A stretch of 64,000 nucleotides of DNA from Orobanche coerulescens (lineage: Eukaryota; Streptophyta; Magnoliopsida; Lamiales; Orobanchaceae). Each line of letters begins with the position of its first letter. Positions within the stretch are counted from its first letter, which is position 1. Below, one piece after another: positions 1 to 64,000 of the stretch. The position numbers were made by a program, and so were the translations under genes. The DNA is taken from assembly GCA_033398695.1 (NCBI GenBank), contig CM065817.1, positions 32,436,231-32,500,230 on the forward strand, written 5' to 3'. A model generated the notes under the pieces. The model made no database searches and had not been told where the DNA came from. It saw only the letters and a list, made by a program, of their open reading frames with translations.

Positions 1-1
1 G

Positions 2-253
2 TTATGTGTTCAAAAATATACTTTAAACAAAGAGGGGTTAGGATTCAAACCACGTTCGAAAAACGAATCCGTTAATTTTAAAATACCCCATTGCGAAAAG
101 TGTTTAAAAATCGGGCATCATATTTCAAGTTGCAAAAGCCCGAGGCGGACGATAAAAATTAACAAAATTTGGGTTCCTAAAGGAACAATCGTTTCAAATA
201 TCGTCTACATTTCTAAACAAAAACCAACTATAGGTTGGATCCCCAAAAATTGA
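2..253 (+). pseudogene. C-terminal Gag of a gag-only Ty1/copia element (partial)
   Basis: An 83-codon open frame enters from outside the window and stops at TGA 251-253. It holds a CCHC zinc knuckle (C-EK-C-LKIG-H-HISS-C), a basic stretch (KSPRRTIKINK) and a terminal GWIPKN. Zinc knuckles of this kind bind the genomic RNA in the virus-like particle. In a complete copia element protease, integrase and RT would follow in the same frame. Here the frame closes and only about 485 nt of non-coding DNA separate it from the 3' LTR. The minus-strand relative at 56027-58117 ends at the same point, so the gag-only form looks like a heritable structure and not a one-off deletion. Its N-terminal half is off the window. 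Confidence 0.8.
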
Positions 254-738
254 TTATTGTATTTTACTCAGGGGGAGTATTTTTTTTAGGGGAGATATTA
301 TTCTCGGGGGAGTTTTTACCCTTTATGCAATTATTCATAAATTATATCATGCATATTTTATATTTTGGTATTATTTTCAATTGATATTTTATCCACTTTT
401 TGATGAAAACAAAAAGGGGGAGAGAATGGAGAAGGAGAAAAAGAAGTCGAAAATGTGATTAACCTTGAAAGGGGGAGAAAATCGAAAAATGAAAAGGAGA
501 AGTCGAAAATGACAGAAAAAGAAAAATGCGGAGACGTCGAAAAGACAATGAAAAATTAATGAAATTGGGAAAAGAAAAGGAGAAAAGAAAAGAAGGAGCC
601 GAAAAAGAAATGGGAGAAGATTCTAACAAAACGGACAAAGTCGAAAACTTTGGTCTGTACACATATACATATATTTGTATTTTGCAGGTAAATCCCATTG
701 ACGAAGTGTTGTTCTGTAATCATCAAAAAGGGGGAGAT
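254..738 (+). other. 3' non-coding region with repeated polypurine tracts
   Basis: No gene is seen. Purine-rich AGGGGGAG-like tracts recur at about 270-280, 287-296, 304-312, 414-426, 468-480 and 727-738. The last (AAAGGGGGAGAT) abuts the LTR and is the expected plus-strand primer. The second copy of this family has matching pyrimidine tracts at 56027-56450. Short ORFs in the A/G-rich stretch 459-831 are composition artefacts. Confidence 0.75.
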
Positions 739-870
739 TGTTGGAACATTTAGTTCCATACATAAATTAAAAGTGTTTTGATGATTAATGTAGATAAGCA
801 AAACAAAACAACGAAGAGACGAAGCAAGCATCGAAGGAAAACAAAGTGCAAAATGCTGGAGAAAAACAAA

Positions 871-1190
871 GCTAACGTACGTAACAAGACATTGTTAACG
901 TACGTAATATGATGAAGCTAACGTACGTAATGGATGAGAGATAACGTACGTAACACAGTTCAAACAAGTGAACGTTGGAGGAGTCAAAGTCAGAAAAGCA
1001 TACAACGGATATATGACGTCATCAGTGATGAAATGTTAACATACGTAACGGAGTCTATGCTAACGTACGTAACTCAAAATGATGAAACTCCCTGGACTGA
1101 AACTGAAAGAGGCTTACGTACGTAACCCGTGATGGTTAACGTACGTAACGATGCTTACGTACGTAAAGTGGTGATGATAGCGTATGTAAT
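871..1190 (+). promoter_or_regulatory. Class A palindrome array, 10 copies, in copia LTR U3
   Basis: Copies of GCTAACGTACGTAAC or close variants lie at about 871, 895, 917, 941, 1035, 1059, 1112, 1135, 1153 and 1177. The core TWACGTACGTAA is a near-perfect 12-bp dyad with two CpGs. The array ends about 40 bp before the TATA box. Binding by a dimeric host factor is inferred from symmetry and position only; the core also contains GTAC and overlapping ACGT. Confidence 0.85.
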
Positions 1191-1230
1191 GAGCAGTCTG
1201 GCAGCTAACGGCTAGTTTGATGATGGAGCC

Positions 1231-1238
1231 TATAAATA
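1231..1238 (+). promoter_or_regulatory. TATA box of copia LTR
   Basis: TATAAATA follows GGAGCC, 41 bp after the last palindrome. It is the only strong TATA in this LTR, and the minus-strand copies have TATAAATA at the equivalent place (55397-55404 and 58697-58704). Confidence 0.75.
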
Positions 1239-1499
1239 CCATGCTTATGGTATTGATCAGATACAACAACCTTGAGCAAATAGTCTATTCTTGTGATATT
1301 ATTACACACATTCTTGTTGTTGATATTGAGCTTAATTGTAAGTGTTTGAGTGAGAATTCACGAAAACATACACGAGTGGTAAAAGAAAAGATACGATTGG
1401 ATTCAGTGTTATTAGGATCAAGGATCCGGCATTATTAGAATTACAATCGATATCTAAGTGAGGTTTATCTAGTACCCATAGAAATCTAGAGCGGTTGAT

Positions 1500-1625
1500 T
1501 CCTTGTCCGATAGAAAAGGAAAACAGTTTAACTTGGACCGACGCAAAGACAAGTACAAGTGGTTTATCACGGACCAATAGAAGACGTGATTGTAACGGTT
1601 GTACCTCGACCGATAGAAGAGAGGA
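1500..1625 (+). repeat. Four-copy ~35-bp repeat in transcribed part of copia LTR
   Basis: Units resembling CCGATAGAAGA start near 1505, 1539, 1573 and 1607. The homologous LTR (minus strand) has the same four-unit spacing at about 58305-58435. The repeat lies about 270-390 nt downstream of the TATA box, so it should be in the transcript leader. Confidence 0.65.
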
Positions 1626-1780
1626 GAAGAGGTTTTTCTTTAGCCTATTGAAAAAGATACTGAGAGAGGACGTAGGCTCGTTTATAGCCGAACCTCTATA
1701 AATCCCCGTGCGTCATTTAATTTCCGAATTTTAATTTACGCTTCCGCAACACGGCGCAATATCCGAACCCGTACCCAACA

Positions 1781-1803
1781 TTCTTATGCATCAAGACAGG
1801 TGC
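1781..1803 (+). pseudogene. 23-bp sliver of gypsy pol between two insertions
   Basis: TTCTTATGCATCAAGACAGG matches the RNase H region at 7663-7680 and continues, after the solo LTR, at 3962. It separates the copia LTR end (1780) from the solo LTR start (1804). Bases 1799-1803 (GGTGC) are the left target duplication of the solo LTR; the right copy at 3962-3966 is GCTGC. Confidence 0.8.
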
Positions 1804-2132
1804 TGTAATATCGGCATTTTTATTTCCTGGTATTTTCATTTTTGGTGTATTTTTCATTTTTAGCGACTCGCTTGTAACCGTATTAATATTTCGAGAATAT
1901 TTAATACTGGACTTTTTGTCATCCGGGCTTATTTCGGACCTATTATACTCAATTTCGTGTTTATTGCCTTTCCGACGCTTTTCGTTCGATTCTCGTAATC
2001 ATTGTTTGGAACAGCCATTTCGGGGTTGTCGTAAATCCAATTTATGTTATTATGCATGTTGTGAGCTTCCGTTTGATGTTTCGATCGTGTTTCGTGTGTT
2101 TTGGGTGTTTGAGCTGTTCGGTACCCTGCTGC

Positions 2133-2557
2133 CTAGCGCGCGCTATTGTTGTTGTATAGCGCACGCTAGTATCTCTTAGTAGCGCATGCTACGCTTGTTT
2201 TGTAGCGCGTGCTAGCGAGTCGGGGGCAGCAATGGCAGTAAGATGTTTCAGCTCTCTGCTCTTTGGACGAGCATCTTAGCGCACGTTAAGATTTTGTCTT
2301 AGCGCATGCTATGGTTTAGGCTTAGCGCGCACTGGGTGTCCGGTAGCGCACGCTAATCCGGCAGTCCAAAACTGGGCAGAATGTTTCTGGACTCAGCCTG
2401 GTGTCCAGGTAGTGCACGCTATGGCCCGATAGCGCACGCTATCGAGGGGCTGTTAGCGCACGCTATCCTCTGGTAGCGCACGCTGAGCGACGTAGGTTAC
2501 GGGTAGTTTTTTTAGCTGGGTAGCGCACGCTAACTCTAATCGTTAGCGCACGCTAAA
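2133..2557 (+). promoter_or_regulatory. Class B palindrome array, 14 copies
   Basis: TAGCGCACGCTA, TAGCGCGCGCTA, TAGCGCATGCTA and close variants lie near 2133, 2155, 2179, 2202, 2276, 2299, 2322, 2343, 2410, 2429, 2453, 2473, 2520 and 2543. Each has the form TAGCGNNCGCTA with two symmetric CpGs. The last copy ends about 10 bp before the TATA box. Confidence 0.87.
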
Positions 2558-2567
2558 ACTCTCTGGC

Positions 2568-2575
2568 TATATAAA
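2568..2575 (+). promoter_or_regulatory. TATA box of solo LTR
   Basis: TATATAAA lies 10 bp after the last class B palindrome. It is followed by a pyrimidine-rich leader and, 172 nt downstream, the donor-like AAGGTAATC. Confidence 0.75.
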
Positions 2576-2767
2576 CCAGAGAGTTGACCCAGATTTGTCA
2601 TTTTTTCATTTCTTTCTCTCTCTCCGGTTCTTGGGCGATCTCCGGCGATTCGAAGTCCTGCAACTCCTAGCTAACATCTTTCTTGAGTTCTTGGTGTAGA
2701 TTAACAACACCAACACTTGTTCTTCATCCTTAATCCAAGGTAATCTCTTAGAACCCTATTTTGGGAT

Positions 2768-2903
2768 ATTTGGGGGTTTTTGAGTTTTTTTCCGATCGTT
2801 CCGTATCGTTGATTAATCCGTGTACCGTATTTGGGGGTTTTTGAGTTTTTTTCCGATCGTTCCGTATTTGGGGGTTTTTGAGTTTTTTCCGATCATTCCG
2901 TAT
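2768..2903 (+). repeat. Three-copy ~38-bp repeat in solo LTR
   Basis: TTTGGGGGTTTTTGAG followed by CCGATCRTTCCGTA occurs at about 2768, 2829 and 2868, inside the putative leader intron. The outer LTR has a single counterpart near 24682. This looks like a local expansion specific to this copy. Confidence 0.75.
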
Positions 2904-3249
2904 ATGATTAATCTTGGTAGTATTCTTTTTTTCCCTACGAGTTCATGGTAAGTTTCGTGATATTTGTGAAATCAAGAGGGTTCGGTTGCGATCCGTCCTC
3001 GGAGTTGCTTTGTACGAACTTATATGAATCGTAGGTGGGGTTTTGGGTGTTTATCTGTTACTGTTATTCTTGTCGAGTTGGTTGTGATGGTGTTTGACAA
3101 ATCGTCTAGGTTTGGTGTGTCCAATTTCTCGCAACCGCGATTGTTTCCTTCCGTCTTTTTGTCGTGATATCGAGGCAAGTACCCTTAATGAACTTACATG
3201 CTTAACATGGTAGTATTGCATGAGTAATGTGTGTGCGTGTGTGTACGCT

Positions 3250-3376
3250 CACTATGGATTAGATCCGACGGGGTCTCGGTAGGGGTCCACAGAGGGGTAG
3301 ATCGACGAGCTTTTCTTTTAACCACTATGGGTTAGATCCGATGGGGTCTCGGTAGGGGTCTACGGAGGGGTGGATC
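3250..3376 (+). repeat. Direct-repeat module in Tekay LTR
   Basis: Two units (3250-3290 and about 3323-3363) share CACTATGG-TTAGATCCGA followed by GGGGTCTCGGTAGGGGTC. Equivalent pairs or triples occur in other Tekay LTRs at 15029-15155, 35143-35300, 42472-42580, 45735-45860, 46951-47057 and 53797-53904. They always sit a few hundred nt upstream of the proposed acceptor. Confidence 0.7.
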
Positions 3377-3961
3377 AACGGTTAATTGTGGTGCGTTTTA
3401 TAAATGTGTTTGGGATTCTGGCGTTTCTGGAAATGTGTGTTTCAAATGATGTTTTCTCAATTGCATGCTTTGACTATATGTGTAAGGTGTAAGTTGTTCA
3501 TTTGGTTACTTGTATAAGCGTAATTCCTAACCACTTTGGGGACCCATTTTGGGAAAATTCTTGTTATGAATTTCAGTTTTTGTTCAGCCGGACGATCGAG
3601 CACTGGGGCAGTACGAGGATGCTGGCCAGGGTTGATGACGGGCGCAATTGAGTCTCTTTATTTCCGTTGTCCTTTTTAATGCGGATTGTTTTCTTAAACT
3701 TGTGAACTTATAGAACGTACTCGCGAGTACTTAGGTATTTCTGCTGGGATTATGGTTTGTATTATTATATGTTATTTATGATTGTCAGTGATGTTTGTTT
3801 TGCCAGTTATACCGGGCGTTTCATTTATTTTTGTTCCGGTGATGTGTGTTTTCTCGCTAACCAAGATAGTTAGACGTGCGGTATTTCTTAATTAGCCTGG
3901 TGGGTCCCATGTAGGGGTCCACAGCGCTGTAATATTCCCTGAATATCTTAAGGGTGTTACA

Positions 3962-5784
3962 GCTGCGACCTTACGAGGTCAACTACCCAACCCATGATTT
4001 GGAGCTAGCAGCCGTAGTGTTTGCTTTGAAAATATGGCGTCACTATCTGTATGGAGTTACTTGTTAGTTTTTTACTGATCACAAGAGCCTGAAGTACATT
4101 TTTACTCAGAAGGAGTTGAACATGAGGCAGAGAAGGTGGCTAGAACTAATCAAAGACTATGATATCGAGATCCTTTATGATTCGGGCAAAGCAAATGTGG
4201 TTGCCGATGCCTTTAGTCGTAAGACAGCACAGGAGCAGATGCTTAGCCGCTTAACAATTCAGAGAAAATTGCAGTAAGATCTTTTGAGGCGGGAAATTGA
4301 AGTCTGGTTACAGCGTATTCAGGGACAACTTTGCACACTTGATATTTCATCATCCCTTGATGATATAATCAGATCGAAGCAGGTTACGGACCCATTCTTA
4401 TCTCGAGTTCGGGATGAAGTAACTTAAGGGAAAGCCCCTGGATTTGTGATCCACGAGGATGGATTAATACGCTTCAGGAATCGAGTTTTTGTACCCGCAG
4501 ACGAAGAATTGAGGAACTCTATCCTGAGAGAGGCTCATATTACCCCATACTCTATTCACCCGGGGTCTAGCAAGATGTATATGGATTTGAAGCAATGTTA
4601 TTGGTGGGGGAATATCAAACGTGAAGTTGCAGAGTTCGTTTCGAAATGTTTAACCTGTTAGCAGGTTAAGATTGAGTATCGGAGACCAATAGGAATGCTG
4701 AAACTGCTCCGGATTCCCGAGTGGAAATGGGATGACATATCGATGGATTTTATCACTAGCTTGTTGACGAGTCGTCGAGGGATGAATACGAATTGGGTGA
4801 TTTTGAATCGTCTGACCAAATCAACCCCTTTTTTGGAGATTAAAAACACACAGGGACCCGAGAGATTAGCCCAGCTATTTATTATAGAGATCATAAGGTT
4901 ACATGGTACCCCCAAGAGTATTGTATCGGATCATGATGGGCGATTCGTGTCACATTTCTGGAAAGCAGTTCATCCTGCGATGAGTACACAGTTGAACTTC
5001 AGTACAACATTTCATCCGCATACTGATGGTCAGTCTGAAAGGACTATCCAAACTCTAGAGGATATGTTGAGGGCGTGCGCTCATGATTAGAAGGACGCTT
5101 GGGAAGCCCAACTTCCTTTGGTGAAATTCACTTACAATAATAGTTGGCACGCTTCAATTCAGATGGCACCTTATAAATCATTGTATGGCCGTCGTTGTAG
5201 GTCCCCTGTATTGGGATGACCTGTCTGAATCTCTGGGTATGGAACCTGATATGTTGTTAGCAGCTCGTGAGAAGATAGCCATGATTAGGAGTCGTTTGTT
5301 AACAGCTCAAAGCCGACAGAAGTATTATGCAGACAAACGTCGACGACCGCTTGAGTTTGAGAATGGCGACCATGTGCTAATGAAGGTGTCTCCTACCCGA
5401 GGTGTTTTTTATTTTGGGAAGTGAGGCAAATTGAGCCCGAGTTACATTGGGCCGTTTGAGATTTTGGAACGTGTAGGTGATCTGGCCTATCGACTGGCTT
5501 TGCCACCGGCTTTAAGTCGAATTCAAAACGTGTTTCATGTCTCCCAGTTGAGGAACTATGTTGCTAATCCGAGTCCTATACTTCCGTTCTATGAGATCGA
5601 GATAGCGGAGGATCATTCGTACGAGGAGCGTCCCGTACAGATACTTGAGAGGAGTATCAAATAATTGAGGAACAAGACGATTCCCCTACTGAAGGTTCAG
5701 TGGTCACGACACAGAGTCGAGGAGGCTACGTGGGAGACGGAGAGCAGCATGCGAGAGAGGTATCCCAAGTTGTTTACCCCTTAG
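3962..5784 (+). pseudogene. Tekay pol fragment 1: RNase H, integrase, chromodomain-like tail
   Basis: The frame resumes at [20 protein letters not shown] (RNase H). It continues through the integrase zinc-binding region (IHPGSSKMYMDLKQCYWWGN, about 4545-4620), the catalytic core (MDFITSL near 4743; VSDHDGRF near 4925; HPHTDGQSERT near 5010) and a C-terminal KVQWSRH..EEATWE tail typical of Tekay/Del elements, with TAG at 5782-5784. It is broken by stops near 4275, 4424, 4660 and 5087 and by frameshifts. The N-terminal part has been displaced by the copia element and solo LTR. It closely resembles fragment 2 (7534-9467), but the stops differ, so the two copies decayed independently. Confidence 0.88.
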
Positions 5785-5819
5785 TTTCGAGGATGAAACT
5801 CCTTTTAAGGGGGGGATTA

Positions 5820-7533
5820 TGTAATATCCAACAGTAATTTCTTATCTACTGTTGTATTATTTGGCTAATTTGAGTACCGTTGTAATCATATTACATTTAG
5901 TTAATGTTTATTGATGTCGGGATATATTAGAATAGACTTGATTATAACTGCCATTCGCATTATGGTTGATTGCTGGACGTTGTGTAGATTGTTACATTTT
6001 TGGGCTAGGTTTTCTATGTTTAACGTACCATAAGATTCAACTTAACGTACGTTAATGTGTTGGCTTTACATACGTAATGGGGTACTGGTTACGTACGTAA
6101 TGCTGAGAATCTTATCTGATCTCAACTTTCAGCTTGGGGGCCGGACATGATCCGGATATTTGGCACTTTCGAGGCAGCTAAGTTGACACGTACGTAATGC
6201 TGAGGCTATAACATACGTAATGAGGTTGGTATTTTGAGGTAGTAGCCTCCGGAGACAGATTACGTACGTAACATCTATGGTATAGCGTACGTAAAGGGAT
6301 TAACGTACGTTATCTTCATGCTATAACGTACGTAACAAACTGTACAATTTATAAAAAGACAGCTTGTGTCTTTCATTTGCACGTTCCAACTTTGATTTTT
6401 CTCTCCAACTATCGTCCCCCTGCCTCCCTAGACCGATCATACTCTCTTCCAACTTGTATTTGAGCCTTACATCTTGGATTGGATCTTGTTGATTGGAAGT
6501 TTAGAGGTTTTCTTGAAGCTTGGAGTGTGTTCTTGTAGTTTTGGTGGTTGTTCTTCATTTCTGAAGGTATGTTGTGCGATTCTACTCTATATTTTTGTAG
6601 TTATGATGATAGTGATATGGTATACTGCACCTAGTGTTGAATTAATCAAGTAAAACATTTTTGTGGTTAAGATTTTTTAACACTTATTGATGAATATGGT
6701 AATTAAATGTTTGGAATGAAGATGTTCTTGATGTTTTAATGATAATGATCATGTTTATATAAATCATACTCATCTTGCTGGATGTATTAACATCAGTGTA
6801 ACAATGATAATCATTTAGCTTCATCGTAGTTAAGTTTAATCAATGGAATTGATATCATAGAAGTGTTAAAACACCATGTTAGGTATATTTACTACCTTGG
6901 GAAGAACTTGATGAATGTTAGAGATTAGAAATGATGTTTCTCTTGATTCAGAAATATTAAATGATATAACACCTTTGTTGATTCCGCTTAGCAAAGTCTT
7001 GAGAGATGATAAGGATACAGATAAATACAACTATAACTTTTAATTAATCGAATATGTTGATAACTTGAGGAAGTATTGATCATCATAATATAGTGGATAG
7101 TGTTGTTAAGAAGGTAATGCTAATTCTGGTTGATAATGTATTGAATTCGTTTATGTTGGTCTTTGTATAGAAGTAGATGTTGAAAAACCGTAAGAACTTG
7201 GTTAAACCGATTTGTTAATGGTGAATTGAAGGTGCTTAATGCATAAACTTGTTTATAGTGATAACAAGAGTATTAAAAGGACATTTTAGTATATTAATCT
7301 GAATTGTGAAAGGCAAACCATATGTATTTAAATTCATAAATAATCGATAGAATGTTCATTGGAATAGAATGAATTATTCGGGTTGGTTCGGGCGTCGTTT
7401 CCAATGAATTGATATCAATATTATGTGAATATATTATTGAATGAATTACGTTTCATTCAAGGTTGCTTGTTCGATTGAGTATTTAATCGAGGATACTGTC
7501 CGTTTGATCATTTGGAGAAGGACTATCTTTCAC
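5820..7533 (+). mobile_element. LTR A (partial) of the Tekay tandem
   Basis: It starts TGTAATATCC after a GGGGGGATTA polypurine tract and aligns along its length with LTR B (9478-11195). At 7533 it stops abruptly at ..TTTCACCTA and joins pol sequence (CATATCGATTG), where LTR B continues ..CACCTAAAGAATTG. About 1.07 kb of LTR 3' end is therefore missing. It contains a class A palindrome array, a TATA box at 6350 and donor-like AAG|GTATGT at 6566/6567. Confidence 0.88.
6021..6337 (+). promoter_or_regulatory. Class A palindrome array in LTR A plus TATA
   Basis: About ten copies (AACGTACGTTA, TTACGTACGTAA, AGCGTACGTAA and decayed forms) lie at about 6021, 6042, 6065, 6088, 6187, 6208, 6259, 6283, 6300 and 6323. 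TATAAAAAG follows at 6350-6358. The form matches the copia LTR at 871-1190 although the elements are from different superfamilies. Confidence 0.85.
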
Positions 7534-9467
7534 CTACATATCGATTGATTTCAGCACCTATTTTGGTTCTACCAAAAACAACAGAAGGATTTGTGGTGTA
7601 TAGTGACACGTCAAGACAGGGCCTGGGATGTGTGTTATTGCAGAATGGGAAGATGATTTCTTATTCATCAAGACAGCTGCGACCTTACGAGGTCAACTAC
7701 CCAACCCATGATTTGGAGCTAGCAGTCGTGGTGTTTGCTTTGAAAATTTGGCGTCACTATCTGTATGGAGTTACCTCTCAGATTTTTACTGACCACAAGA
7801 GCCTGAAGTACATTTTTACACAGAAAGAGTTGAACATGAGGCAAAGAAGGTGGCTAGAACTAATCAAAGACTATGACATCGAGATCCTTTATCATCCGGG
7901 CAAAGCAAATGTGGTTGACGATGCCTTGAATCGTAAGACAGCACATGAGCAGATGCTTAGCTGCTTGACAGTTCAGAGAGAATTGTAGTTAGATCTTTTG
8001 TGGCCGTAAATTGAAGTCTGGTTACAGCATATTCAGGGACAACTTTGCAAACTTGAGATTTCATCATCCCTTGATGATATAATCAGATCGAAGCAGGTTA
8101 CATACCCATTCTTATCTCGAGTTCGGGATGATGTAACTCAAGGGAAAGCCCCTGGATTTGTGATCCACGGGGATGGATTGATACGCTTCAGGAATCGAGT
8201 TTGTGTATCCACAGACGAAGAATTGAGGAACTCTATCTTGAGAGAGGCTCATAATACCCCATACTCCATTCACCCGGGGTCTAGCAAGATGTATAAGGAT
8301 TTTAAGCAATGTTATTGGTGGGGGAATATATAACGTGAAGTTGCAAAGTTCGTTTTGAGATGTTTAACCTGTCAGCCGGTTAAGATTGAGCATCAGCGAC
8401 CAATAGGAATGCTGAAACCGCTCCCAACTCCTGAGTGGAAATGGTAGGACATATCGATGGATTTTATCACTAGCTTGCCGACGAGTCGTCGAGGGATGAA
8501 TACGATTTGGGTGATTGTGGATCGTCTTACCAAATCAACCCACTTTTTGGAGATTAAAGACACATGAGGACCCGAGAGATTGGCCCAACTATTTATTAAA
8601 GAGATTGTAAGGTTATGTGGTACCCCCAAGAGTATTGTATCGGATCGTGACGGGAGACACATTTATGGAAAGTAGTTCATCGTGCGATGGGTACGCAGTT
8701 GAACTTCAGTACAGCATTTCATCCGCAGACTGATGGTCAGTCTGAAAGGACTATCCAAACTCTAGAGGATATGTTGAGGGCGTACGCTCTTGACTGGAAG
8801 GACGATTGGGAAGCCCAACTGCCTTTGGTGGAATTCACTTACAATAATAATTGGCACGCTTAGATTCAGATGACACCTTATGAAGAATTGTATGGCCGCC
8901 GTTTTAGGTCCCTTTGTGTTGGGATGACCTGTATAAATCTCTGGGTACGGAACCTGATATGTTGTTAGCAACCCGTGAGAAGATCGCCCTGATTAGGAGT
9001 CATTTGTTAACGGCTCAAAGCCGACAGAAGTCTTACGCAGACAACCGTCGACGTCCGCTTGAGTCTGAGGTTGGCGACCATGTGCTAATGAAGGTGTCTC
9101 CTACCCAAGGTGTTTTTCGTTTTAGGAAGAGAGGCAAACTGAGCCCGAGGTACATTGGGCTGTTTGAGATTTTGGAACATGTAGGTGATCAGCGACTGGC
9201 TCCCAGTTGAGGAAGTATATTGCTAATCCGAGTCATATACTTCAGTTCGATGAGATCGAGATAGCGTAGGATCATTCGTACGAGGAGCGTCCCGTACATA
9301 TACTTGAGAGGAGGATCAAACAATTGAGGAACAAGACGATTCCCCTGTTGAAGGTTCAGTGGTCACGACACGGAGTCGAGGAGGCTACGTGGGAGACGGA
9401 GAGCAACATGCGAGAGAGGTATCCCGAGTTGTTTACCCCTTACTTTCGAGGACGAAACTCCTTTTAA
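7534..9467 (+). pseudogene. Tekay pol fragment 2: RNase H to chromodomain-like tail
   Basis: It begins inside pol just before RNase H ([27 protein letters not shown], about 7548-7640), followed by [12 protein letters not shown] and [13 protein letters not shown]. Integrase follows with IHPGSSKMYKD (near 8268), a core reading MDFITSLPT (near 8457) and HPQTDGQSERT (near 8728), then VKVSPTQG-like and KLSPRYIG linker motifs and a C-terminal RHGVEEATWETE tail. Stops occur near 7987, 8332, 8446, 8567 and 8861, and a deletion near 9195 removes part of the linker. The usual TAG is TAC here, so the frame would run on to TAA 9465-9467. It is non-functional. Confidence 0.88.
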
Positions 9468-9477
9468 GGGGGGAGTA

Positions 9478-12265
9478 TGTAATATCAGACAGTAATTTCT
9501 TATCTACTGTTGTATTATTTGGATAATTTGAGTATCATTGTAATCATATTACATTTAGTTAATGTTTATTAATGTCGGGATATATCAGAATAGACTTGAT
9601 TATAAGTGTCATTCGCATTATGGTTGATTGCTTGATGTTGTGTAGATTGTTACATTTTTGGGCTAGGTTTTCTGTGTTTAACGTACGCTAAGATTCAACT
9701 TAACGTACGCTAATGCGTTGACATTACGTACATAATGGGGTACTAGTTACGTACGTAATGCTGAGAATCTTATCCGATCTCAACTTTTGGCATGGGGACC
9801 GGACATGATCCGGATATTTGGCCCTTTCGAGGCAGCCAATTTGACATACATTACGTACGTAATGCTGAGGCTATAACGTACGTAATAAGGTTGGTATTTT
9901 GAGGCAGTAGCCTATGGAGACAGATTACGTTCATAACATCTAAGGTGTAGCGTACGTAAATGAACGTACGTTATCTTCATGCTATAACGTACGTAATAGA
10001 CTGTGTAGCTTATAAAAAGATAGCTTGTGTCTTTCATTTGCACGTTCTAACTTTGATTTTTCTTTCCAACTATCATCCCCCTGCCTCCCTAGACCGATTA
10101 TACTCTTTTCCAACTTGTATTTGAGCCTTGCATCTTGGATTGAAGCTTGTTGATTGGAAGTTTAGAGGTGTTCTTGAAGCCTGGAGTGTGTTCTTGTAGT
10201 TTTGGTGGTTGTTCTTCGTTTCTGAAGGTATGTTGTGCGATTCTACTCTATATTTTTGTAGTTATGATGATAGTGATATGGTATACTACACCTAGTGTTG
10301 AATTAATCAAGTAAAACATGTTTGTGGTTAAGCTTTTTTAACACTTATTGATGAATATGATAATTAAAGGTTTGGAATGAAGATGTTCTTGATGTTTTAA
10401 TGATCATGATCATGTTTATATAAATCATACTCATCTTGCTGGATGTATTAACATCAGTGGAACAATGATAATCATTTAGCTTCATCGTAGTTAAGTTTAA
10501 TCAATGGAATTAATATCATAGAAGTGTTAAAATACCATGTTAGGTATATTTCCTACCTTGGGAAGAACTCGATGAATGTTAGAGATTAGGAATGATGTTT
10601 CTCTTGATAAAGAAATCTTAAATGATATAACACCTTTCTTGATTCGGCTTAGCAAAGTCTTGAGAGATGATAATAATACGGATGAATACAACTATAACTT
10701 TTAATTAATCGAATGTGTTGATAACTTAAGGAAGTATGATCATCATAATAAAGTGGATAGTGTTCTTAAGAAGGTAATACTGATTGTGGTTGATAATGTA
10801 TTGAATTCGTTTATGTTAGTCTTTGTATATAAGTAGATGTTGAAAAACCGTAAGAACTTGGTTGAACCGATTGTTAATGGTGACTTGAAGGTGTTTAATG
10901 CATAAACTTGTTTATAGTGATAACAAGAGTATTAAAAGGACATTTTAGTATAGTAATCCGAATTGTGAAAGACAAATCATATGTATTGAAATTCATCAAT
11001 AATCGGTAGAATGTTCATTGGAATAGAATGAATTATTCGGGTTGGTTTGGGCGTTGTTTCCTACGAATTGATATCAATATTATGTGAATGTATTATTGAA
11101 TAAATTACGTTTCATTCAAGGTTGCTTGTTCGATTGAGTATTTAATCGAGGATAACGTCCGTTTGATCATTTGGAGAAGGACTATCTTTCACCTAAAGAA
11201 TTGAGACAAGTTATCTTGCTTGGTTATAATGATGATTGAATTCTTGTGATGGTTATACATTTTGTGTATATGAAACACTTATGAATATGTGATTCGTAAC
11301 TTGATATTGTTCTTGATGATGTTTCCGTTTTTCATCGTTGGATTGCATTCCCAAGTTCATCACCTTTGAATCGTTGATCTCGTTGATCCTTATTGTCACT
11401 TCGGTGAGTTTCTTGATCCTTAATCGGATATATGATTTATTGAATTCATTGTCATGTTGTATCGTGACATATCTGGAATCATATCTGCGTGCTGATTGGT
11501 TATTGTGTAGGATTTTTGGCCAGGCACATATATAGTCATACATGGATGTTTCCGTATTGGACTGTGCACACGAGACGTAGTTCGTGAGGCTAATTAGGTA
11601 CATTGTCACACGTATATTCTGGATTCCGTATACGGGGTGGACATCTGCACGGACACATTCCAGATCGGGCGTACTGTGATGTCCATCTTGAGCCATATTG
11701 TTTGGTCGTTCATAGTCCATGTATGATTGGATATGTCCGACGGTTCATACGCCCGAGGGGTATGTTCAGTAGTCGGGATATTTCCTTGAGATCTAGTATA
11801 TGTGAATTGTATAATGTTTTGAGAATCATTTATCATGTATATCTGATCCTGTGGTTTGGGCAAAATACTTGTGTTGTATTTTAAGTCGAGGAAAATGTAA
11901 GGCACGGGAAGAGCATGGTGACGGCGAAGGGTTCGAAGGATACTAGTTCGGGGGCCTCAAATCTTTTATTGTCCGGTTATGCTTGAAAACCGTGTAATGT
12001 TATTTTCCGCTTCATTTAAATTATTGACCGATTGTATTGTTATTTGAAGTATATTCCATCTCCATATGGTTTATACTTGTATTTGGATCCTGTGTATGTT
12101 ATGGCCATTGGCCATACTATTTATAAACTCCTAATCGGAGTAATGACTATTTATTGTGGTTCGGTATCACAAGGTAATATATATTCAATCTATATTTTGG
12201 TATTGCCTGGTGGGTCCCAGTGTGGGGTCCACAACACTGTAATAGCCGCCTTTTGGGATGTTACA
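9478..12265 (+). mobile_element. LTR B (full) of the Tekay tandem
   Basis: This 2788-bp LTR starts TGTAATATCAG after a GGGGGGAGTA polypurine tract and ends GGGATGTTACA. Its U5 has TGGTGGGTCCCAGTGTGG near 12208, matching the solo LTR near 3898. TATAAAAAG lies at 10011 and donor-like AAG|GTATGT at 10227/10228. The acceptor position reads TTTTAAG (near 11885) instead of TTTCAG, so the proposed intron may be lost here. A 155-codon minus-strand ORF (11253-11720) inside it has no recognisable similarity and looks fortuitous. Confidence 0.88.
9678..9996 (+). promoter_or_regulatory. Class A/B hybrid palindrome array in LTR B
   Basis: Ten copies are present. Several are half-and-half, such as TTAACGTACGCTAA (near 9679 and 9700) and TAGCGTACGTAAA (near 9948), which join an A-type arm to a B-type arm. 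TATAAAAAG follows at 10011. The hybrids show that classes A and B intergrade. Confidence 0.83.
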
Positions 12266-14003
12266 TTCCAACCAATTCAAAACCAGATACGTATCATAAC
12301 AAAGACAGAGAATGTGTAATAAGATTCTATCTATTTCATCATGAATACCACAAATAGGATAACAAGGATTAAAAAAGATCATATACTTCGAAACGACAAA
12401 GTCTCTCTTCAGCACATCATTGATTTTCATCAGACGATCATACTTTTTGTTCATGAAATCATCTTCTCATCAACTTTCTTCTTCAAATCTTCAACATCGT
12501 CACGTGAAGCAAACAAATCCACATAATCACTTTGTTGCTGGTTTAACAAATCTTCTTACCCAATAAAGAAATTACAAGGTTTTGCCTGAAAGCCAAATTA
12601 TATTACCAACTAAAACATATTAGTATAATGTGTCGTAACACACATACTACAACATTATCAAACAGTAAAAAATAACTTCTACAAAGTGTGATGAACCGTA
12701 GAAATATTATGATCGACACAATCTAAAATTTCGGCAGCACGTTGATCGATTAAAGTGCGAAACTTCCGATTTCTCTAATACGTAAACATATCACCACAGA
12801 AAAACAATTCCAGTGATACATAAAAAAACATAATGTTAGCCATCAAACCGAATTACTACAGCTAGAGACGGTCAAGAAAGACACATTCTAAACAAATTTC
12901 CTGCCGCAATTGTACTTCCCTGGACGTAATAATCAACATTTTCAGTTACCTCTTCAAGATTACTAGCTGTTTGCAGTATTTGTAGCACAAAAGCAGACTA
13001 GTAGTACAATACTGTGAGCATCAAGAAGAAATCACAAGTTCAGGATAATAAAAGTTCTACTCAATTAACAGTATCATTTTTCCCAATGTTGTCATCTTAT
13101 CAACATAAAAAGTTTCAGCACAAAAAAAGTGGTAAAATCTAAATCCCAACTTCAATCTGAAGCTGAATCGGAAAGTTTCATCCCTGAACCACCTCAGCCC
13201 CAAATCGGGAACCGAGGTTATGAAATCGAACCTACAAATAAGACTTTCCAATCGGCCTGAACCGAACAAGAAAGTAACAAATCATTTTTCCCTCGACATA
13301 TTTTAAGAAAGATCTGAGTTCGAGCATGCCAACAACAACCGTATCCACTTAATATCAAGAACACATGTATGAGAGTTCTTTATTCGAATCGCATTTTTGA
13401 AACTAAGAATTTCATTGACAATTTCGGAGTTCCAATAACAACTCACACATACACACACAAAGAGAAAGAGATTGGAAAAAAGGATGACCAGGAGATTAAT
13501 CTTCATGTTGCACTTTGTTGAAAGTCGCATGTATAGCATCCCTTTAGTGTCAGGCACTGTGGGGGGGGGGGGGGGGGTGAAAAGTCACATATATTGCATC
13601 CCTTTGGTGTGAGACACTAGGGGGTCACCCCCAGGGAACCTCCAATCTCCATAAGTATACATAATTGTACCCATGAGCATTACTTAGTCTCCTTCATGAA
13701 ATATCTCTCTTTTTAGAGTAATACAAGTTCATTTTGTGATTATTATGGAAGAAATAGCACAAAACATAATATGTTCATGAGAGGTTTGTGCAGAATATCA
13801 TCACTAACTGCACTTTAATAACCACTATGCAGCGGTCAGTGGCATGATGATTCTAGGTCAATTAATTGTCTGCAATTCATGAGCATTATAATTTCTTATC
13901 AATGTAGCAAAATTTTACGCCGGCAAGCTTTTTGTGTTATACATGAAAATAACTTAGAAATATATATATGAAGTTGAAAATTTAGAAAGGAATGAACACA
14001 CAC
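12266..14003. other. Low-repeat island; no complete gene recognised
   Basis: The sequence is AT-rich and unlike the flanking elements. On the minus strand two weak coding-like stretches are visible. One at about 12,380-12,560 reads SDYVDLFASRDDVEDLKKKV, with MNKKYDRLMKINDVL one frame away. The other at about 12,680-12,775 reads RNRKFRTLIDQRAAEILD and then a stop. I do not recognise either and cannot confirm splice sites. They could be remnants of a host gene or of an old element. The stretch is probably in part the first coding intron of the E2 gene at 14004-14104; I could not find the expected next E2 exon by eye. Confidence 0.4.
13520..13625. repeat. Tandem 41-bp duplication with a G17 homopolymer
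   Basis: Two imperfect units (13520-13560 and 13579-13620) share GAAAGTC-CAT-TAT and GCATCCCTTT-GTGT. Each is followed by a G run: 17 consecutive G at 13561-13577, and a shorter run at 13620-13624. The G17 length may be unreliable in the assembly. Confidence 0.8.
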
Positions 14004-14104
14004 CAACACTGCAGGAGGCTGCAGGGGGGTCCTTCTGCAAATCCTTCAATTCTTTCAAAATTCTCTTGGAATCCATCAAGTTTTTCTCTTGAAGTTAAGG
14101 ACAC
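14004..14104 (-). pseudogene. Exon of a ubiquitin-conjugating enzyme E2 gene (fragment)
   Basis: Reading down from ATG 14076-14074, the exon encodes MDSKRILKELKDLQKDPPAA and then SCSV, ending in G|GTGTGT (donor at 14003). This matches the highly conserved N-terminus of the plant UBC8/UBC10-type E2 family, which transfers ubiquitin from E1 to E3-substrate complexes. The family usually starts M-A-S-KRIL; here residue 2 is Asp. Upstream, CTATAG|GTGTCC (14110-14099) is a good acceptor, giving a 28-nt 5'-UTR segment, as expected for genes with a 5'-UTR intron. The UBC fold and active-site Cys should be in later exons, which I cannot find before the Tekay LTR at 12265. It is a gene fragment or a gene broken by insertions. 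Confidence 0.72.
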
Positions 14105-14483
14105 CTATAGAATGAAATACCGCACACCAGCAGTTATCACTCAGTGAAGAATGTTTCACAATGGAATAAGCATGTCCTATATTGTTAGAAGGGACATAAC
14201 TGTCCAGCTTCCATACCCAGCGAGTTCAAGGATGTAAAATTCACATAGACAAGCAGATATAAGGCCATCTCCAAATGCAAATGTCAACCATCAACCAGTT
14301 ACAGAAATTATGAGACACATTCGACACCTCAAAAAATAATTAATAAATAACTAAAACCCTAGTCGCCAACACGTGATTGCCAAAATAAATAAATAAATAA
14401 AAATAAAATATACATAAAGGAACGACAAAACAAAAGATTGCACACCAAATAACAAACATCGGAATAAATAACTTGTAAAATCG
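14105..14483 (-). other. Probable 5'-UTR intron remnant of the E2 gene
   Basis: AT-rich sequence without ORFs lies between the E2 exon acceptor and the Tekay LTR boundary at 14484. No upstream exon is visible before the transposon begins. Assignment as intron is inferred from position only. Confidence 0.35.
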
Positions 14484-15812
14484 GTGTAACACCCCAAATC
14501 TCGTAAGGGACATTACACGTCGTAGAACCTTCAAAAGGTCTACCAGGCTAACACATGACACATAATCCACAAAACAAATCCCATAGGACACATTAATAAT
14601 AGTAAAATAGGGCCGTGGCCTCGGCCAAAACATTTTAATCAAACATCATAAAGCATAAGTTAACACAAGTTCATTGCCCACGCAGGGGACTTTAACCATA
14701 TTTGTAAAACAACCAAGTAAATATGGTAACAAAACATCCAACACAGACTCGAGCCTCATCTGGTGGGCCATCCTTTGCATGCGTGTCCCGTGCCGGCTCC
14801 TCAGCTCGACCAATACCTGAAATGCATGAGACGCATTTCCCCCATTTAAGGGGTTAGCATTCAAATAGCTAGTGCAAGTACACAATTACATTACATTATA
14901 TACAGAAATGATTCAGCACAGTCAATTCATTTGGAAAACATTTGAAATTCATATTCCAGAATATCACATTGACGTCAAAACAATTTATTAACTCATCTCA
15001 ATATCACAACCATCCACACTTGGTAACCCGTGGCCGTACCCCTTAGTATAGACCCCTAGACGCCCCGTCGAACGCTCTGGGTGGGAAACCACTTCCACGG
15101 CCGTACCCTTTAGTATCGGCCCCCAGAGGTCCCGTCGAACCATCCCCGAGTGGAAGAGCAACAACACACGCACACACAATATCATAATTCATCATTCTTA
15201 TCACAATCGTAACACACATAACGAAATGTAATACATGTACTTGCCTTGAATAATATGACGTGAAGGAAATGGCGAAAGGACAAGTTTGCGGTCCAAATAA
15301 TCTTCACAAATTCGCTCCTATCACAATAACGATATATAAACAATCTCAATATTGCAGAAACGTAAGAATTCATCTTAGTTCTACCCGTTGGGACATTTCA
15401 TCAGACAATACGAGGTCATAAACGATCCCAACCTATTAACGGAGAAAACCTCGAATTCTAATCCGCAAAACTACAAGAGAAGTAAGGGACTATGATTACG
15501 CTATCATAATCTGACAATCATATAACCCAAATCGGACTAGAAGAATGAAAATCAAAACAAAACCCCAAAATCCCCAAAAGCTAGGGTTTTAAGGTTATAC
15601 CTCGATTTAAAGGCGAACCACGGATGATTTGGGGTTAGATTGATGATATGATGCCCCAAAATGCTTCTCAACTGAGGTTTGGATGAAGATTGGCCGAGCC
15701 CTAACTCAAGGGAGTGTTTTCATTGCGGAAGGAAGAAGAAAAGGTGAAAAATAGCTGAAATCATCCTCTGCCAGTTTTGAATAATGGCAGTCGTTACGGC
15801 CGTAACACCTAT
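14484..15812 (-). mobile_element. 3' LTR of decayed Tekay element (truncated)
   Basis: The lower boundary is TGTAACACCCC at 14484 (the minus-strand LTR end GGGGTGTTACA). The upper end is cut: one class C palindrome GTTACGGCCGTAAC (15793-15806) is followed almost at once by the pol 3' end, so most of U3 is missing. Minus-strand features are donor-like GAG|GTATAA at 15600, the direct-repeat module at 15029-15155, CTAAC at 14857-14853 and acceptor TTTCAG|G at 14817. The proposed intron is 784 nt. Confidence 0.8.
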
Positions 15813-15819
15813 ACCGAAA

Positions 15820-18800
15820 CTTACAAAGCGAATAACTCAGGGTATCTCGACTTCATATTCTCTTCCGTATCCCATGTGGCTTCCTATGATCCATGTCTCG
15901 ACCATTTCACTTTAACCAAAGGAATGGTTTTGTGCCTAAGTTGCTTCACACGATGCTCCAAAATCTGAATCGGTCTCTCTTCAAAGGTAATGTCGGGACC
16001 CAACTCCATCTCTCCAAAATCAATAATATGGCTAGGGTCTGGTACATACTTCCTAAGCTGGGAAACATGAAACACGTTATGCACGTGACATAAGGACGAC
16101 GACAATCCTAACCGATATGCAAGCTCTCCAACTCTCTTTAAAATCTCAAACGGTCCAATATATCTCGGACTAAGTTTACCCTTCTAGCCGAAGCCATAAA
16201 CTCCCCGTGTCGGAGACACCTTCATCAAAACATGGTCTCCTACCTCAAACTCCAACGATCGGTGACGCGAGTCAGCATAAGTCTTCTGTTGACTCTGGGC
16301 CGTTACCAACCTATCACAAATCAAAGAAATTTTCTCTCGTCTCAACTACCATATCTGGTTCAGTGCCAGTCAACTCAGATGCATCATCCCAACACAACGG
16401 CGATCTGCACCTTCCATATAATGCCTCAAATGGTGACATTTTGATCGAGGTGTGCCAACTATTGTTGTACGTGAACTCAATCAACGGCAAGTGCGACTCC
16501 CAATCGTCTTTCCAGTCTAAAGCACAGGATATCAACATATCCTCCAGCATCTGTATCATCCGCTCCGAATGTTTGTCTGTCTCAGGGTGGTAGGATGTAC
16601 TGAGTCTCAACTCAGTTCCCAAAGCTCGATGAACAGCCTGCAAAAAATGTGATACAAAACGGCCATCTCGATCCGAAACAATACTCTTAGGAGTCCCATG
16701 CAACCTCATGATCTCTGTAATAAGCACTCGTTCTAGTCTCTCCGGCCCCCAAGTATCATTAATGCCCAGAAAATGAGCTGATTTGGTTAGTCGATCAACA
16801 ATAACCCAAATCTTGTTCATTCCAGTCCGAGTCCTAGGCATACTGGTAACGAAATCCATGGAAATGTCCTCCCACTTCCACTCCGGAATGGGAAGTGGTC
16901 GTAATAACCCCACGGGTCGCTGATGCTCGATCTTAACCTGCTGACAGGTCAAACACTTCGCCACAAACTCGCTAACATCTATTTTTAAATTGCTCCACTA
17001 CTAGTTACTCCTTACACACTTGTACATTTTGCTCGTACCAGGATGTATGGAACAAGGCGTAGTATGATCTTAACTCAAGATCTTCTGTCTTAACTCAATA
17101 TCACTCGGTACACATAATTTGCCGCGAAACCTCAAAATTCCATCATCCTGAACCAGAAATCCAGAGGCTTTCCCCTTCTTCACGTCCTCCATCAACTGGA
17201 CTAAAAATGGATCATCATACTGTCTCGCTTTGATATAATCAACCAAAGATGAAGTGATTTCTAACGCATATAACTGACCTTGAACTCTCTGAACCCAAAC
17301 TTCGATATCCTGACAAATCAAATCCCGCTGGATCCTGCCTTGAGGCGTAAGTACCTCAAACATATGTAGCACCATCGGCTTACGACTCAACGCATCTGCC
17401 ACAACATTGACCTTGCCCGGATAATAAAGAATCTCGAATCATAATCTTTAATTAATTCTAGCCACCTACGCTGTCTCATGTTCAACACTTTCTGACTGAA
17501 GGTATACTTCAGACTCTTGTGATACATGTAAATATTACACGAAGACCCATAGAGATAATGCCTCCAAATTTTTTAAGTGAAGACGACCACAGCTAACTTT
17601 AAATCATGCGTAAGGTAATTTGCTTCGTAAGGTTTCAACTAACGGGATGCATAAGCAATAACCCTATCTCTCTGCATCAAAACACATCCGAGCCCAAGGC
17701 CCGAAGCATCACTATACACCACAAAATCCTCGTTCCCCTGAGGCAAAGCTGGAACTGGTGCGGTAGTCAACCGTCTCTTCAACTCATCAAAGTTATTCTG
17801 CCTATCTGCGTCCCACTCGAACTTCTGAGTCTTCTGGAGTAACTGAGTGAGTGCTATAGCGATCTTAGAAAATCCTTCAACAAACCTACGGTAAGAGCAT
17901 GCAAGTCCTATAAAACTCCTCACTTCCTTCACATTCTTAGGCGGTTCCCATGCCATCACTGCCTCTATCTTCTGTGGATCTACCCGAACTCCCTCCGCTA
18001 AAATCACATGCCCGAGGAATATCACTTCCTTGAGCCAAAACTCACACTTAGAGAACTTCGCATACAACTATTCAACTCTCAAAATGTCTAACACAATCCG
18101 GAGATGTAAAGCGTGCTCCTCCTACAAATTTGTCCAGATACTCAATAAAAACTATGTTCATCAACTGCATCAACACTGCTGGGGCATTGGTTATCCCGAA
18201 AGGCATAACCACAAACTCATAATGCCATATCTCGTCCGAAAAGCAGCTTTCGGTATATCACTATCCCGAATACTCAACTAGTAGTCGCCCGATCATAAAT
18301 CAATCTTCGAGAAGATTGTCGCTCCCTGAAGCTGATCAAACAAGTCGTCAATCTGAGGCAAAGGATACTTGTTTTTGATGTTCAACTTGTTTAATTCTCG
18401 ATAATCGGTGCATAAACGAAGCAATCCATCCTTCTTCTTAACAAACAGCATAGGTACACCCCAAGGCGATGCGCTCAGTCGAATATACCCTTTATCTAGC
18501 AATTGTCCCAACTGCTGCTTCAACTCTCTCCGACGGTGCCATACGGTACGGCGCTCGAGAAATAGGAGCCATGTTCGGCTCTAGATCAATAGGGAACTCA
18601 ACTTCCCGCTGCAGTGGTAATCCCAGCAAGTCATCCGAAAATAAGTCAGGATACTCGTTCACAACTGGAATCGACGACATGTCAACTACACCACCTTCCG
18701 TTTTCAAAGCGTAACACCAGTAGCCTACATAACCCTGGTTCAGAAGTTTCATCGCCTTAAAGGTACTAATCACATTTCCTGATCTACCCGGCTTACAACC

Positions 18801-19866
18801 GACGAGAGTATGCTCTGTGCCATCCTCGGCCACTATCAAGATAGTACGAGTCCGATAGTTCCTGATAGCACCGTGATGATCTAACCAATCGTCCCCGAGG
18901 ATCAAATCCTCACCCTTAAGGTCTATAACAATGAGGTTCGAGGGCTAATCCTAGCTCCCGATCCTTATTGGGCAATCTCTAACTTCTCGATTCCCAACCA
19001 TACGATCATAACTAGGCATACCCACTATAAACGGTTCACACTCGAACAATCAGTCAATACTGATACGACATATACAATCCGAAGCAATAAAAGAGTGAGT
19101 AGCACCCGAATCAGAAAGCACCGAAACTGGATGAGTAAGGATCTGAGTGGTACCTGATGCCATTGGGACATCTGTCTCCTCCACACCTCACATCTGATAT
19201 AAATGGGGGTGCACCGAGCCCGAACTCGATACTACACGGCGATCTGGATGACCCCGACCCCTACCACGGCCCGAACTCTCAACACTATGCTCTTTCTGAA
19301 CGGAAGTGGTAGTCGGAGCTCTGGCGGCCCTGGTAGCCCTCTCGCAATGAACTGCCCGTTGCTCGGCCTGCCCGCAAGTAAAGCAAGTAACTAAATGAAA
19401 TGGATAATCTTTCACTAAATGCTCGTATTGGTTGCAGTTAAAACAAACTCTGTCGCCTAGTGCAGTGGACTGGACCAAACGGTTACTCTGAGACCCTCCG
19501 GCCAGATGAAACAGTCTCTTCCCAGATGCAGGAGCAGACTGAGACTTCGAAAATCGACCACCCTTACCGGCTGAAAAATTGCCAGCAGTCTTCTGTTTCT
19601 TTGCCTCGGAACCCAACTCTAATTCCGGAACAGCCATCTCAATCTCTAGGGCGCGATCCTGGTATTCCTTCAAGGTGGCACACATGAGCGGTGCCATACT
19701 CTACCTGATATGCGGCTTCATGCGCATATTGAAGTAACGGATTTTATCAGCCTCGGTCCTCACTTGCTCTTTCACATAACCCAACTACTGGTTGTAGGTG
19801 ATGATGGTTTCCTGAGGCGTAGCAGTAAAGAACTCCACGATCCTATGCTCTCGAACCGGAGGTGGG
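15820..19866 (-). pseudogene. Decayed Tekay gag-pol (Ty3/gypsy)
   Basis: Minus-strand order is Gag, protease, RT, RNase H, integrase, C-terminal tail. Gag occupies 19188-19866 and has one intact CCHC knuckle (CFNCNQYEHLVKD with Tyr at the fourth Cys) and CFTCGQAEQRAVHC nearby. Protease/RT lies at 18293-18905 ([23 protein letters not shown]) and RT at 18293-18523 ([20 protein letters not shown]). RNase H lies at 17639-18067 ([18 protein letters not shown]) and integrase at 15884-16964 (MDFVTSMPRTRTGMN; VSDRDGRFVSHF; HPETDKHSERM). The tail KVKWSRHGS.EATWDTEEN ends near 15822. Multiple stops and frameshifts split it. At about 19866 Gag is cut and joins copia RNase H, so the 5' LTR is missing. 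Confidence 0.88.
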
Positions 19867-21330
19867 CATTACAGTCAAGCTGTAGAATTCGCAATTCTTG
19901 GCGAAGCATGCATAATCTGGTGGTGCTAAAAGGTTTTATAAAGATGTTGGCTAACTGGACATCTGTATGAATCTTCTCGATCCGAACATATTTATTCTCA
20001 ACATGATTCCGAATGAAATGATGCTTCATATCAATATGCTTAGTCCTCGAGTGAAATACAAGATTGTGCATGATTGCAATTGCACTCGTGCTATCGTACA
20101 TGATTGGAGTCTCTCTTTCATTGATACCATAATCTTGTAACTGCTGTTGCATCCAGAGAATCTGCATACAGCAACTTCCAGTAGCATATTATTCCGACTC
20201 TGCTATAGAAATAGAGTTGGACAATTATTTTTTGCTGGACCATGACACGAGTCTTGGTCCGAGGAAGTGACAAGTCCTCTTCCTATCCAACTTACAGCCC
20301 CCAAGATCCGAGTTGCTCTAGCCTACCAAATCGAATTCTGCTTTCTTAAGATACTACAATCCTACATCCATTGTTCCTTTTACGTACTTAAGGATTCCTT
20401 TGGCTGTGGTGAAGTGTGACTCTTTAGGTGCTACTTGATACCGAGAACACACTCCTATAGCAAATTGGATATCGGGCCTGCTGTCTGTTAGGTATAGGAG
20501 TGAGCCTATAAGCTTCATGTAGGGTGATTGATAATTCATCTTTCCATCTTTATAAGCACTTATCTGTGTGGAAGTGCTCATGGGTGTGGATGGTGATTTG
20601 GAAATGTTCATTCCGAACTTGTTGAGCAGCTGCTTGTTGTATTTCTGTTGGTTGATAAATATACCTGTAGGAAGTCTTTTTACCTGCAATCCTAAGAAAT
20701 AATTAAGTTCTCATATCATACTCATTTAAAATTTACTTTGCATGAGATGAGAGAACCTTTGACATAAAGCAAGGCTAGTTGAACCAAAAATAATATCATC
20801 TGCGTATATTTGAACCATGATGAAATCGTCACCTTCTTGGATTTTGAAAAGGGTTTTTTCGACTGCACTTTTTCAAATCCATTATTGATCAGGTATAGTG
20901 ACAGAGTTTCATACTAGGCCCTAGGTGCTTGCTCTAGTGCGTACATCGCTTTTCTTAGCCTGTACACAAGGTCTCCGCCTTATGTGTTGGCAAACCCTGG
21001 AGGTTTTTCAACATAGACTTCTTTGGCTAGGTCTCCATTCAGGAATGCGCTCATAACATCCATTTGGTATGCAATAAAGTTCTTGTGAACAGCAAATGCT
21101 AGGAATATCTTGATGGCTTCTAGTCGAGGTACAGGGGCAAAGGTTTCATCATAATCTATTCCCTCTTCTCCTTAGGCAAAGTCTGTATTTGTTCCTGATA
21201 ACAACTCCACTTCGACCTTTTTGTTTCAGAATACCCATTTGGTTCCTATGACTGCTTGATGGGTTGGTCTAGGAACTAGGTACCAAACATTATTTCTTTC
21301 GAAACCGTTGAGCTCTTCTTCCATAGAAGT
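19867..21330 (-). pseudogene. Ty1/copia RT and RNase H (decayed)
   Basis: Minus strand, upper to lower: GTKWVF and DYDETFAPVPRLEAIKIFLA (RT fingers/palm, about 21,090-21,240), MDVMSAFLNGDLAKEVYV (about 21,020-21,080), and the catalytic YADDIIFGS (about 20,787-20,812). They are followed by LPTGIFINQQKY and IGSLLYLTDSRPDI (20,354-20,689). RNase H follows with YDSTSAIAIMHN, TKHIDMKHHFIRNHVEN and QLANIFIKPF (19,772-20,167). The YADD box is intact, but many stops and frameshifts prevent expression. The RNase H end at about 19867 runs straight into gypsy gag without an LTR. Confidence 0.87.
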
Positions 21331-22960
21331 GATCCAGTGAGAATTATGAGAGCCTCATTGGTCAAAACAGGTTTAGACTAGGCTAATAATACAGCTAGAG
21401 TGCAAATAGCAAGTCTTCTAAGTTCACTTTGGGATTTCCATACAGGGAATTGAGACTTGTACACAGAGTACATTGTGTACTCTGTTTATTTCTATGGGTG
21501 GTCACAACAGCGTCGATATCTCCAATTATTAGCTCATGGGGGTGATCTCTCAACCACATCCTGTCTGGTTCTAGTTCGGCATCCAGTGCTCTAACATGTT
21601 GAACTGTAGCCTCAACTTCAGCTTCTATAATATCAGCTTCGATTGCCTCTATTCTTAAAATGACGGGATTGATTTTCGGTTCACAACAGGTTCTATTGGA
21701 GTCCAGGAGATTTTATCAATATAGAGTGTCTGGATACCCTAGGTTAGGTCTTTTATTCCTGTAGATTCACAATGGGATTCCTTAAAAACTATGTGGACAA
21801 ATTCCTCTATTATCAGCTTTCATTTGTTAAATGTCCTGAATGCTTTGCTAAGAGAGGAGTATCCAACAAAAATACCCTCATCCGACTTTTCATCTAAGGT
21901 CTTCAGTTGATCTTTCCCATTGTTAAGCACGTAACACCTACATCCAAATACGTGAAAGTATGCAATCATTGGAGTTTTTTTGTTCCATACCCCGTATGTT
22001 GTTTTGTTGTGATGCTTGTTGATGATTTGTGTGTAGCACGATATATTTATTGCTTCTCCACAAAAAATGCTGCAGCAACTTGCTTGTGGCTAAAATGGTT
22101 TATTGCTTCTTTCAGCGTCTGGTTCTTATGCTCGGTAACACCATTTTGTTGAGGAGTTCGGCTGATGAGTATTCATTTTGTATGCCATTGTCCGCATAGT
22201 ATTGCTCTATAAAGAGATTTGTAATTTTGTGCCTCTGTCGGAACGAATAGATACAATACTCAACCCTTTTCTCGTTTTGCAGCTTTTTCAGGTGTTCTGG
22301 TAGCTTTATGGTGGTTTTTTTTTCTTGTTCAGGAAGATAGTCCAAGGCAATATTTGGTACCTCCCAGGCTGGCAAGGTTTGTAGGACCATACAAATCTAT
22401 TTGTAGCAAATCCAGGACCCTATGGGTGGAAAGGTATGACTTGCTCTTTAGGGAAATCTTGATCTGAAATGAGACATCGGGCAAGCCTCTTACCATTGCC
22501 TGTCGAGCTAGCTTGTTTATGGTTTTGAAATTGATATGCAACATCCTTTTGTGCCATAGCCAGCTTTGATCTGCAGTGCCTTTGGCAACAAAACAAGGAA
22601 TTACGTAGCTTGTGGGTTTCCAGTAAGCAATATACAAGTTACTTGAATGGATTCTTGGGAGGACGATTTGCATGGTCTTGGTGTCCTTCACCCTACAGTG
22701 ATCTACATAGAATTTGGCCGAGAACGGTTTGTCACAGAAATGGCTAATGTTAAGTAAATTGTATTATAGTCCTTCAACATAGGATATGACGATGACTTTG
22801 AATTTCCTACAAGCAGGGTTCCTTTCCCTCTTGTTCTTTCTTTGGATTTGTCACTGAATCACACCTTTAAATCGCGACCTTGTACATAATCGGACAGCTT
22901 AGTGATATCTCCTGTCATGTGGCGAGAATATCTGCTATCGAAATACCAGATGTCCTTCTC
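21331..22960 (-). pseudogene. Ty1/copia protease and integrase (decayed)
   Basis: The protease site region near 22,930-22,960 reads FDSRYSRHMTGD, so the usual D-S-G is D-S-R. The GAG-pre-integrase segment reads WLWHKRMLHINFKTINKLARQ (about 22,500-22,570) and the integrase start LLQIDLYGPTN (about 22,390-22,430). A core segment with YYADNGIQNEYSSAE follows (22,112-22,250). Between about 21,360 and 22,100 the C-terminal integrase and linker are too degraded to read through. Confidence 0.82.
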
Positions 22961-24430
22961 CTTGATATCCTGTAATCAAAAAGATTAAGTAGATTAAGGT
23001 CCCCTTTGATTTTTGGGTCCTTGGTTATTAGTGCCTTTAGGTACCCATATTTGCTTGACAGAGATTTACATGGGACAGACACGTAATCGATGTAAGTATG
23101 ATTATTATTATATATGTAAAATCTGGTGTTTTGGCTCCAATATGGTTGCCGTCTCGGAGGAGGAACCATTCTCTTCAGCCTCATAGCTTGCCTTTTGGGT
23201 TTCTAGTTAGATTCCCAGATTTCTTGATGATAGAACTGCACGGCAGCCTGCTTACGGGATGGATACTTGGCTTCCTCTGCCCAGTATATAGGGACACTAT
23301 ATGGTTGATAGTAATGACGTGCATACCTTTGATACTTAGGTACAACCTTCTTTCTGGCCGACTACTGAACGTTGTTGGTATGCTCGAGGAGCATACTATT
23401 GATGACTATCATTGCGTCTTACAGGCCTACGAGGTTAGGGTTTTCGCTACATATGATATGAATTGGGTGGCGGTATAGCAGTCTTTGCTGTCCGAGAAGG
23501 GGCAACTGTGACCTTTACAGGACTCGGGGATTCTTCAGGTTCCGGAATGGGTTTCACTGCCTTGACAAATACCGTACTAGTTTTGCCTTTATGGAGAACA
23601 AGTTATATCCTAAGCCACCTTTGTCGTGGGTGTGTTGCACAATGCTTAGAATGTGTTACATCCTCCTTGATGATTTCTCAAAGGATTTAAGAATGGTCTC
23701 GAGTTCTCCTTCTCTTTTCTCGAGAAGCTGTATCTTAGCTTCTAACAAACCATAATCATTTGTCTTGCAATTATTGTGAGTTTTTACCTCGTTTAGTTTG
23801 GTTGCAATTGCTTTCCATTAGTTTTTCATGAATAATCTTGATGTTTTCACAGTCCACAAATGTGTTTTCATAATTATTTTTTAGCAAATCATTTTCATTC
23901 AGCTCTAAATTTGAAAGGGAGAGTTGTAAGTTTTCATGTTTAAGCATCTTATGGGCTTTTTGAATGGTTCTAAACTCACTCATCATATTTCTGAAAGTGT
24001 GTGATGCAGTAATAGGTGTAGCCATGTTGAGCTGACCTCATCCGCAGTGTTTTCATCATCATCTTCTTCCTTGGCCATGAAGCACATATATGCTTTATCT
24101 TCAATTTCAGCATCGGATGAGTCACTGTCAGCAATTGCCCGAAGGCACTCCTCAGTCTTGGTTGATGCAGGCGAGGCTTCTGATTCTCCAATTAGGGTCT
24201 TGAGATTATTTCGCTAGATGCGCCTTTTCTCATCCTTTTCTTGTTGCTCGTCTTCAGACTACGTCTTTATGTTGGGATGAGGACATCTATTTGCATAGTG
24301 TCCCTGTTTCCTGCAGTTATAGCACAGGTTAGGATTTACGGATGAAGGTGATTCAGTTGAATGGCTTGGGCCAATATGGGGCCTTTCTAAATTTCTTGAT
24401 GAACTTCCAGAATTTATGCATGAGAAGGTC
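22961..24430 (-). pseudogene. Ty1/copia Gag region (decayed)
   Basis: A CCHC knuckle, LCYNCRKQGHYANRCPHPN, lies at about 24,270-24,330. It is followed by an acidic stretch (SDAEIEDKAYMCFMAKEEDD, 24,050-24,130) and a coiled-coil-like segment (FRTIQKAHKMLKHENLQLSL, 23,771-24,025). The knuckle / acidic / coiled-coil order is the same as in the gag-only elements, so the two are related lineages. The N-terminal Gag and 5' LTR are missing: sequence changes to the outer Tekay LTR near 24,430. Confidence 0.8.
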
Positions 24431-24836
24431 CATCTCGCCTTATGGATTACGTACGTAAGCCAACGTGGGTTTAAATACCCAAAAGCGGACCGATTTCGCC
24501 CATTTCTTCCTTTCTTCTTCTCCTGTGCGACTTAGGCGATTCTTGGGCGATTCCGGTGTGATTTCGAGCCTTCAACTATCTATCTATCATCTTCCTTGGT
24601 GTTGTGGAGTAGATTGAAAACACCAATCCATCTTTTTTGTCTTCGATTCGAGGTAAATCATTGGAACCCTACTTTTGGGAATTTGGGGGTTCTTCGTAGA
24701 TTCTCCGATCTGGTCATAGTTATGATGGAGTTTTGTTGAGTATGGACTATATACTTCCGGTTCATGTTTTCCTACGAGATTATTGTTGTATTCTTGGAAT
24801 TGTTGAGAATCGAAAGGGTTTTGATTGCGATCCATG
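24431..24836 (+). mobile_element. Outer Tekay LTR, segment 1 of 3
   Basis: This is a 5'-truncated LTR. It starts within U3 at one class A palindrome (ATTACGTACGTAAG, about 24435-24448), followed by TTTAAATAC (near 24470), a GGGCGATTC leader homologous to 2630-2650, and donor-like GAG|GTAAAT at 24652/24653. It breaks at 24836, where Athila inserted; 24832-24836 is the target duplication ATCCA. There is no clean TG terminus on the left, so flanking DNA and most of U3 were deleted. Confidence 0.82.
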
Positions 24837-26460
24837 ACACGTCTTTTGTGTAACTGTCGCAAGTACACGATATTGTATCAAGTAGTAAGTGGACTTTTTG
24901 AGTCCGGTTTATCGATCCCATGAGGAAGTTAAGTTATATATTGAATTATACAGTTTATCTATTTGTTATAGAGATTTAGATGAGCGAAACAAACAATTTA
25001 AAAGTTTGGTTTGACAATTGCGACGAAAATGCAATAATAGTTCTAAAATTTAAGGAAATAAAAGATTGCACTAATAATATATTAATAAAAGGATAAAATA
25101 AAATAGTTGGGATTACAAACTTAGTTCATTAGTTATAGAAGATATATAGGAGATCATAAGATGTATTTACTTATTATGTTTTGTAGATTCGATTTTCCTT
25201 AAAAGACGATTTCTCTTTCGAATGTCAAAATGCCCCTTATATATTGAATCAATCCACTATATTTCTATGTTGATTGGATTCAATACATAGCATTAGGTTT
25301 TATGAAAATAATTCAAAGAACCATTCTAAGGTCTAGAGCTATATTTCTATCCCCTAGAACAACTTAGAGTGAAGATCATTTGATCTAATCAACATATTTT
25401 CTTTCGAAACATATGAAGACCATAAATATCATCACTTATTGGCCAAATAAATAAAGATTGGTAAAACAATAAAAATCACACACAATAATAAGTAATCCAT
25501 AATAGATCTTTATACAAACTTAAATAACATGACAAACCTTGTTTATAATCCCAACTAAGGATAACTTAGCCCATGAGGGTTTATTCAACATATTACAAGC
25601 TTGAGTGGCCATTATTAGTTGAAAAAGGGAAAGAATTGATCCTAACGTCCTTAGTAGATAAGGAGAAAGAAGCAATAAACTCCCTCAACAACATAAGCTA
25701 AACCACTATTACATAAGCTGACCACTATTACATACACTCTCTCAAGAACACAAGTGTGTTCTTCACACAAAAAAAAAGTATTACAAAATGAGAAAATAAT
25801 AAGATGAATGATGATTAATGATAGATCTAAGGGGTCTATTTATAAACCGAAAGTCTTCTAATAGCTCCAAAACTTCAGCATTATTACATTAGATCGCATC
25901 AAGGCCAGCCATCCCCTCAATAATAGACCAAAAGTATAAAAAATTTAAAAATGATCATACATATGTCAAGAGTTACGGCCGTAACTTTCAGATATTACGG
26001 CCGTAACATAGAGGATTTACGGCCGCATGCTTTGGATGTTACGGCCGTAACATGGCTTCGGCTTTTTGCACATTAGTTGTTGTGTGAGTTACAGCCTTAA
26101 CTTTATTTGTACGCCCATATGGAGTTTCAGACTTCATTTTCAGCCCAGAATTTCTTAGACTTTTGCGTTTTCGCCCCAAATCTTCTTCGGATGATAACTT
26201 TTGATATATAACTCTGATTTTGAATCCGGAAAGACTGTCGAACTCGTCTCGTAAAGGTCTACAACATGAATACATAAAAACTCAATAAAGCGAATATTCT
26301 ATAAACATGTTATTTATTGAGTAAATCAGTAATTCAATCCGATTAAGGCTAAATTTACATCTTCATCCTATAAATATAAAATTATTAAAAACTAATTAAT
26401 TTAAAGCAAAAGAGAGTAGACTAGCTCATAATTATGGGTGAAATATATCAACACTAATGA
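24837..26460 (-). repeat. Athila 3' LTR
   Basis: It aligns with 34128-34676 plus 44393-45440. The aligned part ends at ACTAATGA (26453-26460), next to a pyrimidine tract CTTTTTTTTA that is the complement of the polypurine primer. Compared with the 5' LTR it lacks about 31 bp at its inner end, including the hairpin at 45444-45470. The minus-strand TATA is TATAAATA at 25844-25837. Confidence 0.85.
25971..26122 (-). promoter_or_regulatory. Class C palindrome array, Athila 3' LTR
   Basis: Six copies of GTTACGGCCGTAAC or decayed forms lie at about 25971, 25994, 26015, 26038, 26088 and 26108. The nearest is 127 bp upstream of the TATA box (25837-25844, minus strand). The 5' LTR has the same six positions at 44965-45115. 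Confidence 0.87.
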
Positions 26461-27058
26461 CTTTTTTTTAGGGAATAGAATTTTTGCAGACAAATCGTTT
26501 ATTAGTTAAGCATGAAAAATCAAAAACTCCTCAAATTAAGTAAATTTCAGTTCTATTTTTCATCAACCGACTGATTCTTCTTTTCTCAAGGTAACGAATG
26601 ACTCGATTTTACATGATAACTACAAGGCTTGGAAAGAGAGATTAAGGCTCAAAAATTTTTGGAATATACAATTTTAAGGGTTAAAACGATTTTAGAAGCT
26701 TGTATATAGCTAATTTATTGGTGTTATGGCCATATCTAGAAATCTCACAAATCAAAATAAAGAAAATAAAATATATATATATATATATATATATATACCC
26801 TTACACAGCAAAAAATCAAGGGAAAATAACAAAAACAATCAAAACACCCCAAAATAATCAAAACTAAACACACCAAAATAATCAAAACACACCACACACT
26901 TCACACCAATTATTCAATCACACGATTCAAAACAAAATAAACACAACTGTTCAAAAACACCCCCAAACTTAAAAATAAAACTGTCCCCAGTTTTTTGGAA
27001 TGAAAACCAAGTGAGAAAAGCAGATAACTCCCTGAAATTTTAGCCTCCCGGTGTGTCG
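26461..27058 (-). other. Athila 3' untranslated region with (AT)n tract
   Basis: Non-coding, A-rich on the plus strand. It holds an AT dinucleotide run at 26770-26797, then repeated AATCAAAAC-like words (about 26,830-26,890). The polypurine tract adjoins the 3' LTR at about 26461-26472. No gene is seen. Confidence 0.7.
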
Positions 27059-27996
27059 TCAGGGACACTTCTCCGTTTTTATTTGTCGCTCGATTATTTC
27101 GTTCTGGATTCTCACTTTTCCGGCTTGGGATGTTCCTAATCCCCTAACACTTTCAAGCAAATCTGTCTCAAAAGGCGTCAAGTCCTCCCTGGAATCATCC
27201 TCGGGTTCAAAGTCCTCCTCATAGCTACTCTTCGCTTCCAGTTCCACACGTGCCCGCTTGATCCTCAACTGAGTACTTCGAAAAATACTACTTCGGATAT
27301 TGAGTCGATTCCCGTGCGCCAATATATCGCCCCCCTCCGAAATTTTCACCCCTTGGCTTCTGCAAATACCGGTGATAAGGCAAGGGTACTGCATCTTTTA
27401 CCTAGTAGGAACCGTGCCGACATAGTGATAAATAGTATTATAGATGTGAGTACCTAGATCCATTTTCACCCCTCGGCGGATAGCAAATATGCCTCTCAGA
27501 TGGCCGATGGAAATAGTAGTCAGATTCGAAGTCGGGTAAATACTCCCGGCAGCCCAGATCCATAAGAACCAAGCATCATCAATGAGGTCTGACTGGTTGT
27601 ATAGGGGTTTGATGATCCCGATAATGTCATGAAGCTCGCTCACTAGTGCCCATCGTAACACCCTACCATCAGGCACATCCTCATTCGATAAAATGGAAAT
27701 GTCTACCGCATTAGTGCAATCAACCCCCAAGTAATTGTTGATCACATCCGGTGAAAAATTAATCACTTTTCCATTCACCGTCGTTTGATGATATGTAGGC
27801 GACCCTACCCGTTGTAAATGAACTTTTGGATGAAAGGTGAAGTGGTAGTGTCGCTATCTGGATCGCCAATGAAATCATCAAGCTTGAATAACCTCTCCTT
27901 TATGCACCGTGTGTTTTGAATTATTTGCGGTAGTGCCAGTTCTTGAGACGAAGAACCGACCTTCTCTTTTCCTTTTGAGGATTTCTTAGGTGCCAT
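27059..27996 (-). pseudogene. Athila env-like ORF (broken)
   Basis: The start is taken at ATG 27996-27994 (MAPKKSSKGKEKVGSS), directly after an acceptor-like TTTCAG|GG. A basic N-terminus leads to a region with VNGKVINFSPDVINNYLGV-type motifs (27,398-27,790), WFLWIWAAGSIYPTSN, and PCLITGICRSQGV (27,330-27,390), ending in an acidic tail. This pattern matches the third ORF of Athila elements, called env-like from its position; I see no clear signal peptide or membrane segment. A frameshift lies between 27,779 and 27,805, and one in-frame TAA at 27400-27398 divides the middle and C-terminal parts. Confidence 0.75.
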
Positions 27997-28336
27997 CCCT
28001 GAAATTAAACAAAAACAATTCGCTTTCAATCACACTTCTATAATAATTAAATAAAACCATCAAAAATAACAAAAATTTCAAAGATTTTCGTTGTGGCATT
28101 TCGTCGGACACCTTGAGTTCATAGTTTTTTTTAACAAGTTTTTCAATCACAATCAAACTCAAATCCACCAAGTCATCACAAATCAATGAAACATATAACC
28201 ACTCAAATATCAACAATACTAATAAATAAACATGTTCCAAACAAATAATCGTACAAAAATAGAAATTGAAAAACAAATATAAACTGAGAAACTAAAACCA
28301 TAAAAATCGAAATTAAAACAAGGATTGAAAGAAAAA

Positions 28337-28704
28337 CCTGATGATTTAGGTGTTAATGTTGAAAGGAGAACGAATTGTAATGATGAATTTTATTTTTTGA
28401 AAGTAGGGATTGAGAAGGGGAAAATTTTCGTCTCTGCCTGTGTTTCCCGTCGGGTTTGAGATTCTGATTCTCAAACCCCGTGTTTTTTAATAGCAGGAGA
28501 GTTACGGTCGTAACATACCGAAGTTACGGCCGTATGGTGCTTTCGTAAAAAATCATATGAGAATAACTTACGACCGTATGAGTAAGAAATTACGTCCGTA
28601 ACAAAGTTTCGTAAGAAATGTATTTGTATAACAGATGTGATACGACCGTAACTTATAGATGTACGGCCATATGAAAGGCGAGATGTACGGCCATATGAAA
28701 GGCG
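28337..28704 (-). promoter_or_regulatory. Candidate internal promoter and leader for the env-like ORF
   Basis: Reading downward: seven class C-like palindromes (28704-28500), TATTAAAA at 28493-28486, a perfect 10-bp-stem hairpin at 28478-28452, then donor-like CAG|GTTTTT at 28337. The matching acceptor TTTAATTTCAG is at 28000-27999, two bases before the env-like ATG. A 24-bp exact tandem duplication (28657-28680 and 28681-28704) lies within the array and also encodes the repeated SPFIWPYI at the Pol C-terminus. Promoter activity is inferred from the similarity to the LTR promoters. Confidence 0.5.
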
Positions 28705-30061
28705 ATATGATTGACTTTGCTGTCAAGAATTCTCCTCCCAAATATGGCTTAAACCGTTGGCCATTTACTTTGAAACTCCCGTTCACTGTATTGTAAATCT
28801 CCATAGCTCCATGAGAAAACACCTCTTTGATTGTGTCCGTCCACCATGATCGCAGCTTACCCGGAAATAGATGCAGTCGTGCATTAAAAATGAGATCTTG
28901 GTCTCCTTCTTTAAAATCTCTTCTGAGAATTCAGTTGTCATGCCATCTTTTTGTCTTCTCTTTGTAGATTTTGGCATTTTCATATGAGTCGAGTCGGATT
29001 TCATCCAACTCATTTAATTGCAGCAACCTTTTCTTCCCAGCTAACTGTTCATCAAAGTTTAATTTTGTAATAGCCCAGAAGGCTCGATGTTCAAGTTCTA
29101 CTGGCAAGTGACATGCTTTTCCGAAAATCAAAAGAAATTCAGACATGCCTATTGGTGTCTTATAAGCTGTTTTGTAAGCCCAGAGCGCATCATCTAGCTT
29201 TTTCGACCAATCTTTCTGAGATGAGTCGACTGTCATCTCTAGTATGCGTTTCAGTTCACGATTGGAGACCTCGACTTGTCCACTAGTTTGTGGGTGATAA
29301 GAGGTAGCAACACGGTGTTTTACTCCGAATTTGGTCAGTAGAGCCTTAACTTGGTGATTGCAGAAATGAGATCCGCCATCACTGATAAAAACTCTCGGAG
29401 TTCCGAAGCGAGTGAATATATTTTTCTTTAGAAAATTTACCACGACTCTAGCTTCGTTTGTTGGTAATGCAACAGCCTCCACCCATTAGGATACATAGTC
29501 CACAGCTACAAGGATGTATTCATTAGAGAACGATGATGGAAAGGGTCCCATGAAATCAATTCCCCAAACATAAAAGATTTCAACTTCTAAGATGAAATTC
29601 ATTGGCATTTCATTTCTTTTTGACATGTTTCCATGTGTTTGGCACCGGTCATACTTAGAGACAAGTGTATGTGCATCTATGAACAGAGTGGGCTAATAGA
29701 ATCCTGCTTCAAGAATTTTTGCTGCTGTTTTTGAAGCCCCAAAATGTCCTCCATAGTGAGAGGAATGACATCTTTCCAACACCTTCTCCATTTCTTCTTT
29801 CGGTATGCATCTCCGGAGGATTTGATCAGGTCCTCATCTGAACAATAGAGAATCTTCCCAGTAATAGTATTTCAACTCGGAGAAGAATTTTTTCTTTTGA
29901 TGGTGGGAAAAATTTGGGTGAATTATTCCACTTATAAGGAAATTGACGATATCTGCATACCATGGTGCATTTTGTTTTTCCTGCACATTAGAGATTTGGA
30001 ACAGTTGTTCATCTGGAAATACCTCATTTATTTCCTTCTCTTGAGCATTGTTTTGGTCCAA
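28568..30061 (-). pseudogene. Athila integrase and Pol C-terminus
   Basis: The catalytic core at 28,931-29,482 has [37 protein letters not shown] and [20 protein letters not shown]. The downstream [17 protein letters not shown] motif is diagnostic of Athila. The C-terminal part at 28,568-29,013 reads VNGQRFKPYLGGE, then the duplicated PFIWPYI from the palindrome array. The N-terminal zinc-binding part (29,500-29,830) is interrupted by stops, including those near 29,487 and 29,695. An in-frame array-derived tail on Pol is unusual. Confidence 0.88.
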
Positions 30062-31499
30062 TCATGAGAGATGATCCGCCACTTGGTTCTCTGTTCCCTT
30101 TCTGTCTCGGATTTCTATGTTGAACTCTTGCATAAGTAGGACCCATCGGATTAGCCTTGACTTAGTATCTTGCTTTGTTATTAAATATTTCAAAGCTGAA
30201 TGATCAGTGTAGACGATGACTTTTGATCCCAATAAGTAGGATTGAAATTTATCAAAGGCATAAACCACCGCAATTTGTCCGGCTAGCATAATGGATCACT
30301 TGCATCATTTTGTCCTTCTTCTGGCCCAGCACGGCCCCCACAGCATAATCACTTGCATCACACATCAGAATGAATGGGATAGCCCAATCTGGAGAAATGA
30401 TGATTGGAGCTGATGTAAGCTTATCCTTCAAAGTTGTAAAGGCCACGTGGCATTCATTTGTGAAAAGGAATGGTGTATCTTTCTCAAGAAAAAAACAGAG
30501 AGGTTTTTCTATTTTTGAGAAATCTTTTATGAACCTCCGATAGAATACTGCATGACCGAGAAAACTCCTTACTCCCTTCACCGAGATTGGTGGAGGAAGT
30601 TCTGCAATCACTTGGATTTTTGCCTTATCGACTTCAATCCCATTTTGTGAGATTCTATAGCCAAGTACGATTCCTTCCTGGACCATGAAGTGACATTTCT
30701 CCCAATTGAGAACTAGATTTGTGTCTTCACATCTTTCCAAGACCATGCCTAAGTGATTTAGGCATTTATCAATTGTATCTCCGAAAACAGAGAAATCGTC
30801 CATGAAAACTTCAATGAATTTTTCAACCATGTCTGAGAAGATTGACATCATGCATCTCTGAAATATGGCTGGAGCATTGCACAATCCGAATGGGAATCTT
30901 TTATAAGCAAACGTTCCATAAGGGTATGTGAATGTTGTTTTCTCTTGGTATTCTGGGGCTATAACGATTTGGTTGTACCCTGAATAGCCGTCAAGAAAAC
31001 AGTAGTAAGAATGTCCTTTCAATCTATCGAGCATTTGATCAATAAATGGGAGTGTAAAATGATCTTTTCTGGTCGTCTTATTAAGCTTCCTGTAATCAAT
31101 GCACATTCTCCATCCGGTTATGGGTCGTTTCGGTATAAGTTCATTGTGATCGTTCTCTATGATTGTGATTCCACTGTTTTTGGACACCATATGTACGGGA
31201 ATCACCCATGGACTATATGAAATTGGATAGATGATTCCTGCGTCAAGTAATTTAAGAATTTCTTCTTTCACAACTTCCTTCATGTTTGGATTCAAACAGC
31301 GTTGATGCTCAATTGAAGGTTTGCAGTCATCTTCCATCAGAATTTTGTGCGTGCATATAGAGGGGCTTATTCCTCTAATGTCCGCAATAGTCCATCCAAT
31401 TGCTCTATTGTGATTCCTCAATACCCTTAGTAATTTACCTTCTTCAAGTTCGGTCAATATGTTAGATATGATGACCAGAAATGTAGAGGAAATGCCCAA
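30062..31499 (-). pseudogene. Athila reverse transcriptase and RNase H
   Basis: The 415-codon RT frame (30,252-31,499) contains WVIPVHMVSKNSG, GWRMCIDYRKLNK, FLDGYSGYNQI, FPFGLCNAPAIFQRCM and the intact catalytic FMDDFSVFG. LGHAVFYRRFIKDFSKI and MCDASDYAVGAVLGQ follow at the RNase H start. RNase H continues one frame away at 30,062-30,289 ([29 protein letters not shown]), so one frameshift near 30,290 separates them. RT itself is the best-preserved coding unit in the window. Confidence 0.9.
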
Positions 31500-31510
31500 G
31501 TAAACATATC

Positions 31511-32660
31511 TTAAATGTGGGGTAGAAGTTTGAGATCAAGTATTGTAGCTTCTTGTAAGGAAGGGAGGGGTTTAGCGGAGCTTGTCCCCAACTCTTCAAA
31601 ATGTGAATGTCTTCTTAAGGGTGGCAGTGCTTCTAGATAGTTAACTGTTTCGGCCAAGTGATATTCTTCTTCCATGCTCGTTAGAGAATTTGCAATACAT
31701 GTCTCAAGAGGATCTTTTGATAGAATCTTCTCCAAAGACTTGTTTACCATGGCTTCAATTGCGTCAATTCTTAGACAATAATCATCTGTGGAGGGATGAT
31801 TCAAAGTTTTTAGGACATCGAAGATGACACATTCGTCTTCCACTCTGAGAATTAGCTTTCCTTCATAGACATCAATAATAGCACGTCCGGTTGCAAGAAA
31901 TAGTCGTCCTAAAATAATGGGAATATCCTAATCTTCTTCCATGTCAATGATGATAAAATCTGCTGGAAATATGAATTTATCAACCTTGACTAGCACATAT
32001 TCTATTATCCCACGTGGATATTTGATTGACCAATCAGCTAATTGTAGTGAAACTGTTGTTGCTTTTGCTTCTCCCAAGTTCAGTTTGTTGAAAATAGACA
32101 GGGGCATCAAATTGATACTTGTCCCTAAATCACTAAGAGCTTTTCCAAAATTCACTTCACCAATTGTACAAGGAATTGTAAAAGTTCAAGGATCTTTTAG
32201 CTTGGGTGACAACTTCTTTTGTAGTATTGCGCTACATTCCTCTATTAGCATGACATTTTCATATTATTCAAGCCTTCGTTTGTTGGAAAAATATCTTTCA
32301 TAAATTTGGCATAGCTTGGCATTTGTGCTAGAGCATCGGCAAAAGGTATGTTGATGTGTAGCTTTTTGAAAATTTCCAAAATTTACCGAATTGAGCATCG
32401 AGCTTGTGATTCTTCAACTGGTGAGGAAACGGGATAGGTGGAACATAAGATTTTTCAGAAACTGGACCTTTTGAGATGAAGGTCCTGATTCAGATTCTTT
32501 TTCTATTTTTTGATTTTGTTTATTTTTTTGTTTTTCCAGATGATTTTCCATATAAATTTTGGGCAACTGCACTCCACTTCTTGTTGTGATAGCCTGGACA
32601 TTCTCCTTTGGATTTACCTCGGTATTGCTAGGTAACATCTCGTGGGATCTTTCTCAAAGT
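31511..32660 (-). pseudogene. Athila protease and linker
   Basis: 31,928-32,155 reads KALSDLGTSINLMPLSIFNK, LQLADWSIKYPRGIIEYVLV and FPADFIIIDMEED, the aspartic protease of Athila. The active-site triplet is D-L-G with Thr following, consistent with this lineage's D-L-G-A/T. The linker 31,511-31,843 carries acidic and proline-rich sequence before RT. Upstream, 32,414-32,638 reads AITTRSGVQLPKI, a common Athila Gag-Pro linker. Stops divide all three. Confidence 0.82.
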
Positions 32661-32764
32661 ATTTTGGCCATTTGGCCAACTTGTGTCTCTAAATTTTTAA
32701 TTGAAGCATCATTGCGTTGTTGATACTTCAGTTGTTGTTCGGCTAGCTTCGTGATTGCTTCTTC

Positions 32765-33940
32765 CTACCCGGGCTTCTTTTCATGATGCGTTGGATTCAA
32801 CACATTGTTGTTGTTTACATAATAAAAATTTGGATGATTTTTGTACCCTGGATTGTATGTTGGCCGTAAGGATTGTATGCTTGCCTTTGGAAATTCTGAG
32901 CATAGGCCACTTGTTCTGGCGGTGGGAATGACCGCTCCTGTTGCACTAAGGGACACATAGTGCTGTTGTGAGTTGCTCCACAAGTTTCACATGAAAGAGT
33001 TAAAACTTGTGGAATTTGCACCATCTTCACAGATTGAGGAGTTGAAAAAGACATGTCCTCGACTTTTTTTGATAAAGCTTCAATTTTTCCCAACATAAGT
33101 GAATAAGAATCTACTTCAAAAACACCATTTGGTTTCTTTTGGATATTTTTGTCTGGCCATCTTGCACTTTGTTCACTTATAACCTCAAAAACATTATAAA
33201 CCTTTCTCATAGTTTTGTTGCCAAGTGAGCCATTTGATGATGAATTGACATTAGCTCGGCATGTAGGTAAGAGTCCAGAATAGAAGTAATTGACTTGTGC
33301 TCCCAAATTGAAACCATGGTTAGGACATTTTCGTAGCATATCTTTGTATCACTCCCATGCTTCGTGAAATAACTCCGAATCTTGTTGACGAAATGTAGAG
33401 ATTTTGTATTTGAGTTTCGCCACTTTTATTGGTGGAAAGTATTTAGTGGTGAAATTTTGAACAAATTCGGGCCAATTTGTTATGCTTCGTGGTGGCAAAG
33501 TATCTAGCCACTCTCTTGCTCTGTCCTACAAAGTGTGCAAAAAAAGTCTCATTTTTATCGCCTCGTCATTTATATGTGGATATTTGAAATTTCCACAAAT
33601 CTCCACAAAACGGTTAATACGGAGATATTGATTCTCGTCTGTTCTTCCATAGAATGAGTTGTTGTTGGAGAAGAGATTGATGACATCCGGACGAATTTGA
33701 AAATTGTCCACTCCAAATGGTGGATAGATCACACTTGCTTGCACGCTCAAAGATGGGGGGTTCATGAATTCCCCAAAGAGCATGTTGTCTTCATCTATTT
33801 TCGGCATAATAAGGTGTTATTGATGTTGAATGTTTTGAGCATTAGGTATTCCCCTACCGGAGGAATTCTTTCATTATCATTTTCTTGGAGGAGATGTGGG
33901 TTTGGTTCGTCCGCCATTGATGGTGAAGAAATAATGCTTG
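32765..33940 (-). pseudogene. Athila Gag
   Basis: The N-terminal part at 33,526-33,807 has YPPFGVDNFQIRPDVINLF and HINDEAIKMRLFLHTL, matching the Athila gag domain. The middle (33,340-33,525) is broken by stops. 32,815-33,339 continues with KIEALSKKVEDMSF and a zinc-knuckle-like C-ET-C-GAT-H-NSTM-C, followed by a QAYNPYG-type low-complexity tail. The region between 33,940 and the PBS is untranslated leader. Confidence 0.8.
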
Positions 33941-34106
33941 TTTTTTGTTCTCTTCGCCTTCTTCTAATGTGGCTTCAATCTCGGGATCTAGTGAAACTAA
34001 ATCGCGATTGTACGTCCTTCGCATAGACAAGAGAATCTACAACAAAGAAAAAGTTGTATTTATACCAATAGTTAATAATGTAATATTTCAAAATAACACT
34101 TATACT

Positions 34107-34125
34107 TCCCCGGCAATGCCAAAAA
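34107..34125 (-). other. Athila primer binding site (tRNA-Asp-like)
   Basis: Minus strand after the 5' LTR reads TTTTGGCATTGCCGGGGAA. This matches the tRNA-Asp primer typical of Athila (TGGCGCCGTTGCCGGGG) apart from a 3-nt loss and CpG decay. Confidence 0.7.
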
Positions 34126-34127
34126 CT

Positions 34128-34676
34128 TGACACGAATTTTGTGTAACTATCGCAAGTGCACGATATCATATCAAGTAGTAAGTGGACTTTTTGAGTCCGG
34201 TTTATGGATCCCACGAGGAATTTAAGTGATATATTGAATTATACACTTTATCTATTTGTTATAGAGATTTAGATGAGCGAAACACACAATTTAAAAGTTT
34301 GGTTTGACAATTGCAAGAAAATGCAATAATAATTCTAAAATTTAAGGAAATAAAAGATTGCACTAATAATAGATTAATAAAAGGGTAAAATGGAATAGTT
34401 GGAATTACAAACTTAGTTCATCATTAGTTATAGAAGATGTATAAGAGATCATAAGATGTATTTACTTATTATGTTGTGTAGATTCGATTTTCCTTAAAAA
34501 GACGGTTCCTCTTTCGAATGTCAAAACGCCCCTTATATATTGAATCAATCCACTATATTTCTATGATGATTGGATTCAATACATAGCATTAGGTTTTATG
34601 AAAATAACTCAAAGAACCATCTAAGGTCTAGAGGTATATTTCTATCCCCTAGAACAACTTAGAGTGAAGATCATTT
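34128..34676 (-). repeat. Athila 5' LTR, inner segment
   Basis: Begins TGACACGAATTT and aligns with 24837-25380. It is cut at 34676 by the Tekay insertion (target duplication CATTT 34672-34676). The uninterrupted sequence survives in the 3' LTR at about 25,365-25,395 (AAGATCATTTGATCTAATC), confirming the empty site. Confidence 0.92.
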
Positions 34677-37118
34677 TGTAACACCCCAATATATTCGGAA
34701 TAATTACAGCGCCGTAAATCCTTCATATAAGAATTTACATAGATAATTTGAGAAGAAAATAATACAAAAGTACCATTAAGGTTATAATTCAAAATCAGTT
34801 CAACAATTCAAATGAGTCCATTATTACAAGCATTCCAAACACCAACAAAATACACGTACTCGAGTACTGAAAAATAACTAGAAAACAAGACAACATCAAT
34901 TTACATCACTGAGCCACTTCATCGTCATGTCGGTACTGTGGTTGCTTCCCCTCTCCTCGGCTACCTGAACATAAAAACAAATGTCCACCCCCGAAGGGGT
35001 TAGCAAAACGATGCTAGTACAAGTATCATAATACATAAATCGGATATGCAACAACAATGTATCATAAATTACATAAAACGGACTTCCGCCACCGAAATCC
35101 AACAATGCGAATCCACATGATTCCATCAACACAGCACAGGGTAATCCAACAATCTAGCGCCCTCAGTATAGATCCCCATGATGATCCCTTCGGACCAACG
35201 CATGGTGGAAAACCCATCCAACGATCCAGCGCCCTCAGTATAGATCCCCAAGATGATCCCGTCGGACCAACGCATGGTGGACATCCGATCCAGTGCCCTC
35301 AGCATAGATCGCTCGATCCCTTCAGATCATCACAACATACACAAACACAAACCATGCATATACATATGCCAAATCGATATGTCCATCAACATGAACATTC
35401 AAGTAATCAATAACGAATACCATGATAATTCAAAGGAACTAAACTCATGTTCAACAACATGAATAAACTGTATGCATGATCGAAAATTCCAATATTAACA
35501 ATTTTCAAATACGATACTTGCCTCAAAGATGGCAAGAACTAAATACTCCAACGAATGTCAACATGTCTGAAGGCCACCATCCCTCGATCCATCACTATGC
35601 AAGGCTCGGACCTTGTTCAAAAGAAATAACAAGGAACTCAACATACTACTCGAAACTGACGTATGATCACCGAATATTCTAAATTAAAATAGTGTAATAA
35701 TGACGTAAGGCCGGTTCGCGGTTAGTATACTTGATGAAAGCCGAGCCGAAAATAGTGATACACTTCATATGAGTCGAATGATCATATCGGAGCGAAATGC
35801 CGACGTCTATGGATTCAAGGATATACATGTCATCAAAATCTGGACTTCAATATGGGTTTCAATTCCCAATTCCTATATGTTCGGCTCTTATGATTTATAC
35901 CACAAGTGTGACTCAAGATACAAGCATACCAAATGTCTAAGCAAGGGAACGATACTACGGTGATCCGAGTTGATTTCATTGACATAGCTGATTCATTACA
36001 AACATGAACATGAATAATATTGTCAAATCAAACACCTCTATCAAAACATGAATTTTCATCGGTGGAACATCATAGTAATTCTTATATCCTTACTAAAATC
36101 ATGCTCATAATTCAAAACGAACTTAGGATACTACACCCTAGGGTTTTTATCCATCAAGGCTCGATCAACACTCTTAGCAACGAGGGAAAAACAAGGTATA
36201 ACAGGGTTCCAATCTTAAAAAATATGGTGCTGGATTCATAAGATCTTTAACTAGTCCAATGATTTCCGAAGCAAGCTCAAAATATAGCTAAGAACATAAA
36301 TTCTAGCTTGGTAAACCGTAACATACCTTAAACGGAAGGAAAGGTTGAAATAACTTGATGAACTCCACGCCCAAAAGCTAGAACACCAATCTTCAAAGCT
36401 CATTTGCCTTAAATGGTGATGTTAAGAGGCTGGTATGCAGGTTTAGGATGGAGGGAGTAACGCTCGAAGTCTCAGAAATCGGGTGTGGGAAGAGGTGTAA
36501 ACTGAAAAATGAAGTTAGGTGTTGTTCTATTTATAGAAAAAGGTTATTAGCGTGCGCTACTGCTCCTAATTAGTGTGCGCTAACGGGCTTGCAGTCTACT
36601 GTCTCTGTCTGATCTCAGCTTAGCGTACGCTAAACATCCCTTACGTGCGCTAAGTACACCAATTAGCATACGCTAGCCCTCAATATAGCATGCACTAACG
36701 ACCATACGAAGCTTTACTGACCTCACTGTACTCAACTTTAGCGTGCGCTAGCCTCAAACCATTATCATGCGCTAAGCACCGTTGACTCGACTTTTCCAAA
36801 AGCCGTCTAGATTCATTCCGACATATCCCAACAAGGATTTGCGGTCCGATCTCACCTACCAACCTGTCTCAATCATGTTGACTGCGTATAGCGCGTGCTA
36901 AGGCTCATACGTAGCGTGCGCTAGCTAACTCAATTAGCGTGCGCTACGCTTAGACCTTAGCGTGCACTATAAGTGCACAAATACAAGTATGAACAACATT
37001 CATGAAATCATATGCTCAACAACACAGGATCATGAAATACGGAGGATAATACTCATATCGAATACAACATATACAATGTCACAAGGTTCAAATACACATC
37101 AGAATTTCGGGTATTACA
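34677..37118 (-). repeat. 3' LTR of nested Tekay element
   Basis: 2442 bp. Minus-strand layout: class B array (36972-36546), TATAAATA at 36535-36528, donor AAG|GTATGT at 36326, three-copy module at 35300-35143, CTAAC at 35003-34999, acceptor TTCAG|G at 34965, U5 palindrome GTACTCGAGTAC at 34856-34867. Plus-strand ORFs at 35057-35462 arise from the repeat module and are not genes. Confidence 0.9.
36546..36972 (-). promoter_or_regulatory. Class B palindrome array, 12 copies
   Basis: TAGCGTGCGCTA and variants such as TAGCGTACGCTA, TAGCATACGCTA and TAGCGCGTGCTA lie between 36546 and 36972. The nearest is about 11 bp upstream of the minus-strand TATA (36535-36528). The 5' LTR holds the same set at about 43,815-44,240. 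Confidence 0.87.
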
Positions 37119-37152
37119 TCCTCTCTCCCTAAAAGAAGTTTCGTCCCGAAAC

Positions 37153-38628
37153 TTAAGATAAAAATAACTCCGAATATCTAGTCTTCATACCATCCTCCAT
37201 TTCCCAAGTGGCCTCTTCGACTCCGTGTCGTGACCATTGCACTTTAACCAAGGATATTGGTTTATTCCTCAATAGTTTGATCCGACTCTCGAGTATCTTG
37301 ATTGGTTTCGCTTCGAAGGTGCCATCATTAGCTATATCGATCTCGCCGAAATCATTGATATGACTAGCATCTGGTACATACTTCCATAACTGGGATACGT
37401 GAAACACATTGTGAACGTGACTCAGCGATGGCGGTAAGGCCAACCTGTATGCTAACTCCCCAACTCTTTCAAGGATCTCGAATGGTCCGATATATCTCGG
37501 ACTCAGCTTCCCTTTCTTCCCAAATCGAAAAATTCCCCGAGTAGAAGAAACCTTCAATAGCACGTGGTCCTTAATGTCGAACTCCAACGGGCGACGACGC
37601 ACGTCTGCATAAGGCTTCTGTCGACTCTGGGCAGTCAATAGCCTTTCCCGAATTAGAGCTACCTTCTTTTGAGTCTGAACTATTAACTCTGGCTCCGTCC
37701 CGATCAAATCAGAAGAATCATCCCAACACAGGGGCGATCTGCATCTCCTCCCGTACAACTCTCCGAATGGTGCCATCTTAATGGAAGCATGCCAACTATT
37801 GTTGTAGGTAAATTCAATCAACGGTAAGTGAATCTCCTAATCGGTCGACCAATCCAAGGGACAAGCTCTGAGCATATATTCTACTGTCTGTATAGTCCTT
37901 TCAGACTGACCATCCATCTGAGGATGATAGGCCGTGCTAAAGTTCAGCTCGGTTCCCAAGGCCTTATGAACTGCCTTCCAGAAATGTGACACAAAGCGAC
38001 CATCTTGGTCCGAAATAATGGTCTTCGACGTACCATGCAATCGGACTATCTCCACAATAAATACTCGTGCCAATTTCTCGGGTCCCCAAATACCTAGGAA
38101 ATGAGCCGACTTGGTTAGTCAATCAACTATCACCCAAATCATGTTCATCCCTGCCCTGGTCCTCGGAATATTGGTGATAAAGTCCATCGTTATATCCTCC
38201 CACTTCCACTCAGGAATCGGAAGTGGCTTCAACATTCCAGTAGGTCGCTGATGTTCAATCTTAACCTGTTGACAAGTTAGACACCTCGAGACGTATTCTG
38301 CAACATCCTTCTTCATATTTCCCCACCAAAAATTTTGCTTTAGATCCTTGTACATCTTACTGGTGCCTGGATGAATAGAATAGGGCGCGCTGTGAGCTTT
38401 CTTCATGATAGTCTGTCTCAATACATCATCATTGGGGACGCAAAGTCGACTCTGAAATCTCAGAACTCCATCATCCTGTATCACGAATCCTGGGGCCTTC
38501 CCTTTGCTCACTTCATCACGTAACCGAATAATCCTAGAATCGTCCAACTGCTTAGATTTGATTTCTTCGATCAACGACGAAGTTAATTCCATCATACATA
38601 GATGCCCTTGGACTTCCTGCGACCACAC
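37153..38628 (-). pseudogene. Nested Tekay integrase with chromodomain-like tail
   Basis: Zinc-binding part: HSAPYSIHPGTSKMYKDLKQ, VSRCLTCQQVKIEH (38,119-38,628). Core: MDFITNIPRTRAGMN, ISDQDGRFVSHFWKA, YHPQMDGQSERTIQTVE (37,837-38,170). C-terminal part: KVSSTRGIFRFGKKGKLSPR, FHVSQLWKYVPDASH, and RHGVEEATWEMEDGMKTRY (37,153-37,821), the Tekay chromodomain-like tail thought to steer integration to heterochromatin. In-frame stops near 37,834 and 38,119 split it. Confidence 0.9.
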
Positions 38629-38629
38629 T

Positions 38630-40138
38630 TCAATTCCTTCGTGGATTAATTCTCGTTGAATGCTGGCGTAAATGCTTCCAACATACGAAGAGAAATAGGT
38701 TTGCGGCTCAGTGCATCAGCTACCACGTTTGCTTTGCCTGGATGATAAAGGATTTCCAGGTCGTAATCTTTGATCAATTCCAGCCATCTCCTCTATCTCA
38801 TGTTTAATTCCTTCTGACTGAAAATATATTTGAGACTCTTGTGATCTGTGAAGATCTGACAGTGAGTGCCGTACAAATAATGTCGCCAAATCTCAGGGCA
38901 AAGAACACGGCTGCTAACTCTAAATCATGAGTCGGGTAATTTACTTCATATGGTTTCAACTGTCGAGAGGCATAGGCAATCACCATATCCTTTTGCATCA
39001 ACACACATCCTAGACCCTGATTTGAAGCATCACTGTATACCATGAATCCATCGGTTCCATCTGGTAACGCTAGTATAGGCGCTGTCGTCAGTCTTCTCTT
39101 AAGTTCATCAAAACTAGCCTGGCATTTCTCATTCTACACGAATTTTTTAGTTTTATGCAACAGCTGAGTAAGCGGACGAGCAATTTTGGAAAATCCTTCT
39201 ACAAAACGGTGATAATATCCAGCAAGTCCTAAGAAACTTCGGACTTCTTTCACGTTATTAGGAGATTCCCATTCCAAGATTGCTTCGACTTTCTCCGGGT
39301 CTACCTGAACTCCGTAAGCTGATATCGCATGCCCAAGGAAGGTTACTTCCTTAAGCCAGAACTCGCATTTAGAAAGTTTCGCATAAAGCTGTTCATTCCT
39401 CAAAGTACTCAAAACGATACGCAAATGATCTGCATGCTCCTCTGGGTCTTTCGAATAGATCAAGATGTCATCAATGAAAATGGCCACAAATTTATCCAAG
39501 TATTCTAAGAATACCCGATTCATCAATTTCATAAATACCGAAGGAGCATTGGTAAGTCCGAATGGCATCACCACAAATTCATAGTGCCCGTACCGGGATC
39601 TGAAAGTAGATTTCGGTAGATCCGATTCCTTAATTCTCAATTGATGGTATCCTAATCTCAATTCGATCTTCGAGAATACCCTTGCCCCCTACAGTTGGTC
39701 AAAAAATTCGTCGATCCGAGGTATTGGATACTTATTCTTGATCGTCACCTTGTTTATATCGCTGTAGTCGATACACAATTAGAGGGATCCATCTTTCTTC
39801 TAGACAAAGAGAATGGGTGCTCTCCAAGGAGAAACGCTAGGTTGAATGTAACCCTTCTGCAATAATTTCTCAAGCTGCTTCTTTAGTTCATACATCTCAG
39901 TTGGCACCATATGGTATGGTGCTCTGGAAATAGGTGCGGCTCCAGGCTCTAATTCGATATTAAACTCTACTTCTCTCCGCGGAGGTAACCCAGGTAGTTC
40001 GTCAGGGAATACGTCTGAGAATTCGTTTACCACTGGAATAGATGCGAGCTCTACTCCTTCTTCTTTCTTCATGGCATAACACCAAAATCCGTAACAACCC
40101 TGCTTTAGCAATTTCACTGCTTTCATGGCTTTGATCAA
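38630..40138 (-). pseudogene. Nested Tekay RT and RNase H
   Basis: RT palm at 39,134-39,661: [20 protein letters not shown] and the intact catalytic FIDDILIYS, then [15 protein letters not shown] and [19 protein letters not shown]. The RT N-terminus is at 39,800-40,138 (PISRAPYHMVPTEMYELKKQ). RNase H at 38,804-39,043 has [19 protein letters not shown]. Stops near 39,130, 39,660-39,800 and 38,800, and a frameshift near 38,890, separate the parts. Confidence 0.88.
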
Positions 40139-40249
40139 TTTTCCTGAGCTTCCCGGTCTCCATCCTTTGAATAAATGTTCAGATCCGTCATCAGTAATGA
40201 TAGAAATAACTCTCTTTCAGTAATTCAAAATAGCCCCATAATGATTGAG

Positions 40250-41756
40250 CTAATCGTCTCCGAGAATTAAATCGTCACCATGGATGTCGACCACAATGAG
40301 ATTTGATGGCCAATCTCTCCCTCCTATAGACACTGGAAAATCTCTAATTTCTAGGGTTCCCACAATTCTCTCTCCACTCGGTAATCCCACAACATGAGGC
40401 TCACAATCATATAAACACGGGATTTTCAAATGATTAACACAGTTCAGTGATATGAAAGAATGTGTAGCTCCTAAATCGAATAAGACACTAACTGGTTGCA
40501 AAAGGATCTGAATCGTACCTGATGCAACAGCAGTGTTCTGATCGTCTGACCTCCTCATCTCGTAAAGGCGCGGAGGAACGGACCCAGCACTGGACGCCTC
40601 TCTTTTCCCAACATTCTGCTGCTGGAATCCACTTTGCTGTATCTGGTTCACACTTGTCTCTTTCGGAACCGGTGTAGGAGTGCGAGTACCAATAGATCGT
40701 CACATTTCCGCAAAAAGTCGCACGATGCCCTTCTTGTCCACACTCGAAACAGGTCACAGAAGGTGCGTAGCAATCACGCCGAACATGCCCTGCTTTACCA
40801 CAGTTATAACATTTCTTTGCTGCGTCTGAAACTGTTGATGTTGTCCGGAACTTCTTTCCGCCTCAGTAAGGATGCGGAGGTCTCCTAGATGAGCCAAATG
40901 AAGACTGGCCCTTGCGGGGCCCACTACTTCTATTCTCCGTGAAGTTGCCAGACACTTTCTGCTTCTTTGCTTCCATCAATTTCTCCACCGCCACCTCTTA
41001 CATGTTGTAGGCCAGTGCTTTGTCCTGATACTGCCGCAAAGTAGTACATTCGAATCTTGACATATACTGCTGAATCTCCGGCTTCATCCGCATGTTGAAA
41101 TGGAAAATCTTTTCTGCCTCGGTCCTGACCAAGTGTCGCTCACAGGTCAGCTGGTGATTAAAGGTCTTGATTATATCTGTCACAGATGCCTCCGAACTCT
41201 GTGGGGAGAAAAACTCTCGGACTCTAGCCTCTCTAACTGTACGAGGACAATATTGTGCTTCCATCATTAATCTGAATTCCGTCCAGTCAGCATTATGATC
41301 CTCGGGTCGAACAGCCTCCCACCAGTCGAAAGCCTCCCCAGTCAGAAAATACTGGGCGGTCGGAACTTTTCGGTCATCGGGGCAGTTAATCCCCGCAAAT
41401 TTATTTTCTAACTCCTTCAGCCATTGATCCCAAGTAGTCATCTCGGCAGAACCGTCGAATTTCTGTGGGTGTAACTTGACCACTTCCATAAGCCACTTGT
41501 CTCCACGGTTATCCTCATTGCACTGCTGGTCCATCGTTGTCTGCATGTGGTCAACCACCTGAGTGAACTGGGTCATCTGAGCGACCATCTGCTGAGGCAC
41601 TCCCGACATGTTAGGACTTGCGTTATCATTCGCTGATCCCTGTTGTCCTCTAGAATGGGAATCGGTTCGACTAGCCGATAATTCTGGGGTAGATGCTGAA
41701 TCCTCCTATCTCGCATTACCACGTCTGCGTCCGCATCCACGACCTCCCCTCAACAT
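40250..41756 (-). pseudogene. Nested Tekay Gag and protease
   Basis: Gag is best started at ATG 41756-41754 (MLRGGRGCGRRRGN, an Arg/Gly-rich start like that of the element at 46,397-55,147), with one in-frame TAG near 41,707. The body at 40,998-41,609 has LHPQKFDGSAEMTTWDQWLK and a retrotransposon gag core (AQYFLTGEAFDWWEAVR). A zinc knuckle, CFECGQEGHRATFC, lies at about 40,715-40,755. Protease at 40,250-40,651 has VLFDLGATHSFISLNCV (D-L-G-A) and DDLILGDD. A frameshift near 40,640 divides Gag from protease. Confidence 0.87.
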
Positions 41757-41980
41757 ACTGTAAACAAAAATACTCAATATCCAGGGCAAAAATTTTCTAA
41801 AAGAAAGTCCGTCAATATTCACAAAACAGAAATTAAATAAAACAGTAGTATATGAAATTAAGAGACTTACAACCACGGTCCACATGATGACGCTGGCTGA
41901 GCAGTGATGTTACAAACGAACCATAAATCAAATAACATAAACAGACCCAACTAAACCCGACTGCCAAGATATCCATGAAA

Positions 41981-41998
41981 CCTGGCGCTCCGATACCA
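41981..41998 (-). other. Primer binding site, initiator-Met-like
   Basis: Minus strand TGGTATCGGAGCGCCAGG lies 5 nt after the 5' LTR; the first 12 bases match the initiator Met tRNA 3' end with one mismatch. Confidence 0.72.
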
Positions 41999-42003
41999 TA
42001 TTC

Positions 42004-44387
42004 TGTAACACCCCAATATATTCGAAATAATTACAGCGCCGTAAATCCTTTATATAAGAATTTACAAGGCTAATTTGAGAAATACGGAAAATAATACCAA
42101 AGTACAATTAAGGTTATAATTCAAAACCAGTTAAACAATTCAAATGAATCCATTATTATAAGCATTCCAAACAGCAACAAAATACGCGTACTCGAGTACT
42201 GAAAAATAACTAGAAAACAAGACAACATCAATTTACATTACTGAACCACTTCATCGTCATGTCGGTACTGTAGTTGCTTCCACGCTCCTCGGCTACCTGA
42301 ACATCAAAACAAATGTCCACCCCCGAAGGGGTTAGCAAAACGATGCTAGTACAAGTATCATAGTACATAAATCGGATATGCAGCAACAATGCATCATAAA
42401 TTACATAAAACGGACTTCTGCCACCGGAATCCAACGATGCGAATCCACATGATTCCATCAACACAACACAGGGTAATCCAACGATCCAGCGCCCTCAGTA
42501 TAGATCCCCATGATGATCTCGTCGGGCCAACGCATGGTGGAAAACCCGTCCAACGATCCAGTGCCCTCAGCATTGATCGTCGGATCCCTTCGGATCATCA
42601 CAACATACACAAACACAAACCATGCATATACATATGCCAAATCGATATGTCCATCAACATGAACATTCAAGTAATCAATAACGAATACCATGATAATTCA
42701 AAGGAACTAAACTCATGTTCAACAACATGAATAAACTGTATGCATGATCAAAAAATCCAATATTAACAATTTTCAAATACGATACTTGCCTCAAAGATGA
42801 CAAGAACTAAATACTCCAACGAATGTCAACATGTTCAAAGGCCACCGTCCCTCGATCGATCACTATGCAAGGCTCGGACCTTGTTCAAAAGAAATAACAA
42901 GGAACTCAACATACTACTCAAAACTGACGTATGATCACCGAATATTCTAAATTAAAATCATGTAATAATGACGTAAGGCCGGTTCGCGATTAGTATACTT
43001 GATGAAAGCCAAGCCAGAAATAGGGATACACTTCATATGATTCGAATGATCATATCGGAGGCGAAATGCCGATGTCTATGGATTCAAGGATATACAAGTC
43101 ATCAAAATCTAGACTTCAATATGGGTTTCAATTCCCAATTCCTATATGTTCGGATCTTACGATTTATACCACAAGTTTGACTCAAGATACAAGCATACCT
43201 AATGTACTATGCAAGGGAACGATACTACGGTGATCCAGGTTGATTTCATTGACATAGCCGATTCATTACAAACATGAACATGAAAAATATTGTCAAATCA
43301 AACACCTCTATCAAAACATGAATTTTCATCGGTGTAACATCATAGTAATTCTTAGAACCTTACTAAAATCATGCTCATAATTCAAAACGAACTTAAGATA
43401 CTACACCCTAAGGTTTTTATTCATCAAGGCTCGATCAACACTCTTAGCAACGAGGGAAAAACAAGGTATAACCGGGTTCCAATCTTCAAAAACTTGGTGC
43501 TGGATTCATAAGATCTTTAACTACTCCAATGATTTCCGAAGCAAGCTCAAAATATAGCTAAGAACATAAATTCCAACTTGGTAAACCGTAACATACCTTA
43601 AACGGAAGGAAAGGTTTAAATAACTTGATGAACTCCACGCCCAAAAGCTAGAACACCAATCCTCAAAGCTCCATTTCCTTCAATGGTGATGTTAAGAGGC
43701 TGGTATGCGGGTTTAGGATGGAGGGAGTAACTTTCGAAGTCTCAAAATCGGGTGTGGGAAGAGGTGTAAACTGAAAAATGAAGTTAGGTGTTGTCCTGTT
43801 TATAGAAAAAGGATATTAGCGCGTGCTACTGCTCCTAATTAGCGTGCGCTAACGGGCTTACAGTCTACTGTCTCTGTCTGATATCGGCTTAACGTATGCT
43901 AAACATCCCTTACGTGCACTAAGTACAGCAATTAGCGTATGCTACCACTTAATATAGCATGCGCTAACGACCATACGAAGCTTTACTGACCTCACTGTAC
44001 TCAACTTTAGCGTGCGCTAGCCTCAAACCATTAGCATGCACTAAGCACCATTGACTCAACTTTTCCAAAATCCGTCCAGATTCATTCCGACATATCCCAA
44101 CAAAGATCAGTGGTCCGATCTCACCTACCAACCTGTCTCAATCATGTTGACTACGTATAGCGCGTGCTAAGGCTCATACGTAGCGTGCGCTAGCTAACTC
44201 AATTAGCGTGCGCTACGCTTAGACCTTAGCGTGCGCTACAAGTGCACAAATACAAGTATGAACAACATTCATGAAATCATACGCTCAACAACACAGGATC
44301 ATGAAATACGGAGGATAATACTCAAATCGAATACAATATATACTATGTCACAAGGTTCAAATACACATCAGAATCTCGGGTATTACA
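42004..44387 (-). repeat. 5' LTR of nested Tekay element
   Basis: 2384 bp, TGTAACACC..TATTACA. Layout as in the 3' LTR: 12-copy class B array (about 44,240-43,815), U5 palindrome GTACTCGAGTAC at 42188-42199, and only two direct-repeat units at 42472-42580. Confidence 0.9.
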
Positions 44388-44392
44388 CATTT

Positions 44393-45471
44393 GATCTAAT
44401 CAACATATTTTCTTTCGAAACATATGAAGACCATAAATATCATCATTTATTAGCCAAATAAATAAAGATTGGTAAAATAATGAAAATCACACACAATAAT
44501 AAGTAATCCATAATAGATCTTTATACAAACTTAAATAACATGACAAACCTTGTTTATAATCCCAACTAAGCATAACTCAGCCCATGAAGGGTTTATTCAA
44601 CATATTACAAGCTTGAGTGGTCATTATTAGTTGAAAAGGGGAAATAATTGATCCTAACTCCCTTAGTATATAAAGGAGAAAGAAGCAATAAACTCCCTCA
44701 ACAACATAAGCTAAACCACTATTACATACACTCTCTCAAGAACACAAGTGTGTTCTTCACACAAAGAAAAAGTATTACAAAATGAGAAAATAATAAGATG
44801 AATGATGATTGATGATGGATCTAAGGGGTCTATTTATACACCTAAAGTCTTCTAATAGCTCCAAAACTCCAGCATTATTACATTAGATCGGATCAAGGCC
44901 AGCCATCCCCTCAATAATAGACCAAAAGTATAAAAGATTTAAAAATGATCATACATCTGCCAAGAGTTACAACCGTAACTTTCAGATGTTACGGCCATAA
45001 CATAGAGGATTTACGGCCGTATGCTTTGGATGTTATGGCCGTAACATGGCTTCGGCTTTTTGCACATTAGTTGTTGTGTGAGTTATGGCCGTAACTTTAT
45101 TTGTACGCCCGTATGGAGTTTCAGACCAGAATTTCTTACACTTTTGCATTTTCGCCCCAAATCTTCTTCGGATGATAACTTTTGATATATAACTCTAATT
45201 TTGAATCCGAAAAGACTACCGAACTCGTCTCGTAAAGCTCTACAATATGAATATATAAAAACTCAATAAAGAGAATATTTTATAAACATGTTATTTATTG
45301 AGTAAATCAGTAATTCAATCCGATTAAGGCTAAATTTACATCTTCATCCCATAAACATCAAATTATTAAAAACTAATTAATTTAAAGAAGAAAAAAGTAG
45401 ACTAGCTCATAATTATGGGTGAAATATTTCAATACTAATCACGGATAAGTGTACAAAACTAACACTTATCA
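44393..45471 (-). repeat. Athila 5' LTR, outer segment
   Basis: Continues the Athila LTR after the Tekay insertion and contains the class C array (44965-45115) and TATAAATA (44838-44831). It ends on the plus strand in GATAAGTGT-ACAAAACTA-ACACTTATC-A, a perfect 9-bp hairpin at the 5' end of the element, followed by TSD ATCCA (45472-45476). Several copies show CpG decay relative to the 3' LTR, for example TTATGGCCGTAAC. Confidence 0.88.
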
Positions 45472-45476
45472 ATCCA

Positions 45477-46396
45477 CCCTTGCAGAGTAAATTATTGGAT
45501 TGCATTATCATAGGCGGGGTTTTCGGGCGTATTTCTATTGGAATTCCAGTTATACTATTGTTGATAGTCGTTTTACGAATTGTTTAGGTTCGAAGTCTAT
45601 GAATTCCTTCATCGGTGGTCGTTTACCGCCTCAAAACAATCCGTCATATCTCAAAGGCAAGTAATTCTTACGAACTTACTATCTTAAATGTGCAAAGTGG
45701 TCTATTTGAGTGATTGAGTGTTTATGTTCACTCCGGGAGAGTCCGACGAGGCCTCAGAGGGATCCACGCATGGTTGGGTCCATGAACTTTTGGGTTAACC
45801 ACTCCAGGAGGGTCTATCGGGGCCTCGGAGGGATTTGCGCATGGTCGGGTCCACGGTTAATCGGGAGGAACTATGTTTTGTGATTCATTGTGGATTTTGC
45901 ATTTCCGGAAATCATTATCTTACTTGTTTTCGAAAACCATTGATGCATGTGCTTTGATATTGTAAGATGTAAGAATTCCTTTGCGTTACTTGTACTAGCT
46001 ATTCCACCGCTAACCCTTTTTTGGGGAAATACGTTTCATGTATTTCAGGTGCGAAGAATGCAATCGGAAGAGTGCCGGGGCAGTATGAGGATGAAGGTCA
46101 GGCGTGATACTGTAATGTGGTCGTCGTGTTTGTTTGTTCTGAGATTGGTTATTGGGATTTCATTTTCTACTTGTCACCAATTTTTTGATGGTACTCAAGT
46201 ACTATAGGAGAGTTGTTTTTCCTGTTGTCAATTACATTAAATTGTTGTCTTATTGTGGCTAAATGTTGTCGTGGGAATTCCATCGGTTGAATGGATAAAT
46301 GATGGATGGTTTTGATGTGTTCTGTTATGGATGTAGTACTAATTTAGCCTTGTGAGTTCCATATGGTATTCACGACGTTATGACATGCCTTGAATA
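45477..46396 (+). mobile_element. Outer Tekay LTR, segment 2 of 3
   Basis: Continues segment 1. It contains the direct-repeat module (45735-45860; GGGTCC and CCTCRGAGGGATCC), CTAAC at 46010-46014, acceptor TATTTCAG|GTGC (AG at 46047-46048), and the U5 palindrome GTACTCAAGTAC (46191-46202). It breaks at 46396, where the next Tekay element sits (TSD GAATA 46392-46396). Confidence 0.85.
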
Positions 46397-48285
46397 TGTA
46401 ACACCCCCCGAGATATTCGGAGAATATCACAGTGCCGTAAATCCTGACCTGGGACCCACTAGGCTCATCTCACTCACAACGTATCAAAATTTGACAAAAT
46501 CCACTTGGGAATCAATAATTCGATACAAACAAGGAAGTTCAACCACGGACAAACAATACCATGAAGAAATACAAGAAGTTGTACGGCAATGGAAAAAGGA
46601 CTTTCCTAAAGTACTCGAGTACCATTTATTATTACAAGGATAAAATGGACCAAAGAGAACAACGACCAAACAAAATGGAACACCACTAGCCACAGTATCA
46701 CGCCTCGCCGTCCTCATCGTATCGTCCCGCTGCTCGCTCATATGGTTCCTTAGGACCTGAAAAACACAAAAGTAATTTTCCCCAAACGAGAGGGGTTAGG
46801 GCAAGTATTACAAGTGAAATGTCAAGTCTTATACATGAAAGTATATACACCAGTTCAAAGCTATGATAATGATTTTCCGGAAAATGCAATTATCCAAACA
46901 TATTTAGAAATGATGATATCTCTTGATTAACCGTGAACTCGACAATGCGCGAATCCCTCCTCGACCCCGTCGGATCATCTCGGAGTGGCTAACCCAAATG
47001 TTCACGGAACCGACATAAGCGGAACCCTCCTCGACCCCGTCGGGTCCTCTCGGAGTGAACGAAAGTAACTCTCACAATCACATGCATTACTTTTCACATT
47101 TAAGAACATAACTTTCACAAGAATCACTTGCCTGGAATCGAGAGGAAAAAGGTACGAATGACAAGGTACCAAGATTGAAGGATTCGACAACTCCGAACCT
47201 AGACAAGTTCGTAATTCAATTATCAAAACCCCATCGGTATGAAAATAAGTTGGAATCACCCGAATTTACTACCCCGATACATGTGTTCCGGGAATAATTC
47301 TCTTGGATAGTGAATCGCAAGTCAAATATCCCAAACACTCAAGAACTCCGGAAATATGCCAATAAATCCGTATGAAAACATGTATCCAAGGTAGATAACT
47401 CGCAATCGATATATTCTAACATAACAACAAGCTGGATCGAAGAAATCGGATGGAAAATCCCCAAATCCCGAAAATCTAGGGTTGTGAGAAGTTTACCTTG
47501 ATTTGGAGCGGTGGAGAGGATTAAACGTTGATAAATCCGAACTAGAAACTCAAAGATGTTGCTAGATAATTGCAGCTCGAAGAACTCCTCACAAATTGCC
47601 CTGAATCGCCTAAAATCGCCCAAGGAGGTGAAGGAAGGAAGAAATGACGATTTTGGAACGAAGATGTCCTATTTATACTAAATAGGGACTAGCGTGCGCT
47701 AGCCATGAAAAATAGCGCGCGCTATCGGACTCACCAGGCAATCCAGTAGCCTCTGCCCGGCTCGTTAGCGTCGCTAACACTGCTCATAGCGTGCGCTAGT
47801 GACTTCAATTAGCGTGCGCTAATTATTTCTAATAGCGTGCGCTACACGGTAGTCGGTGTCCGGTCCGTAACCCTCATCCCCGGCTTTGCTCTCTTTAGCG
47901 CACGTTACTCTGTAACGTGGCGTGCGCTACCACCAAAATCTAGCGTCGCTACGGTCACACCTAGCGTCGCTAGAATTCCCTTTTCGATCCGGTAGCTACC
48001 GGTATGCGCCTCAATACATTAGTAGCGTGCGCTAATTATAACGGATAGCGTGCGCTACCCTCACTAAATTAGCGTGCGCTACAAGGTGTGCGTAGCGTGC
48101 GCTACCCATTACGAAGGTAGTATAATCGCATCAAGGATCCGAAAGCGGACGATCCGAACAAGAAAAGGGGTGTAAATCCAATTGACAAGAGTTCCAAGAT
48201 TAATATAAGCTTACTAAACACTTACATGAGTGTAAAAATTACAAAGCACAAGAGTAGAAGATTTACAAAAAGTACGGGTATCACA
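46397..48285 (-). repeat. 3' LTR of second nested Tekay element
   Basis: 1889 bp. Minus-strand layout: 14-copy class B array (48113-47688), TATAAAT at about 47677-47671, donor AAG|GTAAAC at 47496, module 47057-46951, CTAAC 46799-46795, acceptor TTTTTCAG|G at 46757 (740-nt intron), U5 palindrome 46611-46622. Compared with the 5' LTR it has clustered single-base losses, for example TAGCGTCGCTA three times where the 5' LTR has TAGCGTACGCTA. Confidence 0.9.
47688..48113 (-). promoter_or_regulatory. Class B palindrome array, about 14 copies
   Basis: TAGCGTGCGCTA dominates, with TAGCGCGCGCTA and TAGCGCACGTTA variants. The array ends about 11 bp from the minus-strand TATA. The 5' LTR equivalent is at about 54,537-54,964. 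Confidence 0.87.
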
Positions 48286-48320
48286 TCCTCCCCCTCTAAA
48301 ATGAAGTTTCGTCCCGAAAC

Positions 48321-49741
48321 TTAAGAAATGAATAACTCTGGGTATCTAGTGCGCATGCTTTCCTCGGTTTCCCATGTCACTTCCTCAACTCCGTGTCGTG
48401 ACCACTGAACTTTAACCAACGGTATGGTTTTGTGCCGGAGTTGTTTTACTCGATGCTCTAGTACTTTCACTGGCTTCTCTTCAAATGTGACATCCTCTGC
48501 AATCTCGATGTCCCCGTAATCAATGATATGACTCGGGTCAGGGACATACCTCCTCAGTTGGGAAACATGGAACACACTGTGAACATGGCTAAGGGCTGGA
48601 GGTAAAGCCAATCGATAGGCCTGTTCCCCAATTCTGTCGAGAATCTCAAATGGTCCAATATATCTCGGACTAAGTTTTCCCCTTTTCCCGAACCTGAAGA
48701 CTCCTCTGATCGGTGATACTTTGAGTAGGACATGATCACCCACATCAAATTCCAAGGGCCGACGACGATTGTCGGCATAGGATTTTTGTCGACTCTGAGC
48801 GGTTAACAGTCGGTCTCGGATGATGGAAATCTTCTCTTTGGTTTCCATAAACATATCGGGTTCTGTCCCGACTAAATCCGAAGCTTCATCCCAACAAAGT
48901 GGAGATCTACACCACCTACCATACAATGCCTCAAAAGGTGCCATCTTGATTGATGCGTGCCAGCTATTATTGTAAGTGAACTCGATCAAAGGTAGGTGTA
49001 TTTCCCAGTCGGTACTCCAATCTAGGGCACACGCCCTCAGCATATCTTCCAATGTCTGAATCGTCCGCTCAGTCGGCCGTCGGTGTGGGTGGAAGGAAGT
49101 ACTCAACCTCAATTCGGTGCCCAAGGCTTGATGGACCGCCTTCCAAAATGCGACACGAAAGCGGCCATCACGATCGGAAACAATAGACTTTGGCGTCGTG
49201 AAATCTCACAATCTCCGATATAAAAATCCGGGACAATCGCTCCGGTCCCCACGTGTCCTTAATGCCAAGAAAATGTGCCGACTTAGTTAACCGGTCAACA
49301 ACAACCCAAATCATATTCATCCCCGACTTAGTCCTCGGCATCCCGGTGATGAAATCCATGGTAATATCCTCCCATTTCCATTCGGGAATAGGGAGAGGTT
49401 TCAACGGCCGGCCGTTGATGCTCAATTTTGACTTGTTGACATGTCAAACACCTTGACACAAACTCGGCGACATCTCTCTTCATATTATTCCACCAAAAAC
49501 TCCTTTTAAGATCCTTGTACATCTTACTCGTCCCAGGATGGATCGAGTAAGGTGTAGCATGGGCTTCTCGGAGTATTCTCTGTCTCAGCTCTGAGTCATT
49601 CGGAACACAAATCCTACCTTGAAATTTCAAAATGCCATCCTCGTGGATCATAAAACCAGGGGCTTTCCCTTTTTCCACGTCCGCCTTCAGTTGGACAAGC
49701 ATTGGGTCATTCTCCTGTTTTTCCCCGACGTCGTAGATCAA
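48321..49741 (-). pseudogene. Second nested Tekay integrase with chromodomain-like tail
   Basis: Zinc-binding part: HATPYSIHPGTSKMYKDLKR and SRCLTCQQVKIEHQRP (49,328-49,741). Core: MDFITGMPRTKSGMN (49,168-49,425). C-terminal 267 codons (48,321-49,124): TYNNSWHASIKMAPFEALYG, KVSPIRGVFRFGKRGKLSPR, FHVSQLRRYVPDPSHI, RHGVEEVTWETEESMRTRY. Frameshifts from single-base losses occur near 49,075 (where the usual TDGQ-ER motif is out of frame), near 49,195 (at VSDRDG) and near 49,410. The third catalytic region is therefore broken. Confidence 0.9.
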
Positions 49742-51061
49742 GGACGGAATAGCCTCAAGAGTTCACATCGACCCTGAACCCGTTGGATCCGTGCTTCGAC
49801 TCCCTGCTCAATTAACTCCCGTCGATCTTAACTTGAGGCGTAAGGGCCTCAAGCATATGAAGAGATATCGACTTAGGCTCAACGCATCGGCTACAACGTT
49901 AGCCTTTCTGGATGGTAAAGGATTTCCAGATCATAATCCTTTATCGGCTCTAACCAACGTCGTTGTCTCATATTCAGCTCTTTCTGGTAAAAATATACTT
50001 TAGGCTCTTGTGGTCGGTATAAATTCGACATGAAGAACCGTACAAATAGTGACGCCGGATCTTACGTGCAAACACTACAAAGACTAATTCCAAATCATGG
50101 GTAGGATAATTCGGCTCATACAGTTTAAGTTTCCGTGAAGCATAGGCAATCGTCTTATCATGCCGCAAGAGTACGCACCCAAGTCCTTGTCTGATGCATC
50201 ACAATAAACCGAATACCCACCGACTCCTGAGGTAGGGCTAAAACCGGCGCGGTAGTCGACGCCTTTTAGCTCTTGAAACTCCGTTGTCTCTCTTCATTCC
50301 ATTCGAACCTTTCGGACTTAGGAGTAATTGAGTAAGTGGTCGAGCAAGTTTGGAGAACCCCTCGACGAACCTCGGTAGTATCCGGCCCGGACCAAAAAGC
50401 TACGAACCTCCTTCACGTTCCTAGGTGGAGCCCAATCTAACACTGCCTCAATTTTCTGGGGATCTACCCGAACCCCTTCCGCTGAAATCACATGTCCGAG
50501 AAACATGACTTCCTTCAGCCAGAATTCACACTTAGAAAACTTTGCATAGAGGTGCCGAGTCCTCAAAATCTCCAACACCAATCGCAAATGCCGAGCTTGT
50601 TCCTCTTCATCTCAAGAGTAGACCAAAATATCGTGGATAAAAACGACTACACAATTATCAAGATGCTCAATAAATATTTTATTCATCAATTGCATAAATA
50701 TCGCCGGTGCGTTGGTTAACCCAAAAGGCATAACCATAAACTCATAGTGTCCATACCTCGTACGGAAAGCAGTTTTAGGAACATCGGATTCCTTAATGCG
50801 AAGTTGATAGTAACCGGACCTCAAATCAATTTTCGAGAACACCGCGGCTCCGTGCAATTGATCAAACAAATCATCGATACGCGGCAAAGGGTATTTATTC
50901 TTAATGGTCACTTTGTTCAGTTCCCGATAATCAATACACAAACGTAGTGAACCATCTTTCTTCCTTACGAACAAGACCGGTGCACCCCATGGCGAGGCAC
51001 TGGGTCTAATATACCCTTTATCCAACAATTCTCCCAGTTGTTTCTTCAACTCTTGCATTTC
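49742..51061 (-). pseudogene. Second nested Tekay RT and RNase H
   Basis: RT at 50,612-51,058: [40 protein letters not shown] and [20 protein letters not shown]. The catalytic box reads FIHDILVYS, so the first Asp of the family's F-I-D-D is His. RT thumb/connection lies at 50,318-50,587 ([16 protein letters not shown]), then RNase H at 49,974-50,168 ([24 protein letters not shown]). Several frameshifts lie between 49,742 and 50,400. Confidence 0.88.
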
Positions 51062-52993
51062 TTAAGGTGCCATACGATACGGTGCCTTAGAAATCGGGGT
51101 TGCTCCTGACTCCAAATCAATTGTAAATTCAACTTCCCGCCCCGGTGGTAGTCCGATAATTAAATGCAGGAAAACATCCGAAAAATCACTTACAACAGGA
51201 ATCGAGGGAAGTTCAACTTTCCCATCTTCGACTTTCATGGCATAACACCAATACCCAAGACAACCCTTTCTAATAAGTTTTGTCACCTTCAAGCCACTAA
51301 TCAAAAATTTCTGACATCCCCTCTTGTACCCCGCAAAATGGTGTTCGATACCGTCTTTGGCTAACATCGATATGATCTTCGTGCGATAATTCATTACTGC
51401 ACCGTGTCTATCGAGCCAATCGTCACCGAGGATTAGATCTTCATCGACAATGTCTACGACTATCAAATTCGAAAACCACACTCTCTCAGCGATTAACACC
51501 AGGAAATCTCTAACTTCTTTGTCTCCCACGATTCTATCACCACTGGGCAACTTAACCACAAAGGACTCACAAGGAGACAAGCCCTCAATATTCAATCGAC
51601 GCACACAATCCAAAGAGATGAATGAATGAGAAGCACCAGAATCAAAAAGCACTCTAACTGGATGAGACAAAAGAGAAATGATACCTGTCGCCACGGTAGC
51701 CTCTGGATCTCCAACTTTCCTCATCTCATAGACACGAGGTTGCATCGAACCAGCACTAGGGACTCCCCCCCTAACGGACTGACCACGGCCTCTGCCTCGA
51801 TCGTAACTCTGGGATGGCTGACCCGTAGATGACCTCTGATTAACACTCGGTTCTCCAGGCGTAGGGGCTGATGCCTGAGTTCCAAGTGGAGTTTCTTCTT
51901 CCGTACAGTACATGGCTCTGTGGCCTTCCTGGCCGCAATTAAAACACTTCAATGGGGGTAAACCACAATCACGATTAAGATGGCCCTGTTGGCCACAATT
52001 AAAACATGTCACAACCCGGTTGGACACATTAGCACCAGCTCTGAAATTCCGTTTACCTCCCGATGCACGGGAAGACCCTTTGGTTGTATAGCTTGCCGAT
52101 TGCGATCCCCGCTGGTTGCCACCTCTACCGCTAGAAAACTTTCCAGTGGTCTTCTGCTTCTTACTCTCACTTGTCGTTTCGGTAGTAGTGAAGGACATAT
52201 CATAGGCTAGTGCCCTATCTTGATACTCCTTCAATGTGGTGCAAGCGAAGCCCAACATATAGTGCCGGACTTTTGGCTTCATTCGCATGTCAAAGTGACG
52301 AATTCTCTCTCTCTCTCTTCCCTCACTTGATTTTTCACATGGTTGAGTTGACGGTTGTATTCAATGATTGCTTGAGATACAGGGACATCCTGGGGTTTAG
52401 CTTCGTAAAAGGCTCGAATCCTGGCCTCCTGAACAGGCCACGGGCAGAACTCGGCCTCCATCAATTCCTTAAACTCGTCCCATGAAACCTCACGATCCTG
52501 AGGTGCAATAGCTTGCCACCAGGTAGCCGCATCCCTTGATAGGAAGTACTGGGCAACTGGCACCTTACGTGCCTCTGGACAATTCACGGCCATGAAAACT
52601 TTATTCATCTCATTAATCCAATCTTCCCAGCCGATCGGATCATTTGCACCAATAAATTGGGGAGGCGCATACGAATAACATCTTGTAACCACTTCTCGGC
52701 CCGATGTCGGTAATAGGAGGTGGTTGGTTAAGGTATCTGCTTTGGGTTAAAAGAGCCATTTGGTTCGCCACCTGCTGCAGTATGGCGGCAACACCCACAT
52801 CCGGTTGGCTCCCTGTAGAAGTTCGAAGACTGGCTGATGGCTCCTGATGACTACCGGTGCTAGGTTGAATAGAGTCCTACAAGCTAGGCGTAGCTGAGCC
52901 TTCTACCGAGCTGAGGGACATGGCCGCTCCACCGGCTGCGCCACGCCCTCGGCCACGACCACGGCCGCGTCCACGTCCTCTACCAGTTGACAT
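51062..52993 (-). pseudogene. Second nested Tekay Gag-protease
   Basis: Start at ATG 52993-52991 (MSTGRGRGRGRGRGR, an RG-rich N-terminus). The gag core at 52,279-52,692 has GWEDWINEMNKVF and AQYFLSRDAATWWQAI. The 408-codon frame (51,062-52,288) holds two zinc knuckles, CFNCGQQGHLNRDC and CFNCGQEGHRAMYC, and then protease (VLFDSGASHSFISLDCV with intact D-S-G, and DEDLILGDDWLDRH). It ends at PISKAPYRMAP and one TAA before RT. A stop near 52,878 and frameshifts near 52,690 and 52,290 break the N-terminal part. Confidence 0.9.
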
Positions 52994-53220
52994 TCTAAAG
53001 AAAAAATGTAAGTAAAATCATAAGAATAGCTCGAAGCAATGCCATCTAGAATATGGACTTCTCATGTCCCATAATCGAATGATAGTGAGTGAATAAAAAG
53101 GGTAAATAAGATAGGGAACTTACGAGTACCGGTCGTACGAGATGACGGCAGCGCGATGATACTGTATTCTTGGAATAGTACATTTAGACCCAACAATCTG
53201 ACAGCCTAGGTATCCATAAA

Positions 53221-53238
53221 CCTAAGATCTGATACCAA
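53221..53238 (-). other. Primer binding site, initiator-Met tRNA
   Basis: Minus strand TTGGTATCAGATCTTAGG, 4 nt after the 5' LTR. TGGTATCAGA is the standard start of an initiator-Met primer site. Confidence 0.78.
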
Positions 53239-53242
53239 CTTC

Positions 53243-55147
53243 TGTAACATCCCCCGAGATATTCGGAGAATATCACAGTGCCGTAAATCCCGACCTGGGA
53301 CCCACTAGGCTCATCTCACTCACAACGTATCAAAATTTGACAAAATCCACTTGGGAATCAATAATTCGATACAAACAAGGAAGTTCAACCACGGACAAAC
53401 AATACCATGAAGAAATACAAGAAGTTGTACTACAATGGAAAAAGGACTTTCCTAAAGTACTCGAGTACCATTTATTATTACAAGGATAAAATGGACCAAA
53501 GAGAACAACGACCAAACAAAATGGAACACCACTAGCCACAGTATCACGCCTCGCCGTCCTCATCGTATCGTCCCGCTGCTCGCTCGTATGGTTCCTTAGG
53601 ACCTGAAAAACACAAAAGTAATTTTCCCCAAACGAGAGGGGTTAGGGCAAGTATTACAAGTGACATGTCAAGTCTTATACATGAAAGTATATACACCAGT
53701 TCAAAGCTATGATAATGATTTTCCGGAAAATGCAATTATCCAAACATATTTAGAAATGATGATATCTCTTGATTAACCGTGAACTCGACAATGTGCGAAT
53801 CCCTCCTCGACCCCGTCGGATCATCTCGGAGTGGCTAACCCAAATGTTCACGGAACCGACATAAGCGGAACCCTCCTCGACCCCGTCGGGTCCTCTCGGA
53901 GTGAACGAAAGCAACTCTCACAATCACATGCATTACTTTTCACATTTAAGAACATAACTTTCACAAGAATCACTTGCCTGGAATCGAGAGGAAAAAGGTA
54001 CGAACGACAAGGTACCAAGATTGAAGGATTCGACAACTCCGAACCTAGACAAGTTCGTAATTCAATTATCAAAACCCCATCGGTATGAAAATAAGTTGGA
54101 ATCACCCGAATTTACTACCCCGATACATGTGTTCCGGGAATAATTCTCTTGGATAGTGAATCGCAAGTCAAAGATCCCAAACACTCAAGAACTCCGGAAA
54201 TATGCCAATAAATCCGTAGGAAAACATGTATCCAAGGTAGATAACTCGCAATCGATATATTCTAACATAACAACAAGCTGGATCGAAGAAATCGGATGGA
54301 AAATCCCCAAATCCCGAAAATCTAGGGTTGTGAGAAGTTTACCTTGATTTGGAGCGGTGGAGAGGATTAAACGTTGATAAATCCGAACTAGAAACTCAAA
54401 GATGTTGCTAGATAATTGCAGCTCGAAGAACGCCTCACAAATCGCCCGGAATCGCCTAAAATCGTCTAAGGAGGTGAAAGAAGGAAGAAATGACGATTTG
54501 GGAACGAAGATGTCCTATTTATACTAAATAGGGACTAGCGTGCGCTAGCCATGAAAAATAGAGCGCGCTATCGGACTCACCAGGCAATCCAGTAGCCTCT
54601 GCCAGCTCCGTTAGCGTACGCTAACACCTGCTCATAGCGTGCGCTAGTGACTTCAATTGGCGTGCGCTAATTATTTCTAATAGCGTGCGCTACCTGGTAG
54701 TCAGTGTCCAGTCCAGAACCTACTGTCCCCAGCTTTGCTCTCTTTAGCGCACGTTACTCTAGTAACGTAGCGTGCGCTACCACCAAAATCTAGCGTACGC
54801 TACCAGTCACACCTAGCGTACGCTAGGAATTCCCTTTTCCGATCCGGTAGCTCTTTGGGTATGCGCCTCCAATACATTAGTAGCGTGCGCTAATTATAAC
54901 GGATAGCATGCGCTACCCTTACTAAATTAGCGTGCGCTACAAGGTGTGCGTAGCGTGCGCTACCCATTACACGAAGGTAGTATAATCGCATCAAGGATCC
55001 GAAAACAGCGACGATCCGAACAAGAAAAGGGGTGTAAATCCAATTGATAAGAGTTTCAAGATTAATATAAGCTTACTAAACACTTACATGAGTGTAAAAA
55101 TTACAAAGCACAAGAGTAGAAGATTTACAAAAAGTACGGGTATCACA
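53243..55147 (-). repeat. 5' LTR of second nested Tekay element
   Basis: 1905 bp with intact class B array (54,537-54,964), U5 palindrome GTACTCGAGTAC (53457-53468) and module 53797-53904. Where the 3' LTR keeps CGG, this copy often reads CAG, consistent with deamination of methylated CpG or CHG sites. Confidence 0.9.
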
Positions 55148-55152
55148 GAATA

Positions 55153-55168
55153 TCTTGGGGATGTTACA
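55153..55168 (+). mobile_element. Outer Tekay LTR, segment 3 of 3
   Basis: TCTTGGGGATGTTACA closes the outer LTR with the same ending as the solo LTR (..TTAAGGGTGTTACA at 3961). The next base starts the truncated gag-only copia LTR. Confidence 0.82.
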
Positions 55169-56026
55169 AAACCTCACTCAGATTTAGATATGATTCTAAT
55201 AATGCTGAAACAATGATCCTAATAACACAGAATCAATCTACAATCCGTATCTTTCCTCTCGTGTATGGTTTTAGTGTATGAACACTCAACACCTATCAAT
55301 TAATCACAAATACAACAACAATAATGTTTACAATGATATCTGATCAATATGTGATTTGCTTGGAGTTGTTGTTCTGAATGATACCAAATGCCTTGGTATT
55401 TATAGGCAAATTCTCTCAACTAGCTGTTAGCTCCTGCATCCTTCATTACGTACGTTAAGTACAACCCATTACGTACGTTAGCCGTATTACGTACGTTAAC
55501 CTTGCTTCGTTACATACATTACGTTCCTTGAAAAATAGTCCAGTAGCTTCTATGGTCTTCTTTAAGTACGTTATCATTATACTCTTTACGTATGTTATAT
55601 CCAATGTCCGTTGCATGCTGACCTACTCTATGACGTCATATGTCCGTTCAATGGTTCCAATATTTGAATTCATATTCCAACTGCATTACGTATGTTAACA
55701 ACATTGTGTTACATACGTTAACTTCTTCCGATTGCGTACGTTATCTTGTTTCGGTTGGATACGTTAAATCATCAGGTGACTTTTCAGGTGAGTCTTTAGG
55801 TTACTATCTATTACGTACGTTATACACTGATCATAGCGTACGTTATCTTCGTTAATCATCACTTGCTTGCTTTTGTGACTGTTTCGAATGTCTTCATCTT
55901 CTTTGTTGTTCTGCTTTGTTCTAATGTTGTTTTCTTTGATCGATAACCTCATCAACTCATCATTAGTTCATTATCAACTCATCATCAAAATTAATTTATG
56001 ATTATATGGAATAGAATATTCCAACA
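55169..56026 (-). repeat. 3' LTR of gag-only copia, truncated
   Basis: It aligns with 58465-59309. It contains a 12-copy class A array (about 55,445-55,850) and TATAAATA at 55404-55397, 41 bp below the array. Its 3' part, including the four-copy repeat, is missing. Confidence 0.87.
55445..55850 (-). promoter_or_regulatory. Class A palindrome array, 12 copies
   Basis: ATTACGTACGTTAA and decayed forms (TTACATACGTTAAC, TTGCGTACGTTATC, TAGCGTACGTTATC) recur every 15-50 bp just above the minus-strand TATA. Confidence 0.86.
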
Positions 56027-56500
56027 ATCTCCCCTTTTTTGATGATAACAAAACAACAACCTTTTAATGGGATTTTATACCTGCAAAATTAACACAATTA
56101 CAGATCAAAATTTTCGGCTTTGTATGTTTTGTTAGTTTTCATCTCCCCATTTTTCTTTTCTTCTTTTCAACTTCTTCATATTATTTTTGTAACTTTCTTC
56201 TTTGTTTTCTCGATTTTCTTCTCCTTTGTCTTTTCTCCTCTCCCCCTTTCATGATCGAGATATTGTTTTCATTTTTCTCGTCATTCTTCCATGACTCGTA
56301 TTCTCCTTCTCCCATCATTTTTCTCGACTTTCTCTCCCCCTTTTTGTCATAATCAAAAATGGCATAGTAAATTAAATATGACAAATTACGGGTAATACTC
56401 CCCCTGAAAAATAGATTTCCCCATTATTTAAAAAAGTAACTCCCCCGGAGTTAAATATCAATTGTTAAAAATATAAATTATCAAATACCAATTGATGGAA
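56027..56500 (-). other. 3' non-coding region with repeated polypurine tracts
   Basis: Plus-strand pyrimidine tracts CTCCCCTTTTTT (56029-56040), CTCCCCCTTTC (near 56,240), CTCCCCCTTTTTG (near 56,335), CTCCCCCTGA (near 56,398) and CTCCCCCGGA (near 56,442) match the arrangement at 254-738. The first abuts the LTR. Confidence 0.75.
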
Positions 56501-58060
56501 ATATATTAATTTTGATTTTTGGGGATCCAACCAAGAGTTGGTTTTTCTTTCGAAATATAGACGATATTCGGTATAATGGCTCTTTTGGAATCCAAACTTT
56601 TTTTAATTTTGATCGTCCGTCTTGGGCTTTTGCAAATCGAAATATGATGCCCAAGTTTTAAACATTTCTCACACCGGGGTATTTTTAAATTTAAGGATTC
56701 GGTTTTATTATTCGGTTTGAATCTAACCCCTGTTTATTTAATGAAAATTTTTGAACGGAAAGCATTTGTTCAAATTTGTCATTTCCGCAAGAAAATTTAT
56801 TCGTTAAATTCTTATATTCGTTTTGAACTATCAAAATATCATCCTTCAATTTATTTTCAGTTTCTAGACATTTAGAATGATCGGTTTCTATAAATTTCCC
56901 CTTTTCATTTATTTTGGAAATTTCAATTTCCAACATTTTAATTTTCGATTTCAGGGTTTTATTATCGAGTAAAGTATTTTGAAAATCGGTATGTAAAAGT
57001 TCGAATGCTTCAAATAATTCGTCGTGAGACGAGGTAGTAACCTGGCTTTCGATGTCGCTTTCGTCGAATGAACTTCTTGCCATGAGTGCGAGGTTATTTT
57101 GAGTATATTCATCGTCATCCTCTTCATCGCTCCATGTTGCTATGAACTTCCTTCTAGAAGTCGTGCCTCGGCAATTTTTCGCAAAGTGGCCTGGTTTACC
57201 ACAGTTTCGATAGTTATTGTCGAATTCTTTGATTCGCTCGTCTAGATGTCTTTCCTTCTCCAGTTTAATAAGTTTTGAAACTTATTTATGTTCTTGGCAT
57301 AATATGCCAATTCTTCATCATCTTCGTCCTCCGGGATTTCATCTTTGTTCGACATCTTAGCTTTCAAAGCTATGGTTCTTTCTTTCGGTTTTGGTTTGGC
57401 ATTTCGAGATTTACGAACTATCTCGTAGTTTATTAGCGATCCGACAAGGCCGCTAAAATCAAGATTATTGAGATCATTTGATTCCATTATAGCTGTAATC
57501 GTCCCGTCCCATTCAACAGGTAGTGATCGTAGGATTTTCTTTACTTTTCCACTACTTGTTAATGGTTTCCCAAAACAAGTTAGTCCATTAGTAATGACCG
57601 AAAATCAGTCGAGCATGTTTGTTATGGACTCGTCACTTTTCATCATAAATAGCTCGTATTAGTGAATGAGCATATTTATTTTCGTCTCCTTGACTTGTGA
57701 TGTTCCTTCATGAGTTACCTCAAGCATTTTCCAATTCTCTTTGGCACTATCACATGATGATATCCGGTTGTGTTCTTTCGGATTTAGAGCATAAGGGACT
57801 AGCCCATTAATAATTGCGTTGCTTTGCAATTATAATGGACGTTCTTCCAATCTTCATCATTATAATCTTCGAAGCTTTTTAGAGAGCCGTCCGGTTTTGT
57901 AGAAATTTTTGGACCTAGACAAATAACTTTCTAAAGCTCGATGTCGTAGGCTCGGATGAAAATAGACATTTTTTCTTCCACGTCATGAAGTTTGATCCAT
58001 CAAAGAATGGAGGTCAGTTTAGGGTAAGACCTTCGACCAGGGCAAATTGAAATGCCATAG
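56501..58060 (-). pseudogene. Gag of gag-only copia element
   Basis: N-terminal part (57,490-58,000) is a broken UBN2-type gag domain. It continues as MESNDLNNLDFSGLVGSLIN (57,242-57,487), then zinc knuckle 1 near 57,165-57,205 reading Y-RN-C-GKPG-H-FAKN-C, so its first Cys is Tyr. A coiled-coil-like region follows (57,083-56,691; SSHDELFEAFELLHTDF and KSKIKMLEIEISKINE), then a frameshift, zinc knuckle 2 (C-EK-C-LKLG-H-HISI-C, about 56,630-56,680) and a basic tail (SPRRTIKIKKVWIPKE). No protease, integrase or RT follows. The end point matches 2-253. Confidence 0.85.
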
Positions 58061-58100
58061 GATCTTCTTCTCCTCAGATGTTAAGCAACTTTCAAGAGAA

Positions 58101-58116
58101 ACCGCTCTGATACCAA
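58101..58116 (-). other. Primer binding site, initiator-Met tRNA
   Basis: Minus strand TTGGTATCAGAGCGGT, one base from the 5' LTR; the standard copia initiator-Met site. Confidence 0.88.
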
Positions 58117-58117
58117 T

Positions 58118-59309
58118 TGTTGGGTAATTGGCACCCCACTTAGAATGTTGGATAATATTGCCTAGTAGAGTTTTCAAACTCTTTTGCGTTGCGGAAGCGT
58201 AATTAACTTGCGAAAAGTGAACGACACAAGATTTATAGAGGTTCGGCCAAATGTGCCTACGTCCTCGCTCCGTATCTTTTTCTATAGGCTTAAGATCAAC
58301 CTCTACACATCGTCTTCTATCAGTCCGAGGGATACCATTACAATCTCGTCTTCTATCAGTCCGAGATAAATCGTTACACTCTTATCTTTATGTCGGTCCA
58401 AGATAAATCATTTTCCTTTTCTATTGGATAAGAAAGCAACCTATCTGGCTTTCGATGGGTACTAGACAAACCTCACTCAGATTTTGATATGATTCTAATA
58501 ATGCTGGATCAACAATCCTAATAACATCAAATCAATCTACAATTCGTATCTTTCCTCTTGTGTATGGTTTTAGTGTATGAACACTCAGACATCTATCAAT
58601 TAAGCACAAATATAACAACAATAATGTTTACAATGATATCTGATCAATATGTGATTTGCTGGGAGTTGTTTTTCTGAATGATACCAAATGCCTTTATATT
58701 TATAGGCAAATTCTCTCAACTAGCCGTTAGCTCTTGCATCCTACATTATGTACGTTAAGTACAACTCGTTATGTACGTAAGCCGTATTACGTACGTTAAC
58801 GTTGCTTCGTTACGTATGTTATGCTCCTTGTAAAATAGTCCAGTAGCTTCTGTGGTTTTCTTTACGTACGTTATCATTAAACTCTTTACGTATGTTATCT
58901 CCAATGTATCCGTTGCATGCTGACCTACTCAATGACGTCATCTGTCCGTTCAACGGTTCCAATATTTGAATTCATATTCCAACTACATTACGGACGATAA
59001 CAACATTGTGTTATGTACGTTAACTTCTTATGATCGCATACGTTATCTTATTTCGGTTGCGTACGTTAAATCATCAGGTGAGTCTTCAGGTGACTATCTA
59101 TTACGTACATTATACACTGATCATAACGTACGTTATCTTCGTTAATCATCACTTGCTTGCTTTTCTGACTGTTTCAAGTGTCTTTGTCTTCTTTTGTTTT
59201 GCTTTGTTCTAATGTTGTTTTATTTGATCGATAACATAATCAACTCATCATTAGTTCATCATCAACTCATCATCAAAATTAATCTATGATTATATAGAAT
59301 ATTCCAACA
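58118..59309 (-). repeat. 5' LTR of gag-only copia, second copy
   Basis: 1192 bp, TGTTGGAAT..TACCCAACA on the minus strand. Class A array at about 58,743-59,135, TATAAATA at 58704-58697, and the four-unit leader repeat at about 58,305-58,435. Homologous to 739-1780. Confidence 0.9.
58743..59135 (-). promoter_or_regulatory. Class A palindrome array, about 12 copies
   Basis: TTACGTACGTTAA-like units match those of the 3' LTR in order, with independent decay (for example TTATGTACGTTAAG near 58,745). The array lies just above the minus-strand TATA (58704-58697). Confidence 0.86.
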
Positions 59310-61007
59310 TTCAGAGGATATATGGGAACTGGGAGGAATCCTACAAGGAGCTTCTAGAGTGGGCCCTTGCTTCCAACATTATCTTCCAGGTAGGGTTGTT
59401 AGCGAATCTAATTTTTTGATTCGATTCGGGATTCAAATTCGTTTAGGCCGATTCGTATTCGTTTTTTTCGAATTCGAATTCGAATTCGAATTCTACTTTA
59501 TATTCGCTGACATAACGAATCAGAATACAAATCTGATGGTATTCGATTCATTTTGTTCACGAATATTCGATTCGAATCAATTATTTATATATTTAGTATA
59601 TTATATATATAATCAAAAGGGTTTCATTTCATTTCCCACCTTCTTCTACTGCTGGTCCTGTTTTCATATCACATTATGGTGGTTTTTGGCTTGTATTATT
59701 TTTTTTGGTGAATTGTATTATTATTTTTAGGTTGTATTGCAACTTTTTTATGATAAAATTTTGAATCTTTCATTCAATTCTAAAAAATAAAATCAAACCG
59801 AATACTCGAATCGAATCGAATAATTCGAATATCCATATCGAATCGAACTCGAATCAACTTTTAATATTCGAAAAAAATCGAATCAAATTGAACAGTTTGA
59901 ATAGTTTCACGAATACCAATCGAATACAGTGATATTCGCTTCGATTCGATTCGTTTACAACCCTACTTCCAGGTACTGTTTGTGATTTTGAAGCATTACC
60001 CTTTGTTAAGGATGACAGTAGTTCCTGGAGAGTCTATCTTCCATCGTTTCTTCTGGAGTTTCCAACCATGCATTAATGGGTTTTGTTATTGCAAATTCGT
60101 TGTTTCAGTTGATGGAACATGGTTGTATGGGAAGTATCGAGGGACCTTACTGATTGCAATTGCCCAAGATGGGAGGAACAATCCCATTCCTATAGCATAT
60201 GCCCGTGTGGAGGGTGAGACATCGAATGCATGATTGTTCTTCCTTCGACGCTTGCATTAGTCACACCCCAACATCTCATATGCTTGATTTCATATAGGCA
60301 TGAGGTAATAAAAAGTGATATTAGGCGTCTTAACAGCAATTGGGTTCATGTCTTCTACATTTGACGTATATCCTATAATTTTATGAGGACTTTCAAGAAT
60401 GCAGATATGAGAAGAACTGTCACTAATACGGGAATATACCAGTTATTTGCATTCAAAGTTCTTTTTTGTTGTTATTTTGTCTTACTAATCTGAAATATTA
60501 TTTCTTTAGGATACTCCATGATGCAAGATAATGCAACATACTATAGAAGCGAAATCAATTATTAGAATAAAGACGTCGCCCGATGGGTTGACGATATCCC
60601 AAAGGAACAATAGCTCCAAGCATGGGATGGGCGGAATTGGGGGTATATGATGACTAACCTACTGAGTGCATCAACAAGGTACTATGGGAGACATGTAATC
60701 ACCCAATTAGTTCAGTGGTGGAGGCAACCTATCACAGGTTGGCTGAAGTATTTGTCAAGAGAGAGTCAAGTTCAAGCAATGATGGCATCTGGTATGGTTT
60801 ACACAGATTTAGTCATGGAGAACAATGAGAAAAAAGGAAAATTTCCAACTCACATGAAGTTTGCATTCACAATAGAGGACATGTGTTGGGAAAAATAATA
60901 CCCCAAGTGTTTGATAAATGCACCCTACACCATGTCCCTACAGCAGAACTTCATACAGTGCCCAAGAAGTCTAAATCATACAGAAGTTCCTGTGTACAAC
61001 ATAAAAC
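59310..61007 (+). pseudogene. MULE (Mutator-like) transposase remnant
   Basis: The frame begins at IYGNWEESYKELLEWALASN just after the copia LTR, is interrupted by the MITE (59391-59965), and resumes with FCYCKFVVSVDGTWLYGKY and GTLLIAIAQDGRNNPIPIAY (60,090-60,210). DGT carries the first catalytic Asp of MULE DDE transposases. Further downstream: CLISYRHEVIKSDIRRLNSN, NFMRTFKNADMRR, WGYMMTNLLSAS (60,640) and QVQAMMASGMVYT (60,770-60,800). An intron-like GTTCTT..TTTCTTTAG lies at about 60,459-60,510. Several stops and frameshifts (near 60,232, 60,362, 60,570) make it non-functional. The 5' part is cut by copia and the 3' end by the LTR at 61008. Confidence 0.85.
59391..59965. mobile_element. 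hAT-type MITE in MULE transposase
   Basis: 575 bp. Terminal inverted repeats are TAGGGTTGTTAGCGAATC (left) and TAGGGTTGTAAACGAATC (right, reversed), matching at 16 of 18. The 8-bp target duplication CTTCCAGG lies at 59383-59390 and 59966-59973, the length typical of hAT elements. The interior is rich in GATTCGATTCG and GAATTC repeats (59466-59492), so the arms can fold back. It has no transposase ORF; the 123-codon plus-strand ORF across it (59,359-59,730) is fortuitous. Confidence 0.93.
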
Positions 61008-62974
61008 TGTTGGGATCCGGTGCCTAAAACGAAGGCCCAGCGGAAGCGGTAAAACGAAAATTAATTCGATCCGAATCCCTACGAGGATCGATCGAGCTAC
61101 GTATATACGAATATATAAACGAAAAGCAAGAGTCGTAAGAAACTAACCCTCGAAGTCCGTTGATTAAATGGTAACCTTCTCTCGAGCTATTCCCCAAGCT
61201 TTAGTTTGATCTCTACGAGTTCAATCCGCTCCAAGCCCTTGAACAATCCAACGCCGAAAGTACCGCGTCTCTACTTGCCACGCGCCGAGGGCTTGAGGAA
61301 CAACGATCACCTTGCTATCCTCCGAGGATACGGCTAGAGCTAAGTGATGAAGCTTCCAATATGAAATTATAACACTCTAAGTGTATAACTCACAATCTCT
61401 CTTTGAATTCTTGATTTTTCTCTAAGAAAAACTCTCAAGAAATGAGATGAAGAAGAAGACTTTGAGAAAGAACTTTTCTCTCTCTTGAACTCACTCCAAT
61501 CATACGTATGAAATGAATTAGGAATCCTTTGAGATAGAAGTCTTCCCTTCTTTTTATAATTCCACCCATATGTTGAACAACTCATGCCACATGAGTGATC
61601 CCCACTAAAGTCCTTGTCTTCCATTAAGAAATGGAAACAAAGACAAAAGGAAAGTAGGTGAAAATAATGGGGGTTGGCCAAGATGAAAATCGGACGAGTT
61701 CGATTTGTTTCGGACTCCCGTGAGTCCAAACAGATAAACTCCGATTCCGATTCGATGTATTTATATCGATTAATTAATCCAATTAATTAAACATATCAAA
61801 TACAAAATAACATAATTATTTTCTCCAAGAAATAATTATATTCATGAATTAAATTAGTCACCCAGTGATATATTTAATTCATTAAGCCGTAAATCAATTT
61901 ATCTGATAAGTCGATTTCAACATCCAATGTCCCAAATTTAGATATCCAATATCTAATATTCATAATGAGAGAATTAGCTTGATTCATTCCGTCGTCAATC
62001 CTATTGCGCGACTCGGTAGGTTCGTCTCAGTCAGCAATGGGAGGAACCAAAGAGTAGTAGCACCACCTAGCCAGCCTGGCGGCTACACTGCACTTACCCG
62101 AGAACGAATGATTGGGATCATTCAAGAACCATTCTCGTGAATACCGGTATACGTATAAACCCTTCTTTCAAATGTCCCGATCAAGTTATAGGGTCACGGT
62201 CGGTCAAACCCTATTCGTACTTGACGCTATGCATGCGTTAATGCAAATCGAGATCATTGAGGTATCGTGTATCTAATACAACTAGCTCCAATGCTTTGGC
62301 CAAAGACTTATGATCTCATCTCGATAACCGCATAGGACATATAACCCGCTCACTAACGGGAGAAAGAATTCTATCTTGATATTCGATAGGACTGCTACTT
62401 GCCGTCAAGATGCACGTCGAGGTTGACCCCGCCTTAGGTTTACGGGGTCGAACTACTCTAATGAAAATCTTGACGTCACAAGCATATCCCTACTAAATCC
62501 TCAAGTCGAAGGTTCACGAATACCTATCACAACCTTTCGATTCCGTCATTGGTATCCGAGTGAAATCCATGTGACGAATCGAGGGTGAGTCGGTTGAGTA
62601 TACTAATCCAATTAGCATACCTATAACGTGTGCTCCCACTAACCATTAGTGTTCGCAGGCACTCTCCATGTCAAAGAACACGTCATACAAGTCTTCACAT
62701 AAACTTAACGCCTACCAAGTTTCATCGACTTGCGACGATTAAGTATTTGAGCTATAACCTTTCCGATTGCCTACCCTTATCCAATAAGGAGTGGAATGTT
62801 TTGCTCTCAAATACACGGACTAGTTTCTATATTTTTATTTACGATTTAGGAATTAATTAAATACAATTAAATAAATAAACTTTCATTTGCCTTATATAAA
62901 TGGTTTACATAATTACAAGTACAATGACCTCACTCAACAACCTCTGAGTGGCATTCGAGGGCATACTCCTAACA
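61008..62974 (-). mobile_element. 3' LTR of another Ty1/copia element
   Basis: 1967 bp; minus strand TGTTAGGAG..GGATCCCAACA. The upper end is followed by ATCTCCCACTTG, the complement of the polypurine tract CAAGTGGGAGAT. The minus-strand TATA is TTATAAAAAG near 61,549. It has no palindrome array of classes A-C, so it serves as an internal negative comparison. The 5' flank is MULE sequence (AAAAC at 61003-61007 is a candidate target duplication). Confidence 0.88.
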
Positions 62975-64000
62975 ATCTCCCACTTGCACTCAATGCCACA
63001 CACTATGGTATCTAATACCCATGTTCTCCAGATGACGCTCCAAGCTAGTCTGAGAAGTGGCTTGGTCAGTGGATCAGCGACGTAGTCGGCTGACTCTACT
63101 CTATGCAGCTCAATGTATCTCTTTGCGAACGAATGCTCTTACGAGATTCTACTCTCTCTCAATATGTTTGGAACTGTTATGAAACCTTGGGTCCTAGGCA
63201 CTGTACTCTTTGCTCGGCCGTGCACAGTGTCACGTGAAGTTTACCCAAGAACTTCTAAATTCTTCCTTTGGAGGCCTCAGGGCCGCTTTATACTCGGCTA
63301 ACAGTGGAATTAGCGATCGCGCTATTCTTGGCACTATGCCAAGATCGCTCCTCCATTAAGAGTAAATGTAGCAGTAGACATAGAATCGTCTTTCTCTCCT
63401 TGGAAGTTCAATACGGTGAATCCCATCACATTCGGTTCTCCGCCATATATAAGAACCATATCTCTAGTCCTTCTAAAGTACTTGAGAACGTTCTTTACGG
63501 TAGTCTTAATGTTCCCTACCTGGTTTGCACTGAAACCTACTCACCACGCTTACAGCATGCGCAAGTCAGGTCTCGTACACAATATAGCATACATAAGGCT
63601 ACCCACTGCCGAATCATATGGTATATAACTCATTTCCTTTCGTTTTTCCTCGCTTTGAGGACACATCTTCAAGGAGAGTTTTATTCCATGTCTCATCGGA
63701 AGGAACCCTCTTTAAGATCTAATCTATATAGAGGGCTTGGGAAAAACTTATCATTCTCTTCGATCTATCCCAGTAGAATCGAATCCCAAGAATATAGGTT
63801 TCTTCTCCCAAGTCTTCCATGGAGAAATTACTCGAAAACCAAGCTTTCCCATAACTGAGCATCCCCACATCATTCCCTATTAGTAGAATGTCATATACAT
63901 ATAGTACTTAGAATGTGATCTTGCTCCCACTAACCCTCTTGTATACACAAGATTCCTCTTCATTTTGAACGAAGTCAAACTCTTTGACCGTCTCATCAAA
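62975..64000 (-). pseudogene. Ty1/copia RT end and RNase H (decayed)
   Basis: The minus strand enters from the window edge with FDETVKEFDFVQNEEESCVY (63,930-64,000). RT follows with the box YVYDILLIGNDVGMLS (about 63,850-63,900), where YVDD is expected, so a catalytic Asp is Tyr. Next are YILGIRFYWDRSKRMISF, IPYDSAVGSLMYA (about 63,590-63,640) and YTRPDL. RNase H closes with KRYIELHRVESADYVADPLT (about 63,060-63,130). Stops and frameshifts are frequent. Plus-strand ORFs here (63,113-63,858) are antisense shadows. Confidence 0.88.

What the first reader, a model, noticed from the sequence alone, without database searches (positions are those of the whole stretch)
871..59135. Same palindrome grammar (TWRCGNNCGYWA arrays before the TATA box) in unrelated retrotransposons
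Arrays of 6-14 twelve-bp palindromes lie just upstream of the TATA box in gag-only copia LTRs (871-1190, 55445-55850, 58743-59135), three Tekay groups (2133-2557; 6021-6337 and 9678-9996; 36546-36972, about 43815-44240, 47688-48113 and about 54537-54964) and Athila (25971-26122, 44965-45115). Sequence classes differ (TTACGTACGTAA, TAGCGYRCGCTA, TTACGGCCGTAA), but all keep two CpGs 2 bp apart with TWR/YWA arms. Ty1/copia and Ty3/gypsy LTRs share no common ancestry here, so convergence or exchange is needed. I know of no described plant LTR module with this form. It could be a dimeric transcription-factor site, a methylation-sensitive switch, or an anti-silencing target similar in principle to the motif arrays bound by VANC proteins of VANDAL elements.
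Basis: partly seen in the sequence, partly recalled or inferred. Interest (0 to 1): 0.88.

Follow-up and report, generated by a model that had tools for sequence, protein, structure and literature searches.

The report
Shared promoter code in plant retrotransposons
Unrelated jumping genes in a large plant genome carry the same strictly spaced pattern of short DNA signals in front of their promoters, which suggests that they are switched on by the same, still unknown, DNA-binding proteins.

Summary
TWRCGNNCGYWA occurs 78 times in the window against 0.46 expected; 74 of 78 lie in U3 arrays, none in 12 kb of R-U5. The 3.65-Gb genome holds 2,615,881 sites, the reversed control 46,903.

That no such module is described is wrong. 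The 'gag-only copia' elements are Sireviruses by their non-coding hallmarks, and palindromic CpG boxes upstream of the TATA box are a published Sirevirus feature (PMC2829016). What looks new is the module in Ty3/gypsy LTRs, and its grammar:
- sites start 23 bp apart, spacers nearly random;
- blocks of two or four (96 of 125 runs even, 53 expected);
- gaps follow the helical repeat;
- one polarity (sense centre CA 155, TG 8);
- a second motif, CTGGACT, 14-17 bp before a block, in Sireviruses and at least one gypsy group.

Best reading: an enhancer read by shared, cooperative, trans-acting DNA-binding proteins, more likely the host's than an element's. Exchange or convergence is open. Selection for sense-RNA hairpins seems unlikely but is not excluded. 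No binding, expression or methylation data were available.

The parts
873..1189 (+). Sirevirus 3' LTR U3 array (left element), 10 sites, blocks 4-2-4
   Evidence: TATA 41 bp after the last site
1092..1098 (+). second motif CTGGACT in the 53-bp gap, 15 bp before the proximal tetrad
1230..1238 (+). TATA box (CTATAAATA) of this LTR
270..736 (+). Sirevirus polypurine tracts AGGGGGAG at 270, 415, 470 and 729; the last is followed by AT and TG, the LTR start
   Evidence: hallmark sequence from PMC2829016
2134..2555 (+). group A U3 array (lineage unverified), 14 sites, blocks 4-4-4-2
   Evidence: TATA at 2567
2387..2393 (+). second motif CTGGACT in the 66-bp gap of group A
6021..6335 (+). Ty3/gypsy group B array, first copy, blocks 4-2-4 (22,23,23,97,23,51,23,18,23)
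   Evidence: TATA 14 bp after the last site
9679..9996 (+). Ty3/gypsy group B array, second copy, blocks 4-2-4
25973..26120 (-). Athila 3' LTR array, class TTACGGCCGTAA, 22-bp spacing, blocks 2-4 with a 50-bp gap
28502..28651 (-). array inside the Athila element between integrase and env-position ORF, same class and same 22/50-bp register; not in the finding
   Evidence: also in a second Athila copy, L026 5805-6063
27398..27853 (-). env-position ORF of the Athila element, PF20167 match below the family cut-off
30252..31535 (-). Athila reverse transcriptase / RNase H ORF
   Evidence: PF00078, PF17919
36548..36969 (-). Ty3/gypsy group C 3' LTR array, 12 sites, blocks 4-2-4-2
43817..44238 (-). 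Ty3/gypsy group C 5' LTR array, same layout
44967..45114 (-). Athila 5' LTR array, decayed sites in the same register as the 3' LTR
47690..48104 (-). Ty3/gypsy group D 3' LTR array; three sites have lost one base
54536..54962 (-). Ty3/gypsy group D 5' LTR array, 14 sites, blocks 4-4-4-2
   Evidence: TATA 12 bp after the last site
54710..54716 (-). second motif CTGGACT in the 64-bp gap of group D
55446..55845 (-). Sirevirus 3' LTR array (right element), blocks 2-4-2-4
58746..59135 (-). Sirevirus 5' LTR array (right element), blocks 2-4-2-4
   Evidence: TATA at 58697-58705
58837..58843 (-). second motif CTGGACT, 15 bp before the proximal tetrad of the right Sirevirus
58104..58119 (-). Sirevirus 5' LTR / primer-binding-site junction CAATTGGTATCAGAGC, exact
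   Evidence: hallmark from PMC2829016

Best explanation
The arrays are a composite enhancer in the U3 region of several LTR-retrotransposon lineages. A DNA-binding protein, probably a dimer per 12-bp quasi-palindrome that associates in pairs (two sites 23 bp apart) and pairs of pairs, sits on the array. A second factor binds the CTGGACT element where it is present, and the complex drives transcription from the TATA box at a lineage-typical distance. The proteins act in trans and are shared by Sirevirus (Ty1/copia) and Ty3/gypsy elements; I think they are host-encoded, although an element-encoded factor used by others is not excluded. Selection acts on copies that transpose: once integrated, arrays decay like methylated neutral DNA. 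Shown: arrays, spacing, block size, helical phasing, polarity, second motif, position before TATA, sharing across lineages, decay. Inferred: that protein binds, that it activates, that binding is methylation-sensitive, and that the protein is the host's.
For: Enrichment confined to U3. Sites 0.87 identical while spacers are nearly random (0.30 within arrays, 0.26 shuffled), so sites are maintained one by one. The start-to-start interval is 23 bp in 57 of 93 short intervals of the window and 25 of 44 in 20 other stretches. Runs are even in 96 of 125 cases, 53 expected. Outer tetrad intervals are 23 bp in 62 of 88, middle ones in 17 of 44, p=0.0006, so the pair is the unit. Tetrads are not recent doublings (spacer 1 against 3 identity 0.30, n=22). 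Gaps follow a 10.3-10.5 bp period (R 0.37, p=0.0005). CTGGACT or its complement is in 20 of 64 gaps (0.39 expected), and 16 of 19 CTGGACT copies lie 14-17 bp before the next site, in three Sirevirus LTRs and in group D alike. A Sirevirus without a pol ORF of 150 aa or more carries the module, and classes mix within and between lineages.
Against: No protein, binding, expression or methylation data. No single plant transcription factor known to me fits all three site classes, and Bousios et al. also found none for the Sirevirus boxes. A strict dimer would not require polarity, yet the centre is CA 155: TG 8 in sense; common descent of sites or a directional complex must be added. CTGGACT is absent from groups B and C and from 9 of 22 arrays. 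Loci are related within families, so the permutation p-values overstate independence. 29 of 125 runs are odd; decay explains some, not provably all. Athila has 22 bp, no CTGGACT in its gap and no nearby TATA box; it may be a separate case.
Confidence: 0.5

Rival explanations
1. VANC-like or TnpA-like anti-silencing: one element lineage encodes a protein that binds the arrays and removes silencing; other lineages have acquired its target sites.
For: Motif arrays in non-coding regions that diverge fast are what VANC targets look like, and the VANC6 motif occurs in the unrelated AT9TSD1 (PMC5735166, passages). Array blocks turn over faster than flanks: L038 and the left Sirevirus LTR align at 85% and 78-84% beside the array, but inside it only over one 79-bp stretch (71%) and pieces of 13-20 bp. 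5 of 19 window ORFs of 150 aa or more had no Pfam match.
Against: The other 14 of 19 ORFs matched only gag, protease, RT, RNase H, integrase and an env-position family. Arrays show no lower CpG decay than the rest of the LTR. VANC targets form tandem repeats; here the spacers are nearly random.
Confidence: 0.22
2. Origin by exchange: the U3 module passed between a Sirevirus and a gypsy element (template switching or conversion) and only the contact points survived. This concerns origin and can be true together with the best explanation.
For: Besides the sites, the Sireviruses and gypsy group B share the layout 51-53, 23, 18, 23 before TATA (14 in place of 18 in one group B copy); L032 and L042, lineage not determined, have 51, 23, 18, 24. 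CTGGACT has the same place and orientation in Sireviruses and group D. Polarity is the same in L038 and the gypsy arrays. Precedents: an RLG_Quinta (gypsy) LTR motif with a homologue in the copia family RLC_Gisela (PMC11302176, passage); in maize the Sirevirus palindrome is also the commonest motif of structured Helitron regions (PMC10760457, passage).
Against: With sites masked, copia-other spacer comparisons have a mean z of 1.3 and only 3 of 42 exceed z 4; those 3 are the CTGGACT element itself. An earlier test of 7 arrays gave one copia-gypsy pair at p=0.035, the others not significant. TATA distance differs (41 against 12-14 bp).
Confidence: 0.5
3. RNA structure: palindromes are kept for hairpins in the transcript, or are a by-product that attracts small RNAs, as proposed for maize Sireviruses.
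For: Sense RNA of arrays folds better than shuffled (z -4.3, -3.4, -1.8), and in raw energy the sense strand is the more stable one in 13 of 24 arrays. Small-RNA hot spots at Sirevirus palindromes are reported (PMC10760457 and PMC5311732, passages).
Against: Relative to shuffled sequence of the same composition the antisense strand has the larger excess stability in 23 of 24 arrays (Wilcoxon 2e-7, crude null): the sense transcript carries the CA centre, which mispairs, instead of TG, which would pair. Regular 23-bp spacing and helical phasing are not needed for RNA pairing.
Confidence: 0.12
4. Mutational origin without function: a 23-bp tandem repeat that expanded and decayed.
For: Tandem Repeats Finder reports some stretches as 23-bp repeats; within-array spacer identity is slightly above shuffled (0.30 against 0.26).
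Against: Spacers are nearly random while sites are 87% identical; even runs; typical TATA distance; same second motif across lineages. For contrast, about 6 of 15 bacterial triplets that match the pattern do have identical or near-identical spacers.
Confidence: 0.04

Closest known systems
Sirevirus RM boxes (Bousios et al. 2010, PMC2829016; abstract, section 9 and passages read)
   Same: 8-32 palindromic CpG boxes per element (3-14 in the 3' LTR), clustered, forming CpG islands, TATA box on average 37 bp after the island; also upstream of the env gene; very similar boxes in elements with unrelated LTRs. The copia elements here are Sireviruses.
   Different: Reported as Sirevirus-specific and with a CGG-CCG core in 12 of 13 elements; here also in Ty3/gypsy and Athila-type elements, with other cores in all arrays of the window except Athila's. 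The passages I read report no 23-bp register, even blocks, helical phasing, polarity or CTGGACT element.
Palindromes in maize Sirevirus LTRs and small RNAs (Bousios et al. 2016; paper not held, seen only as cited in passages of PMC10760457 and PMC5311732)
   Same: Palindrome clusters lie in the LTR cis-regulatory region and evolve fast; the same palindrome is also the commonest motif of structured Helitron regions in maize, so sharing between unrelated elements has a precedent.
   Different: Their emphasis is secondary structure and small RNAs; no shared grammar with Ty3/gypsy LTRs in the passages seen.
VANC targets in VANDAL transposons (PMC5735166 passages, PMC10398659 abstract)
   Same: Short motif arrays in non-coding DNA, fast turnover, a motif shared with an unrelated element.
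   Different: VANC motifs are not palindromic (my reading of the printed motifs) and lie in tandem repeats of DNA transposons; no VANC-like protein was found in the window.
QuinCent motif of RLG_Quinta (PMC11302176, passage)
   Same: An LTR segment shared by a gypsy and a copia family, explained by exchange.
   Different: A 162-bp motif found by sequence homology, not a site grammar with random spacers.
Heat-response elements of ONSEN and TnpA sites of En/Spm (recalled, no call)
   Same: Arrays of short protein sites upstream of a transposon promoter.
   Different: One family each, other motifs, known proteins.

Membership tests
Sirevirus (for the 'gag-only copia') | several AGGGGGAG polypurine tracts before the 3' LTR | tested here: met
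   4 copies in the left element, 3 in the right one; the eighth and last copy of the window lies at the LTR edge of group D
Sirevirus (for the 'gag-only copia') | PPT-AT-TG junction with the 3' LTR | tested here: met
   exact AGGGGGAGATTG at the left LTR; AAGGGGAGATTG, one base off, at the right
Sirevirus (for the 'gag-only copia') | CA/ATTGG/TATCAGAGC 5' LTR junction | tested here: met
   exact at 58104-58119, minus strand; the left element has no 5' LTR in the window
Sirevirus (for the 'gag-only copia') | Sirevirus gag-pol phylogeny | tested here: inconclusive
   gag ORF only; zinc knuckle and one plant relative, 66% identity over 29% of the query
Sirevirus RM boxes | palindromic box, 8 or more copies, upstream of TATA | tested here: met
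   10-14 sites per Sirevirus or group A-D LTR with matrices; 7-14 by the fixed rule, the 7 being a split array; TATA 41 bp (Sirevirus) or 12-14 bp (groups A-D) after the last site
Sirevirus RM boxes | CGG-CCG core | tested here: not met
   met only by the Athila class TTACGGCCGTAA; the other arrays of the window have cores such as CGTACG or CGCACG
Sirevirus RM boxes | restricted to Sireviruses | tested here: not met
   arrays also in LTRs of groups B, C, D and Athila, whose elements encode gypsy RT, RNase H or integrase
Ty3/gypsy | gypsy-type RT/RNase H and integrase domains with the LTRs | tested here: met
   groups B, C, D and Athila: PF00078, PF17917/17919, PF17921, PF24626, PF00665, PF08284, PF03732 in various parts; group A not testable in the window
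Tekay lineage | chromodomain type and RT phylogeny | not tested
VANC-type anti-silencing | element-encoded DNA-binding anti-silencing protein | tested here: inconclusive
   none recognised among 19 window ORFs of at least 150 aa, 5 of them without any Pfam match; genome not searched for it
VANC-type anti-silencing | loss of methylation at target motifs | not testable with these tools
   only CpG decay could be counted: same as rest of LTR

The most novel reading that the evidence does not exclude
Ty1/copia (Sirevirus) and Ty3/gypsy retrotransposons of one plant genome obey one common promoter code: polar 12-bp CpG quasi-palindromes in pairs 23 bp apart, pairs of pairs, helically phased gaps, and often a CTGGACT element in a fixed place. 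The code is read by a common, so far unknown, protein assembly. The genome holds about 2.6 million sites of this form; how many obey the code was only sampled.
Probability: 0.45. Interest if true: 0.85.

Novelty: new variant of a known kind. Interest (0 to 1): 0.72.

Why it matters
LTR promoters are thought of as fast-changing and lineage-specific. A code shared by the two great superfamilies would mean that one host (or element) factor controls much of the retrotransposon load of a 3.65-Gb genome, and it gives a concrete probe (a 23-bp-spaced pair of sites) with which to fish it out. It also makes the open question about Sirevirus boxes, which protein reads them, directly testable, and gives a case in which to separate exchange of promoter modules from convergence.

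Tried and rejected
Simple tandem repeat: rejected, spacers are nearly random. Doubling of pairs into tetrads: spacers 1 and 3 are not alike (0.30, n=22). Selection for sense-RNA hairpins: held unlikely; antisense has the larger excess over shuffled in 23 of 24 arrays, but raw energies split 13 (sense more stable) to 11. On re-checking this I raised the RNA rival from 0.10 to 0.12. Standing protection of arrays from methylation: CpG decay equal (26 of 105 against 54 of 240, Fisher p=0.78). Recent exchange seen as spacer homology: not found except for CTGGACT. Same arrays outside plants: in GTDB genomes 15 stretches match three sites in a row, about 6 of them with identical or near-identical spacers, and I take them as tandem repeats; in viral contigs 1, 0 and 0 stretches for three class patterns. 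Species of the genome: not identified; 120 of 130 protein matches of the group D gag-protease were listed, those with a species name are plants except the top one, labelled as a bacterium. Papers that proved off the point: PMC6911290 (passages), PMC11963269 (one reference-list hit).

Rows dropped: one search used a fixed rule (at least 4 sites, 3 strict, gap 140 bp or less), which drops the decayed Athila 5' array and the pre-env array and splits group C's 3' array; related LTRs count separately, and L044-L054 were chosen because one search listed sites there. Searches used 22 of 34 clusters (second LTR copies, near-duplicates and the GGCC-class clusters left out); 2 of the 13 arrays with CTGGACT (L046, L050) have no TATA to orient them. 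The notebook says 17 of 20 for the CTGGACT distance; the correct count is 16 of 19 (the others 26, 7 and 6 bp). One search built its matrices on the same sites; it gives runs 3, 2, 3, 1 for the pre-env array, which does not fit the even rule. One search is the untuned check. Gap periodicity used 78 non-redundant gaps of 90. One search used a crude null (12 shuffles of two-base blocks).

Failed for technical reasons: the genome count of the second motif (AGCYACTGGACT) was tried six times and never answered. Searches did not complete either; one search was the same request repeated. Searches were malformed paper queries; paper not held.

Full report
WHAT WAS CHECKED. The strict pattern TWRCGNNCGYWA occurs 78 times in the window; 200 dinucleotide-preserving shuffles gave 0.46 on average and 3 at most. 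That it is a plant follows from its element types, a plant snoRNA match and the named protein relatives. Twenty 10-kb stretches at position 3.0 Mb of contigs C1-C20 gave 86 sites against 1 control; 11 of 20 had none. The density there (430 per Mb) is below the genome mean (717 per Mb), so the sample is not typical in amount.

WHAT THE ELEMENTS ARE. Self-comparison gives the LTR pairs: a gypsy element with LTRs 34677-37118 and 42004-44387 (group C) nested in an Athila LTR, a gypsy element with LTRs 46397-48285 and 53243-55147 (group D), a Sirevirus with a truncated 3' LTR at 55169-56029 and a 5' LTR that starts at 59312 (minus strand), and a repeated pol-LTR unit at 3959-11195 (group B). Domains of Ty3/gypsy type (RT, RNase H, integrase, protease or gag in various parts) lie in groups B, C, D and in the Athila element. 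Group A has no coding region in the window and its lineage is unverified. The gag ORF found one plant relative, 66% identical over 29% of its length, so phylogeny does not confirm or deny it.

THE GRAMMAR. (1) Spacing. In the window 57 of 93 short intervals are exactly 23 bp, and most of the rest are 20-24 bp; the Athila LTR has 22. In the twenty other stretches 25 of 44 intervals of 24 bp or less are 23. (2) The spacers are nearly random: identity within arrays 0.30, between lineages 0.26, shuffled 0.26, while sites within arrays are 0.87 identical. (3) Block size. With a fixed rule on 34 clusters (11 in the window, 23 outside) the runs are 2 (49), 4 (44), 6 (3), 1 (20) and 3 (9); even runs 96 of 125 against 53 expected and 70 at most in 5,000 permutations of interval order; outside the window alone 64 of 86 against 36. 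Lost sites explain some of the odd runs: with lineage-specific matrices every Sirevirus and group A-D LTR in the window shows only 2s and 4s, except one in which three sites lost one base. The Athila LTR gives 2-4; the pre-env array gives 3-2-3-1 and does not fit. (4) The pair is the unit: outer intervals of tetrads are 23 bp in 62 of 88, middle ones in 17 of 44 (24 bp in 12, 18 bp in 8), p=0.0006. Spacers 1 and 3 of tetrads are not alike, so tetrads are not recent doublings. (5) Gaps between blocks cluster near 44, 52, 64 and 74 bp; over 78 non-redundant gaps a period of 10.3-10.5 bp fits with R 0.37, p=0.0005 against jittered gaps. (6) Polarity: in the 24 of 34 clusters that a TATA box orients, the centre dinucleotide in sense is CA 155 times and TG 8 times, CA being the majority in 17 of 18 clusters with at least three such sites. 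(7) TATA distance: 41 bp in the Sirevirus LTRs of the window (43 in L038), 12-14 bp in groups A-D, and 11-12 bp in nine outside clusters (L032 twice, L042, L044, L048, L049, L051-L053); other outside values are 18, 22, 32 and 34 bp. The chance of a TATA match in a 60-bp flank is 0.08.

A SECOND MOTIF. Comparing masked arrays brought out CTGGACT, present in 13 of 22 representative arrays (2 of the 13 unoriented); the best 7-mer in shuffled arrays reached 6. It or its complement lies in the gaps of 49-56 bp (8 of 17) and 60-68 bp (10 of 14), hardly in others (0 of 8, 1 of 9, 1 of 16); 20 of 64 gaps hold it, 0.39 expected. Its density is 6.1 per kb of gap against 0.06 per kb of other DNA (15 in 257 kb). 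16 of 19 copies end 14-17 bp before the next site: 15, 15 and 16 bp in three Sirevirus LTRs (left, right, L038), 17 bp in group D, 16 bp in group A, and 14-17 bp in six outside loci (L044, L046, L047, L049, L053, L054); the three others are 26, 7 and 6 bp. Group D is the one carrier of firmly gypsy lineage; five of the six outside loci resemble group A or D LTRs by DNA comparison, L044 does not. Four gaps have a full or nearly full dyad of the form AGTCCAGTNNNNACTGGACT. Groups B and C have no exact copy.

SHARING ACROSS LINEAGES. The order gap 51-53, then 23, 18, 23 bp, then TATA is common to both Sireviruses of the window and gypsy group B (14 in place of 18 in one of its copies); L032 and L042, with a TATA distance of 11 bp, have 51 and 23, 18, 24. 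No coding match places L032 or L042; parts of L032 resemble the group C LTR. The site classes are not lineage marks: the Sirevirus LTR in L038, 84-85% identical to the left Sirevirus LTR on both sides of the array, carries mostly TAGCGCACGCTA-type sites, and the array block hardly aligns (one 79-bp stretch at 71% and pieces of 13-20 bp). With sites masked, 3 of 42 copia-other comparisons exceed z 4 (mean z 1.3) and these are the CTGGACT element; an earlier test of 7 arrays gave one copia-gypsy pair at p=0.035 and no other. So there is no clear trace of a recent exchange. Old exchange followed by loss of all but the contact points, or convergence on one protein assembly, both remain; the shared order of two different motifs makes me lean slightly to a common origin.

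ATHILA. The Athila arrays have another core (GGCC), 22-bp spacing, a 50-bp gap beside a block of four, and no TATA box in the next 120 bp or so. Bousios et al. report the same arrangement, boxes in the LTR and upstream of env, in Sireviruses. This parallel supports a promoter-related role, and the GGCC class is the one that resembles the published CGG-CCG core.

FATE AFTER INTEGRATION. Between LTR copies of one element, CpG is lost to TG or CA at 26 of 105 array positions and at 54 of 240 other positions (Fisher p=0.78); other bases differ at 4.8% and 4.1%. Integrated arrays thus decay like methylated, unselected DNA. The near-perfect sites must reflect selection on the copies that transpose.

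RNA. Folding of the sense strand exceeds shuffles, which palindromes bring about by themselves; the antisense strand does so more strongly in the array tested and in 23 of 24 arrays, although raw energies are lower for sense in 13 and for antisense in 11. CA in the sense strand mispairs where TG would form a wobble pair. This speaks against selection for sense hairpins, and would fit a conflict in which the DNA symmetry is kept while the transcript avoids duplex; that last step is inference.

MECHANISM. I think a dimeric protein binds each site, pairs of dimers cooperate over 23 bp, and the complex, often with a CTGGACT-binding factor, activates the LTR promoter. Helical phasing and even blocks are hard to explain without a protein assembly. 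That the factor is the host's is inferred from its use by several lineages, one of them without a pol ORF; an element-encoded anti-silencer used by others, like VANC6 and AT9TSD1 (PMC5735166, passages), is the main rival. Of the window's 19 ORFs of at least 150 aa, 14 match known retrotransposon families and 5 match nothing in Pfam; the rest of the genome was not searched.

NOVELTY. Palindromic CpG boxes upstream of TATA are known from Sireviruses (PMC2829016: abstract, section 9 and passages), with small-RNA hot spots reported on them and the same palindrome reported in maize Helitrons (PMC10760457, PMC5311732, passages). Eight paper searches ran; in their listings and in the passages read I saw no report of such arrays in Ty3/gypsy elements, nor of the 23-bp register, even blocks, phasing, polarity or the CTGGACT element. 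Most subscription papers are not in that library, and Bousios et al. 2016 was not held. I file this as a new variant of a known kind.

Noticed in passing
window 28502-28710: Extra palindrome array inside the Athila element upstream of its env-position ORF, same core and register as its LTR; a second Athila copy (L026 5805-6063) has one in the same place.
   Followed up: partly
window 47690-48104 compared with 54536-54962: Three sites that read TAGCGTACGCTA in one group D LTR have each lost one base (TAGCGTCGCTA) in the other: three parallel single-base losses at perfect palindromes, perhaps biological, perhaps a sequencing effect.
   Followed up: no
window 33311-33417: Rfam match to plant snoR71 (56 bits) on the plus strand inside the Athila element, partly overlapping an ORF on the other strand; the snoRNA family may include retrotransposon pieces.
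   Followed up: no
window 3959-7536 and 7673-11195: A 3.6-kb direct repeat (91%) that joins gypsy pol and LTR in tandem.
   Followed up: no
window 873-1189, 55446-55845, 58746-59135: All three Sirevirus U3 arrays also hold a GACGTCA site in the gap of about 100 bp.
   Followed up: no
window 55148-55168: A short piece between the group D LTR and the truncated Sirevirus LTR resembles another gypsy LTR end.
   Followed up: no
window 15794 and 24447: Two lone strict sites outside any array; the first lies beside a gypsy pol fragment.
   Followed up: partly
L034 4634-4888: A GC-rich stretch with TTACGGCCGTAA sites 20-23 bp apart and a TATA box, of unknown lineage: a possible bridge between the Athila class and the other arrays.
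   Followed up: no
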